From assembly GCA_001873995.1 (NCBI GenBank), contig MNVR01000007.1, positions 1-64,000 of the forward strand: DNA of 64,000 nucleotides. The letters are read 5' to 3'. Positions 1 through 64,000 of the stretch are shown one piece after another. The notes under the pieces were generated by a model. It searched no databases and was not told the DNA's origin. It was given only the letters and a program-made list of their open reading frames with translations. Numbering within the stretch: position 1 is the stretch's first letter; each line of letters opens with the position of its first letter. This DNA is from Candidatus Phelpsiimicrobium noxiivivens. GTDB taxonomy: Bacteria; Omnitrophota; Gorgyraeia; Velamenicoccales; Velamenicoccaceae. Made by a program: the position numbers and the translations under genes.

Positions 1-671
1 TAAAGCTGATGAGGTGTTATATTCTGGTTAAGCCAGGTCTTCTCTTCTATGGTCTGGATATATTTTTGGCTGACATCAACGGAGTCCTTCCAGAGTTCTT
101 CGAATTTTTGCTTGGCGAATTCATAATCGGCCCGGGTTTTTAATTCTACGTTGAATTCAAGGTTATCAACCAAGCCCGCTTGGGTAAAATTACTAGAGCC
201 GGTAATAACCCGGCCTACATCGCGATCCCCTTCTGCGAAAGTCATTATATAAAGCTTGGCATGGATATTCTGCGAAGGGTATGCCCTTACTTCTAATTTC
301 TTGCTCTTTATCCACTCTATAAATTTAACAACTCCTTCTTCTACTTGGCGAACGTCCTCGGAACCCTCCAACTCCTTTTCAACCAAGCCCTGAAATTCTT
401 GCTTTGTTTCTGCGTGAGAAAATTGGAGTTCCTTTTGTTTTTCGGTTACTGCTCTATTAAGCAGGTCGTATGTCTGTCGGCTTGTGCTTATTCCAATAAG
501 GACGCGGATTTTCTCGGTTGCTTCCAACGATTTGTATATCGCATAAAACCCGCTTGTGTAGAAGAAACCCACCAAGCAATCAAAAAATTTCGTATCCTTT
601 ATCAAAACCTCGAACCTATCTTTAAGGTTCTGATCCTTTTCATTGGTAATAAACGTTAGGTCACTACTCAT
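1..671 (-). CDS. Phospholipase D-like domain protein, N-terminal part (runs off window edge)
   Basis: The frame opens at an ATG at 671 and stays open to position 1, so at least 223 residues of a longer protein are present. Around residues 137-143 is HAKLYIM, followed near residue 158 by GSSNFTQAGL. These are the His-x-Lys and downstream Gly-Ser-x-Asn parts of a phospholipase D/HKD nuclease domain. PLD domains at the N terminus are often followed by an SNF2/DEAD helicase in defence or restriction-like proteins, but that part lies outside the window and is only inferred. The start overlaps the stop of the upstream ribbon-helix-helix gene (ATGA), which implies translational coupling. Confidence 0.75.
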   Translation of the reverse strand, partial: MSSDLTFITNEKDQNLKDRFEVLIKDTKFFDCLVGFFYTSGFYAIYKSLEATEKIRVLIGISTSRQTYDLLNRAVTEKQKELQFSHAETKQEFQGLVEKELEGSEDVRQVEEGVVKFIEWIKSKKLEVRAYPSQNIHAKLYIMTFAEGDRDVGRVITGSSNFTQAGLVDNLEFNVELKTRADYEFAKQKFEELWKDSVDVSQKYIQTIEEKTWLNQNITPHQL

Positions 672-850
672 TTTTTCTTTCCTTTACTCATCCAACCTGC
701 TCGATCCTTCTCTATCAAATTTCGGATGATAGACACAATGGACGCGTTTTTATTTTGTTTCTGCAATTGGAGGGCTTTTTCTTTCAGGAAGAAATACTGG
801 TCTTGCGTAATTTCGATGGTCGTTTTCTTTATGCGTTTATTGGCAGGCAT
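668..850 (-). CDS. Small ribbon-helix-helix type DNA-binding protein
   Basis: This 60-residue, Lys-rich protein has the pattern of a CopG/Arc-type regulator: a short beta strand (KKTTIEITQDQYFFLKEKA) followed by helices ending in a SIIRNLIEKD-like helix. The ribosome binding site AAGGAGCG sits 5 bases before the ATG. Its stop overlaps the start of the PLD-domain gene, so the two form an operon and the small protein probably represses it. A perfect 12-bp palindrome overlapping the promoter region upstream is a candidate operator. It resembles antitoxins in size and layout, but the partner is not a classical toxin. Confidence 0.65.
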   Translation of the reverse strand: MPANKRIKKTTIEITQDQYFFLKEKALQLQKQNKNASIVSIIRNLIEKDRAGWMSKGKKK

Positions 851-877
851 GTTTCGCTCCTTGATTATTGCTTAAGT

Positions 878-904
878 ATTATACCCGTATACCCATAATT
901 ATGG
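878..904 (-). promoter_or_regulatory. Promoter -10 and candidate operator for the RHH/PLD operon
   Basis: On the minus strand a perfect TATAAT lies at 883-878, about 28 bases before the ATG at 850. Just upstream, 893-904 is the perfect palindrome CCATAATTATGG. A palindrome beside the -10 of an operon whose first gene is a ribbon-helix-helix protein suggests autoregulation. No clear -35 is seen. Confidence 0.45.
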
Positions 905-930
905 ATTATAGCACAATGCATTGCTTTTGA

Positions 931-970
931 AAAGAAAAAAACCTCCGCCTATTAAAACCAGCGGAGGTTT
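931..970 (-). terminator. Rho-independent terminator
   Basis: AAACCTCCGC (939-948) pairs perfectly with GCGGAGGTTT (961-970) around a 12-base loop. Read on the minus strand the hairpin is followed by a T-rich tract (940-931), so it ends transcription of the small gene at 989-1297. Confidence 0.85.
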
Positions 971-988
971 AAGTGGAATATTAATATC

Positions 989-1297
989 TTATGCTTTTGC
1001 CTTGGTCTTATCCTTTCCCTTGCCCCAGCCGGACTTCCATCTGTCAACTGCACCGGCTACAATCGCATCAACGGCTTTCTGATCCCCGATATTCTTTAAC
1101 ACTTCGCTCAGCTCCTGTTTGTTTAGCACGCGGTAGTTTTTGACCCCGCGCTCCTTAGCTGTCATCATCAGCTCATTGCGCGAGGCCCCGGCGTGCATAA
1201 CAATCCCCTCTTTAGGCGATGGGGAACTATCAACTGAAGTCTTCTTGTCCTCTACAACCTTTTGCTTTTTGCTTTTCTGCTTTTGTTTTGTAGCCAT
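989..1297 (-). CDS. Small basic protein with SAP/Rho-N-like helical motif
   Basis: The protein has 102 residues from the ATG at 1297, chosen because GGAGG lies 6 bases upstream; a longer frame to 1360 has no such site. The first 35 residues are Lys/Gln-rich. Residues about 42-70 (NELMMTAKERGVKNYRVLNK then QELSEVLKNIG) have the helix-extended-helix pattern of SAP/Rho N-terminal domains, which bind nucleic acid. The tail is Lys-rich. It belongs to the small-gene block next to the phage tail fragment, and its function is unknown. Confidence 0.6.
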   Translation of the reverse strand: MATKQKQKSKKQKVVEDKKTSVDSSPSPKEGIVMHAGASRNELMMTAKERGVKNYRVLNKQELSEVLKNIGDQKAVDAIVAGAVDRWKSGWGKGKDKTKAKA

Positions 1298-1451
1298 TCC
1301 GATCCTCCTTTTTCTCCAACCCGCCATAGGCGATATTGACTGCCCTGCGCAGTAATTCACAGATGCTTGTTTTGGCCTTCTGCTTCTCCTGAAACAATAA
1401 GGCCATCTCCTTATCGCCCAATCGCGAGGCTGGCCACTGATACTTACTCAT
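1230..1451 (-). CDS. Small hypothetical protein
   Basis: This 73-residue frame starts at ATG 1451 (MSKYQWPASRLGDKEM). Its helical middle (LLFQEKQKAKTSICELLRRA) is reminiscent of short helix-turn or ribbon-helix-helix proteins. The C-terminal 20 residues overlap the next gene (start 1297) in another frame. No strong ribosome binding site is visible. It is kept because it fills an otherwise empty stretch in a tightly packed block, but it could be spurious. No function can be assigned. Confidence 0.4.
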   Translation of the reverse strand: MSKYQWPASRLGDKEMALLFQEKQKAKTSICELLRRAVNIAYGGLEKKEDRNGYKTKAEKQKAKGCRGQEDFS

Positions 1452-1498
1452 AATGCCGTAAGTAGGCCATAGGGTTTAATAGTTGGCAAGGCGTTTCT

Positions 1499-1831
1499 TT
1501 AGAACTCCACCCGCACCCCGGCCTTGGCGCCTGCGCCCTTGCGTTCGTCGGATTCCACGAATCCATATCCCTCAACGAAAGGGCTAACCTCAATCCCGGA
1601 TTTCTTCTCCTCTTTCTCCTGATCAATAGTCACCTGGGCGCCTGGCTGAGCGATGATATGCGCGACCTGTTTGGTGATCTGTGTAGGCATAAAGAACGCC
1701 CGGTAAATCGTCAGGCCCACAAAGCCGATAAGCGCGATCCCTGCCGCGTAACGCAAGGTCTTAACCCACGGCAAGAACTGAAAGAAGCTCCCGGCGAATT
1801 TAAACAGGCTAAATCTTTCGCTTTCCGCCAT
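1499..1831 (-). CDS. Single-pass membrane protein of the prophage-like block
   Basis: The protein has 110 residues. A membrane segment (AAGIALIGFVGLTIYRAFF, about residues 29-47) follows a short N-terminal part. The rest is polar and ends in a Lys/Glu-rich stretch and a short C-terminal extended region. The start overlaps the end of the upstream 36-residue membrane peptide by 23 bases, as in compact phage operons. No family is recognised. Its position beside other small membrane and coiled-coil proteins and a tail fragment suggests a phage late-gene (lysis or structural accessory) context. Confidence 0.5.
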   Translation of the reverse strand: MAESERFSLFKFAGSFFQFLPWVKTLRYAAGIALIGFVGLTIYRAFFMPTQITKQVAHIIAQPGAQVTIDQEKEEKKSGIEVSPFVEGYGFVESDERKGAGAKAGVRVEF

Positions 1832-1919
1832 CCTGCACCTTACCTTTCAGCCACAAATAAAAAAACATCCCCAGACCCCCAACGATATTCCCGAGAGTAA
1901 AAGCTATCAATACTTTCAT
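1809..1919 (-). CDS. 36-residue membrane peptide
   Basis: From ATG 1919 the frame encodes MKVLIAFTLGNIVGGLGMFF then YLWLKGKVQDGGKRKI and ends in TAG at 1809-1811. A very strong ribosome binding site (GAGGAGGTGGAGCA then ATG) precedes it, which is the main argument that it is real. One Gly-rich transmembrane helix is followed by a positive tail, so the C terminus is probably cytoplasmic. It could be a small holin-like or accessory phage peptide, but size and context are the only evidence. Confidence 0.5.
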   Translation of the reverse strand: MKVLIAFTLGNIVGGLGMFFYLWLKGKVQDGGKRKI

Positions 1920-1931
1920 TGCTCCACCTCC

Positions 1932-2147
1932 TCAATTTCCGATTTTCTTATCTATCCGATCAACAAGCGTCTCGACTCTTACTATGCGCTCCCTGATCTC
2001 CTCGATACAGCTTACCCTCGATTCCATCGAATCCACTCTGTTGTTCAATTGCCCATAGCCAAAGGCAATCCCGGCAAGAGTGAAAATCAAAGTAATGACT
2101 GCGCCTACAAACCCGGCTTTCAATTTCGTTTTGGTTTCACCATTCAT
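1932..2147 (-). CDS. Membrane-anchored coiled-coil protein (XhlA-like layout)
   Basis: The protein has 71 residues: a charged start, a transmembrane helix (FVGAVITLIFTLAGIAFGYG, about residues 13-32), then a heptad-patterned helix (QLNNRVDSMESRVSCIEEI and RIVRVETLVDRIDKKI). Small proteins with one membrane helix plus a coiled coil are common beside phage lysis genes. The start overlaps the stop of the upstream coiled-coil gene (ATGA), so they are co-translated. The family name is only by resemblance. Confidence 0.55.
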   Translation of the reverse strand: MNGETKTKLKAGFVGAVITLIFTLAGIAFGYGQLNNRVDSMESRVSCIEEIRERIVRVETLVDRIDKKIGN

Positions 2148-2338
2148 TTCTTCTCATCTCCCTGAGTTTCGACTTTATTCTTCGCCGTCTCTTGTTTCAA
2201 CATTTCGATAACCTCTTCGAGCTGCGCTATACGGCCTACGGTTTGCCAGTACGCTATTTTCGCCTTCTCTTGTGATTCCTTCAACTGCATGGCCGTACCT
2301 TCCAATCGTTTTAACTGTTGTTTCAATTCTTCCAGCAT
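2144..2338 (-). CDS. Small coiled-coil protein
   Basis: This 64-residue protein is nearly all helical coiled coil (LEELKQQLKRLEGTAMQLKE, then IAQLEEVIEMLKQE). Its stop overlaps the next start. It is a short accessory gene of the prophage-like block with no recognised family. In phage tail regions such proteins are often chaperone or scaffold accessories, which is only a guess here. Confidence 0.5.
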   Translation of the reverse strand: MLEELKQQLKRLEGTAMQLKESQEKAKIAYWQTVGRIAQLEEVIEMLKQETAKNKVETQGDEKK

Positions 2339-2414
2339 CTAATCCTCCAGTTAGATTATTTTTTATTTTGCATCAATGAAAGTTTTATAGCGAAAGAGTC
2401 GCCTGCATAAGCGG

Positions 2415-2909
2415 TTATACCTGATCTTCCGACCTTCCAGCGAATAAGGACTGTATATGTTCCTGATCAGAGCTTTTTATATATTCATCTACCGTCAAAC
2501 TTCCGGTATTGACTGCCAACGCGTCCAATTGATTCACATTTATCTTGTCGGCAGTAATGGAATCCGTATAAATCTTTCCGCCGTCGATCTTCGTTATATC
2601 AGAACCATGCGCCCAGCCTGTAGCAGTAGCCGCATCTATCAATTCCCACTCTCCTGCAATTATCTGATCATCGCCTGGATTAGTGGCGCGGTACATCTTG
2701 TCGCCGTCATCGGTATCAATCCATAGGTCGCCTGTGGCCAAAGCCGTAGGAATGGCATCTTGCCGGAAGACGGTTATGCCTCCGCCTCCGCCGCTTTCGG
2801 ATACCACTTGCCACATGCTCGATTGGTAGATATACAGCTTATCATTGTCGTCCGTATCAATCCAATAATCGCCTTCATTCATGCCAGAAGTAGGCGCCTC
2901 GTCCTGATA
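2415..2909 (-). pseudogene. Phage tail-tip/host-specificity protein, C-terminal fragment
   Basis: Two copies of a phage tail motif are present: EGDYWIDTDDNDKLYIY and GDLWIDTDDGDKMYRA, each following a proline or alanine-rich lead-in. After these comes ITADKINVNQLDALAVN, typical of phage tail-tip (J-like) and fibre proteins. The reading frame continues past the ATG at 2882 with tail-like residues (YQDEAPTSG) and then meets a TGA at 2921-2919. The N-terminal bulk of the protein is therefore missing. The break coincides with the start of a truncated recombinase on the other strand, so both genes were cut at the same junction. Confidence 0.7.
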
Positions 2910-3649
2910 ACTTGATGATCATCGACCACGTACGTAAAGAAGCGCCGTTTGACGGAATAATCTTCTTCCGCCTCGACCGCTTAACCCGTAATACCCGGGA
3001 CCTTTACTGACTTATTAATCTATTCAGGGAAAAGGAAATTGATTTTGTATCGGTAAGAGAAAACTTGGACAGCTCAACCGCCATAGGCAGAGTGATAATT
3101 GGTATACTCGGGATCTTGTCAGCCTTTGAGCGGGAGCTAACCGGCGAGCGCGTGAAAGCTTCTGCTATCGCGCGTGTGCGGCAGGGCAAATGGGTTGGCG
3201 GCAGGGTACCTTATGGATATACGCTTATCCCGGATGGGGCGCCTTTGCCTAACGGCCGCCAACCCCATAAAATAGTATTCGACGAGAAAATTGCTCCGTA
3301 CCTCAAAGTCATCTGGAAAATGGCCGCAGATAACAAATCGCTCACGCAGGTAGGATTGGAACTGCATAAGCTTGGGCTAAAAACAATGAACGGCAAGGAA
3401 TGGCGGAGACAGGTCATCTCGAGGATTGTAAAAAATCCTTTCAGGGATATCTTCGTCTATAACGACAGGATAGTAATTAATATGTATATCGAGGAGCCAC
3501 TCGAGGACATCCTCCCCAGGATAATCCCCTCGATAAAAGAAAAGCGCCCTACAGAAGCCTGTAAGGCGCTCGTGCCTACTGCACCGCTAAGCGGTGATTC
3601 GGCCAGTTGTCAACATTGGCTGCCCCGCATGGATTCGAACCATGGTTAA
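2894..3649 (+). pseudogene. Large serine recombinase, truncated and interrupted
   Basis: The plus-strand frame encodes a resolvase-type core: FDGIIFFRLDRLTRNTRDLY, a TGA stop at 3008-3010, then LINLFREKEIDFVSV, IGRVIIGILGILSAFEREL and the recombinase-domain start (QGKWVGGRVPYGYTLIP). The N-terminal region with the catalytic serine is absent, and an in-frame TGA interrupts the rest. The C-terminal end runs into terminator and tRNA-Gln sequence, so the zinc-ribbon part is also lost. Large serine recombinases integrate phages and other elements. This is a dead remnant at the 3' side of a tRNA gene. Confidence 0.8.
3533..3569 (-). terminator. Terminator downstream of tRNA-Gln
   Basis: GCGCC-TACAG pairs with CTGTA-GGCGC (3544-3569, one internal mismatch). 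On the minus strand it is followed by a T-rich run (3543-3533). It lies about 50 bases past the 3' end of the tRNA. A second small hairpin, CACCGC-TAA-GCGGTG, is at 3585-3599. Confidence 0.7.
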
Positions 3650-3691
3650 CTGGTCCAGAGCCAGTCGTGTTACCGATTACACTACAGGGCA
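3620..3691 (-). tRNA. tRNA-Gln (CUG anticodon)
   Basis: The minus strand folds into a full cloverleaf. The acceptor TGCCCTG pairs with CGGGGCA (one G-U), the anticodon arm is ACTGG-CTCTGGA-CCAGT with anticodon CTG, and the T-loop is GGTTCGAATCC. The CCA end is not encoded. The broken recombinase and tail fragment lie at its 3' side, the usual place for tRNA-targeted integration. Confidence 0.93.
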
Positions 3692-3718
3692 ATATGTATA
3701 TTTAAGGTACTTTTTCAT

Positions 3719-3774
3719 TGCATATTGCCCGTCCTGAGCACGACCCGTCCTGTGCGAAGGGCAGGGCAATATCA
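3719..3774. repeat. Miniature palindromic element
   Basis: ATATTGCCC (3722-3730) pairs with GGGCAATAT (3764-3772). Between them are two degenerate copies of a CCTG-GC-CGA type motif that resembles the REP-like unit seen at 61960. It is an intergenic repeat between tRNA-Gln and the two-CW gene. Confidence 0.5.
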
Positions 3775-3817
3775 CTGCTATTTAGGGTATTTGTTAAAGG
3801 GCAGAAAAACTGGCCAG

Positions 3818-4132
3818 CTATTTTTTCTCTTTTTGTTTTGATCCTACATACGCGTGAAACGCCAGAACAGACATATTGACACTTTCTTCTTCCTTCAATT
3901 GCCAGTAAAACTCACATTTATCGCATACCTTTTGTTTTTCATGATATGTCCCCTGCGCTGTTCCCGCGCAAAAAGTACCTGTTATATAAACACAGGCCCT
4001 TCCTCCGTTCTTACCTCCGCAAAAACCATCAGCAAGTTCAAATATTGCCGCCGGGCATACGCCGGTCACCTGCGCTCTCGTTCCTCCAACCTCCCTGCCG
4101 CACTTTTTAAATTCCCAACAGTTTAATTTCAT
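3818..4132 (-). CDS. Two-CW domain protein
   Basis: The 104-residue product from ATG 4132 begins MKLNCWEFKKCGRE and contains the CW-type pattern twice: NCWEF-x-K-CGRE-xx-GG, then CPA, DGFCGGKNGGRACVY, GTFC, and a CDKCEFYWQL tail. Eight or more cysteines suggest metal or redox binding, as in the two-CW family found in signalling loci. An ATG at 4159 is possible, but AGAGG lies just before 4132. It follows the PilZ gene with slight overlap, which suggests the pair acts together in c-di-GMP-linked signalling. Confidence 0.75.
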   Translation of the reverse strand: MKLNCWEFKKCGREVGGTRAQVTGVCPAAIFELADGFCGGKNGGRACVYITGTFCAGTAQGTYHEKQKVCDKCEFYWQLKEEESVNMSVLAFHAYVGSKQKEKK

Positions 4133-4151
4133 GCGTGCCTCTGAACGATCT

Positions 4152-4553
4152 TCAACCATGAGCTGTAAGTTTCACAAAATCAGCTATGGCGGCCTCGTCT
4201 TTTTCGGCGATCTTGGTAAATTCTATTCCCAGGCGGTATTTATTCTCTCCTAAGTCCGCGCGATTTACCACATTGCCCTCTATTTTCATTTTGGTTACAG
4301 CCTTCCCGTCAATGCGGTAAGGCGTAACCAGGGTAAAATCAAATTCAAGAGCAGCGGCTTCGGGTAGGTCATGATCTGACACAATGGCCATGCCTGATTT
4401 GCTTAGATCTGCCATTGCAGCCTGTGCCTGCTTATTCTCAACGCTCATATGCACTTCAAGGGGTTTGCATACTAAAAACCCAACTATAAAATTAACCTTT
4501 ACTCTTTTGTCTTTTCTTCTATCAGGCCCGCCGTATAAAATACTCATATTCAC
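4152..4553 (-). CDS. PilZ domain protein (c-di-GMP receptor)
   Basis: The protein has 133 residues. The start PDRRKDKRVKVNF carries the RxxxR motif, and ADLSKSGMAI carries the D/N-x-S-x-x-G motif of PilZ domains, which bind cyclic di-GMP. The rest forms the beta-barrel (GNVVNRADLGENKYRLGIEF). Standalone PilZ proteins act as adaptors for motility, pili or envelope functions. The window also holds a large Tad-type pilus locus, so a link is possible, but the two are 44 kb apart. Confidence 0.85.
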   Translation of the reverse strand: MNMSILYGGPDRRKDKRVKVNFIVGFLVCKPLEVHMSVENKQAQAAMADLSKSGMAIVSDHDLPEAAALEFDFTLVTPYRIDGKAVTKMKIEGNVVNRADLGENKYRLGIEFTKIAEKDEAAIADFVKLTAHG

Positions 4554-4599
4554 ACTCCTTGCTAGTATTTAAAATGGACGAACGCTGCGAGACAAAATT

Positions 4600-4746
4600 T
4601 TACCAAGCGTGGTCTTTAAACCACTGGTCCGCGTTCTTAATGTCGCGCCCAAAGCCTTTAGCTGTCTCGCATCCGCAGAGCATAACAAAGCTCGCAAGGC
4701 ATAAGGCTATCGCGAAGACGCCAAAAAAAACTTTCTTTTTTTTCAT
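4600..4746 (-). CDS. Entericidin-like small lipoprotein
   Basis: A 48-residue frame starts at ATG 4746, overlapping the gltX stop (ATGA), and ends in TAA. It has a Lys-rich start, a hydrophobic signal segment and the lipobox LCGC (around residues 23-26). The sequence ETAKGFGRDIKNADQWFKD follows, matching the GC-x-T-x-x-GxGxDI pattern of entericidin EcnA/EcnB lipoproteins. The product would be lipidated and sit in the envelope. In enterobacteria these peptides are linked to stationary-phase lysis, but that role is not shown here. Confidence 0.8.
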   Translation of the reverse strand: MKKKKVFFGVFAIALCLASFVMLCGCETAKGFGRDIKNADQWFKDHAW

Positions 4747-6047
4747 ACGCCCTCTTTCTTGAAGAGTTTCATGGCACGCTCGATCCTTTCAATGGTACGC
4801 TCTTTACCTAAAACCTCTATAAACTCAAACATGCCCGGCCCGCCGGTCCTGCCGCTTAACGCCAACCTCAGGGGATGGATCAAATGTTTCACCGTTACCC
4901 CAAGTTCGGCGACAGCGGCCCTAAAGGCCTCCTCTATTTTCACAGCGCTGAAATCGTCAAGCGCCATGAACCTGTCTTTGAGCAATACAAATTCCTTTGT
5001 CAGGCCCTGTGAGAAAAATTTTTCTGAGGCGTCTTTATCAAACTCAACCTCTTGGACAAAAAAAGGCTTAAGGCCTTGCGCCAACTCAACTAGAGTCTGC
5101 GCCCTTTCCTGATATAATTTTAATATAGAAATAAGGGATTTTCCATCAAAATTAACGCCTTTAGCAAATGACTGCTCATCTAAAAAAGGCGCGAGTAAGC
5201 CCGAGAGCGCGTCAATATTACAGCTTCTGATGTGCTGGCCGTTTAACCACAAGAGCTTTTTCATATCAAATGTCGCGGCGGTCTTATTCGCGTTTATCAA
5301 GTCAAATTTTGGAACAGCCTCGGGTAAAGAGATGATCTCCTGGTCATTGCCTGGCGACCAGCCTAAAAGCATAAGGTAATTAACGAGCCCCGCCGCTAAA
5401 AATCCCATACGCCGGTATTCTGTGATAGCTGTGGCCCCGGCTCGTTTAGACATCCTGCCTCCGCCCGAACCCAATATCATGGGGATATGCGCGAATCGCG
5501 GTATCTTATAACCCAAAGCTTCATAGATAACGAGCTGTTTAGGCGTATTGGAAATATGGTCATCCCCCCGGATGATATGCGTGACCCGCATATCATTGTC
5601 ATCTACGACGCAGGCAAAGTTATATGTCGGAGATTGGTCAGATTTTATCAATACCTGGTCTTTGATAAGCGCGGTATCAACAGAGATCGCCCCATGTATC
5701 ATATCGTCTATCCGAACCATTTTCCGCGGCATTTTCAATATCACAGCGCCCGAACCGTCTTCGGCCTTATAGGCCTTGCCTTCGCCTAAAAGTTTTTCAG
5801 CCACGGCTCGGTAGATCTGAAAACGCTCACTCTGGTAATAGAGCTCATCCCAATCCAGGCCCAGCCACTTAAGGCTTTCTAATATCTCATCTAAATATTC
5901 TTTTTTGGAACGCGCCTGGTCAGTATCTTCTATCCTGAGAATAAATGAGGCCTTATTGTGACGGGCGAATAACCAGTTAAAAAGGCATGTGCGCGCGCCC
6001 CCTATATGCAGATACCCCGTAGGGCTGGGGGCAAACCTGACTTTCAT
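4743..6047 (-). CDS. gltX: Glutamyl-tRNA synthetase
   Basis: The 434-residue class I synthetase starts at MKVRFAPSPTG (ATG 6047, overlapping the upstream stop). It carries the HIGH-type motif YLHIGGART near residue 11 and a KMSKS-type motif RMSKRAGA near residue 215. It charges tRNA-Glu, and in organisms lacking GlnRS also tRNA-Gln; this cannot be told apart from the motifs alone. It is the sixth gene of a unit with the 2-oxoacid oxidoreductase subunits (overlapping starts and stops). An entericidin-like lipoprotein gene overlaps its end. The length is slightly below the usual 470. Confidence 0.95.
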   Translation of the reverse strand: MKVRFAPSPTGYLHIGGARTCLFNWLFARHNKASFILRIEDTDQARSKKEYLDEILESLKWLGLDWDELYYQSERFQIYRAVAEKLLGEGKAYKAEDGSGAVILKMPRKMVRIDDMIHGAISVDTALIKDQVLIKSDQSPTYNFACVVDDNDMRVTHIIRGDDHISNTPKQLVIYEALGYKIPRFAHIPMILGSGGGRMSKRAGATAITEYRRMGFLAAGLVNYLMLLGWSPGNDQEIISLPEAVPKFDLINANKTAATFDMKKLLWLNGQHIRSCNIDALSGLLAPFLDEQSFAKGVNFDGKSLISILKLYQERAQTLVELAQGLKPFFVQEVEFDKDASEKFFSQGLTKEFVLLKDRFMALDDFSAVKIEEAFRAAVAELGVTVKHLIHPLRLALSGRTGGPGMFEFIEVLGKERTIERIERAMKLFKKEGV

Positions 6048-6589
6048 TTTTGCCCCTTTTGCGCGAAGAAACAACCTTCTTCAAGAGCGCGCTTATTTAT
6101 AGCGATGAGCTTATCCTTGTGAGCCAATACCTCTTCAATGGCCTTTTCCATGGTAGATGTGGAAATGATCTTTTTCTTGCCCAGATAAACTCCAATGGCG
6201 ATAGTATTAGCTACCTTATCTAACCCTAATTTTGAAGCCATCGCGGTCATAGGGCAATTGACGATATTAAGCCGCCGCGATGTAGCCTTGCAGTCTGCTA
6301 ACGACGAGTTGACCAAAAGCAAACCGTTGTCGCGTATAGAATTTTTAAATTTTTGTAAAGACGGAGCGTTTAAAATAATAAGGGTATCGGCTTTATCCAC
6401 GTAAGGAGATGATATCGGTGAATCTGAAATGATTACCATACAATGGGCTGTGCCGCCACGGACTTCCGCGCCATAAGCCGGAAGCCACGTAACGAATTTT
6501 CCTTCGCGCATGGCAGAAAGAGCGAGCACTTTGCCCATGGCCATGATACCCTGTCCGCCAAAACCAGCGCATATAATACGTTCTATCAT
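6044..6589 (-). CDS. 2-oxoacid:ferredoxin oxidoreductase, gamma subunit
   Basis: The product has 181 residues from the ATG at 6589 (MIERIICAGFGGQGIM). The nucleotide-like GFGGQG motif and PAYGAEVRGGTAHC are typical of the gamma (porG/korC) subunit. With the alpha, beta and ferredoxin subunits encoded just upstream, it forms an enzyme that oxidises a 2-oxoacid with CoA and reduces ferredoxin, or runs the reverse carboxylation. Substrate preference cannot be fixed from sequence; the arrangement fits KOR/VOR-type complexes. Its stop overlaps the gltX start. Confidence 0.88.
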   Translation of the reverse strand: MIERIICAGFGGQGIMAMGKVLALSAMREGKFVTWLPAYGAEVRGGTAHCMVIISDSPISSPYVDKADTLIILNAPSLQKFKNSIRDNGLLLVNSSLADCKATSRRLNIVNCPMTAMASKLGLDKVANTIAIGVYLGKKKIISTSTMEKAIEEVLAHKDKLIAINKRALEEGCFFAQKGQK

Positions 6590-6598
6590 AGAAAAGTT

Positions 6599-6662
6599 GT
6601 TTCTCTGCAGGCTTACGCCTGTAGGATCCATTCCCCGCGCGTAAGCGTGGGGCGCCTTCACG
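6599..6662 (-). repeat. Paired intergenic hairpins
   Basis: Between the beta and gamma subunit genes lie two hairpins: one with CCCC/GGGG arms around CGCTTACGCG, and one with ACAGGC/GCCTGC-like arms around GTAA. The cores GCTTACGC and GCGTAAGC are reverse complements of each other. The role is unknown; they may be part of the small palindromic repeat load of this genome. Confidence 0.4.
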
Positions 6663-7391
6663 CTACTTTAGTTTACCAAGCACAAAATATTTAGACATGA
6701 TCTCATCAACCCATTTAAGCGACTCCTGCGGCGTCTTATACCAATATGTCGGGCACATAGAAAGGACCTCAACAATAGAAAAACCCTTTCCCTGAAGCTG
6801 ATTTTCAAAAGCCTGTTTTATAGCCCTTTGGGCATTCATAGCCTCTTTTGGATTGCTTACTGATACACGCTCCACGGAATAAACACCGTCTAAAAGCGCC
6901 AACATCTCTGAAATTTTTAAAGGGTACCCTGACAATTTTACATCCCGGCCCAAAGGTGTTGTAGCCGTCTTTTGAGACAATAATGTAGTCGGCGCCATTT
7001 GTCCGCCTGTCATTCCGTAAACCGCGTTATTGACAAAAATGACCGAGAGGTTCTCGCCCCTGTTCGCCGCGTGTATAGTCTCCGCTGTCCCTATGGCAGC
7101 CAGGTCTCCATCGCCCTGATATGTAAAAACCAGTTTATCGGGCTGACACCTCTTTATAGCCGTAGCCACCGCAAGGGCTCGTCCGTGCGCGGCTTCGGCG
7201 CAATCAAACTGCCAATAATCATAGGCAACAACAGCGCAGCCTACAGGCGCTATAGCGATAGTCTTTTCTCTTACCCCAAGCTCATCTATAGCTTGCGCGA
7301 CCATGCGGTGCAATATGCCGTGACCGCAGCCCGGGCAGTAATGGGCCGCGGTATCGTAAAGAGATCCAGGCCTTTTATAATTTTTAGGCAT
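6663..7391 (-). CDS. 2-oxoacid:ferredoxin oxidoreductase, beta (TPP-binding) subunit
   Basis: The product has 242 residues. YCPGCGHG (about residues 18-25) is the conserved start of the beta subunit. [20 protein letters not shown] is the thiamine-diphosphate/Mg motif, followed by [18 protein letters not shown]. The subunit holds TPP and carries out decarboxylation. It overlaps the alpha subunit gene by 8 bases. The order in the transcript is ferredoxin, alpha, beta, gamma. Confidence 0.92.
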
Positions 7392-8454
7392 ATTTATTGT
7401 TTGTTAAAACCTTAAGCATCTCTCGTTCTACCTGTTTCTGCGTAGGGACGCCTCCTCCTGAACGCCCGTAAAAACCGACGCGCGCGCCAGGACAAACTGA
7501 GAGCCTTACATCCTCAACCATTTGGCCGTAAGACATCTCTACAACTAAGAATTTTTTTATTTTTTTTGACAACCGGGCCAATTCTTTAGCGGGGAACGGC
7601 CAGAGAGAAATGGGTCTGAACAATCCGACGCGCTTACCTTGCCTGCGCAAATTTACTACCGCTGCCTGCGTTATGCGCGCCATAGACCCATAGGCCACAA
7701 CTACAGCTCGCGCGCCTTCTAAATAGCTGGCTTCAAAACGCTGTTCTTTTGCCATGATACGGGAAAAATTCTTTTGTAAAACGAGATTATGCTTTTCAAC
7801 ATCGCCAAACCTGATAGAAAGCGACTTGACGATATTAGGTTCGCGGCCTTGCGCTCCTGTCAAAGCCCACGGCTTTGCTATCAAGGCCGGCATGGGTTCT
7901 TCGTCGTCAAATTCTAAAGGCTCCATCATCTGGCCTAAAATACCATCGGATAATATCATAGCCATGGCCCTGTAGCGGTCAGCCAACTCAAAGGCAAGCC
8001 TGGTTAGGCCATATGATTCCTGAACACTCCATGGCGCGAGAACGATCATATGGTAATCTCCATGGCCGCCGCCTTTTGTAGCCTGAAAATAATCCGACTG
8101 CGCCGGCCAGATATTACCTAAGCCTGGGCCAGCGCGCATAACATTGATCGCGACCGCGGGCAATTGCGCGCCAGATATATAAGAGATGCCCTCCTGTTTT
8201 AAACTTATGCCCGGTGAAGACGAGCTGGTCATAGCGCGCACACCGCTGGCAGACGCGCCATAAACCATGTTTATCGCCGCTAATTCAGACTCAGACTGAA
8301 TAAAAATGCCGCCTCTCTTAGGAAGCTCGCTTGCCATATAAGCGGTCAATTCATTCTGGGGTGTAATCGGATAGCCCGCGTAAAACTTACAGCCCGCTCT
8401 TATGGCCGCTTCTCCCATAGCTTCATTACCTGATATCAAAATTTTTTTCTTCAT
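7384..8454 (-). CDS. 2-oxoacid:ferredoxin oxidoreductase, alpha subunit
   Basis: The product has 356 residues from ATG 8454, which overlaps the stop of the ferredoxin gene. It starts [20 protein letters not shown], followed by [11 protein letters not shown], the typical pyrimidine-domain motif of korA/vorB subunits. [14 protein letters not shown] and [16 protein letters not shown] also match this family. Together with beta, gamma and the small ferredoxin it makes the four-subunit complex of strict anaerobes. Confidence 0.92.
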
Positions 8455-8666
8455 ATTTTTATACCGCCGGTTATCTCTATACAGCAATCCGGGCACATAA
8501 GGTAGCATATACCGCAGCCCGTGCAATTATCTTCGGATATTATGGCAGCCGTAGATAAACCATTTTCATTCAATGTTTTATCAAGGGTTATGTTTTTTTT
8601 AGGGCAAAAAATGATGCAGTACTGGCATCCTTTGCACCGCTTTTTATTTATTGTTATTTTCGCCAT
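8451..8666 (-). CDS. 2x[4Fe-4S] ferredoxin subunit (delta)
   Basis: This 71-residue protein has two CxxCxxCxxxCP clusters: CKGCQYCIIFCP near residue 11 and CTGCGICYLMCP near residue 48. It is the first gene of the oxidoreductase unit and would pass electrons from the TPP site to free ferredoxin. The Lys-rich start and size match the delta subunit of KOR/VOR/POR enzymes. Confidence 0.92.
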   Translation of the reverse strand: MAKITINKKRCKGCQYCIIFCPKKNITLDKTLNENGLSTAAIISEDNCTGCGICYLMCPDCCIEITGGIKI

Positions 8667-8673
8667 GATTTAC

Positions 8674-10560
8674 CTATTTTTGCAATGCCTCTTTGGCAGC
8701 GGCCGCGATCTGACGCGGGTTCAAGCCATATTTTTCAAGAAGGGCTTTTCTTTTATCAAATGTTATGAATTCATTTGGCAACCCTAATCGTTTGAATGTC
8801 TTACGCGCCTCATGCAAACGGCTACCTGTTTCTAAAACCTCCAGAACAGCGCTGCCAAAACCACCCTTTAAAACGCCTTCCTCAATAGTCAAAAAAGCGC
8901 GGCATCTATCGTATAGCTCAAAGACCAATGTCTCGTCAAGCGGTTTCACAAAGCGCGCGTTGACCACTGTCGCCAAAATATTCTCATCCCGCAATATATC
9001 AGCTGCCGCGAGGGACGGGTAGACCATGCTCCCAAAGGCAAAAAGAACGACATCGCTGCCTGCCCTTAAAACTTCAGCCTTACCAAATCGCACAGGAGAA
9101 AAAACTAATGTTTCTGGCCTGAGATCCGCGACACCCCTGGGATATCGTATAGACACCGGGCCTTCTTGGCTTTGAGCAAAGACAAGCATAGCCTCCAGAT
9201 CTTCTTTATCCGCGGCTGCCATTACGACGAGATTCGGCAAATGCCTTAAATACGCGATATCAAATATGCCGTGATGCGTAGGACCATCCTCCCCGACTAT
9301 ACCCGCGCGATCAACGCATAAGACAATACCTAAATTCTGAAGACAGGCCTCTTCAATGATCTGATCATATGCGCGCTGCAGGAATGTGGAATATACCGCC
9401 ACATAAGGCTTTAGGCCGCCGTGCGCTAAGCCAGCCGCGAAACCCACAGCGTGCTGCTCAGCGATGCCGACATCAAAAAATCTATCAGGATAAGTATCAG
9501 CGAAACAACGCAAACCCGTGCCTTCAGGCATAGCCGCAGTTATGGCAACGATCTTTTTATTTTTTGAGGCAAGTTCCAGCAAAGAAGCGCCGAATATATC
9601 CGTAAATGTCGCTTCTTTCTTATCCTGCGCGCCCGTGACCTCGCCGCTTGCGATATCAAAACATGTGGTGCCGTGAAACCTCACCGGCTCCACTTCAGCC
9701 GGTGCAAATCCTTTGCCTTTTTTTGTCACGACATGCAAAAGCCTTGGGCCTTTAAGCGAATATATATTTTTAAGAGTACTTATCATAAGCGCGGTATCGT
9801 GCCCATCAAGCGGCCCGAAATACTTAAATCCCATTTCTTCAAAAAATATTCCCGGAACTATGAGGCCTTTGAGCATCTCCTCAAACCTGTCTACGAGTTT
9901 AAGCAGTCTCGGGCCTATACGCGGCAGGCGCTGCTTTAAAAAACTTTCTCTGGCCTCTTTAAACCTATTGAAGATAGGCTTAGAAATGATCTTATTCAAA
10001 TAAGTGCTAAGGGCGCCGACGCTGGGAGCGATGGCCAGGTCATTTGAATTCAGTACGACTATAATGTCCCTATTAAGATGGCCGGCCTGGTTAAGCGCTT
10101 CAAAACACATGCCGCCGGTCAAAGCGCCATCACCTATGATGGCCACGACTTTTTCCTTGCCGCCGTTTAGATCGCGGCTGATAGCCTTGCCCAAGGCCAA
10201 AGATACAGCCGTAGAACTATGCCCTGTGCTAAAAGGATCGTAAACAGATTCCTGCTTGCAGGGAAATCCGGCAATACCGTCCCGCTGGCGCAATGTATCA
10301 AACCGGACGTTGCGCCCTGTCAAGATCTTATGGGCGTACGTCTGGTGGCCTACGTCCCAAATAATAGTATCTTCGGGCGCCTGAAAACAATAATGCAGCG
10401 CTATGGTCAATTCAACCACACCCAGACTTGAGGCAAGATGCCCCCCGGTCTTAGAAACAACCGCTACAATGCGCTCCCTGACCTCGCGGGCCAGCTCTGG
10501 AAGCTTCTCAATAGGAACTTTTTTTAGGTCCCGCGGATCGTTAATACCTTCAAGCCACAC
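8674..10560 (-). CDS. dxs: 1-deoxy-D-xylulose-5-phosphate synthase
   Basis: The product has 628 residues, a full-length DXS. Near the N terminus are GGHLASSLGVVELTIALH and WDVGHQTYAHKILTGR. The TPP motif GDGALTGGMCFEALN is near residue 142. In the C-terminal half are the transketolase-type segments GIAEQHAVGFAAGLA and IVGEDGPTHHGIFD. It condenses pyruvate and glyceraldehyde 3-phosphate in the first step of the MEP isoprenoid pathway. It lies 6 bases after xseB, the common xseA-xseB-dxs order. Confidence 0.97.
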   Translation of the reverse strand: MWLEGINDPRDLKKVPIEKLPELAREVRERIVAVVSKTGGHLASSLGVVELTIALHYCFQAPEDTIIWDVGHQTYAHKILTGRNVRFDTLRQRDGIAGFPCKQESVYDPFSTGHSSTAVSLALGKAISRDLNGGKEKVVAIIGDGALTGGMCFEALNQAGHLNRDIIVVLNSNDLAIAPSVGALSTYLNKIISKPIFNRFKEARESFLKQRLPRIGPRLLKLVDRFEEMLKGLIVPGIFFEEMGFKYFGPLDGHDTALMISTLKNIYSLKGPRLLHVVTKKGKGFAPAEVEPVRFHGTTCFDIASGEVTGAQDKKEATFTDIFGASLLELASKNKKIVAITAAMPEGTGLRCFADTYPDRFFDVGIAEQHAVGFAAGLAHGGLKPYVAVYSTFLQRAYDQIIEEACLQNLGIVLCVDRAGIVGEDGPTHHGIFDIAYLRHLPNLVVMAAADKEDLEAMLVFAQSQEGPVSIRYPRGVADLRPETLVFSPVRFGKAEVLRAGSDVVLFAFGSMVYPSLAAADILRDENILATVVNARFVKPLDETLVFELYDRCRAFLTIEEGVLKGGFGSAVLEVLETGSRLHEARKTFKRLGLPNEFITFDKRKALLEKYGLNPRQIAAAAKEALQK

Positions 10561-10566
10561 TTAGAT

Positions 10567-10785
10567 TTACTCTTTCTCCTCAAAAGGCATGATCTTTATC
10601 TTGCCATCTTTGGCTTTTGAGATAACTTCTATTTTCTTTTTCATAGAATCAAGGGATTTGATACACGTATCGGCCAGCTTAACCCCGTCTTCAAATTTTT
10701 CTATAGACTTTTCAAGAGACAATTTCTCAGAATGCAATTCCTCAACTATCTTTTCCAGCTTTTTTAAATTCTCTTCAAATCCCAT
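10567..10785 (-). CDS. xseB: Exonuclease VII small subunit
   Basis: The 72-residue helical protein begins MGFEENLKKLEKIVEELHSE and continues LSLEKSIEKFEDGVKLADTC, the family signature. It binds XseA to form the single-strand-specific exonuclease. It sits between xseA (126-base gap) and dxs (6-base gap). Confidence 0.93.
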   Translation of the reverse strand: MGFEENLKKLEKIVEELHSEKLSLEKSIEKFEDGVKLADTCIKSLDSMKKKIEVISKAKDGKIKIMPFEEKE

Positions 10786-10911
10786 TGAGCTCCTTAATTT
10801 TGTATATTGTGGGTTTCTATTCTTTGCAAAATTAACTCCGCAGCTTGCGAAGTAAAATATAGCGGGGTAGTCTAAATTTTACGAGCGCTTAAGCCAGGAG
10901 TAACTTCCACA
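10786..10911 (-). other. xseA-xseB spacer with imperfect inverted repeat
   Basis: The 126-base spacer is AT-rich. It contains degenerate inverted segments (GCAAAATTA near 10836 and TAAATTTTAC near 10871) around a CCGCAGCTTGCGAAG core. It resembles other small palindromes near gene ends in this window. No gene or clear promoter is seen. Confidence 0.3.
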
Positions 10912-12060
10912 TTATACCACTATCTGCGTGATTTCACTGATAAACGCGCCTTTTGAGAGCCTGGTCTTAACTAACTCTCCCTTTTTTAAGCTATTTGCTG
11001 AAAAAACGCATTTATCATTATCAAGCGCGGTCGTAACGCTATACCCGCGTTTTAATACGGCAAGCGGGCTTAAGGCATCCATCTCGTTTAAAACTGAGCT
11101 GAACCGCATTTCTTCCGCTCTCACTCTTTGCCGCAAGGCACGAGCAGCCTGCTCTATCAGGCCGTCAATTCTCTGGGCGTGCTCAGGCACAAAGTCCATA
11201 AGGTTGCGCCACAAATGCGTAAGAAAATTTTCTATGCGTTCATCCAATTCAAGGCGCGACGGCATGACTATTTCAGCTGCTGCCGAAGGCGTCGGAGCGC
11301 GCCGGTCCGCGACAAAATCCGCTATAGTGTAATCCGTCTGGTGGCCTACGGCTGATATGACTGGAAGCGCTGAATTAAAGATTGCGCGCGCTACAGATTC
11401 TTCATTAAAACACCAGAGGTCTTCAAGGGAGCCGCCTCCGCGCGCAAGGATTATCACGCCCATTGTTTTAAGTTCTTTGAGCTTAAGCTCGTTTAAGTCT
11501 TTTATCGCGGCTGCTATCTCCTCGGCCGCGCCCGGGCCCTGAACGCGAGCCGGGCATATAACTACATGCGCCGCGGGGAAACGCCTGTATAAGACATTCA
11601 GGATGTCCTGTATCACAGCCCCCGTAAGAGACGTCACCACTCCTATGGCTTGCGGTAAAAAAGGGATGGGCCTCTTGCGGGCTTCATCAAACAAACCCTC
11701 TTTTGAGAGCCTGTCTTTGAGCCCTTCAAACGCCAGCTGCAAAGCTCCCTGGCCTTTAGGTGTTATGTCATTTACATAAAGCTGATACTGGCCGTCTCTT
11801 TCGTAAACACCGACACGGCCCTGGCAGACCGCCTTCATGCCGTCGGCCAACGCGAATTTAATACGGACAGACGCGTTTTTGAAAAGAACGGCCCGCAATT
11901 GGGCTTGCTCATCTTTGAGGCTAAAATAAACATGCCCTGATGAGGGCTGTCTTAAATTAGATATCTCGCCTTCCACAAAAACTTCGCAAAAAACGTTTTC
12001 AATAACCTCTTTGATATCGCGCGTCAGCTCACTGACTGTCAATATCTTTTGCGTTTTCAT
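10912..12060 (-). CDS. xseA: Exonuclease VII large subunit
   Basis: The product has 382 residues. An N-terminal OB-fold (FVEGEISNLRQPSSGHVYFS, LKDEQAQLRAVLF) is followed by the catalytic domain (GVVTSLTGAVIQDILNVLYR, IILARGGGSLEDLWCFNEE, VISAVGHQTDYTIADFVADR). It degrades single-stranded DNA with XseB. The start at 12060 overlaps the end of the upstream phosphoesterase gene by 32 bases; the adjacent ATG at 12063 is equally possible. Confidence 0.95.
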   Translation of the reverse strand: MKTQKILTVSELTRDIKEVIENVFCEVFVEGEISNLRQPSSGHVYFSLKDEQAQLRAVLFKNASVRIKFALADGMKAVCQGRVGVYERDGQYQLYVNDITPKGQGALQLAFEGLKDRLSKEGLFDEARKRPIPFLPQAIGVVTSLTGAVIQDILNVLYRRFPAAHVVICPARVQGPGAAEEIAAAIKDLNELKLKELKTMGVIILARGGGSLEDLWCFNEESVARAIFNSALPVISAVGHQTDYTIADFVADRRAPTPSAAAEIVMPSRLELDERIENFLTHLWRNLMDFVPEHAQRIDGLIEQAARALRQRVRAEEMRFSSVLNEMDALSPLAVLKRGYSVTTALDNDKCVFSANSLKKGELVKTRLSKGAFISEITQIVV

Positions 12061-12862
12061 CACGTTTGACCCCCGGCATTCTTTCCCTAACCCTATGGAT
12101 CGTAAGCGCCCTGCCGGTCTTCTCGTCTACTTCAATGACAACACCATGCAATTGGACATCTTCCGTGCCCAATTCAAACCTTGTGGGCATACCCGTTACA
12201 AATCTCTCAATGATCTTTTCTTTATTGCGGCCGATAACAGAATCATACGGGCCGGTCATACCGACATCAGTGATATACGCCGTGCCTTTGGGCAAAATAG
12301 ATTCGTCCGCGGTCTGGATATGAGTATGCGTGCCCAATACAGCCGAGGCCTCGCCATCCAAGAACCACCCCAAGGCGATCTTTTCAGACGTAGCCTCCGC
12401 GTGGATATCAACAAGGACAACATGGGTTTCCGCTTTCAATATCTTCATCTCTTCAATGACTACCTTAAACGGCGACTCCACCAGCGCGTCTATAAAAACC
12501 CTTCCCAAAAGACAGATAACCCCGACTTTTAGCCCTGCTTCTGTTCTAAAGATAACGCTCCCTTTGCCGGGTGTCATCTTCGGAAAATTAGCGGGGCGGA
12601 GTATGTTGGCTTCCCTGTGCAGCAGCTCAACGATCTCAGGCCTTCTCCAAACGTGGTCCCCTGAAGTCAAAACGTCACAGCCTGATTGAAAAAGGTCGCG
12701 CGCTGTGCGAGCTGTAATACCTGAGCCGCCTGCGGAATTTTCAGCATTCGCGACTACAACATCTATGTCTTCTCTTTTTCTGATTATGGGCACCAGCGCC
12801 TTGACCGCGGCCCTGCCGGGAGAACCTACAATGTCGCCGATAAAAAGTATCTTTAAACTCAT
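12029..12862 (-). CDS. TIGR00282/YmdB-type metallophosphoesterase
   Basis: The 277-residue protein starts LKILFIGDIVGSPGRAAV and contains NAENSAGGSGIT, SGDHVWRR, VDIHAEATSEK and AVLGTHTHIQTADE. These supply the Asp, Asn and His metal ligands of the calcineurin-like TIGR00282 family. YmdB of Bacillus hydrolyses 2',3'-cAMP and affects RNA turnover. It lies directly after rny (RNase Y), the conserved partner arrangement, which supports an RNA-related role. Confidence 0.93.
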   Translation of the reverse strand: MSLKILFIGDIVGSPGRAAVKALVPIIRKREDIDVVVANAENSAGGSGITARTARDLFQSGCDVLTSGDHVWRRPEIVELLHREANILRPANFPKMTPGKGSVIFRTEAGLKVGVICLLGRVFIDALVESPFKVVIEEMKILKAETHVVLVDIHAEATSEKIALGWFLDGEASAVLGTHTHIQTADESILPKGTAYITDVGMTGPYDSVIGRNKEKIIERFVTGMPTRFELGTEDVQLHGVVIEVDEKTGRALTIHRVRERMPGVKRDENAKDIDSQ

Positions 12863-12867
12863 TTGGG

Positions 12868-12937
12868 TATATAGTTAATGGTTAAAATAGTTTTTGTTCT
12901 GCCTATAGACTATGGGCTATTAACTATAAACTATTTC
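12868..12937. repeat. Inverted element with 7-bp periodic arms
   Basis: Five consecutive heptamers of the form CTATNNN run from 12903 to 12937. The opposite arm (about 12868-12890) carries complementary ATAGTT/TGGTTAA units. It fills the space between rny and the phosphoesterase gene and reaches the rny stop codon. It has the same layout as the elements at 51669 and 60491. Confidence 0.65.
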
Positions 12938-14510
12938 ATTTTGCGTATTCTATAGCTCGCGTTTCACGGATGACCGTCACCTTTACCTGGCCCGGATACT
13001 CCATGCCCTCTTCTATTTTCTTACGGATATCGCGCGCAAGGACAATAGCATCGCTATCGGATATCTTTTCCGGCTGCACAATGACGCGTATCTCTCTTCC
13101 TGCCTGAATGGCAAACGCCTTTTCAACGCCCTTAAAAACGTTGGCGATAGACTCTAATTTTTCCAGGCGCTTGACGTAAGTCTCCAGCGTTTCTCTGCGC
13201 GCGCCCGGGCGCGCCGCGCTTATAGCGTCAGCCGCGGCAGCAAGCACACCATAAAGGCTGGTCTTTTCCACTTCCTCGTGATGCGCTTCAATACCCTGGG
13301 CCACTACTTCGCTCTCTCCAAACTTCCTGGCAAGATCCGCTCCAAGCTTGGCATGCGTGCCTTCTATCTGCTGATCTAAGGCCTTACCTATATCATGCAG
13401 AATACCTATCCTGCGAGCCAACTTATGGTCAAGACCTAATTCGTCAGCCATGACGCCCATTAGAAGGGCGACTTCCCTGGAATGTTGAAGGGCGTTCTGG
13501 CCAAAACTCGTCCTATATTTAAGCCTGCCGATGAGCTTGACGAGTTCTGGATGCACACTGTGCACGCCGATCTCAAAAAATATCTTTTCGCCTTCTTCTT
13601 TGATCTTAATATCCATTTCCTTTTTGGTCTTTTCAACAACCTCTTCAATGCGGCCGGGATGTATCCTGCCGTCTGATATCAGGCGCTCCAGCGAAAGACG
13701 CGCGACTTCACGCCTAACAGGGTCAAATCCTGAAAGCATGACCGCCTCAGGCGTATCATCAATGATAACATCAATGCCTGTAGCCATTTCAAAGGCTCGA
13801 ATATTACGGCCCTCGCGGCCTATTATGCGGCCTTTCATGTCGTCGCCAGGAAGGTTAACGATGCTGACCGTTGATTCAACCGCGTGCTCCACGGCGCAAC
13901 GCTGAATAGCATAACCGATGATCTCTCTTGCTTTTTTATCAGAAGTCTCTTTTATCTCATCTTCATTCTTTTTTATTAAGACCGCCTTTTCCGTGTTTAG
14001 CTCGCTGTCAAGCCTGGACAATAAAAGCACCTTAGCTTCTTCCGGAGACATATTGGAGATCTTATGTAGCCTCTCTTTTTCTTCTAACAAAAGCCTGTTT
14101 AGGTCGTCGCCCTTTGCTTTAAGGGCGTCTTCCTGGGTTTTTAAGTTTCTCGTCTTATCTTCAAGCTCTCTTTCCTTTTTCTCCAGAAGGTCAACGCGCC
14201 TTTCAAGATTGGCTTCTCTCTGAGCTATCCTCTTTTCAATATTGGCTATCTCGTCCCTGCGGTCGCGCGTCTCTTTTTCAAAATCCTGGCGCATCTTGAA
14301 TAACAGGTCCTTAGCCGCCAGCTCTCCTTCTTTACGAATAGCATCTGCGTTCCTGCTGGCTTCATCAACAATGACCTTTGCCTGCATAGTCGCGGTCTTA
14401 AGCCTCTGCTCCCCTAAAGACTTTCTAAAAAATAGATATAGGAAAGAAAGCGCGGCTCCTATTGCTATAAATATAAAACCTAATACATATATGTTGTATC
14501 CTGTGGACAT
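12936..14510 (-). CDS. rny: Ribonuclease Y
   Basis: The 524-residue protein has an N-terminal membrane helix ([20 protein letters not shown]). A long coiled coil spans about residues 40-190. A KH domain follows ([20 protein letters not shown]), then an HD domain ([44 protein letters not shown]). It is the membrane-bound endoribonuclease that starts mRNA decay. A strong ribosome binding site (AGGAGGTAG) precedes the ATG. Confidence 0.97.
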
Positions 14511-14613
14511 GGCGAACTACCTCCTTCTTTATACAAGCCGCCGTGAAAACGGCGGACGGGTAGGCCCTGCTTCTATTTATAAAGATCAGAAGCTTAGCAG
14601 GCCCTATTGTTAC
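14511..14613 (-). other. Structured leader between 5-FCL and rny
   Basis: On the minus strand the spacer holds a long hairpin: GGCCTGC with GCAGGGCC, inner stem CTTCT/AGAAG. A compact CCGCCG-TTTTCA-CGGCGG hairpin without a T-run follows, about 20 bases before the rny ribosome binding site. It could be an attenuator or RNA-stability element for rny. No known RNA family is recognised. Confidence 0.4.
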
Positions 14614-15177
14614 TTACGCAAAGAGGACTTTTGTGACAGAGAGGTCATGAGGTTCTAGAGGAGGGAAATCACGGATTATCTGAAAATCAAAAGCAAGGCC
14701 CACAGTAGGGCACTCTTTAGGCAATTGGCCCAAAAACCTGTCATAATACCCCAGCCCGCGCCCAAGCCTATTGCCCGCCTCGTCAAAGGCGAGGCCGGGA
14801 ACGACTACGAGATCTATTGAATCCAGAGGTATCGGACGTATGTATTCTTCTTTGGGGCGCGCTATGCCATAGGGCCCGGTCTTGAGCTCTGCGTCTAAGT
14901 CCTTAAGCAGAGAAGGTATTATTTCCTTAGACTCTGCTCGGACTACAGGGACAGCGACCCTTTTGCCTTGCTTTATAGTATTCTTGATCATCCTCATAGT
15001 ATCTACTTCTCCGTCAAAAGAAAGATAAAACAGCACCGTCTTTGCTTTCAAAAATTCTTTCAGTAAAAAAAGTTTGCTTGCTATCTTAGAACTTTTTTTA
15101 AGTCTACTTTCCTCCTTATGACTTCTTAGTTTTTTTAGGACTTCCACCCTAAGTTTTCTCTTTTTTTCCTGTATCAT
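14614..15177 (-). CDS. 5-formyltetrahydrofolate cyclo-ligase
   Basis: The product has 187 residues. The N-terminal Lys/Arg-rich helix (KKRKLRVEVLKKLRSHKEE), FYLSFDGEVDT and the C-terminal PGLAFDEAGNRLGRGLGYYD motif are typical of the family. It converts 5-formyl-THF to methenyl-THF with ATP. It overlaps the iscU stop (ATGA). metV lies two genes upstream, so two C1/folate functions are close together. Confidence 0.94.
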   Translation of the reverse strand: MIQEKKRKLRVEVLKKLRSHKEESRLKKSSKIASKLFLLKEFLKAKTVLFYLSFDGEVDTMRMIKNTIKQGKRVAVPVVRAESKEIIPSLLKDLDAELKTGPYGIARPKEEYIRPIPLDSIDLVVVPGLAFDEAGNRLGRGLGYYDRFLGQLPKECPTVGLAFDFQIIRDFPPLEPHDLSVTKVLFA

Positions 15178-15560
15178 GAGCTTACCTGTTTCTTGCGGTA
15201 ATCGTCAATAGCCGCCTTTAGCGCCTCTTCTGCCAAAACAGAACAGTGCATCTTTATCTTAGGCAGGCCGCCTAAAGCTTCGGCTACAGCCTTATTGGAA
15301 ATAGCCAAGGCCTCATCAAGGGTCTTGCCTTTCACTAAATCCGTTACCATGCTGGATGTAGCTATCGCGGCCCCGCAGCCAAACGTCTTAAAACTTACGT
15401 TAACTATCCTGTTATCCTCTACCTTGATATAAAGCCTCATTATATCCCCACAGATGGGATTGCCGACATTGCCTATACCGTTAGCGTCGGGCAATTCTCC
15501 CACGTTGTGCGGGTTTAAAAAATGATCCATCACCTTCTGGCTATATTGAGCGTTATCCAT
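15174..15560 (-). CDS. IscU/NifU-type Fe-S scaffold protein
   Basis: The 128-residue protein starts YSQKVMDHFLNPHNVGEL and carries the three scaffold cysteines in GNPICGDIM, FKTFGCGAAIATSS and IKMHCSVLAEEAL. It assembles Fe-S clusters for transfer to targets. The usual cysteine desulfurase gene is not adjacent here (a palindrome-rich gap and metV lie upstream), so the sulfur donor must be encoded elsewhere. Confidence 0.93.
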   Translation of the reverse strand: MDNAQYSQKVMDHFLNPHNVGELPDANGIGNVGNPICGDIMRLYIKVEDNRIVNVSFKTFGCGAAIATSSMVTDLVKGKTLDEALAISNKAVAEALGGLPKIKMHCSVLAEEALKAAIDDYRKKQVSS

Positions 15561-15573
15561 GGTTTTGTTTGAT

Positions 15574-15690
15574 TGATACCGCTACTAAGCCGCTACGCAG
15601 ATTTCTGGCGCTACGCGCCTAAAATCTGCTTGCTAGTATCGGTATAAATTCGCCCATACAATTTACGTTTACTACCATTCCGTAAATTGT
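15574..15690. repeat. Two adjacent intergenic hairpins
   Basis: The first is nested: outer ATACCG/CGGTAT, inner GCAGATTT...AAATCTGC around GGCG/CGCC. The second is CAATTTACG (about 15659-15667) with CGTAAATTG (15680-15688), a perfect 9-bp stem. They fill the iscU-metV gap, which holds no gene. The second resembles the AACTTACG...CGTAAGTT hairpin upstream of pheT. Confidence 0.5.
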
Positions 15691-15720
15691 GGGCTCATTT
15701 AAATTATCACAAGTAAGCGG

Positions 15721-16386
15721 CTATGTCAATTCTTTCGCTTCCCTTGCTACGCTAAGCGGCTTTGTTGATACCTTGTAATTCTTTGGCGGCAGACGCTTCT
15801 TTAAACGCGAAAGCGTCCCGTTTTCTTTCATTTTCTTATAAATAAGCACCCAGGCGCAATCTCTATTCTTATCTACTTCACACTTACCTTTATTATGGCC
15901 GCCGCATGGCCCATTCAATAGGCCCTTGGAACAACGCGTGACCGGGCATATGCCCTCTGTCAGGTCCAAAACGCACTCACCGCAGCTACTGCACACCTCT
16001 TGAAAATTATTATCTTTATCAATGAGGGCCGCGAAAAGGCTCTCGCATCCAGGCAAAACATCCAAACCTAACCGGTCATTTTCACGGACGCTTTGCGCGC
16101 CGGAACCGCAAGCCAAGACAAGGATGGCGTCAGACTTTTTCAGCGCTTCTTTGTTCTTAGCAAAAGCGGCCTTTACTTGCGCCGCGGCGCAGGTAACATC
16201 AGGCGTGACAAAACCCGTGACTGTTATACCTTGTTTTTTTAAAAATACCGCCATAGCGGCGACTTCCCCTTCGCCTCCTGTCTTACAGGTAGCCGCGCAA
16301 TCGCCGCATCCGACGATAAAAATTTTATTTTTATTCTCCAGCATCTTTGAAATATCTTGCCCGGATTTTTGTTTTGTAATAATCAT
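15721..16386 (-). CDS. metV: Methylenetetrahydrofolate reductase C-terminal-type protein (MetV-like)
   Basis: The 221-residue protein from ATG 16386 is cysteine-rich: IVGCGDCAATCKTGGE near the start, CSSCGECVLDLTEGICPVTR in the middle, and CSKGLLNGPCGG later. This is the MTHFR_C domain found fused to, or beside, MetF in acetogens (MetV), where it binds zinc or Fe-S and assists methylene-THF reduction. No metF lies beside it in this window. It sits just downstream of rarA. Confidence 0.82.
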   Translation of the reverse strand: MIITKQKSGQDISKMLENKNKIFIVGCGDCAATCKTGGEGEVAAMAVFLKKQGITVTGFVTPDVTCAAAQVKAAFAKNKEALKKSDAILVLACGSGAQSVRENDRLGLDVLPGCESLFAALIDKDNNFQEVCSSCGECVLDLTEGICPVTRCSKGLLNGPCGGHNKGKCEVDKNRDCAWVLIYKKMKENGTLSRLKKRLPPKNYKVSTKPLSVAREAKELT

Positions 16387-16415
16387 AAGAATGTTTGTGC
16401 CCCTGTGCGCCAAAA

Positions 16416-16476
16416 GCCCCAGCGTCCCAGTTTAAAGATTTGGCTGGGATCCTGGGGAGCTGGGGTTCTGGGGAAC
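16416..16476. repeat. Inverted element with 8-bp periodic arms at the rarA 3' end
   Basis: On the plus strand four consecutive octamers of the type CTGGGGNN run from 16444 to 16475. The opposite arm (16416-16430) has CCCCAGCG and TCCCAG. The loop (TTTAAAGATTTGG) contains the rarA stop codon. The right arm therefore encodes the last 10-15 residues of RarA (VPQNPSSPGSQPNL). Confidence 0.75.
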
Positions 16477-17832
16477 CAAGTCATGGCTCTTGAGTTCTTT
16501 CAGCCTCTCTTTTATCTTTTTTTCATAACCGATATCTTGGGGATCATAAAACTTAATTCTTTCAGCCATGTAGTCCTGTTCCACATAGTGGCCCGGAAAA
16601 TCGTGCGCGTATTTATACCCATTACCATGGCCCAGCGTGCCGCCATCCGCGGCAGCGTCTTTTAAATGCTTAGGCACCTCCTGCAGGCGGCCCTCCTTCA
16701 CCTCTTTTAAGGCCTTTTCAATACCCAGATACGCCGCGTTGGATTTAGGGCTGCAGGCAACATACACCGCGGCCTGCGCCAAAGGTATCCTTGCCTCAGG
16801 CATACCGACGAATTCAGAGACTTCCTGCGCCGCGTGCGCTAACACCAATGCCTGCGGATCGGCGAGGCCCACATCTTCAGCCGCGCAGATACAGATGCGG
16901 CGCGCGATAAAACGCGGGTCTTCGCCGGCATAGATCATTTTAGCAAGCCAATAAAGTGCCGCGTCAGGGTCTGAACCGCGCATGGATTTAATAAAAGCGG
17001 AAATAGTATCATAATGGCCGTCCTCATCGTGATCATATAACACGGCCTTTTTTTGTATGGATTCCTGCGCGTCTTTCAAAGTAAACAACAGGCTGCCGTC
17101 TTTTGCCCTGGTTTTGCTTCTGATCCCTATTTCTAAAGCGTTGAGGCTGCGCCGGCCGTCGCCTTCGCATATCCTGGCCAAAAACTCCAGCGCCTTTTTT
17201 TCAGCCTCTACCTTTAATGACCCTAAACCGCGCTGAACATCTTGAAGCGCGCGTTCTAATATAGTCAGAATATTTTTTTCGCTAAGCGGCTGGAACTCAA
17301 ATATCAGGGACCGTGACAATAGCGGCGATGTCAGCGCGAAAAAAGGATTTTGCACAGTCGCGCCTATGAGTGTCGCGCTTCCATCTTCTATATCGGGCAT
17401 CAGCACATCCTGCTGCGCCTTATTAAAACGGTGTATCTCGTCAATAAAAATAATGGTCTTCTGCGCCGTCGAGCTTTGCCTTAATTTTGCTTGTTTGATC
17501 ACACGGCGCAGTTCTGCGACGTTTGAGGCAACGGCATTGAGCGGCTCAAAATAGGAGTGGGTGATATTGGCGATGCAGTGGGCTAAAGTGGTCTTGCCGG
17601 TTCCCGGAGGCCCAAAAAAAATGACGGACATCAGACGGTCCGTCTCTATAGCCTTTCGCAAAAGTGATCCCGGGGCTAAAATATGCTCCTGCCCGGCAAA
17701 CTCATCTAAATTAACAGGCCGCATCCGGCTGGCTAAAGGTTCTAGATCTGTAACGGATGCTTTCCCCGGAGAGGTTACTTTTCCGATGAACAGATCGGTG
17801 GAATCTATGGGAAGGGTGGTTCTTTTGGTCAT
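16432..17832 (-). CDS. rarA: Replication-associated recombination protein RarA (MgsA-type AAA+ ATPase)
   Basis: The product has 466 residues. After a 35-residue lead it has SRMRPVNLDEFAGQEHIL, Walker A FFGPPGTGKTT, Walker B TIIFIDEIHRFNKAQQD and the sensor region GATVQNPFFALTSPLLSRS. The C-terminal tetramerisation part (GSDPDAALYWLAKMIYAGED) is intact. It acts at stalled forks. The final residues are encoded by a periodic repeat element, so the natural C terminus has been replaced or extended. Confidence 0.95.
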   Translation of the reverse strand: MTKRTTLPIDSTDLFIGKVTSPGKASVTDLEPLASRMRPVNLDEFAGQEHILAPGSLLRKAIETDRLMSVIFFGPPGTGKTTLAHCIANITHSYFEPLNAVASNVAELRRVIKQAKLRQSSTAQKTIIFIDEIHRFNKAQQDVLMPDIEDGSATLIGATVQNPFFALTSPLLSRSLIFEFQPLSEKNILTILERALQDVQRGLGSLKVEAEKKALEFLARICEGDGRRSLNALEIGIRSKTRAKDGSLLFTLKDAQESIQKKAVLYDHDEDGHYDTISAFIKSMRGSDPDAALYWLAKMIYAGEDPRFIARRICICAAEDVGLADPQALVLAHAAQEVSEFVGMPEARIPLAQAAVYVACSPKSNAAYLGIEKALKEVKEGRLQEVPKHLKDAAADGGTLGHGNGYKYAHDFPGHYVEQDYMAERIKFYDPQDIGYEKKIKERLKELKSHDLVPQNPSSPGSQPNL

Positions 17833-17861
17833 GAAATTTATGCTAATCCTCCCTCGTCAAC

Positions 17862-17894
17862 TGTGGCAAAATTTTCTTTGACAATTTTGCCACA
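17862..17894. repeat. Perfect hairpin upstream of rarA
   Basis: TGTGGCAAAATT (17862-17873) pairs perfectly with AATTTTGCCACA (17883-17894) around a 9-base loop. It lies between the 6S RNA 3' end and the rarA start and may separate the two transcripts. It also resembles the small palindromes near parB and thrS. Confidence 0.5.
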
Positions 17895-17933
17895 CTCGGT
17901 AGGATCCCGCTGGATACTTACATTAATGTGCTC

Positions 17934-18089
17934 AAAAAAATCCCCGCAACTGCCGTCAGCTAGGTGGTCTGAACCCGTTCAGACACGTGGGTGCCCTCTC
18001 AGCGGCCCAAAAGGCTCGCCTGAAGATGGGCTCCCTTAGGATTGGTGTTGGTTCAATAATCATCAATCGCCGACGAACACCGCAGGGAT
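17934..18089 (-). ncRNA. ssrS: 6S RNA
   Basis: On the minus strand the RNA begins ATCCCTGCGGTGTTCGTC. Its closing stem ATCCCTGC pairs with GCGGGGAT at 17940-17947, followed by a T-run (17940-17934). Inside are TTGAACCAACACC and TAAGGGAGCC, which resemble conserved 6S segments, and an internal GTCTGAAC/GTTCAGAC hairpin. 6S RNA mimics an open promoter and binds sigma70-RNA polymerase. Its place upstream of rarA and its length (about 155 nt) fit. Assignment is by motif recall and folding by eye. Confidence 0.8.
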
Positions 18090-18110
18090 ATTAAAAGCCT
18101 TGTCTATTAT

Positions 18111-18139
18111 AGTATATCACAGGCGCCATTTGAATTCAA
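18111..18139 (-). promoter_or_regulatory. Sigma70 promoter of 6S RNA
   Basis: On the minus strand TTGAAT (18139-18134) is followed by a 17-base spacer and TATACT (18116-18111), with a TATAAT shifted three bases on. The expected start is about 15 bases before the mature 6S end, which implies a short precursor. Confidence 0.65.
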
Positions 18140-18151
18140 TAGAATCAACGG

Positions 18152-18190
18152 CTAATGAGACAAATCATCCTGCTTGATTTGTCTCATTAG
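18152..18190 (-). terminator. Long hairpin after pheT, probable transcript end
   Basis: CTAATGAGACAAATCA (18152-18167) pairs perfectly with TGATTTGTCTCATTAG (18175-18190). It begins 6 bases after the pheT stop. No T-run follows on the minus strand, so it may stabilise the 3' end or end transcription weakly rather than act as a classic intrinsic terminator. Confidence 0.55.
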
Positions 18191-18195
18191 AATAA

Positions 18196-20256
18196 CTACC
18201 TGAGCGTCAACGATAATTCTTTCACCAGGCCTTCAAGCACATTACTATGCACTAAGTTGATCTCGGCGTCTGTTAATGTCTTTGTATCAGAGCCGTAAGT
18301 AAGCGAAATAGTCAGCCCCCGGGAGCCTCGCGGGACCTCTTTGCCTTGATAACATTCCGATAGAGCGATCGCCTTCAGATAGCCGGCCGCTCTTTTCTCT
18401 ATCAACTCTTTTATCGCGGCATAAGGTGTTACATCTCCGGTTAAAACGCTAATATCGCGCGAAATAGACGGCGTTGAAGCTATCGGCGTAAACACTTTTT
18501 TCAAGTCCGCGACACGCGCTAACGCGCTCAAAGAAACCTCAGCTACAAAAATATCTTTTTTTACCTTTATGCCCCAGCGTTTTTTGACAGCCTCTGACAT
18601 AACTCCTATTGACCCTGCCATTTGGCCGTTAATAAAAATGCAAAAGATGGACGCGCCTGCGGGTTGCGGCTTCACAAAAACATATCCTTTAACCCTTAGT
18701 TCATCAAACAATGATTCTAACGCTCCCTTAAGGTCATATAGCGTATACGGCCTGTAGTCTTTAAGCCACTCGGCGCGCTTATCCCCAGAGAGCAATATAC
18801 CGACAGAGATCGTTTCCTCGGCCTCACCGAATATATGGGCTATTTCAAATATCTCAAAGTTCGGATCATTGCGATTGATGTTAAAAGACGCGCATTCAAA
18901 CAAAGCCGGCAACAAAGTTGTCCGCAACAAGTGATAATCCTGGCTCAGGGGATTGACTAAAGCATTTATACCCGGCGGCACCTGGATCGCGCTTTTGGCA
19001 TAATTTTCTTCGCTTGTGAGGCTATAGGTAATGACCTCTTTAAACCCCATCGCAACAAGCAGTTCTCTGCTTACACGCTCTATTGCCTGGTCCTTAGATA
19101 CTTCCATGGAAAACGGCCTGATCTCAGGAGTCGTCAGAGGTATTTTATCATAACCGTAAGACCTTGCTATTTCTTCAGTTAAATCTTCTGCCACCTTGAC
19201 ATCTTTTCTGAAACTCGGGGCCGTGACTTCAAAAACATCCTGTTTTTTATCCTTCACCACAAAACCTAATCTCTTAAGAATATTTTTTGCTTCTCTGGAA
19301 GTTACGCGGATACTCAAAACATCCACCGCTTCTTTCAAGTCAAACATGATCTTCTGTTTTTTCGGTTGCGCGGGCATGCCTGACTGCCTGGATACAACAA
19401 GCGTTCCGCCGCACATATCACAGATCATTCGCGTCGCCGCGAGCAACCCTGCCCGCACTCCGGGTATGTCAACACTTCTCTCAAATCTGTAAGATGAATC
19501 TGAAACCACTCCAATCGTCCGCGCACCCTGCCTGATCACCACAGGGTCAAAGCAAGCGCTCTCAAGCATGATGTTGACGGTCTTTGACGTTACCTCGCTG
19601 GCCTGCCCGCCCATAATGCCGGCAATTGCAACGGGCTTTTTCTTGTCGGCTATAACAAGCAGGCCGGCTGAAAGCCTTTTTTCTATACCATCAAGCAATA
19701 TAAGACGCTCTCCGTCGCGGGCCCGGCGCACGATAATAGCGCCGCCTTCCAATTTATCAAAATCAAAAGCGTGAAGCGGCTGTCCGTATTCCATAAGGCA
19801 GAGATTGGTGATATCTACCACATTGTTGACTGAACGCAGCCCAACTGAATTAAGCCTCTTTATCAACCATGCAGGGGACTCCGCGGCCTTAACGCCTGTG
19901 ATGAGATTACCATAATAGAGCGGGCAGGCTTTTGTGTCTTCAACTGAAACGGTTAGCCGGTTATCCGGTCGTTTGCCTGTTGTCCTATTGATCTTTTTCT
20001 TTTTTACACCCGTGAACTCGCAAACCCGTGAATTCGCGAACTTCGTATTTGTTATTGCCGCTACTTCGCGCGCAATACCGCGCGCGCTTAACCAATCCGG
20101 CCTATTGGACATAACTTCTATATCATATACCCAATCGCCATCTATCTCTTCAAGAGACGCGACACTTAACCCGGCCATAGTGAGCCTATCTCCCAGCTTT
20201 TCAGGGCTTAACTTAACATCCACAAATTCTTTTATCCAAGAGTAACTGATCTTCAT
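18196..20256 (-). CDS. pheT: Phenylalanyl-tRNA synthetase beta subunit, short form without tRNA-binding OB domain
   Basis: The product has 686 residues from ATG 20256 (MKISYSWIKEFVDVKLSPEK), about 110 fewer than usual. The N-terminal KL-D-RLTMAGLSVASLEEID segment passes directly into DIEVMSNRPDWLSARGIARE, so the EMAPII-type OB domain is absent. The B3/B4 editing region (VNNVVDITNLCLMEYGQPLHAF), B5 and the C-terminal anticodon-binding FDX domain (TPSISRDISVLTG) are present. Residues about 71-102 come from an inserted periodic repeat element. With PheS it charges tRNA-Phe. The gene follows pheS after a 90-base gap. Confidence 0.94.
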   Translation of the reverse strand: MKISYSWIKEFVDVKLSPEKLGDRLTMAGLSVASLEEIDGDWVYDIEVMSNRPDWLSARGIAREVAAITNTKFANSRVCEFTGVKKKKINRTTGKRPDNRLTVSVEDTKACPLYYGNLITGVKAAESPAWLIKRLNSVGLRSVNNVVDITNLCLMEYGQPLHAFDFDKLEGGAIIVRRARDGERLILLDGIEKRLSAGLLVIADKKKPVAIAGIMGGQASEVTSKTVNIMLESACFDPVVIRQGARTIGVVSDSSYRFERSVDIPGVRAGLLAATRMICDMCGGTLVVSRQSGMPAQPKKQKIMFDLKEAVDVLSIRVTSREAKNILKRLGFVVKDKKQDVFEVTAPSFRKDVKVAEDLTEEIARSYGYDKIPLTTPEIRPFSMEVSKDQAIERVSRELLVAMGFKEVITYSLTSEENYAKSAIQVPPGINALVNPLSQDYHLLRTTLLPALFECASFNINRNDPNFEIFEIAHIFGEAEETISVGILLSGDKRAEWLKDYRPYTLYDLKGALESLFDELRVKGYVFVKPQPAGASIFCIFINGQMAGSIGVMSEAVKKRWGIKVKKDIFVAEVSLSALARVADLKKVFTPIASTPSISRDISVLTGDVTPYAAIKELIEKRAAGYLKAIALSECYQGKEVPRGSRGLTISLTYGSDTKTLTDAEINLVHSNVLEGLVKELSLTLR
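19950..20045. repeat. 8-bp periodic inverted element inside pheT, in frame
   Basis: On the plus strand CGGTTANC-type octamers run from 19950 to about 19989. After a T-rich centre, ACNCGNNA-type octamers run from 20008 to 20045. The 96 bases equal 32 codons and stay in frame with pheT, adding a Lys/Arg/Thr-rich insert right after the shortened N-terminal domain. Confidence 0.75.
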
Positions 20257-20346
20257 AAATTCCATTCCAAATCCCGACACCCTACGGGCGCGGGATAATT
20301 CCGGCAAATAACTTACGTCGCTTAAACTCCGTAAGTTATGCCGTCA
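20257..20346 (-). other. pheS-pheT spacer with hairpin
   Basis: The spacer contains ATAACTTACG (about 20308) and CGTAAGTTAT (about 20329), a 10-bp inverted repeat of the same type as that in the iscU-metV gap, and a CCCG...CGGG pair nearer pheT. No gene is seen. Confidence 0.45.
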
Positions 20347-21459
20347 TTAAAATTGTTCAAGAAATCTTATGTCATTCTCAAAGAACATCCTTATATCCTT
20401 AATGCCAAACTTCAACATGGCTATGCGTTCCACGCCCATGCCAAAAGCAAATCCTCGCCATACCTTCGGGTCGCACCCGCCGGACTTTAAAACATAGGGA
20501 TGCACCATACCGCAACCCCCGATCTCAAGCCAGCCGCTTTTTTTGCACACCGGGCAACCATAGCCCGCGCATAAAAAACACGCGATATCAACCTCGGCAG
20601 AGGGTTCTGTAAAAGGGAAAAAGCTAGGCCTGAAACGCAATTTTGTTTTCTCGCTGAACATCTCTGTCGCGAAGGCCATTAAAACGCCCTTCAAGTCCGA
20701 AAACCTTATTTTTTCGCTCACAGCGATTCCTTCAACCTGATGGAACATAAAAGAGTGCGACGCATCAACAGCGTCGGGCCGATAGACCCTGCCAGGCACA
20801 ACAACAGCCATCGGCGGATGGCATGCCTTAAGGGCGCGGATCTGCGCGGGCGAGGTATGGCTTCTTAATAACAGTTTACAAGTTCGCGAGTTCGCGAGTT
20901 CGCTAGTTCCTAAAGTTTTATTTTTTGGACCTAGGCTCGTCAGCTCGTCAACTCGAGAACCTGAGAACTCTTTTATGTAGAATGTGTCAAACGCGTCTCT
21001 GGAAGGATGTTCAAGCGGAATATTTAAAGCTTCAAAATTATTATATTCTGTCTCAACTTCCGGGCCTTCAAAGGCCTTAAATCCTAGACGGCCGAATATA
21101 TCGCAAATCTCTGTCTCTACCTGCGTCAGGGGATGCTGGCGGCCAAGCATTGGTTTTTTGCCGGGAAGGGTTATATCCAGATCTAGCGCGCCATGAGAAG
21201 TTAGCGGATCACGCGACGCTGACAAAGCCTCTTCTTTCTGACGCAATGACTCTTCTATTGCCTGCTTGAGGACATTGAGGGATGCGCCAAAAACCTTTCT
21301 TTCTTCCTGCGGCAAAGCCGAGAGCTTTGAGAATAATTCGGCAATAATGCCCTTGCGTCCAAGATACTTAACACGTGCCGCGTCAAGAGCTACCTTGTCC
21401 TGGCAAGAATTTATATGATCCTTTGCCTCTGCCGCAATGGGCGCATGATCAAAAGGCAT
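20347..21459 (-). CDS. pheS: Phenylalanyl-tRNA synthetase alpha subunit
   Basis: The product has 370 residues. An N-terminal coiled coil is followed by the class II motifs GRQHPLTQVETEICDIFGRL, FEGPEVETEYNNFEALNIP, HPSRDAFDTFYI, RSHTSPAQIRAL and SFMFHQVEGIAV, then GFAFGMGVERIAMLKFGI (motif 3). Between FYIK and LLRSHTS lies an extra block of about 30 residues (SGSRVDELTSLG to ELANSRTCK) encoded by a periodic repeat element. Homologues pass directly between these strands, so the insert forms a loop. Confidence 0.96.
   Translation of the reverse strand: MPFDHAPIAAEAKDHINSCQDKVALDAARVKYLGRKGIIAELFSKLSALPQEERKVFGASLNVLKQAIEESLRQKEEALSASRDPLTSHGALDLDITLPGKKPMLGRQHPLTQVETEICDIFGRLGFKAFEGPEVETEYNNFEALNIPLEHPSRDAFDTFYIKEFSGSRVDELTSLGPKNKTLGTSELANSRTCKLLLRSHTSPAQIRALKACHPPMAVVVPGRVYRPDAVDASHSFMFHQVEGIAVSEKIRFSDLKGVLMAFATEMFSEKTKLRFRPSFFPFTEPSAEVDIACFLCAGYGCPVCKKSGWLEIGGCGMVHPYVLKSGGCDPKVWRGFAFGMGVERIAMLKFGIKDIRMFFENDIRFLEQF
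20881..20970. repeat. 8-bp periodic inverted element inside pheS, in frame
   Basis: On the plus strand three AGTTCGCG-type octamers plus a degenerate fourth occupy 20881-20912. After an AT-rich centre come GCTCGTCA twice, then ACTCGAGA and ACCTGAGA (20935-20966). At 90 bp it equals 30 codons and keeps the pheS frame open. Confidence 0.8.
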
Positions 21460-21468
21460 ACAAGCACT

Positions 21469-21816
21469 CTACTTTTTAGCTATCTCAACAAGCTTTTTAA
21501 ATGTCGCGGCGTCATTGACGGCCATATCAGCGATAATCTTCCTATCAAGGACAACCTCAGCTTTTTTCAAGCCTGTCATGAATTTTGAATACGATAATCC
21601 CTGCTCCCTGCACGCCGCGTTGATGCGCGTGATCCAGAGGCTGCGGAACTCTCTTTTTCTAACTTTACGGTCACGCGTGGCATACCTCAAAGCCCGCGCC
21701 ACAGTCTCTTTTGCCAGGCGGTACCGCCTGGACCTGTCTCCATAATAACCCTTGGCGGCTTTAAAGACTTTCTTTTTGCGCGCCCGGGTTGAAACGCTGT
21801 GTTTGATCCTAGCCAT
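21469..21816 (-). CDS. rplT: Ribosomal protein L20
   Basis: The 115-residue basic protein ([40 protein letters not shown]) is a full-length L20. It initiates 23S rRNA assembly and in many bacteria represses its own operon. It overlaps the rpmI end by 8 bases in the standard infC-rpmI-rplT order, followed by pheST. Confidence 0.97.
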
Positions 21817-22006
21817 AAGGCAACATCCTCCTTATCTTCTGAAGCTCTGTCCTGTCTACCAGAGCCGCTTTTCTTAAGTTCCTTTTACGCCTGCGCGACT
21901 TACCTGTTAAAAGATGGCTTTTATACGCCCGCGTCCTCTTAAACTTTCCTTTACCTGTCCGAAAAATGCGTTTTGCTGCCGATCTGTTTGTTTTTAATTT
22001 TGGCAT
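21809..22006 (-). CDS. rpmI: Ribosomal protein L35
   Basis: The product has 65 residues from ATG 22006 ([20 protein letters not shown]), preceded by GGAGATATT. The sequence is the typical Lys/Arg-rich L35 with [14 protein letters not shown]. An upstream in-frame ATG at 22042 lies in a GC-rich hairpin spacer and is not used. Confidence 0.97.
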
Positions 22007-22053
22007 AATATCTCCTGATTTACCAAGGCCGGGCCTCGGCATTAGCTACTCGC

Positions 22054-22560
22054 TTATTTTGGCGCGACGACCATGGTGATCATGCGGCCTTCCAACAAAG
22101 GGCCATATTCAATAACACCTCCCGCCTTAATATCCGTGGCAAAGCGGTCAATTATACGACGGCCTATATCCCTATGCGCCATTTCGCGGCCCCTGAACAT
22201 AAGCGTCACCTTTACCTTATTGCCCTCTTTTAAAAATTCCAAAAGGTGGACAAGTTTGATGGCGTAATCATGCTCTTCAATATTAGGCTTAACTCTGATC
22301 TCCTTGATCTGAAAATGTTTTTGGTGTTTTTTAGCTTCCCGCTCGCGTTTTTCCTGCTCATACTTATATTTGCTAAAATCCATGATCCTGCAAACCGGAG
22401 GTTTGACCTGCGACGCTACTTCAACAAGGTCTAACTCGTATTTTGCCGCCAGGTCCAGGCCTGCCTTACAAGAAACGACACCCAACTGCTCGCCCGCGGG
22501 GCCTATCACGCGAAGCTCGGGTGAGCGGATCTTTTCATTAACTCTCACGAATTTTTTAAT
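22054..22560 (-). CDS. infC: Translation initiation factor IF-3, AUU start codon
   Basis: The product has 168 residues: the N domain (KKFVRVNEKIRSPELRVIGP), a charged linker (YEQEKREREAKKHQK) and the C domain (IKEIRVKPNIEEHDYAIKLV). No ATG, GTG or TTG is well placed. An ATT at 22560 lies 6 bases after AAGGAGG and gives exactly the expected N terminus. IF-3 discriminates against AUU, so this start gives negative autoregulation as in E. coli. Frames from 22611 upstream lack a ribosome binding site. Confidence 0.92.
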   Translation of the reverse strand: MKKFVRVNEKIRSPELRVIGPAGEQLGVVSCKAGLDLAAKYELDLVEVASQVKPPVCRIMDFSKYKYEQEKREREAKKHQKHFQIKEIRVKPNIEEHDYAIKLVHLLEFLKEGNKVKVTLMFRGREMAHRDIGRRIIDRFATDIKAGGVIEYGPLLEGRMITMVVAPK

Positions 22561-22616
22561 TCTCCACCTCCTTGATTTTGTATAGCGCGCTAACTCCTGC
22601 CTATTGAGCAATAATT

Positions 22617-24335
22617 CTACTTTTTCTCTTCTATCTCTTTTAAGATCTTTTCTACAAAATCATCCACGCCCATAACTCCTAAGCCGCCTTTGGCTTTGCT
22701 GCGCACTGATACGCTGTGCGCGCTAGCCTCTCTGGCCCCTAAAACAACCACATAAGGCACTTTCTTAAGCTCAGCGTTACGGATCTTTTTATTCAATGTT
22801 TCCGACGACGTATCAACGGACGCCCGGATAGATCTTATTTTCAGGGCCGCCTCAACCTCTTTGGCGAAGCCCATAATATCATCCTTTATGGGAATTATCA
22901 AAACTTGTTCTGGCGCAAGCCAAAGAGGAAAATGCCCGGCATAGTGTTCTATCAGCGTGCCTATAAACCGCTCCAGGCTTCCGAATATCACGCGGTGCAG
23001 CATAACGGGCCTGCAATATTTGCCGTCATTCGCTACATAGTTAAGATCAAAATTTTGCGGAAGAGCAAAATCGCACTGGATAGTGGCGCACTGCCAATAA
23101 CGGCCAATGGCGTCGCGTAACTTTATGTCTATCTTGGGGCCGTAAAAAGCGCCGTCTCCTTCATTTATATCATATGCCAATTTTTTTTCATCCAGGGATC
23201 CTTTAATGGCCGAGGTAGCTTTTTGCCAATCATCATCTGTGCCTATAGATTTAACAGGCCGGGTGCTTATCTCAACTTTCAAGTCTTCAAAACCAAACAG
23301 CTTCATCGTATCAAAGACAAAATCAATAACGCCTTTTATTTCTTCCTTTACCTGTTCTGGCAGGCAAAAAATATGCGCGTCGTCCTGGGTAAAACTGCGT
23401 GCGCGAAGTAACCCGTGGAGGACCCCGCTCTTCTCGTGCCGATAGACGGTGCCTAACTCAAAAAGCCGCAATGGCAGGTCGCGATAACTGCGCGTCTTTG
23501 ATTTATAGATCAAGATATGCCCGGGGCAATTCATAGGCTTGACCGCGTACTCTTGCTTGTCTATTTCAAAAAAATACATGTTCTCGCGATAATACGCCGC
23601 GTGGCCCGATGTCTTCCACAGTTCGCCTTTTAAAATATGCGGAGTAATGACCATCTGGTACCCGCGCTTAAGATGCTCTTCTTTTTCGTATGTCTCAAGG
23701 ATATTACGCAAGATAGCGCCTTTGGGGAGATAAAAGACCAGTCCCGCGCCGGCCTCGTCGTGATATATGTCAAAAAGCTCTAACTCCTTGCCAAGTTTTC
23801 TGTGGTCGCGCTTTTTAGCCTCATCAAGCAATGTTAAGTGCTTTTTTAAGTCTGCGCTATTGTCAAAAGCCGTCCCGTATATGCGCTGAAGCATTGGATT
23901 GGTTTCAATGCCGTGCCAATAGGCGCCGGCTATTGACAACAATTTAAAAGCTTTTATGTCAGAGGTCTTATCAACGTGAGGGCCGCGGCAAAGATCCGTA
24001 AATTCATCGCCTGTCTTATAAATGGCCACTTTCTCATCGGGTATAGCTTTTATAAGCTCGACCTTATAAGCCTCGCCCATATTTTCAAAAAGCGTTATCG
24101 CGTCTTTTTTTTGCAACTCTGTTCTTACGAACTTAAGGCCGCTATTTATGATCGCCTGCATACGCTGTTCTATCTTTTCTAAGTCTTCAGGGATAAAAGG
24201 CTCTGGCTTATCAAAATCATAGTAAAACCCGTCGTCAATGGACGGGCCTATGGCCAATTTTACATGAGGCCACAGCGATTTGACCGCCTGGGCCATTACG
24301 TGAGAACAACTATGCCGTAATATTGATAAGTCCAT
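22617..24335 (-). CDS. thrS: Threonyl-tRNA synthetase lacking the TGS domain
   Basis: The product has 572 residues. It starts directly at the editing (SAD/N2) domain (ILRHSCSHVMAQAVKSLWPH), with FYYDFDKPEPF and the CRGPHVDKTSDIKAFKL editing motif. The class II core follows (MNCPGHILIYK, YRHEKSGVLHGLLRARSFTQ, ARSFTQDDAHIFC) and then the anticodon-binding domain. The 60-residue N-terminal TGS domain is absent, as in some lineages. It follows the nucleotidyltransferase gene with no spacer. Confidence 0.96.
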   Translation of the reverse strand: MDLSILRHSCSHVMAQAVKSLWPHVKLAIGPSIDDGFYYDFDKPEPFIPEDLEKIEQRMQAIINSGLKFVRTELQKKDAITLFENMGEAYKVELIKAIPDEKVAIYKTGDEFTDLCRGPHVDKTSDIKAFKLLSIAGAYWHGIETNPMLQRIYGTAFDNSADLKKHLTLLDEAKKRDHRKLGKELELFDIYHDEAGAGLVFYLPKGAILRNILETYEKEEHLKRGYQMVITPHILKGELWKTSGHAAYYRENMYFFEIDKQEYAVKPMNCPGHILIYKSKTRSYRDLPLRLFELGTVYRHEKSGVLHGLLRARSFTQDDAHIFCLPEQVKEEIKGVIDFVFDTMKLFGFEDLKVEISTRPVKSIGTDDDWQKATSAIKGSLDEKKLAYDINEGDGAFYGPKIDIKLRDAIGRYWQCATIQCDFALPQNFDLNYVANDGKYCRPVMLHRVIFGSLERFIGTLIEHYAGHFPLWLAPEQVLIIPIKDDIMGFAKEVEAALKIRSIRASVDTSSETLNKKIRNAELKKVPYVVVLGAREASAHSVSVRSKAKGGLGVMGVDDFVEKILKEIEEKK

Positions 24336-24809
24336 TTATTTTTTTCTTCTCTTGCTGCTTTTCAGCCTTGTTGATAAATTACCTATGTCCACCAGGTCCA
24401 TGGGCCGGTTTGCTTTCTTTTTAGACCTCATCAACTCTTCTATTCCTATAACACTGCCGTCAACGCCTTCAAATACAACCCGCTTCCTGCGCTGCCATGC
24501 CGTGTTAAAATCCAACCCGGGTATACCCATCAGGATATCGACCCTTACCGGATCAACGCCAATTTGATAAACGAGAGATGGTTTAGTAAAATCCGCTGGT
24601 GTCAAACCTCTCAAAGGAGCTCCGAATTGTTTCAACGCCTCATAAACCTTCGCGGCATTCTCTATCTCGGGGCCTACCCAAATATCCAGATCTTTTGTGT
24701 AGCGGGGTTCTGTATAATAAATAACGGCATACGCGCCGACGATCAAATATTTAGCCCCGCGCTTGTTTAAGGCGCTCAACAGTTCTTTGTAATCTGAAGG
24801 TATGAGCAT
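24336..24809 (-). CDS. Nucleotidyltransferase-fold protein (DUF6036-like)
   Basis: The 157-residue protein has KRGAKYLIVGAYAVIYYTEP and RYTKDLDIWVGPE, the G-x-A and D-x-D pattern of the minimal nucleotidyltransferase fold, then VDPVRVDILMGIPG with the third acidic residue. Such proteins often act as toxins or antitoxin partners (AbiEii/MNT-like). The small gene upstream overlaps its start by 59 bases, so the pair resembles a toxin-antitoxin-type module placed within the thrS unit. The target is unknown. Confidence 0.75.
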   Translation of the reverse strand: MLIPSDYKELLSALNKRGAKYLIVGAYAVIYYTEPRYTKDLDIWVGPEIENAAKVYEALKQFGAPLRGLTPADFTKPSLVYQIGVDPVRVDILMGIPGLDFNTAWQRRKRVVFEGVDGSVIGIEELMRSKKKANRPMDLVDIGNLSTRLKSSKRRKK

Positions 24810-24963
24810 TTATTTTTTTCTTTCTTAAGATATAAAAATATTTGAGCATATCAAAAGCGGCCCTGAAACGTTTGCCTGCGCCCTGCGCCTGCCAGAACGC
24901 GATATCAAAGCTGCGGCCGCCGGCTTTTTCAACAGTTGTAATCCGCTCCCAGATCTTTTTCAT
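24751..24963 (-). CDS. Small partner protein of the nucleotidyltransferase
   Basis: The 70-residue frame contains RSFDIAFWQAQGAGKRFRAA, a pattern (D-x-x-FWQ-x-Q-x-x-x-x-RF-x-A) seen in short proteins encoded next to DUF6036/MNT nucleotidyltransferases. It overlaps the next gene by 59 bases. The start at 24963 has no strong ribosome binding site. The assignment as a pair rests on gene order and this motif. Confidence 0.55.
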   Translation of the reverse strand: MKKIWERITTVEKAGGRSFDIAFWQAQGAGKRFRAAFDMLKYFYILRKKKINAHTFRLQRTVERLKQARG

Positions 24964-25019
24964 AAAGGCCCTTTATCCGGTTAGACACCTTTTAATTGCC
25001 TGTTTTAAGACAAATTTCA

Positions 25020-25093
25020 TGGGCGCGACAGGACTTGAACCTGTGACCCCCTCCATGTCAAGGAGATACTCTAACCAACTGAGCTACGCGCCC
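25020..25093 (-). tRNA. tRNA-Val (GAC anticodon)
   Basis: The minus strand gives acceptor GGGCGCG/CGCGCCC, D-arm GCTCAGTTGGTTAGAG, anticodon arm TCTCC-TTGACAT-GGAGG with anticodon GAC, and T-loop GGTTCAAGTCC. CCA is not encoded. It is the last of three tRNA genes read in the minus direction. Confidence 0.93.
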
Positions 25094-25109
25094 GAAACCG
25101 CCATTTTAA

Positions 25110-25193
25110 TGCCGAGGGAGGGACTTGAACCCTCAAGGCCTTACGGCCGCGGGATTTTAAATCCCGTGCGTTTGCCAATTTCACCACCCCGGC
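25110..25193 (-). tRNA. tRNA-Leu (UAA anticodon)
   Basis: The acceptor GCCGGGG pairs with CCTCGGC (one G-U). The anticodon arm is CGGGA-TTTAAAA-TCCCG with anticodon TAA. A long variable arm (CGGCCGTAAGGCC region) marks it as class II. CCA is not encoded. Confidence 0.93.
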
Positions 25194-25292
25194 GCAATTT
25201 GCCGCAAAAATCAACACTCCAATGGCTTCGTCTCAAAAATCAACACTACGCTCACTGTGCAGCTTATCGCTGCACCACGTTCGCTTTAGTGT

Positions 25293-25325
25293 CCATTTAA
25301 TTTTCCAACAAGGAAAATTAAATGG
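25293..25325. repeat. Perfect 14-bp hairpin between tRNA-Cys and tRNA-Leu
   Basis: CCATTTAATTTTCC and GGAAAATTAAATGG pair perfectly around AACAA. It abuts the 3' end of tRNA-Cys. A smaller GTGCAGC/GCTGCAC hairpin lies at about 25256-25274, next to two near-copies of CAAAAATCAACACT. It may be a processing signal or a palindromic repeat. Confidence 0.55.
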
Positions 25326-25397
25326 AGGCGCGAGTCGGAATCGAACCGACGTATAGTGGTTTTGCAGACCACTGCCTTGCCGCTTGGCTATCGCGCC
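25326..25397 (-). tRNA. tRNA-Cys (GCA anticodon)
   Basis: The acceptor GGCGCGA pairs with TCGCGCC. The anticodon arm is GTGGT-CTGCAAA-ACCAC with anticodon GCA, and the T-loop is GGTTCGATTCC. CCA is not encoded. Confidence 0.93.
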
Positions 25398-25416
25398 ATA
25401 AAATCAATAATGCGTT

Positions 25417-25959
25417 TTAACGTACTAGCCTTAATGAGGCGCTCACTATATCTTCAACACTGCTCATGCGGCCAAGGCCTACATTGCCACAGGCTAATCT
25501 GCCTTTAACAGGCCCTATAAAATTATATCCAAACTTCTTTAAGCGCTCTATATTATCCTGTGTTGATCTTTGTTGATACATAACATCGTTCATCGCAGGA
25601 GCCAATAAAACAGGCGCCCGGGAAGCCAACACAGTGCATGTCAATAAGTCATCGCACAAGCCATGGGCAAGTTTAGCAATTATGTTCGCTGTTGCCGGAG
25701 CTATCAGGATAAGGCTGGCGCTATCAGCTAAAGAAACGTGTTCCACATCCCAGTCGTCCGTGGCTTCAAACATGCCCCTGTAAACTTTGTTTGCGGAAAG
25801 CATCTGCAAAGTCAAGGGTGTAATAAAATGCTCTGCCTCTTCTGTCATGATAACAGTAACGTCGCGGCCTTTCTGCGAAAGCAGGCTTGCGATATCAGCC
25901 GCCTTAAAAGCAGCAATGCTGCCGCTGACACCCAATATGATCTTCTTATTCTTACTCAT
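25417..25959 (-). CDS. coaC: Phosphopantothenoylcysteine decarboxylase (CoaC flavoprotein only)
   Basis: The 180-residue protein from ATG 25959 has KIILGVSGSIAAFKAADIAS, HVSLADSASLILIAPATANI (active-site His region), APAMNDVMY and RLACGNVGLGRM (the PXMNxxMW- and ACG-type motifs). It decarboxylates phosphopantothenoylcysteine with FMN. The CoaB synthetase domain usually fused behind it is missing; the frame ends after the flavoprotein domain, so CoaB must be separate. Confidence 0.9.
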   Translation of the reverse strand: MSKNKKIILGVSGSIAAFKAADIASLLSQKGRDVTVIMTEEAEHFITPLTLQMLSANKVYRGMFEATDDWDVEHVSLADSASLILIAPATANIIAKLAHGLCDDLLTCTVLASRAPVLLAPAMNDVMYQQRSTQDNIERLKKFGYNFIGPVKGRLACGNVGLGRMSSVEDIVSASLRLVR

Positions 25960-25963
25960 GTAT

Positions 25964-26173
25964 TCATGCCTCTTTTGTCTCCTCGGACATGGTAACTTTG
26001 CCGGCCGCAACCTCGAGCATGGCAAGCGTTGTAACCTTAATGTCGCTGGGGGCCTCTACCAATCTCGCCGCCCCTTCCGCAAGTTCAAGCGCCCGTCGAG
26101 AAATAAACACGCATAATTTATACATGCTTCCGTGACTCTTATCTATAAGCTTTTCCAATGGTACGTAAGACAT
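25964..26173 (-). CDS. rpoZ: RNA polymerase omega subunit
   Basis: The 69-residue protein (MSYVPLEKLIDKSHGSMYKL, RRALELAEGAARLVE, TLAMLEVAAGKV) matches omega. It overlaps the gmk end by 35 bases and lies 4 bases before coaC, the widespread gmk-rpoZ-coaBC order. Confidence 0.9.
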   Translation of the reverse strand: MSYVPLEKLIDKSHGSMYKLCVFISRRALELAEGAARLVEAPSDIKVTTLAMLEVAAGKVTMSEETKEA

Positions 26174-26750
26174 AAGCGCCCTCACATTGTTTTGCGGTAA
26201 GTATGGATATTAATTTGGACAACGCTGCTTTAAGATCATCATTTACTACGATATAGTCATAATCCTTCATGAAAGAAAGCTCTATTTTAACACGCCGTAG
26301 CCTATTCTCTATATCTTTTTTGCCCTCCGTGGAACGGCGCGTGAGCCGTTGCCTTAAAACTTTTAGGTCAGGGGGCAGCACGAAAATTGAAACCGCCTTC
26401 CGGCCCAAAGCATTTCTTAACGAACGCGCGCCCTTGACATCTATGGACAAGAGCAGGTCTTTACCCTCCTTGTTTGCGTCTAAAAAAGCCTTTTTCGGCG
26501 TCCCATAATAAAACCCGAATATCTTTTCACTCTCATAAAAACCGCCGCTTGCCTTTAGCCTTAAAAATCGCTCCTCGGAGACGCGCCTGTAATCCCTGCC
26601 TTCTTTCTCGCCGCGGCGTAATGGCCTTGTCGTGTAAGAAACAGACCTTACCAGGCGCTTACGCCAAAAGGCGTCTTTCAACAACTCTTCGCAAAGCGTC
26701 GTCTTGCCTGAACCCGACGGCCCTGAGATGACCCAGGCCCTGCTGCTCAT
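26139..26750 (-). CDS. gmk: Guanylate kinase
   Basis: The 203-residue protein has the P-loop VISGPSGSGKTTLCEEL and the GMP-binding SVSYTTRPLRRGEKEGRDYR and FYYGTPKKAF segments. It phosphorylates GMP to GDP. The start at 26750 is chosen because the homology begins there (MSSRAWVISGP). Confidence 0.95.
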   Translation of the reverse strand: MSSRAWVISGPSGSGKTTLCEELLKDAFWRKRLVRSVSYTTRPLRRGEKEGRDYRRVSEERFLRLKASGGFYESEKIFGFYYGTPKKAFLDANKEGKDLLLSIDVKGARSLRNALGRKAVSIFVLPPDLKVLRQRLTRRSTEGKKDIENRLRRVKIELSFMKDYDYIVVNDDLKAALSKLISILTAKQCEGAYVLRTIGKAYR

Positions 26751-26757
26751 TTTTTCT

Positions 26758-27579
26758 TTATTCAACATTCTGGGCCTGCTCACGGATCTTCTCGATCTGG
26801 TCTTTTACCATAACGACCTGATAGGCGACATGCTTGTCCTGGACCTTGGCGCCGAGAGTATTTATTTCTCTTTGCAATTCCTGGCCGATAAAATCAAGGA
26901 CCTTGCCCTTGGGGTCCCTTAGTTTGGTGTGTTTCAAAAAACTCTTAAGGTGGAACTCTATGCGCGTTATCTCTTCGGACACATCGGTAGAGCGCAGAAA
27001 ACTCTCCAGGTTCTCCAGCGACATTCCTTTCTTGTTCGCCTCTATAACGCTGTGAACCTGTTTCTTTATAGTTATCATATGCTTTGAGATACTTTTAACG
27101 CGCCGTATTAAGTCCTCTCCCAACGCGACGCCTTCGTGGCAACGCATGCCTATAAGTTTTTTAAGGGCCTGCGTCAAAGCGGCCTTGATCGCGGACTCTC
27201 TCTCGTTATCCTTTAGTTCCTCTCTCCTGTAATTAAGCACGCCCGGCAACGACACTAACGACGATATGCTAACGCTATCGTTAAGTTGTAATTTTTTGCG
27301 CATAAGCTCAAAGGCGCGGAAATACTTCATCACAAGTTCCTGATTAAGCACTACGACTTCTGAGGCCTCGTTTACATGATTAACAGAAATATTAACCTTG
27401 CCCCTTTTTATCTTTTCCTGCAGCTTGGACCTGAACAAAGACTCAAGATGGTCCAAACTCGGCGGCAAATGAAAAGTCGTTTCAAAATAACGATGATTAA
27501 CGCTTTTTAAGATCACTGTGAACCGTTCGCCGTTTTTTTCTACCTGCGCCTGCCCAAATCCAGTCATGCTGATGATCAT
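26758..27579 (-). CDS. yicC: YicC family endoribonuclease
   Basis: The 273-residue protein starts MIISMTGFGQAQ, has LKSVNHRYFETTFHLP near the start, and ends with the conserved PKGKVLDFIGQELQREINTL and QDKHVAYQVVMVKDQIEKIR regions. YicC cleaves RNA in enterobacteria. The position directly before gmk is conserved. The start overlaps the ndk stop (ATGA). Confidence 0.93.
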   Translation of the reverse strand: MIISMTGFGQAQVEKNGERFTVILKSVNHRYFETTFHLPPSLDHLESLFRSKLQEKIKRGKVNISVNHVNEASEVVVLNQELVMKYFRAFELMRKKLQLNDSVSISSLVSLPGVLNYRREELKDNERESAIKAALTQALKKLIGMRCHEGVALGEDLIRRVKSISKHMITIKKQVHSVIEANKKGMSLENLESFLRSTDVSEEITRIEFHLKSFLKHTKLRDPKGKVLDFIGQELQREINTLGAKVQDKHVAYQVVMVKDQIEKIREQAQNVE

Positions 27580-28079
27580 ACCCACTCCCTCTTTTCCCGC
27601 GTCTCTACGGCAAGCCTGGACGGGAACAGGTCCACGATTATCTCGTCGGGGTCAAACCACAGTTTTATCTCACGCTGGGCGTCTCCCGGATCTGCCGAAA
27701 CATGAATGACGTTCTCATAAACGCCTCGCGTCGTTATGCGGCCGTAAGAACCGCGGATAGAGACCGAGTCAGCCTCTTCAGGGTTCGTCGCTCCGGCGAG
27801 CGCGCGGCACTTAACACTCGCGCCCTCTCCCCAATAGATGAGCGCCATGACTTTGCGGCGGTCGTGGAACTCTCCCATCAGATATTTGAGGACATCCTCA
27901 AAAAACGGCTTATCTTTTAAGTGCTCATAGTGTTGGGCGGCAAGTTCGTGAGATACGCGCACCATTTTAGCTGCCACGATCTCAAGCTTTGTCTCTGAAA
28001 GCCTGGTTAAAATATTACCCGTCAGGGATTTCTTTAAGCCGTCCGGTTTAATGATTATTAATGTAGCTTCGTTCGCCAT
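27576..28079 (-). CDS. ndk: Nucleoside diphosphate kinase, extended form
   Basis: The 167-residue protein starts ATLIIIKPDGLKKSLTGNIL. The His active site is in ENVIHVSADPGDAQREIKLW. It balances NTP pools. It is about 25 residues longer than the bacterial standard, with an insertion before the active site (KCRALAGATNPEEADSVSIR). This layout is seen in divergent NDKs. Activity is likely but the active-site surroundings differ from the usual NxxHGSD. Confidence 0.85.
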   Translation of the reverse strand: MANEATLIIIKPDGLKKSLTGNILTRLSETKLEIVAAKMVRVSHELAAQHYEHLKDKPFFEDVLKYLMGEFHDRRKVMALIYWGEGASVKCRALAGATNPEEADSVSIRGSYGRITTRGVYENVIHVSADPGDAQREIKLWFDPDEIIVDLFPSRLAVETREKREWV

Positions 28080-28103
28080 GATCGCCTTCCTTCGTTATTT
28101 TTG

Positions 28104-28991
28104 CTAGCGTTTCAGCAGCTTCAATATCCTCTCCCGGTCATCGGAAGAATAATATTCAATAACTATTTTGCCTCTTTTTTTAGACGCGAGCACTTTTATC
28201 TTAGTGCCGTAGATCTTTTGCAGCTGATCTTCAACATCCGCGGCATAAAGATCTTTGTCTTTAGGCACTCTTCTTTTTTTCGCGGAAGTTAAGTTCAAAG
28301 AAGCAATATAATTCTCTAACTCTCTGACAGACAATGAGTTAGATAAAACTAATTGCGTCAGCCTTATCTGTTGCGGCGCGCTGTCTAACCCAAGCAGGGC
28401 CTTGCCGTGTCCAAAAGAAAGCTTCCCTGAACTAATAGCTTTCTGCACCTCGGGCGGTAAATTTAATAATCGCAGAATATTCGCTACAGTGGAACGATCT
28501 TTGCTCACCGATATTGCTATCTCCTCTTGCGTCAATGAAAATTCTTTTGAGAGCCTTTGAAAAGCGCGCGCCTCTTCCATCGGGTTCAATTCCTGGCGCT
28601 GAATATTTTCTACGATAGATAATACCAGGGCCTCCTGGTCCGAAACATCCCTGACAACGACGGGCACGCGGCCCAATTTAAGCTGCTGCGCCGCCCTGAA
28701 ACGGCGCTCTCCCGCGATGATCTCAAACTTATCATCAACGCGCCGCACAAGTATAGGCGCCAGCACACCTTTTTCTTTTATTGATGCTATAAGCTCTGAT
28801 AACTGCGCGTCGTCAAAATCAACGCGCGGCTGTAAACGGTTAGGCATCATTTTTGAAAGCTCCACGAAAAGAACGCCTTTGTCAGCGCCGGTATCCGAAG
28901 ACAATAGGATCTCTTTTTTTAAAACATCTTCCACGCTTCTCCCCGGAGAGATCAGCGCTGACAATCCTCTGCCCAAAGCCTTCTTTTCCAT
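28104..28991 (-). CDS. parB: Chromosome-partitioning protein ParB
   Basis: The product has 295 residues from ATG 28991, preceded by AGGAGG. It begins KKALGRGLSALIS. The N-terminal CTP-binding domain has IIAGERRFRAAQQL (the GERRFRA motif). The HTH region (LTQEEIAISVSKDRSTVANI) and KLSFGHGKALLGL follow, then the C-terminal dimerisation domain. It spreads from parS and loads SMC. It lies 105 bases after parA. Confidence 0.95.
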   Translation of the reverse strand: MEKKALGRGLSALISPGRSVEDVLKKEILLSSDTGADKGVLFVELSKMMPNRLQPRVDFDDAQLSELIASIKEKGVLAPILVRRVDDKFEIIAGERRFRAAQQLKLGRVPVVVRDVSDQEALVLSIVENIQRQELNPMEEARAFQRLSKEFSLTQEEIAISVSKDRSTVANILRLLNLPPEVQKAISSGKLSFGHGKALLGLDSAPQQIRLTQLVLSNSLSVRELENYIASLNLTSAKKRRVPKDKDLYAADVEDQLQKIYGTKIKVLASKKRGKIVIEYYSSDDRERILKLLKR

Positions 28992-29037
28992 AGATCCGCC
29001 TCCTGGCTCTTTTTGTGTGCAAATCATCCCGCAGCTT

Positions 29038-29075
29038 ACGCCAAAATTATCGTAAGAAAATTTTGGCAGTGTCTA
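29038..29075. repeat. Hairpin between parA and parB
   Basis: GCCAAAATT (about 29041) pairs with AATTTTGGC (about 29065), flanked by CTTAC/GTAAG-like units. It is the only notable feature in the parA-parB gap and belongs to the group of AT-rich palindromes seen near 17862 and 25293. Confidence 0.4.
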
Positions 29076-29096
29076 AGCAAGGGGTGTCCCGATATG

Positions 29097-29858
29097 TCAT
29101 TTTACGCCCAGCATTTCTTTAGCCAAGGCATTATATTTTTGCGCGCCTATTGAATTTTTATCATACTGAAAAATGGATTTTCCAAAACCCGGCGCTTCTG
29201 AAAGCCGTATACTTCTTGGTATTATCGTTTCAAAAACCTTGTCACTGAAAAAATTCCTCGTTTCTGTTATGACTTCAGATGTAAGATTTGTCCTAAAATC
29301 TGCCATGGTCAGAAGAACGCCTTCAATTTTCAAGTCCGGGTTTAAATTATCCCTGATCAAATTAATAGTCTTTGTCAACTGGCCAAGGCCTTCAAGGGCA
29401 TAATATTCACACTGGACTGGTATTAATACGGAAGTAGCTGCAACTAAAGCATTTAGGGTAAGTATACCCAGCGATGGCGGACAGTCTATGATCACATAAT
29501 CAAACTCTTCGCTTATGGCTGCCAAAGATGTCCGTAGCCGCCTCTCCCTATCCAATGCCTCTATCAACTCAACTTCCGCGCCTATCAGGTCAATATTTGA
29601 AGGAACCAGGCTTAAATTTTCTATTTCAGTTTTTACCATCACGTCCTTGATCTGCGCGTCATTTAACAAGACGTGATAGAGCGATATCGTAAGAGCGTTT
29701 TTATCAATGCCCAGGCCGCTGGTTGAGTTACCCTGAGGATCAGCGTCGACTAAAAGGCATTTGTGGCCCTCTATCGCGAGATAAACAGAGAGATTGATAG
29801 AAGTTGTGGTCTTCCCTGTCCCACCCTTCTGATTACAGATCGCTATGATCTTGGACAT
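29097..29858 (-). CDS. parA: Chromosome-partitioning ATPase ParA (Soj)
   Basis: The 253-residue protein has the deviant Walker A QKGGTGKTTTSINLS, followed by LLVDADPQGNSTSGLG and DYVIIDCPPSLGILTLNAL. It forms gradients that move ParB-parS complexes. The ATG overlaps the stop of an upstream homing-endonuclease-like frame (TAATG), and two parS-like palindromes lie a further 500 bases upstream. Confidence 0.96.
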   Translation of the reverse strand: MSKIIAICNQKGGTGKTTTSINLSVYLAIEGHKCLLVDADPQGNSTSGLGIDKNALTISLYHVLLNDAQIKDVMVKTEIENLSLVPSNIDLIGAEVELIEALDRERRLRTSLAAISEEFDYVIIDCPPSLGILTLNALVAATSVLIPVQCEYYALEGLGQLTKTINLIRDNLNPDLKIEGVLLTMADFRTNLTSEVITETRNFFSDKVFETIIPRSIRLSEAPGFGKSIFQYDKNSIGAQKYNALAKEMLGVK

Positions 29859-30328
29859 TATTTTTGGTGTACTTTAAACGCCCTACTCTTATGATTCATA
29901 CGAGATAATTTTTCGGAGAAAACCCTAAATTCCTCGCTGCTGCAATTTAGGAAGTTCTTAGTTTTTGCAATCGCCATTTCTCTCCAAACTTGATAAACTT
30001 CTTGCTTTTTGCTCTGCAACGGAAACTTATCAAAATGCTCAATAATGCGAAGAAGATCTTTTTGTTTACAAACCCTGAAATATGCCGTTGGTTTAGTGTA
30101 TCCGCTATTTCTCGTAGGCAACTTTTCTTTTCTTCTATAAATTTTACCCACGCCAGCAAAATAACTCTGTATCTTTTCAATTATTTCCTTATTGTCTACT
30201 CTTTGAGCTATTGAAAAGTACAGCGCGAACATATCACCAGACCGACTAAATGTAAATGCAGCTTCTCCATCGCTAAATCCGGTTACAAACCATGGATCAA
30301 GCGATGTATTTGTTTTATCGAGATCCTG
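29858..30328 (-). pseudogene. LAGLIDADG homing endonuclease, 5' end disabled
   Basis: The frame is open from 30328, just after a TAG at 30331-30329. It begins DLDKTNTSLDPWFVTGFSDG with the LAGLIDADG motif, followed by FSIAQRVDNKEIIEKIQSYF, YFRVCKQKDLLRIIEHF and VYQVWREMAIAK, the classic LAGLIDADG_1 layout. No start codon precedes the motif; the first ATG (30232) would drop it. It is probably a decayed free-standing homing gene inserted between the parS-like sites and parA. Its stop overlaps the parA ATG. Confidence 0.7.
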
Positions 30329-30353
30329 CTACTTTGTTGATACCATTTCCACA

Positions 30354-30369
30354 AGTTCCACGTAGAACA
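30354..30369. promoter_or_regulatory. parS-like site 1
   Basis: AGTTCCACGTAGAACA matches the symmetric parS form TGTTCCACGTGGAACA at 14 of 16 positions (13 of 16 to the Bacillus form). It lies upstream of parAB and about 2.3 kb from the candidate oriC, the expected neighbourhood for ParB binding. Confidence 0.65.
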
Positions 30370-30388
30370 ATGTTGTAGTCTCAACATT

Positions 30389-30404
30389 AGTTCCCTGTGG
30401 AACA
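30389..30404. promoter_or_regulatory. parS-like site 2
   Basis: AGTTCCCTGTGGAACA is a second palindrome 19 bases further on, matching the symmetric parS form at 13 of 16 positions. Two sites in tandem strengthen the case for a ParB loading region. Confidence 0.55.
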
Positions 30405-30428
30405 TATTACCAAATACACTACACTAAA

Positions 30429-30656
30429 TCAAGCCTTTTTCTTCAAAGTAGGCGTATTAATAATAGTGGCCCTGATCTTGGCTGGCTTGGCGCCCTCCAT
30501 ACCAAAAAGACCCTTTTGTGCCTCGGCAAGAACCTTGATCTTAACTTGTTCTTTTGGAACTCCTAAAAGAAGCACGGCCTTATTAACAGCGGCTTCTAAG
30601 GTCTTATCCTCAACTTCAACTTCGCCTATATGCTTTTTTTTGCCGATATTTTCCAT
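30429..30656 (-). CDS. Jag N-terminal domain protein without KH/R3H domains
   Basis: The 75-residue protein contains GEVEVEDKTLEAAVNKAVLL, LGVPKEQVKIKVLAEAQKGL and FGMEGAKPAKIRAT, the Jag_N domain. Jag (KhpB/EloR) proteins normally continue with KH and R3H RNA-binding domains, but here a stop follows the Jag_N domain. The place after yidC is where jag normally sits. It overlaps the yidC end by 31 bases. Its role without RNA-binding domains is unclear. Confidence 0.8.
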   Translation of the reverse strand: MENIGKKKHIGEVEVEDKTLEAAVNKAVLLLGVPKEQVKIKVLAEAQKGLFGMEGAKPAKIRATIINTPTLKKKA

Positions 30657-32191
30657 TGGAAAGCTAGCATGAGAAGATTATTGACAAACCAGTAAAGGAC
30701 TAAACCAGACGGCATTTTGTAAAAAAGCGCGCCAAAAATAACGGGCATTAGCACGCCCATGATCTTTTGCTGTTCTGCTGCCGAAGAAGATCTGTCCATA
30801 GAGGGCGTAGTAAATTTTTGCTGCACAAACATGCCGCCAGCCATTAAAAGAGGCAAAAGATTAAGTTCATTGCCAACCACAGGCAATGGATTAGACAACA
30901 CGAACAACCTGTCCGGCGAAGACAAATCTTTTATCCATAGAAAATGCGCGCCTTTTAGGCTTATCAACCTCATTAATAACTGATATAGCGCGAAAAACAC
31001 GGGTATTTGCAACAGCATCGGCAAACAGCCACCAAAAGGATTGACCTTTTCGCGCTTATATAGTTCCATAATCTCCAAATTAAGCTTCTGAGGATTATCT
31101 TTATGCTTGGAGCGCATTTCTTCTATCTTTGGCTGAAGAGCCTGCATTTTCTTCATAGAAAGCATGCTCTTCAATGACAGCGGGAACATAATGACGTAAA
31201 CCAGAATAGTTACAAGAATAATAGCCCAACCCCAGTTTCCTGCGATTTTGTAGGCGCTACTAAGCAATAAAAGCAGGATTTTTGAAATAAAATCAAAGGT
31301 ACCAAAATTAATGATCTGTTCCGTGGACTTATCAAAGCTTGATAGCAAATGTCCATCCTGTGGCCCAATGTATATTTTATATTGATCCTCTATGGGAAAA
31401 GAAGACGAGCTCAGCGGCCGCATAGGCACAGTTAATACGCTAGAGTATACTTTGTTACTAATTTCTATAACTGCTTTATTTACATGTAGTTGCGGCAAAA
31501 AGACTGTACAATAATACCGGTCTCGCAAACCAGCCCAACCAACATTGCCCTCATAAGTCAGAGGTATCTTAAGGCCATAGACAGCTTTCCTATTAACGAT
31601 CTCCTTTACAATAACCGAAGACTCACAATAACGCTGGCTAAGCTGGTCCTTGATATCAGAAGGATCAAAACTTCCTGCAGTTATAGCATAACCTGTTAAT
31701 TTAGAATCAGTTGCGTTAATTATATCTATTGTTAACTCCAAAGTGTAGCCGCCTTTTATCCTGAATGTCTTTTTGATTTCCAGCCCATCAGCATCGCGAT
31801 AGGAAAAAATAACACCCTTTGGTAATTCTTGCGCTGTAAATAAAAATTCTGACCATTCTTTCACCAGGCCTATATTTTTAAATACAAGTGTCAAGGGCGT
31901 GCTATGAGTTTTGTCAATTACTTCATAAAGGTACCCCCCTGTTTTGGAGAAAATAAGATCAGTTTTTTCAGATGTGATTGTATATAAGTTGTTGCTATCC
32001 AATATATTAGGACTATGGACTACAGCAATTTCCTTTGGGATCCCAGCGGGTTGTGCCGCGACAACAGGCTCAACAGAGGGGGCAAGCGCGGCTTCCTTGT
32101 TGACCGCGTCTTTAGGCTTTGGTAAGAGGGAAGAGTACCCCATGAGCACTAAAAGAGATAGTCCAATTGCCATCAAAAAACGCTTTTCCAT
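30626..32191 (-). CDS. yidC: Membrane protein insertase YidC
   Basis: The 521-residue protein has an N-terminal anchor (FLMAIGLSLLVLMGYSSLLP), then a linker and a large periplasmic beta domain (about residues 50-310), as in diderm YidC. The five-helix insertase core follows (WGWAIILVTILVYVIMFPLS, PFGGCLPMLLQIPVFFALYQ). It inserts and folds inner-membrane proteins. The order rpmH-yidD-yidC is conserved near origins. Confidence 0.96.
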   Translation of the reverse strand: MEKRFLMAIGLSLLVLMGYSSLLPKPKDAVNKEAALAPSVEPVVAAQPAGIPKEIAVVHSPNILDSNNLYTITSEKTDLIFSKTGGYLYEVIDKTHSTPLTLVFKNIGLVKEWSEFLFTAQELPKGVIFSYRDADGLEIKKTFRIKGGYTLELTIDIINATDSKLTGYAITAGSFDPSDIKDQLSQRYCESSVIVKEIVNRKAVYGLKIPLTYEGNVGWAGLRDRYYCTVFLPQLHVNKAVIEISNKVYSSVLTVPMRPLSSSSFPIEDQYKIYIGPQDGHLLSSFDKSTEQIINFGTFDFISKILLLLLSSAYKIAGNWGWAIILVTILVYVIMFPLSLKSMLSMKKMQALQPKIEEMRSKHKDNPQKLNLEIMELYKREKVNPFGGCLPMLLQIPVFFALYQLLMRLISLKGAHFLWIKDLSSPDRLFVLSNPLPVVGNELNLLPLLMAGGMFVQQKFTTPSMDRSSSAAEQQKIMGVLMPVIFGALFYKMPSGLVLYWFVNNLLMLAFQWKISAKKSI

Positions 32192-32198
32192 AATTTAC

Positions 32199-32408
32199 CT
32201 ATTTCACAGGGTCAAAGCCGCATTGATGAAGGGGATGACATCGCAAGATCCGCCGGAGGCCAAGAATGGAGCCTTTGAGGAAACCGTATCGCGCTACTGC
32301 TTCTTTAAAAAAAGAGGAGCACGTGGGCGTAAATCTGCAACTATGCGGCAATAAAGGAGATATTGCTCTCTGATAAAAGGCTATTGATGCGATAATAACA
32401 TTCTTCAT
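32199..32408 (-). CDS. yidD: YidD membrane protein insertion efficiency factor
   Basis: The 69-residue protein has [37 protein letters not shown] and [17 protein letters not shown], the DUF37/YidD signature with its conserved cysteines. It assists YidC. It starts 3 bases after the rpmH stop, leaving no room for rnpA. Confidence 0.95.
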
Positions 32409-32411
32409 ACC

Positions 32412-32549
32412 TTAAATAGAAAGCCTGTGCCTGCCCTTTTGGCGCCTTGCTTTTAAAACGTCTCTTCCGCTTTTGGTCTTCATCCGACGACGAAAACCAT
32501 GCTTACGTTTGCCCACTCTCTTAGAGGGGGTAGTTAGATGTAATTTCAT
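32412..32549 (-). CDS. rpmH: Ribosomal protein L34
   Basis: A 45-residue frame from ATG 32549 encodes [20 protein letters not shown] followed by [20 protein letters not shown], the L34 signature. It is too short for routine ORF lists. It is the first gene leftward from the candidate origin and is followed directly by yidD. Confidence 0.95.
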
Positions 32550-32558
32550 GGTTGTGAA

Positions 32559-32586
32559 ATTATAACACAACGCATTTTCTAGTCAA
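32559..32586 (-). promoter_or_regulatory. rpmH promoter, near-leaderless
   Basis: On the minus strand TTGACT (32586-32581), a 16-base spacer and TATAAT (32564-32559) form a strong sigma70 promoter. The -10 ends only 9 bases before the rpmH ATG, so the transcript would begin within about 3 bases of the start codon. Confidence 0.7.
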
Positions 32587-32612
32587 GAGATTTCATGGAC
32601 AAAAATATTTTC

Positions 32613-32641
32613 TTGCAAAATTTTAAAACGGTTACTATAAT
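32613..32641 (+). promoter_or_regulatory. dnaA promoter
   Basis: TTGCAA (32613-32618), a 17-base spacer and TATAAT (32636-32641) precede dnaA. The DnaA box at 32657 lies 15 bases downstream, near the transcription start, so DnaA binding there would repress its own gene. Confidence 0.7.
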
Positions 32642-32656
32642 GTTGCCCTATACACC

Positions 32657-32665
32657 TGTGGATAA
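32657..32665 (-). promoter_or_regulatory. DnaA box
   Basis: TGTGGATAA is the exact complement of the consensus TTATCCACA. Confidence 0.8.
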
Positions 32666-32705
32666 CTTGTGAACTTTGTTAATTGGACACCACGATATTT
32701 ATATC

Positions 32706-34055
32706 ATGACACAAACCAACGCCACTTGGGAACAAGTCTGCCACACCATAAAACAACGGGTGGGAGAGACGGCCTTTGAGGCCTGGATCAAGCCCGTGAA
32801 GGCGCGCGTAGACGACAAAACGCGCTCCCTGATACTTGAGACCCCAAATGAATTTTTTAAAGACTGGGTGCTCCAGCACTACGACCTTATCATCCGCGAC
32901 GCGCTCAAACACGCAAAAGAAGAATTCAGCGTAGAATACACTATCAACCCGTCGCTATTTTTGGCGGAAAAGCAACCCGCCAGAGAAAGGCAGCCGGAGC
33001 GGGCAAAAGTCAAAGAAGAATTCTTTTTAAATCCAAAATACACGTTTGATAATTTTGTAGTCGGCCCGTCCAATCGATTCACCAACGCCGCGTGCCTGTC
33101 GATCGCCGAGTCTCCTGCCAAGGCCTACAACCCGCTCTTTATTTACGGCAAGGTAGGGTTGGGCAAGACCCACCTTATGCAGGCGATCTGCCATGGTATC
33201 CGACAGCGCGACCCAAAGACAAAATTTTACTACACCCCTACGGAAAAATTCACCAACGAGCTGATCTCATCCATACAACATAGGACTACCCAGGCGTTCC
33301 GGGACAAATTCCGCAACGTAGACGTGCTCTTAATAGATGATATCCACTTTATCGCCAACAAAGAAGCCACGCAGGAAGAGTTTTTCCACACCTTTAACGC
33401 GCTTTACGACAGCCATAAACAGATTATTATCTCTTCTGACCGGCCGCCCAAAGAGATCGCGAAGCTGGAAGAAAGGCTTGTTTCGCGATTCAGTTGGGGC
33501 TTAGTCACGGACATCCAGCCGCCGGACCTTGAAACGCGCGTGGCCATATTAAAGAAAAAAATGGAACACGAGGCAATCAAAGTTCCCGACGACGTTCTCT
33601 TTTTTATCGCGGAAACCATAAAAACCAATATCCGGGAATTGGAAGGCGCCCTTGTCAGGGTCATAGCGTATTCTCTTTTAGAGGAAACAAAAATAACCCT
33701 GGAGATGGCTAAAAATATTTTAAAAGACTTGTTGCGCGAAACCTTAAAACTAATATCCATTGAAGACATTCAGAAGGCTGTAGCGGCGTATTATAGAATA
33801 GATCCAAAAGACCTAAAAACAAAAAAGAGGGTAAAGAACATAGTTTTGTCCAGACAGATCGCCATGTATGTCGCGAGAGAATTAACAGCTATGTCCCTGC
33901 CTGAGATCGGGCAGGCCTTTGGCGGTAAAGACCACACCACGGTCTTACACTCGTTTAAAAAGATAAAATTATCTATCACGCGCGACACCCAGTTAAAACA
34001 AGCCATTGAAAGGATAGTTCTGGATATTAAGTCCGAATCAGGTGTTTTAAAGTAG
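32706..34055 (+). CDS. dnaA: Chromosomal replication initiator DnaA
   Basis: The product has 449 residues from ATG 32706 (MTQTNATWEQVCHTIKQRVG). Domain I is followed by a linker, FDNFVVGPSNRFTNAACLSI, Walker A YGKVGLGKTH, Walker B VLLIDDIHF and a C-terminal HTH with the signature GGKDHTTVLHS. It melts the origin and recruits the helicase. A TTG at 32676 is in frame but overlaps the DnaA-box region and is less likely. Confidence 0.97.
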   Translation: MTQTNATWEQVCHTIKQRVGETAFEAWIKPVKARVDDKTRSLILETPNEFFKDWVLQHYDLIIRDALKHAKEEFSVEYTINPSLFLAEKQPARERQPERAKVKEEFFLNPKYTFDNFVVGPSNRFTNAACLSIAESPAKAYNPLFIYGKVGLGKTHLMQAICHGIRQRDPKTKFYYTPTEKFTNELISSIQHRTTQAFRDKFRNVDVLLIDDIHFIANKEATQEEFFHTFNALYDSHKQIIISSDRPPKEIAKLEERLVSRFSWGLVTDIQPPDLETRVAILKKKMEHEAIKVPDDVLFFIAETIKTNIRELEGALVRVIAYSLLEETKITLEMAKNILKDLLRETLKLISIEDIQKAVAAYYRIDPKDLKTKKRVKNIVLSRQIAMYVARELTAMSLPEIGQAFGGKDHTTVLHSFKKIKLSITRDTQLKQAIERIVLDIKSESGVLK

Positions 34056-34064
34056 TTATGCACA
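34056..34064 (+). promoter_or_regulatory. Near-consensus DnaA box after dnaA
   Basis: TTATGCACA differs from TTATCCACA at one base. It starts immediately after the dnaA stop, within the dnaA-dnaN spacer. Confidence 0.5.
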
Positions 34065-34196
34065 GGTTAAAAAATTGTTTCTGTTTTGTTTTAGCGCTGT
34101 TACGGCGTTTTCAACAGGATCCAAAGTCCCTACTAATACTACTGGTTATATTTTAATATACTAATAGAAGTATAAGCTTTTTACGGAGGTTCGCGC

Positions 34197-35309
34197 ATGA
34201 AGATCAGGATAGATAAGGGAGAATTGTTAAGAGGGGTTCAAATCGCGGGGAATATCATCACACCCAGGAATGTATTACCCATCCTGTCAAATATTTTATT
34301 TGAAACGACAAAAAATAAAATAAAACTTACCACAACCGACCTGGATATTGGTATATCCATAACACTTGACGCGGAGATCGTTGAGCCGGGGGCCATTACC
34401 ATACCGACCAAAAGACTATTGGATATCATCAAAGAGCTTCCGTCGGGCACTGCCCAATTGACCACAAAAAAAAACAATATTGTGGATATCCAGTTAGAAA
34501 ACTGTGAATTTCGGTTAATAGGCCTGCCCAAGGAAGAGTTTCCAAAACTTCCTGAATTAAAAGACAAAGAAGTGTTGGAATTAGACCAGGATATGTTAAA
34601 AGAGATGTTGTATCTCACGTCTTTTGCTGTTTCTCATGAAGAGACCAGATATGTCTTAAATGGCTTATTGTTAGAGATCAGGGCTGGGCAGGAAGGAGGC
34701 CAGGCCGTTATTAAGTTGGTAGGGACAGATGGCCGCAGGCTCGCGGCAGCAGAGAAAAAGGTAGATCTAAAAGCGCGCAAAGATATTAAAATGATCATTC
34801 CCTATAAGTCTATTCAGGAGCTTATGCGCAACCTTCGGGGGGATGGAGTGGTTTCTTTGGTGGTTGGGCAAAACCAGGTATTTTTTGAAATGGATAATAT
34901 GGTCCTTATTTCGCGCCTTATTGAGGGCGACTTTCCTGATTATAACAAGGTCATACCAAGCGCTTCCAGCACCAAGGTCCAATTGGACAAGGAAAGATTT
35001 ATTTTGGTGTTGAGGAGGGCCAATCTATTGACTACGCCTGATTTCCAAGCGGTAAAATTTGAAGTGTTCAAGAACAAATTAGTGGTTTCAAAGTCAACGC
35101 CGGATATAGGCGAATTTAAAGAAGAGATACCACTGGAATATAACGGTAAAGAGCTTGTGATCGGGTTCAATCCGAACTACTTTTTAGAGATGCTCAAGAA
35201 TTGGCGCCAGGATTCATTTAGTCTTGAATTTTATGATGCCGAGAAACCAGGCGTTGTGCGGTCGGGCGAATACGTCTATATCATACAGCCCATGAGGCTG
35301 GGCTCGTAA
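34197..35309 (+). CDS. dnaN: DNA polymerase III beta sliding clamp
   Basis: The product has 370 residues. Three clamp domains are visible; IIPYKSIQELMRNLRGDG and EYVYIIQPMRLGS (C-terminal MP[MV]R[LI]-type end) are typical. The ribosome binding site ACGGAGG precedes the ATG by 8 bases. It tethers the polymerase to DNA. Standard order after dnaA. Confidence 0.97.
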   Translation: MKIRIDKGELLRGVQIAGNIITPRNVLPILSNILFETTKNKIKLTTTDLDIGISITLDAEIVEPGAITIPTKRLLDIIKELPSGTAQLTTKKNNIVDIQLENCEFRLIGLPKEEFPKLPELKDKEVLELDQDMLKEMLYLTSFAVSHEETRYVLNGLLLEIRAGQEGGQAVIKLVGTDGRRLAAAEKKVDLKARKDIKMIIPYKSIQELMRNLRGDGVVSLVVGQNQVFFEMDNMVLISRLIEGDFPDYNKVIPSASSTKVQLDKERFILVLRRANLLTTPDFQAVKFEVFKNKLVVSKSTPDIGEFKEEIPLEYNGKELVIGFNPNYFLEMLKNWRQDSFSLEFYDAEKPGVVRSGEYVYIIQPMRLGS

Positions 35310-35337
35310 ATGCGCGCGGGGTGAGTTTGGGCGATCT

Positions 35338-38009
<2,672 letters not shown>

Positions 38010-38067
38010 AAACCTTACACAGTTAGGCAACAAAGTTTTCTAACCGGGTTTACTCACAGGGGGTGCT

Positions 38068-38883
38068 ATGAGCGATAGCGATACAGGCGTGCTTCACCCG
38101 ATGGCGATCTTGAAAGAGTCGGTGAATGGGTGGTTTAAAAATCTCATTCCGCTGGTGCTCTTTTATAGCGTCATTGTTATTTTGTCGTTTATGTTAAAGT
38201 CCACCAACGAAATGGCATCCGTGCACGCGAGCTTGGTTAGGCCGTGGATGGCCTCCGCGGTCGTAGCGCTTGAAGTTATCCTCACGGCCATTCTAAGCTC
38301 GTTTGTCTGTTTTTTTAGCATTAATTATTTCAAAAAGTTCAGGGAGGAGCAGCGGGCCGCGTTTATGCCGGTTTATCAACAGGCGTGCGCCGGTTTCGCG
38401 GGCTATTTGAAAACGATGATCGTTTTGTTCGTTTTGACATTGGGCGCATTGTCTATAGCTGTGCTATTTTCCGAGTGGGGGAAAAATTATTATTGGGCCC
38501 CAGGTCCCAACAGTTTTAGGATGGCAGTTTTACTGGCGGCCAGTACGGTTTCTGTCGTGTTGTCCATAGCTACCGCGTGGTATGGCTTCTTTTTTTTATT
38601 CTCTCCGCTGATAGCGGCCTTTGAAAAAAAAGGGGTTTTTTCTGCCATACGCGAGAGCAGGGCCAGAGTGCGGGGGAACGCTTTACGTTTATTGGCGCCT
38701 TTTTTGTTGTTCGGTATTTTTTACTTCGTTTTTGGCATCCTTATTATTTTTATAGCTACGCGATTTACGCGCGATAGGCGGATCTTAGACTTTATTGATC
38801 CGGCCATGGTAATGTTATTCGCGCCGTTGGCGCTGGTGCTTTGGTTTGTCAGTTATCGCAAGCTTAAGGAATTAAAGAAATAG
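38068..38883 (+). CDS. Polytopic membrane protein of unknown function
   Basis: The 271-residue protein has about six transmembrane helices (LIPLVLFYSVIVILSFML, VVALEVILTAILSSFVCFF, MIVLFVLTLGALSIAVLF, FLLFGIFYFVFGILIIFIA and others). A conserved-looking SAIRESRARVRGN segment before the fifth helix resembles DUF4013/YciC-like families. It lies between gyrB and gyrA with a plausible GGGGG ribosome binding site. No role can be given. Confidence 0.6.
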   Translation: MSDSDTGVLHPMAILKESVNGWFKNLIPLVLFYSVIVILSFMLKSTNEMASVHASLVRPWMASAVVALEVILTAILSSFVCFFSINYFKKFREEQRAAFMPVYQQACAGFAGYLKTMIVLFVLTLGALSIAVLFSEWGKNYYWAPGPNSFRMAVLLAASTVSVVLSIATAWYGFFFLFSPLIAAFEKKGVFSAIRESRARVRGNALRLLAPFLLFGIFYFVFGILIIFIATRFTRDRRILDFIDPAMVMLFAPLALVLWFVSYRKLKELKK

Positions 38884-38903
38884 CGGCTCCTTGCCAAGAC
38901 GCT

Positions 38904-38990
38904 TGCGATTTCTTACTCAGGAGAAAGAAATCGCTGCGCAGGCCTCGGAGTTAATTTTTATAGGTATAGCTGCCTACAAAGGGAAAAATT
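38904..38990. repeat. Two hairpins before gyrA
   Basis: GCGATTTCTT pairs with AAGAAATCGC (about 38906-38935). TTAATTTTT pairs with AAAAATTAA (about 38952-38990), inner AGG/CCT. The second hairpin ends on the gyrA start codon, so folding could hide the translation start. Confidence 0.5.
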
Positions 38991-38991
38991 A

Positions 38992-41900
38992 ATGTACGCT
39001 GAGAATGAAAGAATAATCCCGGTTTGTATTGAAGATGAGATGAAAGAGTCGTATTTGTCTTACGCGATGAGCGTTATCGTGGGCCGCGCTCTGCCCGATG
39101 TCAAAGACGGCTTAAAACCAGTGCATCGCAGGATACTTTATGCCATGCATGAGCTCAGCCTTGACCACACCAAACCCTATAAAAAATCCGCTCGCATCGT
39201 AGGCGAATGTTTCGTTAAAGACACTCTTGTGCTTACTGAGCGCGGGTTGATCCCTATCCAGGACATTCAGCGCGGTGAACTTGTTTATACTCAAGGCGGC
39301 CGGAATCCGGTAACACAGCTTTTTGAAATGCCGCCGAAAAATTTGTTGAAGATCACGTTGGAAAACGGGATTTGTAATACAGCAACTCCTTCTCAAAAAT
39401 TTAAAGTCTTGAATGAAAAGTGGGATTTTGTGTGGAAAGAAGCCAGGGACCTTACGCCGCAGGACTATGTCGTTATGAAAGCGCAGGCTCCGTCAGTAAA
39501 AGATCATGTCTTGCTGGGCCATTTATCCGGCGCGCGCAAGATCGTCCTTAATGAAAACATAGCCTATTTGTTGGGTTGTTTATTGTCGGACGGATGGGTA
39601 GAAAAGAAAACTAACAGGCTTTATTTTTATTCTATTAGCCATGAGGTAATAGAGAGGGTTGGCGAAATCCTAAAAGAAGAATTTGGCTATCAAGCTAATA
39701 TGGAAATAAAAGAGTATATTTACCGGACAGAACATAAAAATATTAAGCAAACGGGCTATCAGATAAGGATCAACAGAAAAACTATTAATGATTTCTTGGT
39801 TGATGTGTTTTCTCTCAAGGACGCCTGGGCTTTGGCTAAAAAGATACCGCCTCAGATGTTTGTTTCTCGCGCATCCGTGGTGTGGGCGTTTGTTTCGGGT
39901 CTTGTGGATGGCGACGGAAGCGTTCACTGCCAGAGGAATGTGATCCATTATGGTTCTATCTCTGAGGAGCTGATCAATCAATTGCAACTTCTTATGTTCC
40001 AGCATAATGCCGTAAGCGTAAAATATACCCAAGAGCCGAAACAGGAATGCTGGGTCGATCAAAAACGGGTTATCGGCCGGCACAAGTTTTATAGCCTGGA
40101 ATTCAGAGGCCCTTATGCTCATGTAGTTGCTTTAAATATATCTGTTGCCGATCCCGCTAAAAGCGCCAATATTATTAATATGCTTAGCAAAGAGCAACGT
40201 CAACCATGGTCAAGTTTGGATATTTTGCCCTACGCGGGCTCTATGGTATTTGAAGAATTGAGCAAGGCACATCTATGCGGTGGATGGTATCAGGGCTCAG
40301 CCGGCAATAAATTTAGATCTGGGATAAAGTATCAGGGTGGAACCAAAATAAGATACTGCGAAGAATCGCAAGAGAAGCCGTTAAAAATGTCTCAAATCGT
40401 TAGCTGGGGCATTTTGGATAAGTTAAGAAAAATAGATTCCCCGTTTTTTAGATTCTTGGACGGAATACTTGAGCAAAACGTATGTTTTGCTCAAGTGGCT
40501 TCTGTGGAAGCAGCGCCCGCGCAAAAAACATATGACATACAGGTGCAGGATGAGCACGAATTTGTTGCCAACGGAATGATCGTCCATAATTGCCTTGGTA
40601 AATATCATCCGCATGGAGATACCGCTGTTTACGACACCCTGGTGCGCATGGTCCAGGATTTTTCTCTGCGCTATCCTTTGGTGGACGGGCAAGGTAACTT
40701 TGGCTCTGTTGACGGGGATGCTGCTGCCGCAATGCGATACACGGAGGCGAGGCTTGCCGCCATTTCCGACGAGATGCTCTCGGATATTGAAAAAGATACT
40801 GTTGATTTCGCGCCTAATTTTGACGCGTCCCTGCAGGAGCCTGTGCTTCTGCCGTCTGTTTTGCCGAACCTTTTAGTGAATGGTTCAAGCGGCATAGCGG
40901 TCGGTATGGCTACTAACGTGCCGCCGCATAATCTCACAGAAGTTGTTGACGGCATCTGTTTTCTGATAGATAACCCCGAGGCAGAGATAAAAGAGCTTAC
41001 GCGCTTTATTAAGGGGCCTGATTTTCCCACGGGCGGCATTATATGCGGCCGCGACGGTATCAAAAACGCTTTTAATACCGGCAGGGGTAAGATCACACTG
41101 CGGGCGCGGGCCTCTATTGAGCGCCAGAAGAGCGGCAGGGATAATGTCCTGATCACTGAGATACCTTATCAGGTAAATAAAACCACTCTTATTGAATCTA
41201 TCGCCGGACTCGTGCAGGAAAAAAAGATAGAAGGCATCAGTGACATACGAGATGAATCTGATAAAGACGGCATGCGCGTAGTGATAGAGCTTAAGCGCGA
41301 TTCCGAACCGCAGATCATTTTAAATCAGCTTTATAAGCATACTCAACTTGAGACGACGTTTGGCATAATCGCCCTCGCCCTTGTTGAGGGAAGGCCCAGG
41401 GTCCTGAATTTAAAGCAGATCATCCGTTGTTACATAGACCATCGCAAGGCCATAGTCAGGCGCCGCACGCAGTTTGACTTAGATAAGGCGCTTAAGCGCG
41501 CGCACATATTAGAGGGCCTAAAGATCGCCCTTAAATATTTAGACCGCGTCATAAAAACTATCCGCGCGTCAAAGAATACGCCAGAGGCCAAAAAGGCCCT
41601 GATGAAAAATTTTGACCTTTCTGATCTTCAGGCTCAGGCGATCTTAGAGATGCAGTTACAGCGCCTGACCGCTCTTGAGCGCGAAAAATTAGAGGCTGAA
41701 TACCTGGAGCTTTTAAAACAGATAGAAAAATTCCGGGCGATATTGGCTTCGGAGAAATTGATAGAGAATATGATCAAGGATGAACTGGCCGCGCTGAAAA
41801 AGAAATATGGCGACGAGCGCAGGACAGAGATCATAGGCGAAGTGGAGGACATAGAAATAGAAGACCTTATAGCCGAAGAAGACATGGTCATCACCATATC

Positions 41901-42822
41901 GCACGCCGGTTATATAAAAAGGCTTGCCATTAGCGCTTACCGCAAACAGAAACGCGGGGGCAAGGGCGTGACCGCCATGGAGACGAGAGAAGAGGATTTT
42001 GTGGAACGCCTTTTTGTAGCCTCTACCAAGGATTATCTGCTTGTGTTCACTGATCAGGGCCGCCTTCATTGGATAAAGGTCTATGAGATCCCATTGGCTT
42101 CGCGTCAGTCAAAAGGTAAGGCTATCATTAATCTTCTGCAAGTGGGCGCCAAAGAGAAAGCAGCGGCCGTCCTCCCGGTTAAAGAGTTCAGCGATAAAAA
42201 AGCCATTATTCTGTGTTCAAAAATGGGCGTCATTAAGAAGACCTTGTTATCGGCTTTCGCAAATCCGCGTAAAGGCGGTATTGCGGCTATGGGGCTGGAT
42301 AAGGATGACGCGGTTATGGAAGCAAAATTGACGGATGCCAACCAGGATATCCTTATAGCTACTCGTCAGGGTAAGGCAATACGATTTAAGGAAAAACAGA
42401 TCCGCGAGATGGGCCGGCAGGCAAAGGGCGTGCGCGGCATTTTTCTTGCCAAGAAGGATGAAGTTGTCGGTATGGAAGTTATCTCAGCGGATATTACTAA
42501 GACGGGCGCCACTATTTTAACGGTTACGTCAGGCGGCTTTGCCAAGAGGACCGTCCTGGATGAATACAGGATCCAGTCCCGCGGCGGCAAAGGCATCATT
42601 AACGTGAAAGTCACCGAAAAGAACGGCGAGGCAGTGGCGCTCAACTGCGTTTTGCCTGGCGACGAGCTTATGACCATTACCCAGCAGGGCATGATGGTGC
42701 GCTGTCCTGTCAAAGATATTCGTGAAACAGGCCGTAACGCCCAGGGCGTGCGCCTGATGGCGTTAGATAAGAACGACGCCGTCACCTCCGTAGCTAAGAT
42801 CGTAGCTAAGGAAGAAGAATAA
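38992..42822 (+). CDS. gyrA: DNA gyrase subunit A with intein
   Basis: The reading frame is 1276 residues: 72 residues of N-extein, a 461-residue intein, and the remaining GyrA (exteins 815 residues, the normal size). The N-extein has SYLSYAMSVIVGRALPDVKD and KPVHRRILY. The C-extein begins CLGKYHPHGDTAVYDTLVRM and contains the catalytic tyrosine in AAAAMRYTEARLA, followed by the C-terminal pinwheel domain with GQ/RQAKGVR repeats. Function requires splicing. It introduces negative supercoils with GyrB. Confidence 0.97.
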   Translation: MYAENERIIPVCIEDEMKESYLSYAMSVIVGRALPDVKDGLKPVHRRILYAMHELSLDHTKPYKKSARIVGECFVKDTLVLTERGLIPIQDIQRGELVYTQGGRNPVTQLFEMPPKNLLKITLENGICNTATPSQKFKVLNEKWDFVWKEARDLTPQDYVVMKAQAPSVKDHVLLGHLSGARKIVLNENIAYLLGCLLSDGWVEKKTNRLYFYSISHEVIERVGEILKEEFGYQANMEIKEYIYRTEHKNIKQTGYQIRINRKTINDFLVDVFSLKDAWALAKKIPPQMFVSRASVVWAFVSGLVDGDGSVHCQRNVIHYGSISEELINQLQLLMFQHNAVSVKYTQEPKQECWVDQKRVIGRHKFYSLEFRGPYAHVVALNISVADPAKSANIINMLSKEQRQPWSSLDILPYAGSMVFEELSKAHLCGGWYQGSAGNKFRSGIKYQGGTKIRYCEESQEKPLKMSQIVSWGILDKLRKIDSPFFRFLDGILEQNVCFAQVASVEAAPAQKTYDIQVQDEHEFVANGMIVHNCLGKYHPHGDTAVYDTLVRMVQDFSLRYPLVDGQGNFGSVDGDAAAAMRYTEARLAAISDEMLSDIEKDTVDFAPNFDASLQEPVLLPSVLPNLLVNGSSGIAVGMATNVPPHNLTEVVDGICFLIDNPEAEIKELTRFIKGPDFPTGGIICGRDGIKNAFNTGRGKITLRARASIERQKSGRDNVLITEIPYQVNKTTLIESIAGLVQEKKIEGISDIRDESDKDGMRVVIELKRDSEPQIILNQLYKHTQLETTFGIIALALVEGRPRVLNLKQIIRCYIDHRKAIVRRRTQFDLDKALKRAHILEGLKIALKYLDRVIKTIRASKNTPEAKKALMKNFDLSDLQAQAILEMQLQRLTALEREKLEAEYLELLKQIEKFRAILASEKLIENMIKDELAALKKKYGDERRTEIIGEVEDIEIEDLIAEEDMVITISHAGYIKRLAISAYRKQKRGGKGVTAMETREEDFVERLFVASTKDYLLVFTDQGRLHWIKVYEIPLASRQSKGKAIINLLQVGAKEKAAAVLPVKEFSDKKAIILCSKMGVIKKTLLSAFANPRKGGIAAMGLDKDDAVMEAKLTDANQDILIATRQGKAIRFKEKQIREMGRQAKGVRGIFLAKKDEVVGMEVISADITKTGATILTVTSGGFAKRTVLDEYRIQSRGGKGIINVKVTEKNGEAVALNCVLPGDELMTITQQGMMVRCPVKDIRETGRNAQGVRLMALDKNDAVTSVAKIVAKEEE
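39208..40590 (+). mobile_element. GyrA intein with LAGLIDADG (DOD) endonuclease domain
   Basis: The intein starts with Cys (CFVKDTLVLTERG) and ends ANGMIVHN before Cys+1. Block A and block F (TYDIQVQDEHEFVANGMIVH) are intact. Block B reads TATPSQKFKVL, with Gln where His is normal. Block C (YLLGCLLSDGWVE) and block E (FVSGLVDGDGSVH) carry the two endonuclease aspartates. It is inserted at IVGE^CLGKYHPHGD, several residues before the Y^HPHGD site of mycobacterial GyrA inteins. Cys replaces the usual Val at +1. Confidence 0.95.
40467..40496. repeat. Perfect 13-bp palindrome inside the intein
   Basis: ACTTGAGCAAAAC and GTTTTGCTCAAGT pair exactly around GTAT. It encodes ILEQNVCFAQV, between the endonuclease part and the C-terminal splicing blocks. 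Confidence 0.7.
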
Positions 42823-42844
42823 TTTCCGCCCACTGGGCAGAAAA

Positions 42845-42872
42845 TGCCAAACGTCAAGATCCAAATGTCAAA
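42845..42872. repeat. Solo heptamer arm (7-bp period)
   Basis: Four consecutive heptamers of the type TGNCAAA lie between gyrA and tRNA-Glu. They match the left arm of the elements at 51669 and 60491, but no right arm is seen here. Confidence 0.55.
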
Positions 42873-42895
42873 TTAATGATCAATGCTGCTTAACC

Positions 42896-42973
42896 GGCGC
42901 TATCGTCTAGCCTGGTCCAGGACGTCAGCTTCTCAAGCTGAAGACTCGGGTTCGAATCCCGATAGCGCTACCA
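42896..42973 (+). tRNA. tRNA-Glu (CUC anticodon)
   Basis: The acceptor GGCGCTA pairs with TAGCGCT (one G-U). The anticodon arm is TCAGC-TTCTCAA-GCTGA with anticodon CTC, and the T-loop is GGTTCGAATCC. The 3' CCA is encoded, unlike the four minus-strand tRNAs in this window. Confidence 0.93.
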
Positions 42974-43145
42974 ATCTGGTACATACAGAGAACCTCCTCG
43001 GCTGAGGGGGTTTCTTTGTTTGGGACGGGCAAGGGAATGGTGTACTCAACTTCCAGCCGGGGATAATCCACGCGGATTTCCTTGATAAAAGTCCGCATAA
43101 ACGACTTCCGCTCCACGATTGAGCCCTTCATTAGCGTTTCCTGGG
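42974..43145 (-). pseudogene. Serine recombinase C-terminal remnant
   Basis: The minus-strand frame contains ETLMKGSIVERKSFMRTFIK then EIRVDYPRLEVEYTIPLPV, the pattern of the extreme C terminus of large serine recombinases (x-x-ERK-x-F-x-R-x-FVK-x-I ... YT-x-PLP). No upstream domains remain; a repeat array takes their place. It abuts the 3' end of tRNA-Glu, mirroring the recombinase remnant at tRNA-Gln. The two could come from related elements. Confidence 0.65.
42992..43021 (+). terminator. Terminator after tRNA-Glu
   Basis: ACCTCCTC pairs with GAGGGGGT (one G-U) around GGCT, followed by TTTCTTTGTT. It is 19 bases after the tRNA end. Confidence 0.8.
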
Positions 43146-43148
43146 ACC

Positions 43149-43226
43149 AATTAAGGGGACGGTCCTAATTGTCAATTAAGGGGACGGTCCTAATTAAATG
43201 CGACCGAGACTTAAGGGGACGAGACT
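43149..43226. repeat. Array of GGGGAC-type palindromic repeats
   Basis: AATTAAGGGGACGGTCCTAATT occurs at 43149-43170 and 43174-43195; its outer six bases and the inner GGAC/GTCC part are self-complementary. A variant, ACTTAAGGGGACGAGACT, follows at 43209-43226. It resembles repeats associated with REP-type (Y1) transposases, but no such transposase is in the window. Confidence 0.65.
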
Positions 43227-43490
43227 TACATCAAAAGTATTTTCGCGGAAGGCGAGTTGAGTTCGAGGGGGACTATTAAGGAAAACTTAATAGTTCAAAA
43301 AGAAGGCAGCCGCAAGGTTAAAGGGCAGGTCTTACAATTTGCCGGTCATTATCGCGGTTGGCTATCGGGTAAATTTCAGTCGAGGCGCGCAATTCAGGCA
43401 GTGGGCTGCTGATCGGCTTAACGAGTATCTGGTTAAGGGTTTTACGCAAAGGCCGAAGAAACCTTAGAAACGAGTTGAGAGGGAGGTCAA
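43227..43490 (+). other. Spacer before the SEC-C pseudogene
   Basis: About 260 bases with no recognisable gene. An imperfect ACTATTAAGG/CCTTAATAGT-type inverted repeat lies near 43271-43294, and a strong ribosome binding site (AGGGAGG) near 43480. Nothing else can be supported. Confidence 0.3.
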
Positions 43491-44969
43491 ATGAGCGATA
43501 GGCCGGGACGTAATTCGCCGTGTCCTTGCGGCAGCGGAAAGAAATTCAAAAAGTGTTGCGGCTTCAATCTTACGTCCATAGAATAAGAGCTTTTTGCGCC
43601 CATGCAGGGGGATTTAAAAATGGGTACGAAGCTTGATTTCTATTTTGATATCCTCCAGAGTGTAATGCTTTATGCCGAGACGTTAAAAGCAAGCCCTAAA
43701 TTTGGCGGTGAACTGCGGAGGCTATGTCACGACTTTGAAGAAAAGTTTAAGCCCGGGGCAGAGCGCGGCCTGACGGATAGTTTCTATTTAAACTGGTTTG
43801 TTTTTGATAACCGTTTTGGCGTTGACCAGCATACAATTATTGAACGGATGATGGGAGAGAAAGATTTTGCTTTGGCGCACGATGCTGTTAAGTTAGCTAC
43901 CCGCGAGCTTTCGGATAGTTACGCGGCCTGTTATTAGGTTAAGGAGATACGAAAAAAGGATATTTTTTTTGAGGAGTTGGTGACCGGCCTCCGGTGGATA
44001 GTGCATCGCGTAGGTGAAATGCATGAAGAGCAAGTAAGGGCGCAAGATATATGGCGCGCGCGTTTTGTCGGTTCTCAAGAAGACGCATATTATTTCGGTC
44101 AGCCGTTTGTCTTTGGGCCAGAGGCGAAGGGCGATTTCATAAAAATTACGGCCATGCTAATTAAGAACTTTAAAGAATATGCGAGTACGCGGTCGCTCAA
44201 ATTTGTTATCCCGCGGGACGCGTTTAAGGCAGGGATTGGTTTCTGGGCAGAATATCTTTATAGAAGTTCTTCGGGCGTGACTGATGTAGAAGATGTTGAA
44301 CCTGCAAGAAAGTTTGGGGCGCTTTACTTGAGTACAACAGATGGCGATAAGATGTGTTTTTCTTTGGTGACGTTTAAAGTTGCCGCTGAAGCGGGCCTTC
44401 GTGAGAAATTGTCCGGGATGAGCGGCCTTGAATATGACACAGAGAGAAACTGTTGGGTATGGCTCAAGAAGGGCAACCGTAGAATAAAGTCGTGGGGTAA
44501 TACTATTCTATGCCAGATCTTTATTCGCGGGGACGAATTGGCCGGAGAGGTTAATTCGTTAGAGCGGTCGTTATGCCTCAAGAACAAGCTTTCTATCGGC
44601 CTTGGGAAAATGGTTGTTTTTGATCGTATTGATAGCAAAGACTTTGCAGCTATGCCGCAACCGTTGCAAGAGGATCTTCGTAAGTTTGAGGAAGAACAGC
44701 GCCGGATTCATTCCGATCCGGAGGTCAGGAAAGTTCTGCTTCAAAAACAAAAAGAGTATTACTTAAAGGATCGGATTTCTTCCAGGATCCCGGCGCTTAA
44801 CAACAAAACGCCTCTGCAGGCGGTGAAAACAAAAGAAGGGCGGCTTCAGCTTGAGGTTTTGATTAATCGGATAGAAGGAATGAACAGCGCCCAGCCGGAT
44901 TATCTTCTCAAGATGGACATGAATTTTCTTCGGCAAAAGCTTGGTCTGCCGCTGGCGGATCGTGGTTAA
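43491..44969 (+). pseudogene. SEC-C motif protein gene with two in-frame stop codons
   Basis: One frame runs from ATG 43491 to 44969. It opens with a SEC-C zinc motif ([18 protein letters not shown]) and continues through GLTDSFYLNWFVFDNRFGV to the rest of the protein. It is interrupted by TAA at 43584-43586 and TAG at 43935-43937. The residues on each side of both stops continue in the same frame and fit one protein of about 490 residues. The third segment (43938-44969) is open for 343 codons. SEC-C proteins of this type are large cytoplasmic proteins of unknown function. Both stops fit single changes from Glu codons. Confidence 0.75.
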
Positions 44970-45147
44970 TGAATCAATTTTTGGTAATGGCCGCGTCATT
45001 TCTGTTGATGGTTCGGCTGCGCTCACCATCAATCCTGAGTTTGTTGAAAAGGATTGATTATTGGCAGGAATCGCATATAATTGAGTTAATCGTTGGTTTT
45101 AAAACGGTATCTCGGCGACAAGGACGAAGGTTTTCGTTTTAGTCCAG

Positions 45148-46521
45148 TTGTGGCTAAATAACCTGGTTGCCAAAAAGCATCGCAAAGTGGAGACTGGCAT
45201 AAAAAAAGAATTGATCCTTATTAATCCCCGCCTTTCGTATTTACTCTTCAACTTTCTTCAGGCTTCCGCGCTCGGCAATCCCGTGCCGCATTCTTTGCAT
45301 ACACTATCTGCCCTTACCCCAAAAGACTATAAAATAACGATCATTAATCAGAAACAGCTTTGGTTTAAAAAAGATTTTGTCGGTGAGGTACTTGTAGGCA
45401 TAACGTGTTTGACTGCTGCTGTTGTTGAAGCGTATGAGTTGGCCGATAAGTTTCGTAAAGCAGGATCCTGCGTTGTTCTTGGCGGGCCGCACGTCAGCGC
45501 TTTGCCGGACGAAGCGCTCCTGCATTGCGACAGCGTAGTTATAGGAGAGGCAGAGTCAGCCTGGGGACAAGTAATTAAGGACTACGAGGCAGGCGTGTTA
45601 AAAAATATCTACCAGGGAGAGCCGTTGGAAGATTTTTTTACGCCAGTTTATGATTATTTTCTCCATCTGGCCCCGGGGATCCTCCGCCGCTCAGGTATTC
45701 ATATTGACCGCGGGTGCAAGTACCATTGTGATTTTTGCGCGCGCATTTCTCAATGGCTGCGTTTCATAAAAATAGAACAGGTGATCGAACTCATCAAGCG
45801 TATCAAAAACAGAAAGCGCAACTTTTTTGTCCGTATATTTTTTCGCGGGCCGCTGGCCAGGCCTGTTATAAGGTTTGATTGTGACAATATTTATTCAGAT
45901 CCTTCTTATGCCAAGGAGTTATTTAAGGCGATGATACCGCTCAAGGTAAGGTGGGTGGCTAATTGTTCAATTGATATCGGTTTTGACGATGAGGCCTTGC
46001 GATTGGCTAAGGATAGCGGCTGCCGAGGATTTTTAATCGGGTTTGAGACCATATATCCCACAGAGTACAGCAAGACGTCTCTGCCGCAGTTCCACTCAGC
46101 CGAGGATTACAGGAAGGCCATTGCTAACATAAAGGCTCGCGGGATAACATTTATTGGTTCTTTTATTCTTGGGATAGATAGGTATGGCCACAGGGATTAT
46201 TTGAAATTGCTGTGGTTCCTGATGCGGATCAGGCTTTGGTTCTTTGTATTGACGATCTTGACACCTTTTCCGGGCTCTGCTTTATATACCCGCCTAAAAA
46301 AAGAAGGCCGTATTATTTCATTTGACTGGCGCAAATATATTTTTCTTTTTTGCGTTATCAAACCGAAGCATACGTCAGTTTTGTCCGTATACGCCTGGTA
46401 TTGGTTTATCAGGGTCTTGTCGGTTTTCTTTTCGCCCTACCTTATTTTTCTGATGCTGCTTTTTTTTATGAGCTCGGAAACCGGCTATCGCCTGAGCCGT
46501 TACATCTTCCATGGTTTTTGA
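45148..46521 (+). CDS. B12-binding radical SAM protein
   Basis: The product is about 457 residues. The N-terminal cobalamin-binding-like domain has VGITCLTAAVVEAYELADKF and VVLGGPHVSALPDEALLHCD. The radical SAM motif CKYHCDFC is near residue 193, with DNIYSDPSYAKELF and GFLIGFETIYP further on. A hydrophobic C-terminal region (FFSPYLIFLMLLFFMSS) suggests membrane association. The first codon is TTG and the true start is uncertain. A paralogue (54000-55310) shares the same order of motifs. The substrate is unknown; many of this class modify lipids or cofactors. Confidence 0.88.
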   Translation: MWLNNLVAKKHRKVETGIKKELILINPRLSYLLFNFLQASALGNPVPHSLHTLSALTPKDYKITIINQKQLWFKKDFVGEVLVGITCLTAAVVEAYELADKFRKAGSCVVLGGPHVSALPDEALLHCDSVVIGEAESAWGQVIKDYEAGVLKNIYQGEPLEDFFTPVYDYFLHLAPGILRRSGIHIDRGCKYHCDFCARISQWLRFIKIEQVIELIKRIKNRKRNFFVRIFFRGPLARPVIRFDCDNIYSDPSYAKELFKAMIPLKVRWVANCSIDIGFDDEALRLAKDSGCRGFLIGFETIYPTEYSKTSLPQFHSAEDYRKAIANIKARGITFIGSFILGIDRYGHRDYLKLLWFLMRIRLWFFVLTILTPFPGSALYTRLKKEGRIISFDWRKYIFLFCVIKPKHTSVLSVYAWYWFIRVLSVFFSPYLIFLMLLFFMSSETGYRLSRYIFHGF

Positions 46522-46598
46522 GGGCGGTTGTCGCCGAGGCTTAATCTATCTTACCATTAAGGCCAGAAGGAAGCTATAAACGAAGTAGCTTATGAAGA

Positions 46599-48052
46599 TC
46601 ACTGTTTCCTGAGCCTTTTTATTTCGGATATATGCGAGATTAGCAAGGCCGAAACAGAGAGATAATACAAAAACCGTGGTTTTTGGGAATTCCAAAACCA
46701 AAAAATATGCACAAGGCAGTAACTCAGGAATACGAGAAAAGCAACGGCCTTGCGGCCCGTTCCTTCTCCAAGTAATACAGGGATGGCAAGAATTCCCGTC
46801 CGTCTATCTCCGTCGGCATCCTTGAGGTCTTTTATATTAGAGCTTAAGAAAAAGGATATAAAGATCAGCCAGAGAATGGAAGGAGATAAAACCACGGTGC
46901 CGGTGGCGCTTGCCTGGAGAGAAGATGCTCCGGCTAAAAAAGCCAAGAGCGCCTGGATGCCGATTATAGCGGCAGAGAATGGGAAGAAACGTTTAAGACG
47001 CAAAGGCGGCGCAGAATAAAGAAAATACAGGGCGACAAATAAAAGCATGATCATTATGCATGCCTCGCTTGCCCAATAAGCGAACAGCAGGCTGAAGGCC
47101 AGAAAAATGAATCCTATCGTGAGGTACTCGTGTTGAGAAAGGCTCTGTGTTGGCGATGGCCTGCCCGCGTTGGAGATCCTGCCGCAGTCCAAATCAAAAA
47201 GTCGTTGATTACAACAGAGAATTGAAAAGCAAAGAAGATGGCAGAAAAAGCCCCGGCAACCCGGATGAGCGCAAAAAAATCTTTTATAGGAGCTGAGGCG
47301 CAGGAGACAAGCGCTCCGAGAAAACACAGAAGTACATAATGAAAAGAACGAGTCAATCGCATATTTTTAATGACAGCGCGGCATTTCCCGCGGTCATAAC
47401 GCCATAGCCAGATAAGTGCTAAAAACGAAGCAAGGAATAACTCCAGCAGGACGACGATATTTTCATCAATAATGGCTTCCGGAAGAGGGAAATTCTTCAG
47501 GTGTAGAATATTTATGAGAACAGCCACGAACTTGAAAATTTCAATGAGGACGGCAGGTGCGGCGGCATAAAGGAAACATAGCAGGAACGTAGACAGGGCG
47601 CCCAAAATGGCAAGGTGCGCTTTTTTTCTTTTGAGCAAAATATAACCAAAAGAAAGGATCGTTACCAGGCTTATTTCAGACCGGATGCTCAAGGGCAGCT
47701 CAGGTATTTTATATGTGGGGTCAAAAAAACGCAGCAGTTTCAGGCCTATCCAGTCTGTAATATAGCCGTATGTGATCTCGGTTTTGGAAAAAAGGATGGC
47801 TCCGAGATCTACCAGAACAGGCAATATGATGATTGAAAAAAGAATAAGCGCGATCTTGGATACTTTCAGGATTTCAGTTTCTGCGAAAAAGTGGAGGATG
47901 ACTATTAGAAAGAGGAGAAGCGATAAGAAGAATATCTGTACGCGAAGGAGGTGGAAAGCATCTGGGATAGCAAAGCCTCCCGTGCTAATAAGGCATTCAA
48001 TGCCGTCGCGTACGAATATAATAAAGATGGCAGCGCTCAGCCATAGCCCCAA
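46599..48052 (-). pseudogene. UbiA-type prenyltransferase with a frameshift
   Basis: Two overlapping minus-strand frames form one protein. The first (48052 to about 47200) is a hydrophobic region of several helices ending FAFQFSVVINDF. The second (about 47195-46599) continues DLDCGRISNAGRPSPTQSLS and ends with NIKDLKDADGDRRTGILAIP. Joined, they restore the UbiA first motif ND-x-x-D-x-x-x-D and the second, D-x-x-D-x-x-x-D. The break lies at a run of five A bases at 47196-47200 (plus strand); six would restore the frame. The prenyl acceptor is unknown. An assembly error cannot be excluded. Confidence 0.8.
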
Positions 48053-48157
48053 GCCAAGGGGTATATTTTAGCACCGCTCAATTAGCTCCGGCATTTTAGC
48101 CAGGCCTTTATTATAGGAAGTTATATGCGCAGTAACAAGGGTTGTTCCTGAATTTTA

Positions 48158-48186
48158 TTGATTTAAATAACTTGTTGTGTTATAAC
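48158..48186 (+). promoter_or_regulatory. Promoter of the pilus locus
   Basis: TTGATT (48158-48163), a 17-base spacer and TATAAC (48181-48186) lie 47 bases before the ATG of the parvulin gene. AGGAGGGG precedes that ATG. The region upstream (48053-48157) contains no gene. Confidence 0.6.
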
Positions 48187-48232
48187 TAACTCAATAATCA
48201 GTAACTTAGGTAATACAACAGGAGGGGTAAAA

Positions 48233-49162
48233 ATGTCAAAAAGAACGATCTTGTTCCTTCTTGCCATATCTTTTTTGAGTTTTAGCATATTTCCGGGTTG
48301 TGACCTAATACAGAACCTTTTTCCCGGCAAGGTTGTTTCGGCTCCAAACGTAACAGGCAAAACTACGTCGGCAAACCCTGTTGCTGATGCCGGCGAACCT
48401 GCCCTAGGGACTGTTTTGGCCCGCGTCAATAATGTTGTCATTACTTTGGAGAGCTTTGACGAAAAAGTAAAGAATATTGAAGCCCGCTCTCCGGAGGTCA
48501 AGATCAATACGCTGGATGCTAAAAAGGTTTATTTGAATGACTTAGTGACGCAAGAACTTCTTTCGCAGGAAGCCATGGCGCGCGGCATAGATAAGAAAAA
48601 AGATATTAAAGACGCGATAGAAGAAATTAAGAAGCAGATTTTGGTGCGTCAGCTTGTGATGGACGAGACAACAGGCATAGCCATTGAGTCCGCCGAAATA
48701 GAAGCTTTTTATAATCAGTATAAGAAAGAATTCGCGGCTCCCGAGGAGATAAGGGCTAGAGAGATCGTGGTGTCATCAGAGGCGGCGGCAAAAGAGATCC
48801 TGATCGGCCTTCTTCAGGGCGGGGATTTCGCGGCCGTTGCTAAAGAGCGCTCCATCGCGCCCAGCGCGAGTTCGGGCGGGGACCTTGGTGTTGTGAAAAA
48901 AGACGACAAGTTTGAAAAGTTCTATGAAGTTATAGCTACCCTTGATGCTGGGCAGGTTAGTCAGATATTTAAGGGCGCAGAAGGATTCTATATAGCGAAA
49001 GTTGATCAAAAAAAGGGTGGCGCTGTGCCGCCATTAACTGAAGTTTACGATCAGATCAAAAATGGCCTTTTACAGCGGAAGACAGCGGTGCGCGTCCAGG
49101 AGTTGACTGATAAGATAAAGCGAGAAGCTAAAATAGAGATCAAAGAAGATATTTTAAGGTAG
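48233..49162 (+). CDS. SurA/PrsA-type peptidyl-prolyl isomerase lipoprotein
   Basis: The 309-residue protein has a signal peptide with a lipobox (SIFPGC, Cys at residue 23). A SurA N-like helical part follows (VARVNNVVITLESF-type start, DLVTQELLSQEAMARGID), then a parvulin domain from about residue 170 (EIRAREIVVSSEAAAKEIL, GGDFAAVAKERSIAPSASSG, GGDLGVVKKDDKF). It folds envelope proteins. It is the first gene of the pilus locus, 3 bases before cpaB, and could assist secretin or pilin export. Confidence 0.92.
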   Translation: MSKRTILFLLAISFLSFSIFPGCDLIQNLFPGKVVSAPNVTGKTTSANPVADAGEPALGTVLARVNNVVITLESFDEKVKNIEARSPEVKINTLDAKKVYLNDLVTQELLSQEAMARGIDKKKDIKDAIEEIKKQILVRQLVMDETTGIAIESAEIEAFYNQYKKEFAAPEEIRAREIVVSSEAAAKEILIGLLQGGDFAAVAKERSIAPSASSGGDLGVVKKDDKFEKFYEVIATLDAGQVSQIFKGAEGFYIAKVDQKKGGAVPPLTEVYDQIKNGLLQRKTAVRVQELTDKIKREAKIEIKEDILR

Positions 49163-49165
49163 GCT

Positions 49166-50047
49166 ATGGATAAGAAAAAACTAAGCTTGATATTAGCCCT
49201 TGTGTTAGCCGGCACGGGTGTTTTTATGATAAGGAATTATATCGCTCAAACCGAGAAAAAATTCATCAAAGAAGAAAAGAAGGCTTATGTGCTTGTGGCA
49301 ACGGTAAACATAGCCGCCGGCACGACCATTGATTCATCCATGATAAAGTTTGACGCAGTGCCTGAAAGGTATGTCCAGCCCAAAGCGCTTAATTCAGAGA
49401 ATCTTGTCGTAGGCAAGCGTGCGATAGCCGATATCTTTCCTGGAGAGCAGATAATGTCCACCAAACTGACCATTTCAGTAAGGGATATGAGCCTTGCTAT
49501 GAGGACTCCTCAGGGAAAGCGCGCCATCACCGTGACGATTCCTTTGCTTTCAGCGGTAGGCGGCAAGATACGGCCGGGAGATTATGTGGATGTTGTCGGA
49601 ACTTTTTCTTATAACTCGCAGGTTGAAGGTAAGCAGGTAGTTGAGCCTGTCAGCGTGACGTTATTTCAGAACGTTTTGCTGTTGGGTATTGAAGGCGGCG
49701 CGCCCGCGGAGAGGGGTAAGCCCGCCCCCGCTCTTACAGACCTTGTGGTAACGCTCGCGCTCTCGCCAAAAGAAATAGCTCTTTTGACTTACGCGCTTGA
49801 TGGCCAGGGCAGGATAAGGCTTGTTTTAAGGCCGCCGCTGGAAACAGCGGTTGAACCAGTGCCGCCTGTTGAAGTGAACACATTATGGCAGTATGTGTTT
49901 AGTAATCTGGGCCAGGAATTTCTCGCCACAAAAGATGATAAGCCGCACATTGTAAAACAACAGCAGGAAAAGAAGGTTGAACCGCCGCCGGCTCCGTCAA
50001 TGGAGATCTATCGCGGCACGCAAAAGTCCAGCATGATATTAAAATAG
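49166..50047 (+). CDS. cpaB: Flp/Tad pilus assembly protein CpaB (RcpC)
   Basis: The 293-residue protein has an N-terminal membrane anchor (KLSLILALVLAGTGVFMI), a SAF domain (VLVATVNIAAGTTIDSSMI, VVGKRAIADIFPGEQIMS) and the RcpC-type beta domain (GKRAITVTIPLLSAVGGKIR, PGDYVDVVGTF). It is an inner-membrane/periplasmic part of the Tad machine. It sits between the parvulin gene and the secretin gene. Confidence 0.92.
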   Translation: MDKKKLSLILALVLAGTGVFMIRNYIAQTEKKFIKEEKKAYVLVATVNIAAGTTIDSSMIKFDAVPERYVQPKALNSENLVVGKRAIADIFPGEQIMSTKLTISVRDMSLAMRTPQGKRAITVTIPLLSAVGGKIRPGDYVDVVGTFSYNSQVEGKQVVEPVSVTLFQNVLLLGIEGGAPAERGKPAPALTDLVVTLALSPKEIALLTYALDGQGRIRLVLRPPLETAVEPVPPVEVNTLWQYVFSNLGQEFLATKDDKPHIVKQQQEKKVEPPPAPSMEIYRGTQKSSMILK

Positions 50048-50052
50048 CCCAT

Positions 50053-51666
50053 ATGAGACATAAAGCCGCAATATTATTAGGCCGCCATTTTATTGTTTTT
50101 GCCCTGAGCTTTATGGCAGCCGGCTCTGTTTATCCCGAATATTTTTCTGAAGAGTATGGTTCTCCACGCAAGTTGGATATGGTGGTCGGCGAGTCTAAGG
50201 TGTTGGCAGTCTCCAATCCAAAGAGGGTGGCGATCGGAGACCCTGCTGTGGCAGATGTGGCCGGCGCAAGCTCTACAGAGATCATTATTTCGGCAAAGGT
50301 AGCCGGCGAGACGAACCTGCAGGTCTGGGATGATATGGGACAGAGAGAGGTCATCATCAACGTCTTTATTGAAGACCTCACCAAACTAAAAACCAGGTTA
50401 GAAGACTTGTTTTGGACAGCGGGCATACGCGGGATAACATTTCAGGTGGGCGAACAGGAGCGAAAGATATTTGTGCTTGGCGATTTGCCCCTGCGCAAGA
50501 AAGAGGTCGTGACCCAGCTCCTTGGTAATTTTAAAGACAAGATCATTAACCTTCTGACCTATTCCGAAGACAATCCTCTTGTTGAGATGGACGCTCAGAT
50601 TATGGAGATCTCAAAGACCGCTGTTGATAGGCTCGGCATTGACTGGTCGCAAACAGTGACTTTTAATGAGATCCAACCCGGGGCCCCTGCGGCTACGGCA
50701 GGGACAGTATTTCCACAGCATACCCTGGACCGGCAGATGGGCGATCTGCTAAAATCAGTGTGGCAGTCAAAGTTTAACAGGACGACGCTGACCGCCACCC
50801 TGAATATATTAGAGAAAGACAATCTTGCTCGCACGCTGGCGCGGCCTAAACTTGTGGCATTGAGCGGCAGTGAGGCTAAATTTTTGGTGGGTGGGCAGGT
50901 CCCGATTATCGCAAACGTTTCTGTTTCCAGCGGCACAACCACGACCTCCATTGATTACGTTGATTATGGCATAAAGCTTAATGTTAAACCCGAGGTAAAA
51001 GAGACAGGCGATATTCTTTGCAAGATAGAAGTTGAGATAAAGGATATTGATGCCGCAAACTCCATAACTATCCCATCCGGAGGGGGCATCACGACATCGC
51101 CCGGGTTTAAAACGCGGAATGCCTCAACCCAGCTTTATTTAAAAAATAACCAGACGATATTCCTCGCGGGTTTGATCAATAACGCGCAGACTAATGATTT
51201 AAACCAGGTTCCGGGTCTGGGAGATATCCCTATTTTGGGGGCTTTGTTCAGGTCCAAAAATTTTCAAGTTGGCGACACGGAACTTGTCATTTCAATTACG
51301 CCAAGGATAGTAAATTACGGCGATATGCGCCAGGATATACAGGATCTCTCATCGTCTAAAAGAAGCGCGGATGAAGAACCCGCGGATACCTATATCCGCG
51401 CTGTCCAGGAGACGATATTAAAGAACGTCAGTTACCCGCTTGAGGCCCAGCGCGCCAATTTATCTGGCGGTGTGGTGTTGAGCCTGCACTTATTTTCCAA
51501 CGGCCAGCTAGCCGGAGTCGTAGTGAATGAGTCTTCAGGCCATAAGTTACTGGACAACGCCGCGATATTTACTGTAAAGCGGCTCGCTCCTTATCCCGCT
51601 TTTCCCAAGGGCCTGCTGTTAAAAGAGATCTGGGTAGAAGTGCCCATCACATACCAGTTAAGTTAG
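50053..51666 (+). CDS. cpaC: CpaC/RcpA secretin with C-terminal TonB domain
   Basis: The product has 537 residues. After a signal peptide, the BON-like N-domain (VLAVSNPKRVAIGDPAVADV, STEIIISAKVAGETNLQVWD) leads to the secretin part (VEMDAQIMEISKTAVDRLGI, ARPKLVALSGSEAKFLVGGQ, QVPGLGDIPILGALFRSKNF, VISITPRIV). From about residue 446 a TonB C-terminal domain is attached (SYPLEAQRANLSGGVVLSLH, SSGHKLLDNAAIFTVKRLAP). It forms the outer-membrane pore. The TonB domain is not part of standard CpaC and may contact the wall or another envelope partner. Confidence 0.93.
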   Translation: MRHKAAILLGRHFIVFALSFMAAGSVYPEYFSEEYGSPRKLDMVVGESKVLAVSNPKRVAIGDPAVADVAGASSTEIIISAKVAGETNLQVWDDMGQREVIINVFIEDLTKLKTRLEDLFWTAGIRGITFQVGEQERKIFVLGDLPLRKKEVVTQLLGNFKDKIINLLTYSEDNPLVEMDAQIMEISKTAVDRLGIDWSQTVTFNEIQPGAPAATAGTVFPQHTLDRQMGDLLKSVWQSKFNRTTLTATLNILEKDNLARTLARPKLVALSGSEAKFLVGGQVPIIANVSVSSGTTTTSIDYVDYGIKLNVKPEVKETGDILCKIEVEIKDIDAANSITIPSGGGITTSPGFKTRNASTQLYLKNNQTIFLAGLINNAQTNDLNQVPGLGDIPILGALFRSKNFQVGDTELVISITPRIVNYGDMRQDIQDLSSSKRSADEEPADTYIRAVQETILKNVSYPLEAQRANLSGGVVLSLHLFSNGQLAGVVVNESSGHKLLDNAAIFTVKRLAPYPAFPKGLLLKEIWVEVPITYQLS

Positions 51667-51668
51667 AA

Positions 51669-51792
51669 TGACAAATGCCCAATGCTAAACGACAAACGAA
51701 TTACCAAAGACCAATTGAAAGATTTGGAATTGGTGTTTAATTTGCCTGTCTGCCGGCCAGGCAGGGATTTTGTCATTTGGAATTTGTCATTC
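51669..51792. repeat. 7-bp periodic inverted element with nested palindrome
   Basis: The left arm has TGACAAA-type heptamers (51669-51696), then an 11-mer ending CCAA. The right arm has ATTTGG/ATTTGTC units up to 51792. Inside the right arm is a CCTG-TCTGCCGGCCAGGC-AGG palindrome (51745-51765). The layout matches the element at 60491. It separates cpaC from the cpaE-cpaF fusion. Confidence 0.7.
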
Positions 51793-51812
51793 AACCGTTT
51801 TTGCAGGTGATT

Positions 51813-54008
51813 ATGGCAGAAGAACAAGCGCGTATAGGCAATGTTATATCTATTTTTAGTACGAAGGGCGGCGTTGGCAAGACGCTCCTTGCCGTCAACC
51901 TTGCTATTGCCATGGCACAGGAAGGCAAAAAAATAGCGCTTATAGATCTGGATCTCCAGGCCATTCAGGACATGGCCAGGATGATAGACACGACCCCGCA
52001 GTATTCCATCTTTGATATTGTCTCCATTATTGACAAGGTTGAACAATTGGGGAATATAAAAAATTACATGACCCTTGTTCCGGTCGGCATAGATTTTTTA
52101 CCTGCCATTACCAGGCCAAAGCAATCTCCTCATATCACAGGAGATCGTATAAGCAAGATTATATCAATGTTGACACCTATCTATGATTTTATAATAGTGG
52201 ATGGCGGCAGGGCTTTTACAGACAGTCTAATCAGTATCTTCAACCGCTCTAACCTCATACTTTTTATTGTTACTCCTGATATACTTTCTGTTTACGAGAC
52301 GCGCTGGGGGCTTGATGTGCTTCAGTCGCTGCACTTTCCTTTAAAAATGATAAAGCTTCTTTTAAACAGAGCAGAGAGTAAGTCAGGCTTGTCCTGGCAG
52401 GAAGTAAAGCTCGCTTTACCATGCGAGATAATATCAAGTATCCCCAGCGACGGAAGGGTCGTGGGCCTGGCGCTCAACCGCGGCGTGCCCGTGGTCGTTG
52501 ATAACCCATCCAGCCGCGTGAGCGCCGCCATTAAAAAATTCGCGCAGAACCTTATATCCAAGGCCAGTCTTTATATCGCGCATAAAGAAGTTGAAGAACT
52601 CAGGTCAATTAAAAAAGAAGAAATGCCTTCGGCTGGCACTTTTTGGGATGCTATGGGCCTGGCTGACAAGGTCAAATGGATAAAACCCCTTGAGCAGGAA
52701 GATGAGATCATAAAATTAAAGCGCCGCATCCACGCGCGCCTTATTGAAGAGTTGGATTTAAAACGCCTGGATATGGAGTTGATCAATAATCCTAAAAAAG
52801 CAAAAGAGCTCAGGGAAAAAGCCGAAAAGATCGTTACCAATCTGTTGGCTGAAGAGACCGGCGCTTTTTTGTCTTCGTTTGAAGTCCGCGAAAAACTCGT
52901 CAAAGACGTTGCCGATGAAGCGCTGGGGCTCGGGCCGTTAGAAGAACTTATCCGTAATCAGGATATCACGGATATTATGGTCAACAATAAAGACCAGATC
53001 TATATTGAACAACACGGTAAGCTTGAATTGACCAGTAAAAAATTTATCTCTGACGACCAGGTGCGCGTCGTTATTGAGCGTATCATTGCGCCTCTTGGAA
53101 GGCGCATTGATGAATCAGTGCCTATGGTAGATGCGCGCCTGCCTGACGGCTCGCGCGTCAACGCTATCATACCCCCCCTTTCTTTAACAGGCCCGACGTT
53201 GACCATAAGGAAATTCGCCAGAGAGCATTATACGGTGGAAGACCTTATCTCACGTTTTTATAGCCTTGATAAAAATATAGCTGATTTTCTTTCTGCTTGT
53301 GTTATGTTCAGGAAGAACGTGATCGTTTCCGGAGGGACAGGTTCAGGAAAGACCACCTTTTTAAATATACTTTCCACTTTTATCCCGAACGACGAAAGGA
53401 TAGTCACCATTGAAGACGCCGCTGAATTGCGCTTAAACCAAGAACACTGGGTGCGCTTAGAGTCAAGGGCTCCCAATATAGAAGGTAAGGGCGCTATTAC
53501 TATCCGCGACCTTTTCCGTAATTGCCTAAGAATGAGGCCCGACCGCATTATAATAGGTGAGTGCCGCGGAGGCGAGGTATTAGATATGCTTCAAGCCATG
53601 AACACAGGCCACGACGGCTCCATGACTACCATTCACGCTAATTCTACGCGCGACGTTTTGTCTCGTCTTGATTCTATGATACTTATGAGCGGGGTGGAGC
53701 TGCCCATACGCGCCATCCGCGAAATGACCGCTTCTGCTATTGACCTTGTTGTCCAGACCGCCAGGCTTTCCGACGGCTCAAGAAAGATAACGCAGGTAAC
53801 AGAGATAGCCGGCATGGATGACGAAACACATATCAAGTTTGCCGATATTTTTCGCTTTAAGCAGCTCTCCATTGATAAAGAACATAATAATAAAGTCATC
53901 GGGAAATTCATAGCCACAGGGCATATCCCGTCCTTCTATGACGAATTGGTCACCCGCGGCATCAACCTTTCCAAAGATATCTTTATCTCCACTGAAACCC
54001 TAAAATAA
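51813..54008 (+). CDS. CpaE-CpaF fusion (TadZ-like ATPase joined to TadA secretion ATPase)
   Basis: The product has 731 residues from ATG 51813; an in-frame ATG at 51777 lies inside the upstream repeat. Residues 1 to about 265 are a ParA/MinD-type domain: deviant Walker A STKGGVGKTLLAVNLAIAM, then KIALIDLDLQAIQDM. From about residue 290 follows a CpaF/TadA ATPase: LEELIRNQDITDIMVNNKDQ, Walker A SGGTGSGKTTF (about residue 506), RMRPDRIIIGECRGGEVLDM and MTTIHANSTRDVLSRL. CpaE localises and CpaF powers the pilus. They are normally separate genes, so this fusion ties position to power. Confidence 0.93.
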   Translation: MAEEQARIGNVISIFSTKGGVGKTLLAVNLAIAMAQEGKKIALIDLDLQAIQDMARMIDTTPQYSIFDIVSIIDKVEQLGNIKNYMTLVPVGIDFLPAITRPKQSPHITGDRISKIISMLTPIYDFIIVDGGRAFTDSLISIFNRSNLILFIVTPDILSVYETRWGLDVLQSLHFPLKMIKLLLNRAESKSGLSWQEVKLALPCEIISSIPSDGRVVGLALNRGVPVVVDNPSSRVSAAIKKFAQNLISKASLYIAHKEVEELRSIKKEEMPSAGTFWDAMGLADKVKWIKPLEQEDEIIKLKRRIHARLIEELDLKRLDMELINNPKKAKELREKAEKIVTNLLAEETGAFLSSFEVREKLVKDVADEALGLGPLEELIRNQDITDIMVNNKDQIYIEQHGKLELTSKKFISDDQVRVVIERIIAPLGRRIDESVPMVDARLPDGSRVNAIIPPLSLTGPTLTIRKFAREHYTVEDLISRFYSLDKNIADFLSACVMFRKNVIVSGGTGSGKTTFLNILSTFIPNDERIVTIEDAAELRLNQEHWVRLESRAPNIEGKGAITIRDLFRNCLRMRPDRIIIGECRGGEVLDMLQAMNTGHDGSMTTIHANSTRDVLSRLDSMILMSGVELPIRAIREMTASAIDLVVQTARLSDGSRKITQVTEIAGMDDETHIKFADIFRFKQLSIDKEHNNKVIGKFIATGHIPSFYDELVTRGINLSKDIFISTETLK

Positions 54009-55310
54009 TCTGCTCTTGAGAAAGCTTGTGAAATAAAAGGCGAGATAAAACTCGGCGAGGACTTGTAGCTCCATTATTATAAAATATGGCGAGGCCAAAA
54101 GCCCAACGACTCGCAAGGCTATAAACCATAGCGAGAGCGATAGGGCGCACATATGTTTGGGCCTGAAAACTACATGGTGCAAAGAGTCATATTTTCGCCA
54201 ATCAAATGTTGTAATGCGGTTTTCATGCTTAAGCCGCTCATAGAGTTGCGAGGCAGGAAAAGGTGTTAAGATAGTGAGGGAAATTGAATACAGCCCTGAC
54301 CGTATCAGAAACCACATGAGCCTTAGATAATCCTTGTGAGTATAATAATCAAACCCTAGTATAAAGGCACCCGTGACTTTTATATGATAGGATCTTATTT
54401 TCTTAATAGCCTTTATGTAATCGTCTGTTGAGCGCATGTGGCCGGTTGAAGTTTTTTGAAGCTTTTGAGGGTAGATCGTTTCAAAGCCTATAAAGAGGCT
54501 TTTACACCCGCTTGCTTTGGCTGCTTTTAGCGCTTCATCATCAAATGCTATGTCAATAGAGCTATTGCCCGTCCAGTTCAGGCGCAAAGGCGATAGGCCC
54601 GCGAATAATCTTTTAGCGTATTCCGGGCTTGAGAAGATATTGTCGTCCCTGAACATGATGGTTGGTTTCAGGCCGAATGGCAATTGAACACCATCTCTGA
54701 CTTTTTTAACAAGAGAGAGCGCCTGATCCAGTTTGATGAGGCGAAGCCCTCCGGAATGCGGGACACAAAAATCACAGTGGTATTTACACCCGCGGCTAAG
54801 TAAGATCCCTGTTTTGTATAATATCCGCGGGTTAATTTTTAAGAAGTAATTGTAGCTGGGTGAAAAGTAGTCTGCGAGGGGCTCACCTTTATAGGCCTGC
54901 CTGAGTGTTTTATTTTCATAGTCTCGCACTAAATCAGGCCAAACGGATTCTGCTTCGCCAATAACAACACTGTTGCAATGTTGTAGCGCTTCCTGTGGGA
55001 AATAGCTTGGATGAAGCCCGCCCATAATAACTGTAGAGCCTGCCTTACGGAAACGGTCAGCTATTTTGTATGCTTCATAAGAATTAGATGTAGCGCAGGA
55101 TATCCCTACCAGACTGCCGCCTATAAAATCTTTATTTGACCAAAACAGTTTTTGATTATATATTTTGATCGTATAGTCTTCAGGAGTAAGGGCAGGAAGT
55201 ATAAAAAGAGAAAAAGTAGCAGGGGCATTGTAGAATAAACTAAGAGTAAAGCGAATGACAGGGTGGCTGGTAGAAGGTAATATAAGTATGAGCTTTTTTT
55301 TCGCGGCCAT
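54000..55310 (-). CDS. B12-binding radical SAM protein, paralogue
   Basis: The 436-residue protein has the same layout as the one at 45148: LVGISCATSNSYEAYKIADR, VIMGGLHPSYFPQEALQHCN, SRGCKYHCDFCVPHS, FRDDNIFSSPEYAKRLF, SLFIGFETIYPQKL and a hydrophobic C-terminal part. It is convergent with cpaE-cpaF and overlaps its end by 9 bases. Its position inside the pilus locus may be chance or may mark a modification linked to the pilus. The substrate is unknown. Confidence 0.88.
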   Translation of the reverse strand: MAAKKKLILILPSTSHPVIRFTLSLFYNAPATFSLFILPALTPEDYTIKIYNQKLFWSNKDFIGGSLVGISCATSNSYEAYKIADRFRKAGSTVIMGGLHPSYFPQEALQHCNSVVIGEAESVWPDLVRDYENKTLRQAYKGEPLADYFSPSYNYFLKINPRILYKTGILLSRGCKYHCDFCVPHSGGLRLIKLDQALSLVKKVRDGVQLPFGLKPTIMFRDDNIFSSPEYAKRLFAGLSPLRLNWTGNSSIDIAFDDEALKAAKASGCKSLFIGFETIYPQKLQKTSTGHMRSTDDYIKAIKKIRSYHIKVTGAFILGFDYYTHKDYLRLMWFLIRSGLYSISLTILTPFPASQLYERLKHENRITTFDWRKYDSLHHVVFRPKHMCALSLSLWFIALRVVGLLASPYFIIMELQVLAEFYLAFYFTSFLKSRLF

Positions 55311-55395
55311 GTTAATAAAGTATATCTTAAACCTATTGATTACTCAATAGGCATTTTGTGTATACATTGAGGCCGGGCTTCGGCATAGTTCATAG

Positions 55396-55425
55396 TTGAC
55401 GCAACGCAGGGGAGTCTGTTATAAT
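55396..55425 (+). promoter_or_regulatory. Promoter, near-leaderless DUF192 gene
   Basis: TTGACG (55396-55401), an 18-base spacer and TATAAT (55420-55425) end just 7 bases before the ATG at 55433, so the transcript would start at or next to the start codon. No ribosome binding site is present, consistent with a leaderless message. Confidence 0.65.
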
Positions 55426-55432
55426 AACGCAT

Positions 55433-55789
55433 ATGGGAGTTGCCTACCACAAAGCCATAAATGTTACAACAGGTGAAATCATAGCCGACAATGTCAGAAT
55501 TGCCCAGGATTTTATGAGCCGCTCGATTGGGCTCTTAAATAGGCAAAATTTAAATGAAAATGAGGCTTTGCTTATCAAACCTTGCCCATCCATACATACC
55601 TTTTTCATGAAGTTCCCCATTGATGTCTTATTCCTGTCCAAAGAAGGCAATATAGTAAAGATCGCGCATTCTTTGAAACCATGGAGACTATCTGGTTGTT
55701 TACTAGGCTGTTTCATGGTATTAGAGCTCCCGCCTGGCAAGGTATTAAAAACAACAATAAAGCTTGGAAATGTAATTGAAATATGCTAA
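55433..55789 (+). CDS. DUF192 family protein
   Basis: The 118-residue protein has IAQDFMSRSIGLLNRQNLNE, SIHTFFMKFPIDVLFLSKEG and the Cys-containing stretch WRLSGCLLGCFMVLELPPGK, all typical of DUF192. The family is often encoded near pilus and secretion loci, but its function is not established. No signal peptide is seen, whereas many homologues are exported. It lies between the divergently read radical SAM gene and a transposase-like gene. Confidence 0.82.
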   Translation: MGVAYHKAINVTTGEIIADNVRIAQDFMSRSIGLLNRQNLNENEALLIKPCPSIHTFFMKFPIDVLFLSKEGNIVKIAHSLKPWRLSGCLLGCFMVLELPPGKVLKTTIKLGNVIEIC

Positions 55790-55858
55790 TATATTAATGT
55801 CCAATTAAGCATATTGATTGCTGTAACATAAATTATTGTTTAATGTTATAAGAAAATA

Positions 55859-57421
55859 ATGTCCAAAACATCAAAAATAACACAGAATATAAGGAATTAT
55901 GTTCTTTCAAGAAAAAGAAAGAATTGTAATATAAGCTGTAGAACAATTGCAGATGAAACGGGTGACAAGTTTAAGATGATCATATCAAAATCAAGCGTAA
56001 ACGTGATCTTAAAAGGCGCAAGATTAAGTAGCCCTGTAGGCCGTAATGTTGCTAAGATCTATAGGCCCAGCGGAGAAACTGATGGCGCGGGATACGCGTT
56101 CCTTTTGGCTGCAAATTATTTGTTGGGTTTTTCCAGGATATTGGCTACTACTTTGCGTAAGTTGGCGCCGTCTATTCGTATGAAATGGGATACTTTGGAG
56201 GCGATTAGCGAGGCCTGGATCATGGCGCGGGCTGTTTACAATGTGCCACTTGCAAAAATTGAAAATTACAATAAAAATGACCTTTGGTTTATTACCGGTA
56301 GAAAAGCTAATAAAGGCCTGTTAAAACAGTATATTAACGCCTTCATTGATACACAACATATTGGCTATCAATTAGTTAGCGAAATTGCTCATGTTCTGCA
56401 GGATGTCCATTATCTTAAAATTTATCTGGCTGATAACACATTTTATATGTTAGACGGCCAGCTCAAAAGCGTTTGGAAAGACGCCAAAATACCAATTGAT
56501 TATTGTACAACAATAGATATTGCAAATAGTTATATAAACAAAAAAATTTTTGGATCTGAGCCATTTGTTGTTTTCAATGCGTTTCCTGAGACAGTGCTGG
56601 GAGATGAGATATCAGATTTTATTTTTAGCATAGACGGTTCTTTAAGCCAAAAGAGGATAAGAAAGATAGAACTTATTGCGCCACAAGGTGTTATAATAAA
56701 AGAAATACCTTTTGTGGTTCCTGAAAGGCGCAATTTTATTCTTGGTATCTGGCCTTGGCAGTATAAATTGATCGCTGATCTTGAAAAGCGAAAGACAGCG
56801 GCTAAAATTTTTATTGATGGCATTGGACAGGAATTTTATTTGTGCGAGGACCGGGCAAGATTCGCGCAACATGCTAATAATATTGATGTTATGTTAAGGC
56901 TTATTGTCATAAAAAGCACCAAAGATGGCCCGGCCTTGCTGGGCGTTTTTACTAACGCAGATCAAGAAAGCTGGACAGCGGCGCGTGTCGTGGAACGCTA
57001 TCTGCGCCACTGGCCGGATGTTGTCGTCGGGCATAAGCTATTTTTAAGAGCTTCTAAAATGCCCCTATATCTTGAAGATTTTATATCTTCGGAAAAAATG
57101 TTTGTTAACGCCAAGAAGATAAATGAGACGAATGATCCGGACGCGTGGTTCTTGATACTCGTGGAGATTTTGAATGATTTTTGCAAAAGAAATTTTTTTC
57201 CTGAGGTGTGCGCGTCCTGGAGCTTGCTTAAGATGAGAGAGCTGTTTTATAAACAGAGGGGCTTCATAAAGAGAGATATGGATGAGGATATTTTATTTAA
57301 GTTATTTAACTCCAATATGTTAGAAGAAAAAGATATTACCAATTTTGCTTCCGCGAAGTTTAACGAAGCCAATATTTTTGATAGCTCTGGCAGGCAGCTC
57401 CGAATAATTTCTGCCGCATAA
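55859..57421 (+). CDS. Transposase-like protein of unknown family
   Basis: The 520-residue protein has an N-terminal part like a helix-turn-helix (NCNISCRTIADETGDKF). The middle has IKIYLADNTFYMLDGQLKSV-like strands with acidic residues and FIDGIGQEFYLCEDRARF. Near residue 390 is VVERYLRHWPDVVVGHKLF, reminiscent of the RY-x-x-RW segment of IS4-like DDE transposases. No flanking inverted repeats are seen. It may be a transposase, or a domesticated derivative in the pilus locus. Family assignment is uncertain. Confidence 0.45.
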   Translation: MSKTSKITQNIRNYVLSRKRKNCNISCRTIADETGDKFKMIISKSSVNVILKGARLSSPVGRNVAKIYRPSGETDGAGYAFLLAANYLLGFSRILATTLRKLAPSIRMKWDTLEAISEAWIMARAVYNVPLAKIENYNKNDLWFITGRKANKGLLKQYINAFIDTQHIGYQLVSEIAHVLQDVHYLKIYLADNTFYMLDGQLKSVWKDAKIPIDYCTTIDIANSYINKKIFGSEPFVVFNAFPETVLGDEISDFIFSIDGSLSQKRIRKIELIAPQGVIIKEIPFVVPERRNFILGIWPWQYKLIADLEKRKTAAKIFIDGIGQEFYLCEDRARFAQHANNIDVMLRLIVIKSTKDGPALLGVFTNADQESWTAARVVERYLRHWPDVVVGHKLFLRASKMPLYLEDFISSEKMFVNAKKINETNDPDAWFLILVEILNDFCKRNFFPEVCASWSLLKMRELFYKQRGFIKRDMDEDILFKLFNSNMLEEKDITNFASAKFNEANIFDSSGRQLRIISAA

Positions 57422-57528
57422 AACTTAACCCAAAAAAATTTCAAAGTCATCGTATTTTTTAAAGTCTCTGCATGCCATAACCTCTTTCATTGCAAAAGAA
57501 AACGCTACCTTTTTAACAAAACTTTTTG

Positions 57529-57558
57529 TTGACATATATGTATATAATATGATATATT
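57529..57558 (+). promoter_or_regulatory. Pilin array promoter
   Basis: A perfect TTGACA (57529-57534), an 18-base spacer and TATATT (57553-57558) start the pilin cluster. The surrounding sequence is very AT-rich. The expected leader to the first pilin is about 180 bases. Confidence 0.7.
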
Positions 57559-57655
57559 TCTTGTGCGACAAAAATCGGTATCGGATCGGCAGATCCATTA
57601 TAAAAATCTGATGAAATACGCCACAGTAAACAAAAGATTTCGATATTGTATTTTC

Positions 57656-57724
57656 ACCGGGTCGTCATTTGCCGATCTCCTGCCTATTGGTAGGCAGGTA
57701 ATAATTGACAAAAGACGATCCGGT
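57656..57724 (+). promoter_or_regulatory. Two-level stem in the pilin leader
   Basis: ACCGGGTCGTC (57656-57666) pairs with GACGATCCGGT (57714-57724, one G-U). Inside is CCTGCCTA-TTGG-TAGGCAGG (57679-57698). It could be a regulatory RNA structure upstream of the pilins or an inserted palindromic element; the inner part resembles the palindrome at 51745. Confidence 0.55.
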
Positions 57725-57745
57725 ATTTTTTTGCAGATGTTAATA

Positions 57746-57943
57746 ATGAGATTAAAAAAGTTTTTCAAAAGCTGTAGTTTAAGAAATGGCGGCCAAGCTA
57801 TCGTAGAGTATTTTATTTTGCTTGTCCTCATAGCTGCTCTTACAATTATTGGAGGTTCTGTTTTGTTCGGCAAGGTAAAAACAACAACTAACAATTTCAG
57901 GGACGCAGCTTATGAGAAAATGGCTCCATATCCGGGCCCGTAA
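57746..57943 (+). CDS. Flp-type pilin 1
   Basis: The 65-residue protein has a basic leader ending NGG and then QAIVEYFILLVLIAALTIIG, the prepilin peptidase site (G before Q, Glu at +5 in this numbering) plus hydrophobic helix of Flp/Tad pilins. The tail is short (YEKMAPYPGP). An ATG at 57737 is also possible. It is the first of nine tandem pilin genes. Confidence 0.8.
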   Translation: MRLKKFFKSCSLRNGGQAIVEYFILLVLIAALTIIGGSVLFGKVKTTTNNFRDAAYEKMAPYPGP

Positions 57944-57972
57944 GTATAACAATTTTATATCAGAGCGTTGCC

Positions 57973-58125
57973 ATGAATAAAAGAGCTGGCCAGTCAGTTT
58001 TGGAATACGCAATCTTAATATCTGCTTTATGCGCTGTTTATATTACCATGTCAGCTTATATGCATCATGCTGTGAATGCAAAATTGCTTTCTGTGCAGGA
58101 CAGGGTTAATGAAGCGGTGCGATAG
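57973..58125 (+). CDS. Flp-type pilin 2
   Basis: The 50-residue protein MNKRAGQSVLEYAILISALC has a 5-6 residue leader cut after Gly and the Q-S-V-L-E-Y-A pilin start, then AVYITMSAYMHHAVNAKLLS. It is below routine ORF length limits. A weak GTTGCC precedes the ATG. Pilin-like in every feature except its very short tail. Confidence 0.78.
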   Translation: MNKRAGQSVLEYAILISALCAVYITMSAYMHHAVNAKLLSVQDRVNEAVR

Positions 58126-58133
58126 GAGTTCGT

Positions 58134-58346
58134 ATGAGTCATGTGAAGAAATTGTTCAGCGCGGGACAATCAGTTTTAGAATACGCGATGTTGCTTGCTA
58201 TTGTCAGCGCGGCCTTTATAACTATGGCCGTTTATGTGAGAAGGGCTATGCAGGGCCAGCTTTATCAAATTGAAAAGAGGACTGTTGCAAAGGCAGAGGT
58301 AAATACGTATGCAACGTCCGATGGTTGTCCGCCAATGTGTATTTGA
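58134..58346 (+). CDS. Flp-type pilin 3
   Basis: The 70-residue protein (SHVKKLFSAGQSVLEYAMLL) has the cleavage site after AG. The helix continues AIVSAAFITMAVYVRRAMQG. Two cysteines close to the C terminus (DGCPPMCI) could form a disulfide. The ribosome binding site GGAG lies 7 bases upstream. Confidence 0.82.
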   Translation: MSHVKKLFSAGQSVLEYAMLLAIVSAAFITMAVYVRRAMQGQLYQIEKRTVAKAEVNTYATSDGCPPMCI

Positions 58347-58388
58347 TGGGCGCGTTATTCCTGCCAGAGGCGGGCTCAAGGAGAAAAC

Positions 58389-58562
58389 ATGAGAACTAAA
58401 AAAGGTCAGATAATGATTGAATACGCGGTTATGTTCACGGTAATAGTCGCGGCTGTAATAGTTGCCTCAATTATGTTGATCAAACCGTCTTTGAACAAAT
58501 TTTTTGGTACGACAGCAAGGGTTATTGACAACGCGTCTACCAGGGTTGAAAGCAATTTTTAA
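58389..58562 (+). CDS. Flp-type pilin 4
   Basis: The 57-residue protein MRTKKGQIMIEYAVMFTVIV continues AAVIVASIMLIKPSLNKFFG. The IKPSLNKFFG segment is shared with pilin 5 and sets these two apart from the Y-x-x-RG-x-QG type. Cleavage after KKG is expected. It is too short for routine ORF lists. Confidence 0.8.
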   Translation: MRTKKGQIMIEYAVMFTVIVAAVIVASIMLIKPSLNKFFGTTARVIDNASTRVESNF

Positions 58563-58645
58563 TCCAGAAAGGATAGGCCTGCTCAATTCCATTAAGGGCA
58601 GGGCCTAATGAAATATTCCGGAGGGAGAGAGGGGGTGGAAAACAG

Positions 58646-58912
58646 ATGAAGAAAGTGTTTGGCAGGGTAGGGCAAAGCACGTTGGAATATGTAATAGTGT
58701 TGACGGCGATCGTGGCGGCTATTCTTTTTGCAGCCGCGCAGTTTATCAAACCGTCTGTTAACAAAATATACGGCGATGCTGGTACAACGTTGAATGCGAG
58801 CGGAACGTTGTTTGGTAATGCCGTAGGCGGAGGTTTGAACCTTACAGCAGGCGCGGCAGCAGGCGCGGCAGCAGGCGCGGCAGGCGCGGCAGCCGGTTCA
58901 ACCGCGATATAG
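58646..58912 (+). CDS. Flp-type pilin 5 with Ala/Gly repeat tail
   Basis: The 88-residue protein (KKVFGRVGQSTLEYVIVLTA) has IKPSVNKIYGDAG after the helix, like pilin 4. The tail is a low-complexity AGAA-type sequence encoded by tandem 12-bp repeats (58847-58891). A strong GGAGGGAG ribosome binding site lies upstream. Confidence 0.8.
   Translation: MKKVFGRVGQSTLEYVIVLTAIVAAILFAAAQFIKPSVNKIYGDAGTTLNASGTLFGNAVGGGLNLTAGAAAGAAAGAAGAAAGSTAI
58847..58891. repeat. In-frame 12-bp tandem repeat in pilin 5
   Basis: GCAGGCGCGGCA occurs three times in a row (58847-58882), followed by a 9-bp partial copy. Each unit encodes AGAA, so changes in copy number keep the frame and change only tail length. Confidence 0.8.
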
Positions 58913-58956
58913 TAAGAAACGCCAGATTTTTTTGGCGAGAGGAGGTGTTAACGAGA

Positions 58957-59310
58957 ATGCTTAGATGGTTAAACGCAAAGAGAGGCCAGAATACAGCCGA
59001 ATACGCTATCCTTATCGGTGTTATCGTGGCAGCGGCTATCGCTATGCAGATATATATAAGGCGCGGTATGCAGGCCAGAATAAAAGATGCTGTTGATTTT
59101 ACCAGGACAGCGGATGACGACGCGGGCAACGGATTGTTTAATCAGAGCCAGTATGAGCCGTATTATCTGAATACCACTTTTGCAACGACTCAGAGCGGCA
59201 CGAAGAGCCAAGAATTGCAGGTGGGCGGCGGTGTTGTTGTGAACGCTATCAGCGAAGGGACGCAGAGGTCAGGGAACCAGACATACTCTAATTATATGCT
59301 GGGTAACTAA
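58957..59310 (+). CDS. Flp-type pilin 6 (long tail)
   Basis: The 117-residue protein from ATG 58957 (GGAGG 11 bases upstream) has AKRGQNTAEYAILIGVIVAA and the QIYIRRGMQARIKDAVDF continuation. The tail of about 70 residues is Thr/Ser/Asn/Gln-rich. A GTG at 58945 is a less likely start. Confidence 0.85.
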   Translation: MLRWLNAKRGQNTAEYAILIGVIVAAAIAMQIYIRRGMQARIKDAVDFTRTADDDAGNGLFNQSQYEPYYLNTTFATTQSGTKSQELQVGGGVVVNAISEGTQRSGNQTYSNYMLGN

Positions 59311-59341
59311 CAAATAAGCAAATTTAAGGAGGTGAAAATAG

Positions 59342-59659
59342 ATGCGCAAGTGTTTTAGTAAAAGAGGCCAGAGCACTCTTGAGTACGCGGTTTTAATAGT
59401 AGTCATAATCGCGGCTCTTATAGCTATGCAGGTATATTTAAAGCGTGGCATACAGGGCCGCATGAGAGAATCTTCTGACCAAATAGGAGAGCAGTTTTCA
59501 CCGGGTTACACAGTTTCTAACCGCGTGACGAACACGTTCTCGAACACGCTGGAAACAACGGACGCGTATTCTACAACGACGGAGATACTAAATCAGTTCC
59601 AGAACGTGACCGGAGCAGAGAACGTAATGGCGGCTGCTAATGAGTACTGGGGAAAGTAA
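59342..59659 (+). CDS. Flp-type pilin 7 (long tail)
   Basis: The 105-residue protein (KCFSKRGQSTLEYAVLIVVI) continues MQVYLKRGIQGRMRESSDQI. The tail is Thr/Asn-rich (NTFSNTLETTDAYSTTTEIL). An ideal AAGGAGGTG precedes the ATG. Its last base overlaps the next start (TAATG). Confidence 0.87.
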   Translation: MRKCFSKRGQSTLEYAVLIVVIIAALIAMQVYLKRGIQGRMRESSDQIGEQFSPGYTVSNRVTNTFSNTLETTDAYSTTTEILNQFQNVTGAENVMAAANEYWGK

Positions 59660-60093
59660 TGTTAAGAAAATACGCGAACACTTTGACTGCGCTCAGTGTA
59701 AACAGACAGAGTAATGCAAGGGCGCGCGCCCTCCGCGCGCCCGCATTATTCTGTCTGTGGCGCGGCGTGAGAGCTTGTCTTGAGCGCAACCGAAGGGGCC
59801 AACAGGCCATAGAATACGCTGTGTTGATATCAGCTATCATCGCGGCTTTATTATTCATGTATATGTACGCTAGGCGTGGATTGCAGGCGGCTATAAAATC
59901 GTCGGCTGACCAGATAGGCCCGCAGAGCCACAACGAGCCTTTGGCCGGGGTTGTGAAGACAACAGGCAATGCCACCATGTCAACAGTTACAAACGATTTG
60001 ACGCAGGTCAATAAGATCGGAGAGGAAACATATTATGATTATCAATCCGTCTCAACATCGCAGGGGCTTTCGGAGACGCATACGCAGGAGTGA
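59659..60093 (+). CDS. Flp-type pilin 8 with hairpin-encoded leader extension
   Basis: The 144-residue protein has RRGQQAIEYAVLISAIIAAL at about residue 45, so its leader is about 45 residues instead of 5-15. Most of the extra leader is encoded by a large inverted repeat (59702-59758). Because the leader is removed by prepilin peptidase, the mature pilin is unaffected. The tail carries QIGPQSHNEP and a Thr/Asn-rich part. Confidence 0.83.
   Translation: MLRKYANTLTALSVNRQSNARARALRAPALFCLWRGVRACLERNRRGQQAIEYAVLISAIIAALLFMYMYARRGLQAAIKSSADQIGPQSHNEPLAGVVKTTGNATMSTVTNDLTQVNKIGEETYYDYQSVSTSQGLSETHTQE
59702..59758. repeat. Large inverted repeat in the pilin 8 leader
   Basis: ACAGACAGAGTAATGC-AA-GGGCGCGC pairs with GCGCGCCC-GCATTATTCTGTCTGT, a 24-bp stem with a two-base bulge and one G-U around a 7-base loop. 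It is flanked by a TTTGACTGCGCTCAG copy (59682) and its inverted counterpart (TTGAGCGCAACCGAAGG, about 59781), related to the unit at 61960. Confidence 0.8.
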
Positions 60094-60097
60094 TTAG

Positions 60098-60478
60098 ATG
60101 ATGCGAAAAAGAGGCCAATCCGTTATGGAAACAGCTGTTCTTATATTAATTATTGTAAGCGCTCTTATAGCTATGCAGGTCTACTTAAAGCGCGGCATAC
60201 AGGGCCGCTTGAGAACCAGCATTGACAGTATAGGCGAACAGTATGACCCGCAGGCAACAAGCTCAAATTTTACTGTAGGCCACACTAGCAATGTAGAGAC
60301 AACAACGAACACAAGCACACAGCAAAAGGTTGTGAGCGGCGGCTATGATGACCTGGGTGGCGGGATGTGGACCGGCGCTCCTCCTGTAAAGGAAAATGTT
60401 ATTACAACAGACTCAAGGATCGAAATATATTATGACAACACAACAAAAACCGGCTATGAGACTGTCGCAAACCCATAA
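60098..60478 (+). CDS. Flp-type pilin 9
   Basis: The 126-residue protein starts MRKRGQSVMETAVLILIIVS; it has Thr where the other eight pilins have Tyr after the conserved Glu. It shares MQVYLKRGIQGRLRTSIDSI with pilin 7. The tail is Thr/Ser/Asn-rich with two Gly-rich turns. ATG 60098 or the adjacent ATG at 60101 may be used. Confidence 0.85.
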   Translation: MMRKRGQSVMETAVLILIIVSALIAMQVYLKRGIQGRLRTSIDSIGEQYDPQATSSNFTVGHTSNVETTTNTSTQQKVVSGGYDDLGGGMWTGAPPVKENVITTDSRIEIYYDNTTKTGYETVANP

Positions 60479-60489
60479 TTGAAGAAGAA

Positions 60490-61836
60490 ATGACAAATGC
60501 CAAATTTCAAATGACAAATGGAGCCCCAATGACCAAAGTCAAATTTAAAAATTTGTATTTGGGATTTCGTTTGGGTTTTGGATCTGGGATTTCGAGATCA
60601 TATAAAGGACAGGCCTTGGTTGAGCTGGCTGTGTTCGGCGCATTTTTTCTTATACTGCTGGGCGTTTTGTTATCTTATGGCCTTAAATATAACTTTCAGC
60701 AAAAGGCCCAGATGACAGTTTTCAGGCGCGCTTTAAAAATAGCTTCAGATCAAGGCAGAGGCATTGGCGCCGCGATGATTTTGGAGGACCGCGCTATACC
60801 CGATCCAACTACGATGTTTGGCATAGGTTTTACCGCTCCCATTGTGGCTTCAGCTTCAGTCCAGCGCGATCATATGATGCATGCCCAGCCTGTTGACGAG
60901 GATTCCTTAAGCGGAACTGTGATGGATATTCAGACAAGCCGAGACGGCTCAGAGGAGACACAGGCGTGGATGCGGCGCATATATAAGACAGCTGCTTTTC
61001 GGGTTGAATATTTGGTGCCCAAAGAAAACTTAGACAAATATCGGGAGATCTTTGGCTCCTCTCTCCTTGCTTTGAAAAGCGGCGGTTCAATAGAGGATCA
61101 GGGCTCATGGGCGTCAACGAGTGACGATGAAGCTGATATGACTCTTCTGGAAAACGGTAGCAAAGCCTATACTGCCATAAGGATTATTGATACCTGCTCC
61201 GGAGAAATTTCTGATTATGATACTTGTTATACACAGGCGCGCCAGTTGGTAGATCCGGAATTTTGCAAGAGAAAATGTGAGCTGGCTAAGGGGCCAGGTT
61301 CTGATACTGACTGCGCCAGCGTATGCAATATTGAAACTAATCCGCCAAACCAGACGGACAGAATATATGACGACTTAAAGGGAGGCGCCTGGTATGCGGC
61401 AGATTGGGAGGGTCCACAGCCTTCTGTCGCGCCTCCTGCCGTGCAGGTAAATCCTAACTATAACTTTCCATATTTAAGCGGATATAAAAACGATGGGACT
61501 ATTGTGCCGGCATTATTCAGCTTTTCAGGGGCGAGGTCCGCGGGTGACCCAGTGAAGCAAATGGCCATGGGCCTTCATAGCGATATGACACAAAATGTTG
61601 TAAGAAACGAATCAATGGCCAAGACAGAGACGACAGGCGCTATCTCAACGCAGGAAGACGCTGTTTGGACGGATACATTGAATAGAACGCTCGTCCATCA
61701 GGATAATATAAATGCCAACGGATTTGAAAAGATCCCGGCTTCCGGACAACCGGGTGATTTCGTAAACGTGAGAACGCGCAATGTTGTGTCAGATGTTTCT
61801 GGTTCATTGAGCCAGGCGCAGGTGACTGTAAAATAA
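60490..61836 (+). CDS. TadE-like pseudopilin with repeat-derived N terminus
   Basis: The 448-residue protein has YKGQALVELAVFGAFFLILL near residue 39, a prepilin-type signal with Glu, then GLKYNFQQKAQMTVFRRALK. The large C-terminal part contains two Cys clusters (CSGEISDYDTC; CKRKCELAKG...CASVC). The first ~35 residues (MTNAKFQMTNGAPMTKVKF and on) are encoded by a periodic repeat element, so the present start codon lies in the repeat. TadE-like minor pilins help pilus assembly. Confidence 0.82.
   Translation: MTNAKFQMTNGAPMTKVKFKNLYLGFRLGFGSGISRSYKGQALVELAVFGAFFLILLGVLLSYGLKYNFQQKAQMTVFRRALKIASDQGRGIGAAMILEDRAIPDPTTMFGIGFTAPIVASASVQRDHMMHAQPVDEDSLSGTVMDIQTSRDGSEETQAWMRRIYKTAAFRVEYLVPKENLDKYREIFGSSLLALKSGGSIEDQGSWASTSDDEADMTLLENGSKAYTAIRIIDTCSGEISDYDTCYTQARQLVDPEFCKRKCELAKGPGSDTDCASVCNIETNPPNQTDRIYDDLKGGAWYAADWEGPQPSVAPPAVQVNPNYNFPYLSGYKNDGTIVPALFSFSGARSAGDPVKQMAMGLHSDMTQNVVRNESMAKTETTGAISTQEDAVWTDTLNRTLVHQDNINANGFEKIPASGQPGDFVNVRTRNVVSDVSGSLSQAQVTVK
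60491..60594. repeat. 7-bp periodic inverted element providing a gene start
   Basis: TGACAAA-type heptamers (60491-60518) and an 11-mer ending CCAA form the left arm. ATTTGG-, TTTGG- and GGGATTTCG-type units form the right arm up to about 60594. The ATG at 60490 begins one base before the first heptamer. Confidence 0.7.
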
Positions 61837-61840
61837 TTTA

Positions 61841-61897
61841 GCGCGTTGGTGAATAAATAAGTTGGCGAATTGGCGAGTAAACGAGTTGGCGAGCGGG
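61841..61897. repeat. 8-bp periodic element between the TadE-like genes
   Basis: Octamers AGTTGGCG, AATTGGCG, AGTAAACG and AGTTGGCG run from 61860 to 61891, with GTTGGTGAATAAAT-like half units just before. It lies directly upstream of the next gene's ribosome binding region. Confidence 0.65.
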
Positions 61898-61902
61898 AAG
61901 AC

Positions 61903-62265
61903 ATGAAAGAAAAAATGTCAATAAAAATATTGAATTGGCAAACTGACAGAGGGCAGGCCATTCGACTACGCTCAGGGCAAGCAACCCTGGAGTTGACAGT
62001 GGCGCTGATACTTATCGTGATACTTTTGATGGCTGGGGTTAAGGTATTCCTTTGGCTCAACGAAGGCTTGGTGCACAGACAAGTTTCTTATGAAAATACG
62101 CGCGTTGCAGCAGGGAACACATCGCCAGAAACAGTCAGTTTGGATGCTTACTTGGATAATGTTGAACCGCAAGATTTGGTGATAAGAGGCGCAAATGGTG
62201 GCACGGAGGTAGATTTCAATGAACCATTTAATGCGACATTTAATATCTTTGCAACATCTAACTAA
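61903..62265 (+). CDS. TadE-like pseudopilin with inserted REP unit at the cleavage site
   Basis: The 120-residue protein from ATG 61903 contains DRGQAIRLRSGQATLELTVA then LILIVILLMAG. The block IRLRSGQA is an exact 24-bp insertion (61960-61983) of a REP-like unit. Because the insert ends in GQA, a G-Q-A-T-L-E-L prepilin site is kept. The tail continues VKVFLWLNEGLVHRQ. The next gene starts inside its 3' end. Confidence 0.82.
   Translation: MKEKMSIKILNWQTDRGQAIRLRSGQATLELTVALILIVILLMAGVKVFLWLNEGLVHRQVSYENTRVAAGNTSPETVSLDAYLDNVEPQDLVIRGANGGTEVDFNEPFNATFNIFATSN
61960..61983. repeat. REP-like unit inside a prepilin leader
   Basis: ATTCGACTACGCTCAGGGCA (plus AGCA) encodes IRLRSGQA in frame. The same unit, degenerate, flanks the large hairpin at 59702-59758 and may occur at 3729. 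Confidence 0.7.
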
Positions 62266-64000
62266 GGCAAAGAGCAAGAGCGGGCAAATCGCTACACTTC
62301 TCTTATTGTCCCTGGTCATTATGTTGATATTTGTCATGGTCACTGTGAACCTTGGCAATGTCGCGGTTGATGCGACAAAAATTGCCAATGCCGCGGATAG
62401 CGCTGTGCTTCAATTGGCCTCTAATCTATCCACAAAGGCGAGGATGCTGTATGAGGGGTTGGGGAATAGATATGAGAAGTGCCAAAAGACAGGGTATCTT
62501 GCTTTGGCTGCGGCTGTTGTCGCTGCCATAATAGTAACAGTAGCGAGTCACGGAGCCGCGTCTCCATATGCTGTAGCTTTTGTAGCAGCTGTTGCCGGTG
62601 GCATAGGAGGTGCGATTGCAGGAACCGGTTGGGCACAGGGCGCTGTTACAGGCGCAGCAGTTGGTTTTTCCATAGGTTCTCTTGGAGCTAGCTTTGCTGC
62701 AGACGTTGAAGCCGGAGGATCAGGTATCGCAGGAGCGGGCACAGAATTAAATTGTGCCGGAGCAACATTTACATTCACTGTTCCAGTTGTTGTCTTAACT
62801 CCAGCCGCTGCTTTCGCTGCCGCGGGTTTAGCTGCTACAGTTTACAACGCATCTGTGCAGGATAAAATACCTTCTACATTACTATCTCAACTTCAAAAAG
62901 ACCTTTCTAAATTGGAGGAAAAAGACCGTTTTCGCGAGAGCGCATTTTATACGGCGTTAACACAAGTGGTTGATGATCCTAATGTTCATGCGGATACCGA
63001 TGATATAAATGCTAATACAAACACAACTGAATTTATATCACGGTTTGCCTGGTGGTGGCACAGCAGGCTGACGCAGTTTGCAAAAGTGCGAAATGAGCAG
63101 GTAGCGCCCCTGAATGAGTTTTTAACAGAAATGAGAGATTTTCGGGATTTTGCGTATCAGGCTTATGCTGGCAAAGGTTATGCTGAAAAGATCCACTCCT
63201 CGGGTTATTTGGAGAGAGCAGATTATAAATGGAGCGTTGATGACGAGGGTAGCGAAGTAGTTGTTACTGGAGCGGATATAGGCGTAGTGGATGGCCTGAT
63301 TGTGGGCTTACTGCGGTCCCTTCACGCGTTTAATTTTGATACAACAATGAAAGACGGGTCTCTAATATGGAAACCGGGCCCTGCTCCCAAGGACGTGTAT
63401 ACTTGGGCTGACGAAGAGTGCGGCTCCGTAGAAGAAGGCAGCGGTAAGTGTTCTCCGCCGCCATCCAGCTTTGACTATTTAGATTTGATAGCCGACGATT
63501 TGCGGGAAATGGTTGGGTTTATGAACGGCGTTGTCCCTCCTGCTTTTCAAGAGTGGGTTGAAATGCAGTGTGGCAATGTTAATTCAGGGGGATGTGGAAC
63601 GGAGGATTTTTGGAGTCACTCGTGGGTAGCTAATCTGCAGGCGCAGTATAATGAATTAATAGCAAATTCTAATGCTCTCGCGGGCTGGGATGGCTGGAGG
63701 TATTATTTTTATGATCCAGAGAACCCGGCTGACACAGGCACATATTACGTTCAACTTAAAGCATACATTGATATTCTGACGAGTTTGAAAAGAGAGCTCA
63801 TTGATATCAGGAGCAAGCGCTTGCCTGTATGCCAGGAAGGTATTTATGATACGGTCAATCCGTTGGTTTGCAATGTTTGTGCCAGCGCTTGTGATGTGTC
63901 TATGTGCACAGGCCCCGGCTGTTCTTGGAGCCCGTATCTGGACGATGGAACTTTTTATTGGCATTGCGTGTCTCTTTGCAGCGCTTGTGTGTTGAATCCT
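62219..64000 (+). CDS. TadG-like pilus assembly protein, partial (runs off window edge)
   Basis: An open frame of 594 codons begins at ATG 62219, overlapping the previous gene by 47 bases, and continues past 64000. SKSGQIATLLLLSLVIMLIF near residue 22 and VTVNLGNVAVDATKIANAAD, then SAVLQLASNLSTKARML, match the N-terminal TadE/TadG-like (PF13400-type) region. A Gly/Ala-rich hydrophobic stretch follows at about residues 95-210. The last part seen is Cys-rich (CNVCASACDVSMC, CVSLCSAC). It is probably the large wall/pilus-associated component of the locus. Confidence 0.8.
   Translation, partial: MNHLMRHLISLQHLTKAKSKSGQIATLLLLSLVIMLIFVMVTVNLGNVAVDATKIANAADSAVLQLASNLSTKARMLYEGLGNRYEKCQKTGYLALAAAVVAAIIVTVASHGAASPYAVAFVAAVAGGIGGAIAGTGWAQGAVTGAAVGFSIGSLGASFAADVEAGGSGIAGAGTELNCAGATFTFTVPVVVLTPAAAFAAAGLAATVYNASVQDKIPSTLLSQLQKDLSKLEEKDRFRESAFYTALTQVVDDPNVHADTDDINANTNTTEFISRFAWWWHSRLTQFAKVRNEQVAPLNEFLTEMRDFRDFAYQAYAGKGYAEKIHSSGYLERADYKWSVDDEGSEVVVTGADIGVVDGLIVGLLRSLHAFNFDTTMKDGSLIWKPGPAPKDVYTWADEECGSVEEGSGKCSPPPSSFDYLDLIADDLREMVGFMNGVVPPAFQEWVEMQCGNVNSGGCGTEDFWSHSWVANLQAQYNELIANSNALAGWDGWRYYFYDPENPADTGTYYVQLKAYIDILTSLKRELIDIRSKRLPVCQEGIYDTVNPLVCNVCASACDVSMCTGPGCSWSPYLDDGTFYWHCVSLCSACVLNP

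Follow-up and report, generated by a model that had tools for sequence, protein, structure and literature searches.

The periodic palindromes in a window of 64,000 nucleotides (the whole stretch of DNA analysed) from Candidatus Phelpsiimicrobium noxiivivens (Omnitrophota) are very probably gene-less, MITE-like forms of an IVS-type mobile element residing outside rRNA, which is the best explanation overall. Such an origin is the most likely one for the hairpins because arms of this kind flank IVP genes, empty sites exist, gene-less copies share units with IVP elements and a PheS loop varies in its unit content among relatives.

Periodic inverted arms in the window and genome

An earlier note, made from the letters alone, had described eight loci sharing two partly complementary arms of tandem 7- or 8-mers, the unit differing between copies. 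Each locus does contain period-7 or period-8 sequence, at coordinates that proved exact or a few bases off (Table 1), and the picture of one architecture with a changing unit was borne out: the unit varies from locus to locus while the arms stay inverted. Folding of each copy as RNA, a check proposed in the same note, gave graded results, with folding far stronger than that of shuffled sequences at 20868-20990 (z -3.8) and 51662-51800 (z -3.4), moderate at 12862-12945 (z -2.2) and 16400-16480 (z -1.9), weakly above shuffles at 60480-60600 and 61840-61960, and without advantage at 42830-42880 and 19940-20045. Among known RNA families, the window contains tRNAs and 6S RNA only, with no match for the hairpins.

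Table 1. Periodic copies in the window and the two genes that host them
Feature	Coordinates	Strand	Arms or evidence	Setting
Gene-less hairpin, CTATNNN/NNNATAG, period 7	12867..12936	.	arms ~12867-12899, 12901-12936	between two minus-strand genes
Gene-less hairpin, CCCAGNN(N)/CTGGGGNN, period 8	16410..16474	.	arms 16410-16430, 16443-16474	3' end of minus-strand ORF 16432-17832
pheT	18196..20307	-	alignment with relatives	carries 19943-20041 element
Weak 8-mer element	19943..20041	.	arms 19943-19974 (GGTTANCC), 20008-20041 (ACCCGTGAACTCGCAA)	in pheT
pheS (phenylalanyl-tRNA synthetase alpha)	20347..21459	-	translation, alignment to 19 relatives	carries 20875-20972 insertion
Gene-less 8-mer hairpin	20875..20972	.	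arms 20875-20912 (AGTTCGCG), 20926-20972 (CTCGTCAA)	in pheS
One-armed remnant, CAAATNN, period 7	42848..42874	.	essentially no second arm	between end of plus-strand ORF and tRNA-Glu
Gene-less hairpin, TGNCAAA/TTTGNCA, period 7	51668..51793	.	arms 51668-51714, 51762-51793	begins immediately 3' of stop codon
Gene-less hairpin, CAAATNN/ATTTGNN, period 7	60485..60595	.	arms 60485-60521, 60543-60595	
8-mer array, unit GAGTTGGC	61858..61892	.	essentially one-armed	immediately 3' of ORF

The genome-wide periodicity scan that the note had called for, covering 1.50 of the 1.56 Mb genome, confirms that the layout exceeds chance. With an array defined as at least 16/20 matches at a given period, 55 period-7 arrays were observed against 5 in a simulated genome (an approximately 10-fold excess) and 13 period-8 arrays against 6. 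Being multiples of 7, periods 14 and 21 are elevated too, and the remaining periods lie at simulation level or a few-fold higher. Paired inverted arms (w18/T12) number 17 at period 7 (0, 0 and 0 simulated) and 6 at period 8 (1, 0 and 0 simulated); an opposite arm lies within 150 bp for 28% of the arrays at period 7 and 48% of those at period 8, the control rate being 2%. Core motifs depend on the spacing: ATAGT has 48 recurrences 7 bases apart and no more than 6 for any other distance, and CCCCAG has 9 recurrences 8 bases apart and none for a different distance.

It is the unit's constant bases that pair between the arms. For the variable bases, the order in one arm is nearly independent of that in the other (44 pairs, median p 0.46, mean z 0.6), and strict hairpin templating, in which one arm is copied from the other, was rejected as a general rule on this near-random order. 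Arm length varies by whole units, a Scytonema copy being 14 bp shorter. Over short distances, units are passed on together with the IVP lineage (Mantel r 0.22, p 0.0005), with turnover complete below approximately 50% IVP protein identity. The suggestion that a mechanism builds periodic arms is compatible with the data without being demonstrated by them.

The IVP/S23 gene between the arms

Arms of this kind flank an IVP/S23 gene in complete elements, a link that the earlier note had missed. In this genome, all four PF05635 matches adjoin period-7/8 arrays detected before the gene was known, and two of the four genes are damaged. Arrays adjoin 29/30 IVP loci across Omnitrophota, with both sides occupied at 23/30, compared with 7 of 1149 control ORFs; the two arm units are reverse complements of one another (0.655, against 0.428 ± 0.076 for mismatched partners and 0.430 in direct orientation). 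The association extends to other phyla (20/28 loci, both sides at 13/28) and to array-rich genomes (16/17, both sides at 14/17), and in the combined sets, which include plasmids and many phyla, 76 of 87 IVP loci border the gene with a period-7/8 array, 60 of them on both sides. Period 7 is approximately 12-fold denser at IVP gene edges than elsewhere in those loci, with other periods inconsistent. Arrays also predicted IVP positions ahead of any gene search, as at G121:C14, where 5606-5631 and 6059-6084 flank an IVP gene at 5680-5997. Armless IVP genes exist in the other-phyla set (for example, in Oscillospiraceae and Scalindua), and no IVP match was found in the array-bearing genomes G011, G106 and G120.

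The S23/IVP family is a four-helix bundle whose structure was solved in 2006 as a pentamer, an orphan family to which no function is assigned; the source organism of IVP structure 2GSC is Xanthomonas campestris. IVP codon positions 1, 2 and 3 differ by 0.27, 0.17 and 0.52 and, judged from its coding sequence, the protein is under purifying selection. A phage origin was rejected, since tblastn of phages gave no IVP and a single narrow query against viral contigs produced no confirmed case. An Omega-type heptad-binding repressor (plasmid pSM19035) had been considered as the 7-bp reader and was dropped once the IVP link emerged.

Insertion, gene-less copies and in-frame inserts

Omnitrophota relatives, at 70-75% identity, are too divergent to give exact junctions, and cyanobacterial plasmids were therefore used instead. 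Pairs at 96-97% identity differ by presence or absence of the element, and these empty sites uphold the earlier claim of insertion. Clean 5-bp target duplications, GTAAT and TTCTA, accompany two related gene-bearing insertions (TCAG subfamily) in these cyanobacterial, not Omnitrophota, plasmids; a third plasmid site matches at 4/5 positions. Gene-less TCAGGAG hairpins likewise vary in presence among the same Nostoc plasmids, with a possible TTTAA duplication. In annotated plasmids the element sits next to protein genes (cas6/cas4, cas10/cmr3, nrdB/nrdA and Tra genes, for example).

Copies without the gene are more numerous than those with it, and the two kinds share units. The unit of the IVP on contig C19 of the present genome recurs in 23 of its 94 arrays (foreign IVPs, mean 1.9), and that of the sole IVP of genome G034 in 8 of 13 (foreign IVPs, mean 0.4). 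Within the window, the 12867-12936 hairpin resembles the C19 arm (0.69, against a 99% null of 0.48); the 20008 arm in pheT (0.63 versus 0.45) and the 61858-61892 array (0.58 versus 0.44) resemble an IVP arm on contig C21, and the pheS hairpin has the very unit of the upstream arm of the C21 IVP gene. For the CAAATNN and CTGGGGNN units, no IVP copy was found in the 91%-complete assembly. These copies are like MITEs in being short and gene-less with ends common to a longer element of the same genome; a transposase acting on those ends, as MITEs have, was not found in the complete IVP elements examined, so that a role for IVP in movement would be one suggested by association.

The pheS insertion is in-frame and adds approximately 32 residues within a variable loop. 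Across 19 aligned relatives this loop holds differing units in-frame in some and no unit in others, in keeping with the tolerance for in-frame insertion that had been proposed.

Related systems, alternatives and a proposed mechanism

Rickettsia palindromic elements are in-frame insertions in protein genes, with conserved sequence and no periodic arms. The earlier analogy to them, drawn by description only, holds as regards landing sites; periodic arms and variable sequence set the present copies apart. The accompanying statement that no named element has this pattern is not supported, as reports from Coxiella, Geobacter metallireducens and Xanthomonas show similar features (PMC4990558, PMC2700814, PMC4692102). 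The 23S rRNA IVS of Coxiella burnetii contains an S23p ORF and a 28-bp stem with three tandem GACAGAT heptamers, which adjoin the start codon and vary in number between strains (PMC4990558). Complete elements here share with it the IVP/S23p (PF05635) gene in a loop, terminal inverted repeats as the stem, a length of approximately 430 nt and tandem heptamers (PMC4990558). Unlike that IVS, the present copies occupy protein-gene junctions or protein genes (in the window pheS, pheT and intergenic gaps) rather than an rRNA gene helix, both arms are periodic with per-copy units, most copies are gene-less (those in the window are without the ORF) and the target duplication is 5 bp. In a literature search lying mostly outside subscription journals, only this IVS links IVP to heptamers (PMC4990558). 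Beggiatoaceae TAACTGA repeats are tandem heptamers just 5' of start codons, sometimes in ORFs, and occur across phyla, but have a single unit and almost no inverted pairs (PMC4679880). The GGGNATC heptamers of Xanthomonas and Nostoc have variable positions, and each Xanthomonas genome has 70-75 inverted pairs in convergent orientation, including GGGAATC pairs; they were discussed as G-quadruplex repeats, with one unit per genome and no element or gene recognized (PMC4692102).

Among long simple repeats, heptamers are the most frequent in many bacteria (PMC4692102, PMC4679880), and arms change by whole units both in the Scytonema copy and between Coxiella strains with two or three (PMC4990558), as would follow if polymerase slippage expanded heptamers anywhere and occasional hairpin correction produced inverted pairs. 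Plain slippage predicts neither the IVP gene between the arms, nor insertion with target duplication, nor a spacing-specific core with hypervariable bases whose arms pair through constant bases only; we consider it very unlikely, and as the whole story it is strongly disfavoured. Binding of an IHF/HU-like global regulator to the DNA was suggested for Geobacter metallireducens, whose class 1-3 'global regulator binding sites' consist of octamers (GTTGCTYN) or heptamers (MTYCTGA) in tandem, paired on opposite strands at varying distance (PMC2700814). The layout, with several classes per genome, matches ours by description, and neither IVP genes nor insertion enters that account (PMC2700814). The constant core with free positions in our arrays would also suit a regulator. 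Units that vary between genomes and even among IVP copies of one genome, copies inside pheS and pheT, and presence/absence differences between approximately 97% identical plasmids leave regulator sites highly improbable.

Mobilization of REP-like elements by Y1/HUH (IS200/RAYT) transposases draws some appeal from the Y1 genes present in 12/12 array-rich genomes, but the three Y1 genes of this genome have no array within 1.5 kb. HUH transposition is not known to produce a target duplication, with which the observed 5 bp is at odds; REP/RAYT membership was rejected on both grounds, and we allow this route little probability. The kinship of IVP with Avd of diversity-generating retroelements raises retro-mobility through a reverse transcriptase, and some IVPs do match bAvd weakly but really (44.7 bits, cut-off 40). 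Reverse transcriptase (PF00078) is nonetheless absent from 9/12 array-rich genomes, including the one-contig G034, so the copies were not assigned to these retroelements, and such mobility seems most improbable.

A complete IVS-type element consists of an arm of approximately five tandem 7-mers (sometimes 8-mers), the small IVP/S23 gene and an inverted arm of identical unit; it lands, with a 5-bp duplication in the plasmid cases, at gene junctions and tolerant loops of protein genes, and would fold into an RNA or DNA hairpin. The IVP pentamer may bind the periodic hairpin and be required to move or protect the element; copies lacking the gene would be mobilized in trans, slippage may re-make or homogenize the arms to give rapid unit drift, and cutting and joining would be supplied by the host or another element. 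Tentatively, and with the odds somewhat against so broad a claim, these elements may constitute a bacteria-wide transposable class whose ends are recognized by period and symmetry rather than sequence, the IVP pentamer recognizing, or helping to form, inverted hairpins with a 7-bp period whatever their unit, and may be the common source of the heptamer arrays of cyanobacteria, Xanthomonas, Geobacter and others. Three puzzles, the bacterial heptamer excess, the orphan S23/IVP family and rRNA intervening sequences, would thereby join as one mobile element; a very common hypothetical protein would gain a testable function, and odd in-frame inserts in essential proteins would be accounted for. The question raised is how an element preserves period and symmetry when almost every copy differs in the sequence of its ends.

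Periodic arrays in the host genome

The host genome spans 1.56 Mb in 39 contigs, and the closest carriers of its pheS among named genomes are Candidatus Omnitrophota. Across the 1.50 Mb covered by our counts, period-7 arrays are ~10 times and period-8 arrays ~2 times as frequent as in a simulated genome; other periods equal the simulation or exceed it few-fold, except 14 and 21, which are multiples of 7. Array pairs with reverse-complement units no more than 120 bp apart number 17 (period 7) and 6 (period 8), against almost none in simulation. Because both counts exceed simulation, the periodic inverted arms that an earlier note described at eight window loci are borne out genome-wide; its individual copies are strong at 20868 and 51662 and doubtful at 42845 and 19950. 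Contigs C34 and C38 of the same genome terminate in pure GTTATAG arrays of 16 and 9 units, respectively; long heptad arrays therefore break assembly.

Coordinates of arrays and accompanying repeats
Feature	Location
Terminal GTTATAG array	contig C34, 34893-35012
Terminal GTTATAG array	contig C38, 1-70
GC-rich palindrome, CCTGCCTGCCGGCAGGCAGG type	window, 51742-51770
GC-rich palindrome, CCTGCCTGCCGGCAGGCAGG type	L091, pheS insert
GC-rich palindrome, CCTGCCTGCCGGCAGGCAGG type	host contig C37, ~18.1 kb
CAATTAAGGGGACGGTCCTAATTGT, two perfect tandem copies	window, 43148-43195

The IVP gene between the arms

The clue was an array that, in one relative, touches the start codon of a gene encoding a four-helix-bundle protein (IVP; PF05635, 23S_rRNA_IVP). 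All four IVP matches in the host adjoin arrays listed before the gene search. Taking one best IVP locus from each of 30 Omnitrophota genomes, an array lies at the gene edge in 29 and on both sides in 23, compared with both sides in 7 of 1,149 control ORFs (≥150 residues, from one genome). The paired arms at these loci match as reverse complements (0.655 versus 0.428 for shuffled partners; 0.430 in direct orientation). The link extends to Smithella, Desulfobacterales, Bacteroidota, Aerophobetes, Chloroflexota, Nitrospirota, Ignavibacteria, Kiritimatiellae and Calditrichaeota genomes, array-rich Omnitrophota and cyanobacterial plasmids. Pooling all sets, with IVP ORFs identified by motif and starts approximated as the first ATG, gives an array at 76/87 and on both sides at 60/87; period 7 is ~12 times denser at IVP edges than in the rest of the same loci. 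IVP codon positions differ by 0.27/0.17/0.52, which is purifying selection on the reading frame, and because of this selection the protein matters to the element. Several genomes hold 6 to 20 IVP genes (G003:C52, G007:C77, G175, G168), some clustered within a few kb.

In the Coxiella 23S rRNA intervening sequence, an S23p ORF is accompanied by a 28-bp stem and by three tandem GACAGAT heptamers, which are variable between strains (PMC4990558); a survey of CPR rRNA describes IVP ORFs within rRNA inserts and does not mention heptamers (PMC11270868). Compared by description, paired octamers/heptamers of Geobacter metallireducens (PMC2700814) and inverted heptamers of Xanthomonas (PMC4692102) look like the same thing without its gene recognised. 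We found no paper in the open-access literature tying IVP genes generally to periodic arms or showing them moving.

Movement and gene-less copies

The IVP-bearing element moves. Trichormus variabilis plasmid C carries one at a site where ~97% identical plasmids of Aulosira, Fremyella and others have none, the junction revealing a 428-bp insert with GTAAT duplicated. In Nostoc sp. ATCC 53789, another insertion duplicates TTCTA and changes the upstream gene's stop from TAG to TAA; at a third site the duplication matches at 4/5 bases, and the clean duplications all come from one cyanobacterial IVP subfamily. Between two element copies on these plasmids, one arm differs by exactly two units, and slippage explains such length changes; one copy has decayed within its IVP gene. 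Gene-less TCAGGAG hairpins vary in presence among the same plasmids, one nested inside another. Linkage and selection together suggest a role for IVP in movement. Reverse transcriptase is absent from most hosts checked. Y1 transposases occur in 12/12 genomes tested and show no linkage to arrays in the host genome, and a 5-bp target duplication is unlike HUH transposition. IVP elements also lie within CRISPR-Cas operons of cyanobacterial plasmids (L346, L351, L391), at cas6/cas4 and cas10/cmr3 junctions; Pseudanabaena ABRG5-3 (L387) has a different heptad array at the same cas6/cas4 junction.

Gene-less copies, judged by their units, probably belong to gene-bearing elements. Of 94 gene-less arrays in the host, 23 contain the unit of its C19 IVP, compared with an average of 1.9 for foreign IVP units; in genome G034, the unit of the sole IVP occurs in 8 of 13 (foreign average 0.4). 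Window copies 12903, 20008, 20881, 20932 and 61860 match the arms of resident IVPs above the 99% null. The window's CAAATNN and CTGGGGNN copies had no IVP partner in the 91%-complete host assembly; in genome G053 (L304), CAAATN-like arms flank an IVP. Deltaproteobacterial genomes (L269, L270, L277, L278) repeatedly contain a 150-bp CAAATNN element that is conserved and has the fixed core AATCACAATGACCAAAAT...GTTTTGGTCATT.

The 8-mer hairpin adds ~32 residues in frame to a variable loop of PheS; this insert has a single other match in the host genome, the C21 IVP arm. Aligned relatives carry different units at the same loop (GTGTCAG, GTCCACA, GGATCGA, GGTTAGCC) or no repeat, and the two genomes of genus g3 differ in unit. 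The loop is a tolerant site with recurrent gain or replacement.

Arm structure and unit turnover

In each family (ATAGTNN, CAAATNN, GTAATNN, CAGAGNN, CTGGGGNN, GAGTTNNC), the units share a constant core and leave one to three bases free, and core-spacing counts show strict spacing within arms. Genomes have dialects: ATAGT plus two A/T bases in the host, ATAGTC plus any base in others. Because the order of free bases in one arm is almost independent of that in the other, the arms are two opposed arrays of one unit rather than a perfect palindrome. Unit likeness follows IVP likeness (Mantel r 0.22, p 0.0005); since close IVPs have similar units and those below ~50% identity random ones, the unit is inherited with the gene, yet changes fast in both arms together. 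Homogenisation in the hairpin, or rebuilding at insertion, may keep the arms matched. In the Omnitrophota relative G096, CTAGTNNCTAGTNNCTAGT occurs 198 times without mismatch in 1.8 Mb, an extreme expansion; arm units of this genome's two best IVP copies, ACTAGNG and ACCAGAG, are related, one base apart in both arms.

Several heptad hairpins hold the GC-rich palindrome within their loops, and it looks to be a second dispersed family of palindromes. The tandem CAATTAAGGGGACGGTCCTAATTGT copies resemble a REP sequence of RAYT transposases.

The median length of IVP-element arms is 5.4 units, and the arms stop a few bases short of the IVP start and stop codons. Three-frame translation stops on one strand occur in 55% of arms, versus 36 ± 5% of permuted units; such stops would protect the end of the upstream gene.

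Follow-up and report, generated by a model that had tools for sequence, protein, structure and literature searches.

A Tad secretin with a C-terminal TonB domain is a conserved variant in Omnitrophota

The C-terminus of secretins lies in the periplasm, outside the barrel, and the RcpA pore of Pseudomonas aeruginosa is built of 13–14 subunits. In that species, pore assembly depends on the last four residues of RcpA, to which TadD, a lipoprotein pilotin, binds (PMC10499894). In Caulobacter, cryo-ET and AlphaFold modelling indicate that the lipoprotein CpaD, with a predicted peptidoglycan-binding OmpA-like fold, forms a belt around the barrel of the Tad pore (PMC13170226). In Aeromonas, the ExeD secretin is assembled by ExeB, for which 39% similarity to TonB has been reported, together with ExeA, which binds peptidoglycan (PMC4098917). 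The type II secretin GspD carries a C-terminal addition of another kind, the S-domain, which recruits a pilotin.

Here we describe a secretin from Omnitrophota that resembles each of these systems in part. With RcpA/CpaC it shares the N-terminal pil_N domain, the secretin domain, and the CpaB, CpaE/CpaF, TadB/TadC, and Flp-type pilin neighbours, whereas in place of the short unstructured TadD-binding tail of known RcpA proteins (PMC10499894) it has a TonB domain that is predicted to be folded. A periplasmic belt around the barrel that is tied to the cell wall, as proposed for CpaD (PMC13170226), is also what we propose here. CpaD, however, is a separate lipoprotein with an OmpA-like fold, whereas here the proposed function would reside in the secretin chain itself, in an unrelated fold, and CpaD (PF09476) was found in none of 54 fusion-bearing genomes (the Caulobacter control was positive). 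ExeA/ExeB (GspA/GspB) provide the precedent of a TonB-like protein that helps a secretin to pass and dock in the cell wall, as proposed here (PMC4098917), but ExeB is a protein of its own, located in the inner membrane, and binds the N0N1 region at the N-terminus of the secretin, whereas the present TonB domain is covalently attached at the C-terminus. The S-domain of GspD is likewise a C-terminal addition, but it is a short tail or helix and not a TonB fold.

The gene lies in a 64,000-nucleotide stretch of contig MNVR01000007.1 (hereafter the window), part of a 1.56 Mb metagenome-assembled genome (MAG) of Omnitrophota from the family of Ca. Velamenicoccus archaeovorus. It is a single open reading frame (ORF) of 537 aa without internal stop or frameshift, with the following parts:

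50053–51666, + strand: Tad secretin (RcpA/CpaC type) with a C-terminal TonB domain, 537 aa (Pfam, NCBIfam, family relatives)
50053–50142, + strand: N-terminal hydrophobic signal-like segment, aa 1–30 (sequence; helix at aa 2–20 in a low-confidence model)
50164–50364, + strand: T2SS-T3SS_pil_N domain, aa 38–104 (Pfam PF13629, 2e-15)
50809–51312, + strand: secretin beta domain, aa 253–420 (Pfam PF00263, 3.6e-45)
51313–51384, + strand: linker, aa 421–444 (24 residues; 20 to about 180 residues among relatives)
51385–51663, + strand: TonB C-terminal domain, aa 445–537 (Pfam, NCBIfam, PDB sequence search, model)

The succession of a PF13629 N-domain and a PF00263 secretin domain is that of Tad secretins (RcpA/CpaC), and the gene is encoded together with CpaB, CpaE/CpaF, TadB/TadC, and Flp-type pilins, as expected for this family. 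The best solved relatives of the secretin domain are 8jvb and P. aeruginosa RcpA (8odn). The model for the type II secretin GspD (TIGR02517) scored 154 bits, below its curated cut-off of 351. The short TadD-binding tail is absent, since the chain ends in the TonB domain, and we regard this tail as a feature of P. aeruginosa that does not define the Tad secretin family. No lipobox was seen in the signal-like segment (aa 1–30), which is the least conserved part of the protein within the family. The product is not a TonB energy transducer, because the N-terminal inner-membrane anchor and the proline-rich spacer are missing; instead, a signal-like N-terminus is followed by secretin domains. It is a Tad secretin by its domains and operon, and its tail is assigned as a TonB C-terminal domain by sequence and predicted fold.

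The tail matched TonB_C (PF03544) at aa 458–536 over positions 2–79 of the 79 in the model (2.2e-14; 54.1 bits against a cut-off of 24.6), and the NCBIfam model tonB_Cterm (TIGR01352) with 53.2 bits against 27.1, whereas the match to TonB_2 (PF13103) was barely over the cut-off. When the last 96 residues were searched against the PDB with phmmer, only TonB proteins were found, the best being the Helicobacter pylori TonB tail (5lw8, 6sly). An AlphaFold2 model of the last 113 residues, made with seven relatives, reached a modest confidence (pLDDT 68.6) and had the order helix, helix, strand, strand, helix, strand. Foldseek placed H. pylori TonB first with this model (6sly, E 3.2e-6, TM 0.67; then 5lw8, 8e-6), and ranks 1–26 were all C-terminal domains of TonB, HasB, FusB, or TolA. 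The secretin tail is thus predicted to adopt the TonB fold. It shares PF03544/TIGR01352 and the predicted fold with the TonB C-terminal domain family (TonB, HasB, FusB, TolA), but differs from the proteins of that family in being joined to an outer-membrane pore, with neither inner-membrane anchor nor proline-rich spacer. A model of the full-length secretin built with 7 close sequences (pLDDT 43.7) was too poor to place the TonB domain relative to the barrel. Mean pairwise identity within the family was highest in the TonB domain (81%), followed by the secretin domain (77%), pil_N (73%), the linker (59%), and the signal segment (30%).

A preliminary description of this DNA, made from the letters of this one gene, had proposed a Tad secretin fused to a TonB C-terminal domain, and this proposal is now backed by sequence, predicted fold, neighbourhood, and relatives. 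All the motifs that it quoted are present, the frame runs uninterrupted between the domains where a stop or frameshift would have undone the claim, Pfam finds PF00263, PF03544, and PF13103 in one chain, and the structure prediction that it called for returned a TonB fold with TonB/TolA-type domains at PDB ranks 1–26. We regard the fusion itself as virtually certain. The description also took the fusion not to be a described standard; in agreement, our literature search, which was incomplete, found no paper on a secretin with a TonB domain, although domain databases may list the architecture. The main text of the Omnitrophota survey mentions neither secretin nor TonB. The near-universality of the fusion in the lineage was beyond the view of that one-gene reading.

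The full-length fusion was found in 7 of the 8 genomes of the family, including the complete chromosome of Ca. Velamenicoccus archaeovorus LiM, an epibiont; the eighth genome is a 0.8 Mb MAG that is 78% complete. All close relatives in named genomes belong to Omnitrophota, and 166 of 384 genomes of the phylum matched the family alignment (E <= 1e-40). Among the further phylum matches listed, the alignment extends to positions 527–530 of 530, and they therefore include the TonB domain. We then scored 91 distinct Tad secretin genes in 92 loci across the phylum with a TonB-domain HMM. The domain was present in 85 of them; four of the others are cut by a contig end (L141, L144, L158, L160), and two are intact Tad secretins without a TonB domain (L150 from genome G013 and L161 from G047), both outside the class to which the window belongs. 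The domain is retained over the whole range of linker lengths, and two families (f41 and f56) have two TonB domains per chain. Two Tad secretins of about 1,000 aa (L101 from G021, L102 from G018) carry two TonB domains, and the former shows a weak TPR match at the chain end, recalling the TPR pilotin TadD. Outside Omnitrophota, the fusion search covered plasmids: in the 909 records with secretin matches, secretin-end and TonB matches fell on separate genes, with no fusion. Three doubtful plasmid cases were not fusions, two being secretins without TonB match (L109, L183) and one a stand-alone TonB (L182). Myxococcota and Lysobacter have RcpA proteins that reportedly cluster with those of Velamenicoccia (PMC10066038). 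No relatives were found on viral contigs. An assembly artefact, frameshift, or stop is ruled out by the intact ORF, the family genomes, and the phylum-wide counts. We conclude that the TonB-tailed Tad secretin is a real, ancient, and conserved variant, and that it belongs to a broader pattern, confined here to a single phylum, of secretins with TonB tails.

This wider pattern includes secretins of a second class. TonB_C matches were found in other genomes in frames of 567–707 aa, and 11 of the 12 frames retrieved, together with L128 of genome G002, are GspD-type secretins ending in a TonB-like domain. The remaining frame (L116:1–1992) lies at the start of a contig and is a fragment of an SGNH/GDSL hydrolase-like protein, whose C-terminus matches TonB_C with 50 bits. 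The TonB-tailed GspD-type secretins (L117–L128, L135–L139) lie near T2SS/T4P-like genes; their neighbours include T2SSM (GspM)-, PilN-, and T2SSC (GspC)-like proteins and an AAA ATPase. A phylum search with ten of these secretins returned dozens of chains matching to the model end, also in other classes. The GspD-type secretins examined in the genome of the window have no TonB-like domain. A tree built from 72 TonB domains contains a supported split (99/96) that separates the GspD-type domains from those of the Tad type; the former lie beside small stand-alone TonB proteins. A single origin of all secretin-borne TonB domains was rejected by the AU test (p-AU 0.0004, on an alignment of 93 columns only). 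These comparisons give good, but not final, evidence that TonB domains were joined to secretins at least twice.

The secretin gene stands within a tad operon, whose other main features in the window are:

48233–49162, + strand: PpiC-type prolyl isomerase, probable lipoprotein (lipobox FPGC), first gene of the operon (Pfam Rotamase_2, 1.5e-16; synteny)
49166–50047, + strand: CpaB/RcpC alignment protein (TIGR03177, 149.7 bits, cut-off 71)
51777–54008, + strand: CpaE-like ParA/MinD ATPase fused to a CpaF/TadA motor ATPase in one ORF (Pfam CbiA/AAA_31 and T2SSE)
57563–60478, + strand: array of small Flp-type pilin-like genes (sequence; weak Flp_Fap and Class_IIIsignal matches; conserved order)
60490–62265, + strand: TadE-like genes (sequence; weak PF07811 match; assigned by position)
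62219–64000, + strand: TadG-like gene running beyond the window, then a small lipoprotein, TadB, and TadC (T2SSF matches)

The order is prolyl isomerase, CpaB, secretin-TonB, and the CpaE-CpaF fusion, followed by DUF192 and other genes; the distal part holds the Flp-type pilins, the TadE-like and TadG-like genes, the small lipoprotein, TadB, and TadC. Relatives throughout the phylum preserve this order at least between the prolyl isomerase and CpaE-CpaF, as far as the retrieved stretches span it. Two small lipoproteins are encoded in the operon, the prolyl isomerase and a protein of 160 aa before TadB. A PpiC-type prolyl isomerase lies upstream in nearly all tad loci inspected that reach far enough, and the one at 48233–49162 is a candidate pore chaperone. 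The CpaE-CpaF ORF has an annotated TTG start, with an ATG at 51813, and scored 334 bits with TIGR03819, below the cut-off of 373; both halves of the fused polypeptide align in the Omnitrophota tad loci covering the gene.

Several other observations were made in this region and elsewhere in the window. Directly after TadC, an ORF of giant length (at least 9,944 aa) starts at 67232 of the same contig and is open at the contig end (L110:4233–19001, L129:2–15064), and TadC is likewise followed by a long ORF in V. archaeovorus LiM (L112; at least 2,058 aa, from about 29,826 of the chromosome). The passages of the phylum survey consulted on giant ORFs do not mention a position after TadC, and a link between Tad and the giant protein behind TadC is worth testing. 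In the TadE-like ORF at 61870–62265, 'RLRSGQA' adjoins 'GQATLELTV', as if a short repeat element had been added, with the frame preserved, close to the beginning of the mature part; an ORF on the - strand (61698–62060) has 'CPERSRM', a similar signature. As read from its translation, a DNA gyrase A-like gene (38992–42822) contains an intein-like insert with endonuclease-like sequence.

Three roles had been suggested for the fused domain in the preliminary description, namely anchoring the pore, gating it, or recruiting an outer-membrane partner. Our evidence favours anchoring together with assembly, because the TonB domain appears to replace the pilotin-binding tail and to have been added separately to a second secretin class. 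We propose that the pilotin-binding C-terminal tail of the Tad secretin was replaced by a folded TonB C-terminal domain and that, once the pore is assembled, the TonB domains would encircle the barrel as a ring in the periplasm, with the outer membrane on one side and the cell wall on the other. This ring may dock the pore in cis to peptidoglycan and/or to an outer-membrane partner or lipoprotein, which would let the pore assemble, stay in place, and withstand the pulling of the pilus. It would thus take over in cis a task that falls in trans to TadD in P. aeruginosa and, probably, to the OmpA-like CpaD in Caulobacter. No specific family model represents TadD, and the search for a TadD-like pilotin covered the tad locus, where no TPR-type (TadD-like) protein was recognised among the proteins scanned. 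A TadD-like pilotin may therefore be encoded elsewhere in the genome, and this possibility, like the presence of small lipoproteins in the operon, counts against the proposal. Within the family, no part of the protein is better conserved than the TonB domain, which is kept despite the variable linker, and we count this in favour of the anchoring and assembly role. Since the GspD-type class seems to have gained the module separately, a single origin being rejected, the module would suit secretins in general and not one cargo; the separate gain argues for a role tied to secretins as such. We judge the case for in-cis anchoring and assembly, with docking to peptidoglycan and/or an outer-membrane partner, to be evenly balanced. 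The broader reading is put forward tentatively and may well be wrong: that pilotin-free secretins evolved in Omnitrophota, a TonB-type domain, gained separately by at least two secretin classes, anchoring and assembling the pore in cis at the cell wall and outer membrane in place of separate pilotin or anchor lipoproteins.

TonB domains classically bind the TonB boxes of receptors, and the ring might instead dock by strand addition to TonB-dependent receptors, or to another outer-membrane or secreted protein with a TonB-box-like segment, and so recruit a partner to the pore. The fused domain spans the whole of TonB_C and carries the motifs usual for it, and a receptor plug domain was detected in 46 of 54 fusion-bearing genomes. 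In the other eight (all >= 90% complete) the fusion occurs with no plug detected, although MAG incompleteness could explain many of these cases; moreover, the tad locus showed no recognisable receptor gene, and the fused domain is far more regular in its occurrence than any receptor partner seen. We consider this docking unlikely. Many of the same genomes also encode separate TonB proteins, with which the fused domains could pair, as free members of an ExbBD system, or else the domains could pair with each other, to open and shut the pore. Such gating or energy coupling is very improbable, as the secretin has neither membrane anchor nor ExbB/ExbD-binding helix, the linker is often only about 20 residues, and Tad motion is powered by a cytoplasmic ATPase, which is present at the locus.

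A ring held together by contacts between subunits, without external ligand, would make the domain a purely structural extension. Tandem TonB copies in some families, the strong conservation of the domain, and the ability of TonB tails to dimerise in crystals are in line with this, but the long, variable linkers of many relatives argue against a fixed contact with the barrel, and we hold it to be distinctly unlikely. That the domain is a neutral passenger of gene fusion, or an artefact of assembly, is scarcely credible: our analyses yielded no evidence for it, and it is refuted by the conservation of the domain, which is kept in 85 of the 91 genes inspected, is the most conserved of its protein, and is present in a complete chromosome. 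Anchoring and assembly in cis is the reading that we retain.

The ways in which secretins travel to the cell envelope, pass through it, and hold their place there are under active study; to our knowledge, the helper proteins differ in every secretin system studied so far. A ligand-binding fold built into two kinds of secretin is a natural experiment, open to testing, on what the secretin C-terminus needs. Omnitrophota are tiny, often predatory bacteria. The pilus affected by the fusion is the Tad pilus of Velamenicoccia; the epibiont V. archaeovorus expresses it, and attaching to prey is its presumed function (PMC10066038). TonB-type domains, a fold normally found on separate energy-transducing proteins, would thereby gain a possible role beyond energy transduction.

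Follow-up and report, generated by a model that had tools for sequence, protein, structure and literature searches.

Most bacteria possess one to three pilin genes per pilus-building machine. In the stretch of Omnitrophota DNA analyzed here (the window, 64,000 nucleotides), nine prepilin ORFs stand in a row on the + strand (57746-60478), as an earlier note on this DNA had stated, and the question is what one machine would do with so many subunits. Each of the nine ORFs encodes a basic leader, a G↓Q-x-x-x-E site (the arrow marks the cut), and a hydrophobic helix, so that the class III prepilin features of Flp/Tad pilins (G or A before the cut, Glu at +5, hydrophobic helix) are found in all of them. 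When the whole 64 kb were scanned with the strict motif, matches were confined to these nine and to two TadE-like genes, which argues against a chance array. The Tyr that had been given as part of the shared start is absent from pilin 9, which has E-T. The gap to the preceding gene is at most 83 bp from pilin 2 to pilin 9 (for pilin 8, this applies to the ATG start; with the GTG start it is ∼107 bp). Pilins 1-4 comprise 50-70 aa, pilin 5 88 aa, and pilins 6-9 105-126 aa, the latter being longer than usual Flp pilins (∼50-80 aa; PMC12075869). The subdivision proposed before stands: pilins 1 and 2 are short, 4 and 5 carry IKPS(L/V)NK, and 6-9 carry Y-x-x-RG-x-Q(G/A) and tails. The Cys pair of pilin 3 is present (CPPMC) but not conserved, as it is missing from the orthologues in genomes G005 and G003. 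A tenth pilin is encoded just outside the window, after TadG (C32:64961-65161). The genome itself (G000) is a MAG of 1.56 Mb (91% complete), in which a genome-wide pilin profile search gave nine matches.

Table 1. Features of the Tad locus (positions within the window).
Feature	Coordinates	Strand	Evidence and remarks
CpaB/RcpC	49166..50047	+	PF16976 E 1.2e-18
CpaC secretin with C-terminal TonB_C domain	50053..51666	+	PF00263 E 3.6e-45, PF03544 E 2.2e-14
CpaE-CpaF fusion (ParA-like domain + assembly ATPase)	51777..54008	+	PF10609/PF13614 and PF00437, one ORF
DUF192 protein	55433..55789	+	PF02643 E 5.7e-21; adjoins array in most relatives' loci compared
520-aa protein with transposase-like HTH	55859..57421	+	directly upstream of array in most loci compared
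Promoter-like site before array	57529..57558	+	11/12 consensus positions; consensus match only
Pilin 1 (type A, short)	57746..57943	+	prepilin-motif ORF; orthologues in family and G008
Pilin 2 (type B, short)	57973..58125	+	prepilin-motif ORF; slot clade in tree
Pilin 3 (type B, C-terminal Cys pair)	58134..58346	+	prepilin-motif ORF; tree
Pilin 4 (type C)	58389..58562	+	prepilin-motif ORF; PF04021 E 1.2e-4, just under cut-off; tree
Pilin 5 (type C, Ala/Gly-rich tail)	58646..58912	+	prepilin-motif ORF; tree; helix identical in G004-G007
Pilin 6 (type D, QYEPYY in tail; candidate core subunit)	58957..59310	+	motif; 8-nt Shine-Dalgarno match
Pilin 7 (type E; candidate core subunit)	59342..59659	+	11-nt Shine-Dalgarno match; helix near-invariant across genera
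Strong RNA hairpin, pilins 7/8 intergenic	59702..59758	+	-56.6 kcal/mol, z -6.4 for 59660-59770
Pilin 8 (type E)	59767..60093 (start GTG 59767 or ATG 59659)	+	prepilin-motif ORF
Pilin 9 (type E, long tail, E-T not E-Y)	60098..60478	+	prepilin-motif ORF; tree
TadE-like minor pilin	60490..61836 (start maybe 60571)	+	weak TadE match; prepilin motif
Second TadE-like (TadE') minor pilin	61903..62265	+	prepilin motif; position conserved
TadG-like protein	62219..64000, past window end	+	PF13400 E 6.1e-6; full length 762 aa

A complete Tad (type IVc) locus surrounds the nine pilins. Genes for CpaB, the secretin, CpaE, CpaF, TadB/C, and TadE/G occur together, TadB/C being encoded downstream (C32:65521 and 66599), and the one prepilin peptidase detected in the genome is located on another contig (C19). 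TadE, TadE', and TadG form one set at the locus, with a single TadE1 match in the genome; orthologues of the first TadE-like gene were found in 17 of 59 genomes. The CpaE-CpaF fusion is also present in relatives, and the closest named relatives of the protein are from Candidatus Omnitrophota MAGs, which makes an origin of the window in this phylum almost certain. Between CpaEF and the array, a radical SAM gene lies on the opposite strand; as it was not recovered from the loci of relatives, it is probably outside the system. Canonical Tad/Flp loci (Aggregatibacter, Caulobacter, and others) are alike in machine genes, class III prepilin site, and pilin helix, but usually contain few pilins, whereas nine plus one, long-tailed types among them, and a fused CpaE-CpaF are found here. 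Two further CpaF-like ATPases are encoded on contig C22, where the surrounding genes seen look housekeeping and no prepilin-like ORF was found in the 20 kb analyzed.

None of the nine exceeded the cut-off of the Pfam family Flp_Fap (PF04964; best 17.3 bits vs 32.2). Because a PF04964 search of the entire genome also gave no match, although pilins are present, a missing Pfam match does not equal missing pilins. Comparison of profile A3 (Omnitrophota pilins) with profile A6 (ordinary Flp pilins from other phyla, 17 of 20 rows matching PF04964) resulted in a probability of 97.5 (E 6.8e-12). Judged by this comparison, the array pilins are clearly homologous to ordinary Flp pilins, and A3 picks up Omnitrophota pilins that Pfam misses. 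No match was obtained when PDB sequences were searched with the pilin profile, or plasmids with pilin 7.

Within the family, the array is kept in five further genomes, which belong to three other genera. All nine slots are present in G004 and G006, nine plus one extra in G005, nine in G003 with slot 8 taken from the gap, and eight in G007, where a contig break lies inside slot 8 (nine profile matches overall); no pilins were found in G002, the contig of which stops just behind CpaEF. A tree was built from the 42 N-terminal residues of the mature pilins (few columns, many unresolved forks); on it, the slot labels need 11 changes, against a minimum of 10 and an average of 44.6 in shuffles. Because the pilins cluster by slot and not by genome, the slots are clearly old paralogues instead of recent copies; the array is an old, conserved set, with the same slots in the same order over four genera. 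Decay of the other copies in all relatives, which the earlier note would have counted against its view, is not observed, as all slots persist in the family.

The Thr/Ser/Asn-rich tails described for pilins 6-9 are reflected in their composition (S+T+N 0.29-0.35), as compared with 0.15 on average and 0.29 at the 99th percentile for 70-aa windows of the other ORFs in the genome. In same-genus pairs, tail dN is 1.7- to 3.3-fold helix dN, with pooled dN/dS values of 0.12-0.20 (tails) and 0.05-0.17 (helices); the highest dN/dS among the slots, up to ∼0.55, belongs to slot 8, the fastest-evolving one, and slot 1 is strongly diverged. Slot-specific tail motifs are widely kept (QYEPYY in D; G-E-Q-F/Y and a C-terminal EYW in many E), so the tails are constrained and not free-running. 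Thus, the notion of fast-evolving tails holds relative to the helices, but dN/dS stays well below 1 and the motifs are conserved; by these measures, the tails are under purifying selection. Positive selection is not claimed because synonymous sites are saturated in the wider comparisons. AlphaFold2 models of pilins 6 and 7 contained the helix only, the tail being unreliable (a low-confidence β hairpin in pilin 7), and were too weak to use.

These data bear on two explanations of the array. Many paralogues with variable tails, in copy numbers differing among genera, could encode alternative pili or serve antigenic variation, with one or few genes expressed at a time or a recombining surface. 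Such switching appears improbable because the order and identity of the slots are the same across genera, clustering is by slot without homogenization, and DNA repeats between the copies are only weak; furthermore, there is one good promoter-like site, the best of the region, before pilin 1, and pooled dN/dS is well below 1. Even less credit is given to neutral expansion, in which most copies would be redundant leftovers of duplication without separate roles: despite the varying copy number in the class, the elevated dN/dS of slot 8, and the divergence of slot 1, all slots are open, their order is kept over several genera, pooled dN/dS in same-genus pairs is 0.05-0.20, and the pilin types recur class-wide.

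Beyond the family, a class-wide profile search detected pilins in 173 of 384 genomes (median 8, maximum 15; at least six in 140 of the 173), counts that are lowered by assembly breaks. In MAG assemblies, arrays may be broken or placed in the wrong order. Runs of pilin-like ORFs reached at most 5 in 77 Tad loci of other phyla, TadE/F-like ORFs counted in, whereas the three Omnitrophota of the same sample had runs of 7, 8, and 11 (10-kb flanks and one motif were used, which misses pilins sited elsewhere). Nine distinct pilins at one Tad locus are indeed unusual in this comparison, and some six to fifteen different pilins beside one machine suggest a fibre made of several subunit kinds at once.

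The usual order in 36 Omnitrophota arrays is A (sometimes), B, C, D, E, further E, TadE, and TadE', with TadG closing the plan (A corresponds to slot 1, B to 2/3, C to 4/5, D to 6, E to 7, and later E to 8 and 9); outside the family, types were assigned by similarity over 40 residues, which misplaced some rows (e.g., L086, G047). Type D is present in 35 and type E in all of the 36 arrays. In arrays with more than one D, almost all D copies are directly followed by E; C-D-E occurs twice in G107 and G263 and partly in G343, and L086 contains three tandem D+E pairs. D and E are neighbours 45 times, compared with 23 in shuffles, an excess inflated by common descent, as are the statistical tests generally, which treat related genes as independent unless stated. 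Weight was therefore put on the duplications of D-E and C-D-E, which look like several events.

Ribosome-binding sites point to the same types. In six family genomes, the mean Shine-Dalgarno match is 8.7 nt for slot 6 and 10.0 nt for slot 7, versus 0.6-5.3 nt for the other slots, with that of pilin 8 weak or absent in relatives. In 30 other arrays, means are 7.0 for D, 7.2 for E after D, 6.3 for C, 4.5 for later E, and 4.3 for TadE; the baseline for other ORFs of the genome is 4.0. Hairpins are enriched after E following D in 34 arrays (per-array Wilcoxon p 2e-4, 100 nt), and the one behind pilin 7 may separate the C/D/E core from weaker downstream genes. Codon usage, compared with a ribosomal operon, gave no high-expression signal for any pilin. 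Match lengths and hairpins together suggest that C, D, and the first E may form a highly translated core, Shine-Dalgarno strength being a poor proxy for protein amount.

How this core is used can be read in more than one way. Characterized Tad pili are regarded as polymers of a single major pilin that carry a small tip. Accordingly built, the array would provide one major shaft pilin, most likely pilin 7 or 6, and the others would form a stack of initiation, adapter, and tip subunits, as in the Kil system with its adapter and tip pilins (PMC12075869). Slot 7, with the strongest Shine-Dalgarno match and a near-invariant helix, and the presence of TadE, TadE', and TadG as a tip set are consistent with this arrangement. 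As the main rival of the reading preferred here, it is nevertheless considered possible rather than probable: the Shine-Dalgarno match of slot 6 nearly equals that of slot 7, that of C is high class-wide, D and E were duplicated jointly, and the minor pilins of Kil make up several tip clusters, whereas a single TadE/TadE'/TadG set is present here.

The preferred reading, to which a probability of about one half is assigned, is a multi-subunit Tad (type IVc) pilus, that is, one fibre with a shaft of C, D, and E and with the remaining proteins as minor or tip pilins. In its favour are the slot order conserved over four genera, the pilin sets with a median of eight across the class, the consensus order of types, the joint duplication of D-E and C-D-E, the Shine-Dalgarno matches that peak at C, D, and E after D, the hairpins behind the E that follows D, the one prepilin peptidase detected, and the mixed shafts known from other type 4 filaments. 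The nine prepilins would be made together, cut by the one detected peptidase, and assembled into one fibre by one machine (CpaB, CpaC, CpaE-F, TadB/C). Pilins 4/5, 6, and 7 would be the abundant shaft subunits, the Thr/Ser/Asn-rich tails of D and E would cover the fibre surface, and A, B, pilins 8 and 9, the post-TadG pilin, and TadE/TadE'/TadG would occur in small amounts and serve in initiation, as adapters, or at the tip. Through the hairpin behind pilin 7, the core may gain a larger share of the transcript. The silent codon usage, the weak AlphaFold models, and the one-major composition of characterized Tad pili were counted against this multi-subunit fibre. The earlier note had left heteropolymeric and alternative pili side by side; a heteropolymer would fit the spacing, the order, the module duplications, and the ribosome-binding sites, whereas alternative pili find no sign of switching and no homogenized slots. 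A stricter version is regarded as rather unlikely: C, D, and E would be co-major pilins, each at a set position of the helical lattice, in an obligate heteropolymer with a Thr/Ser/Asn-rich coat. If true, such a Tad filament would have no single major pilin.

Several known systems offer parallels. The Kil system of Myxococcus xanthus is likewise of the Tad type and rich in pilins (one major, fourteen minor), with adapters and tips, but its pilin genes occupy several clusters and include four tip sets, in contrast to one array with one TadE/TadE'/TadG set (PMC12075869). Bdellovibrio, with four flp genes, only two of them in the tad operon, was credited in 2017 with the largest complement known, and its Flp pilins are likewise several and non-interchangeable, three being needed for predation (PMC5430801). 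Precedents for a shaft of two similar subunits are PilE1/PilE2 of Streptococcus sanguinis (PMC6916266) and the archaellum of Methanocaldococcus villosus (PMC11178815); both are non-Tad filaments of larger pilins with a composition determined by experiment. In the accessible portion of the open-access literature, no report of a mixed Tad shaft was found. In the same phylum, Tad of 'Velamenicoccus archaeovorus' is reported to be expressed in co-culture with Methanosaeta (PMC10066038); by analogy with this partnership with an archaeon, contact with other cells would be the likely use of the fibre. The accessible part of that paper surveys TadBC/RcpA in Omnitrophota without discussing pilin number. 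A class-wide conserved array of distinct Flp-like pilins is a natural test case for mixed Tad shafts, and it bears on the ways in which ultra-small bacteria with an apparent dependence on hosts vary their contact organelle.

The 520-aa protein encoded upstream of pilin 1 was found in 16 of 59 relatives, all of them carriers of the CpaE-CpaF fusion, and no fusion-less genome had it; apart from two split matches, it is single-copy. Its HTH weakly matches transposase HTH models. It may be a domesticated transposase, the guess being that it regulates the pilin operon.

The array of Flp-like prepilin genes, nine in the window, is adjoined on its upstream side, in most of the Omnitrophota Tad loci fetched, by a gene for a 520-aa protein (see the table for coordinates). 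This protein has a transposase-like HTH and no match in Pfam. Among the relatives searched, it was present as one copy per genome and was restricted to genomes having the CpaE-CpaF fusion. It is possibly a domesticated transposase that now acts as a regulator. The fusion itself is shared by 21 of the 58 relatives. Genes for two radical SAM/B12-binding proteins with a similar layout lie around the Tad machine genes; for the one nearer to the array, no counterpart was seen in the Tad loci of relatives. Here TadB/C is directly followed by a very long ORF; PMC10066038 reports giant ORFs in Omnitrophota.

Features of the Tad locus and of the same-genome locus L040, which carries the stretch of the contig (C32) beyond the window, and one locus of a relative (L086)
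Feature	Position	Remarks
Radical SAM/B12-binding proteins	45148-46521; 54000-55310	opposite strands, flanking Tad machine genes
CpaC secretin	50053-51666	C-terminal TonB_C (PF03544, E 2.2e-14)
CpaE-CpaF	51777-54008	one fused protein
520-aa protein	55859-57421	+ strand
Hairpin with the sequence behind it	59702-59788	very strong, then repeat-like sequence; between pilins 7 and 8
Tenth Flp-like pilin	L040:2962-3162 (C32:64961-65161)	between TadG and TadB/C
Long ORF	L040:5233-12999 (C32:67232 onward)	at least 2589 aa
D+E pilin pair (slot 6 and slot 7-type)	L086:15198-17377	three in tandem

The tenth pilin is kept in the same-family relatives G003-G006. Between G004 and G006 (loci L044/L045), dS of the hydrophobic helix was 0.15-0.21 for slots 5-7, against 0.4-1.2 for the other slots; codon constraint or recombination may account for these low values. 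In G003 and G005, the leader of pilin 8 contains other repeat-like stretches.

Directly before the cleavage site, Ala frequently replaces Gly in pilins of several relatives' loci (L052, L050, L043 and others), and nearly all array pilins of two Omnitrophota genomes (G040 and G020) have Ala or Ser there. The D+E triplication in L086 looks recent because the helices of its tandem E copies are almost identical.
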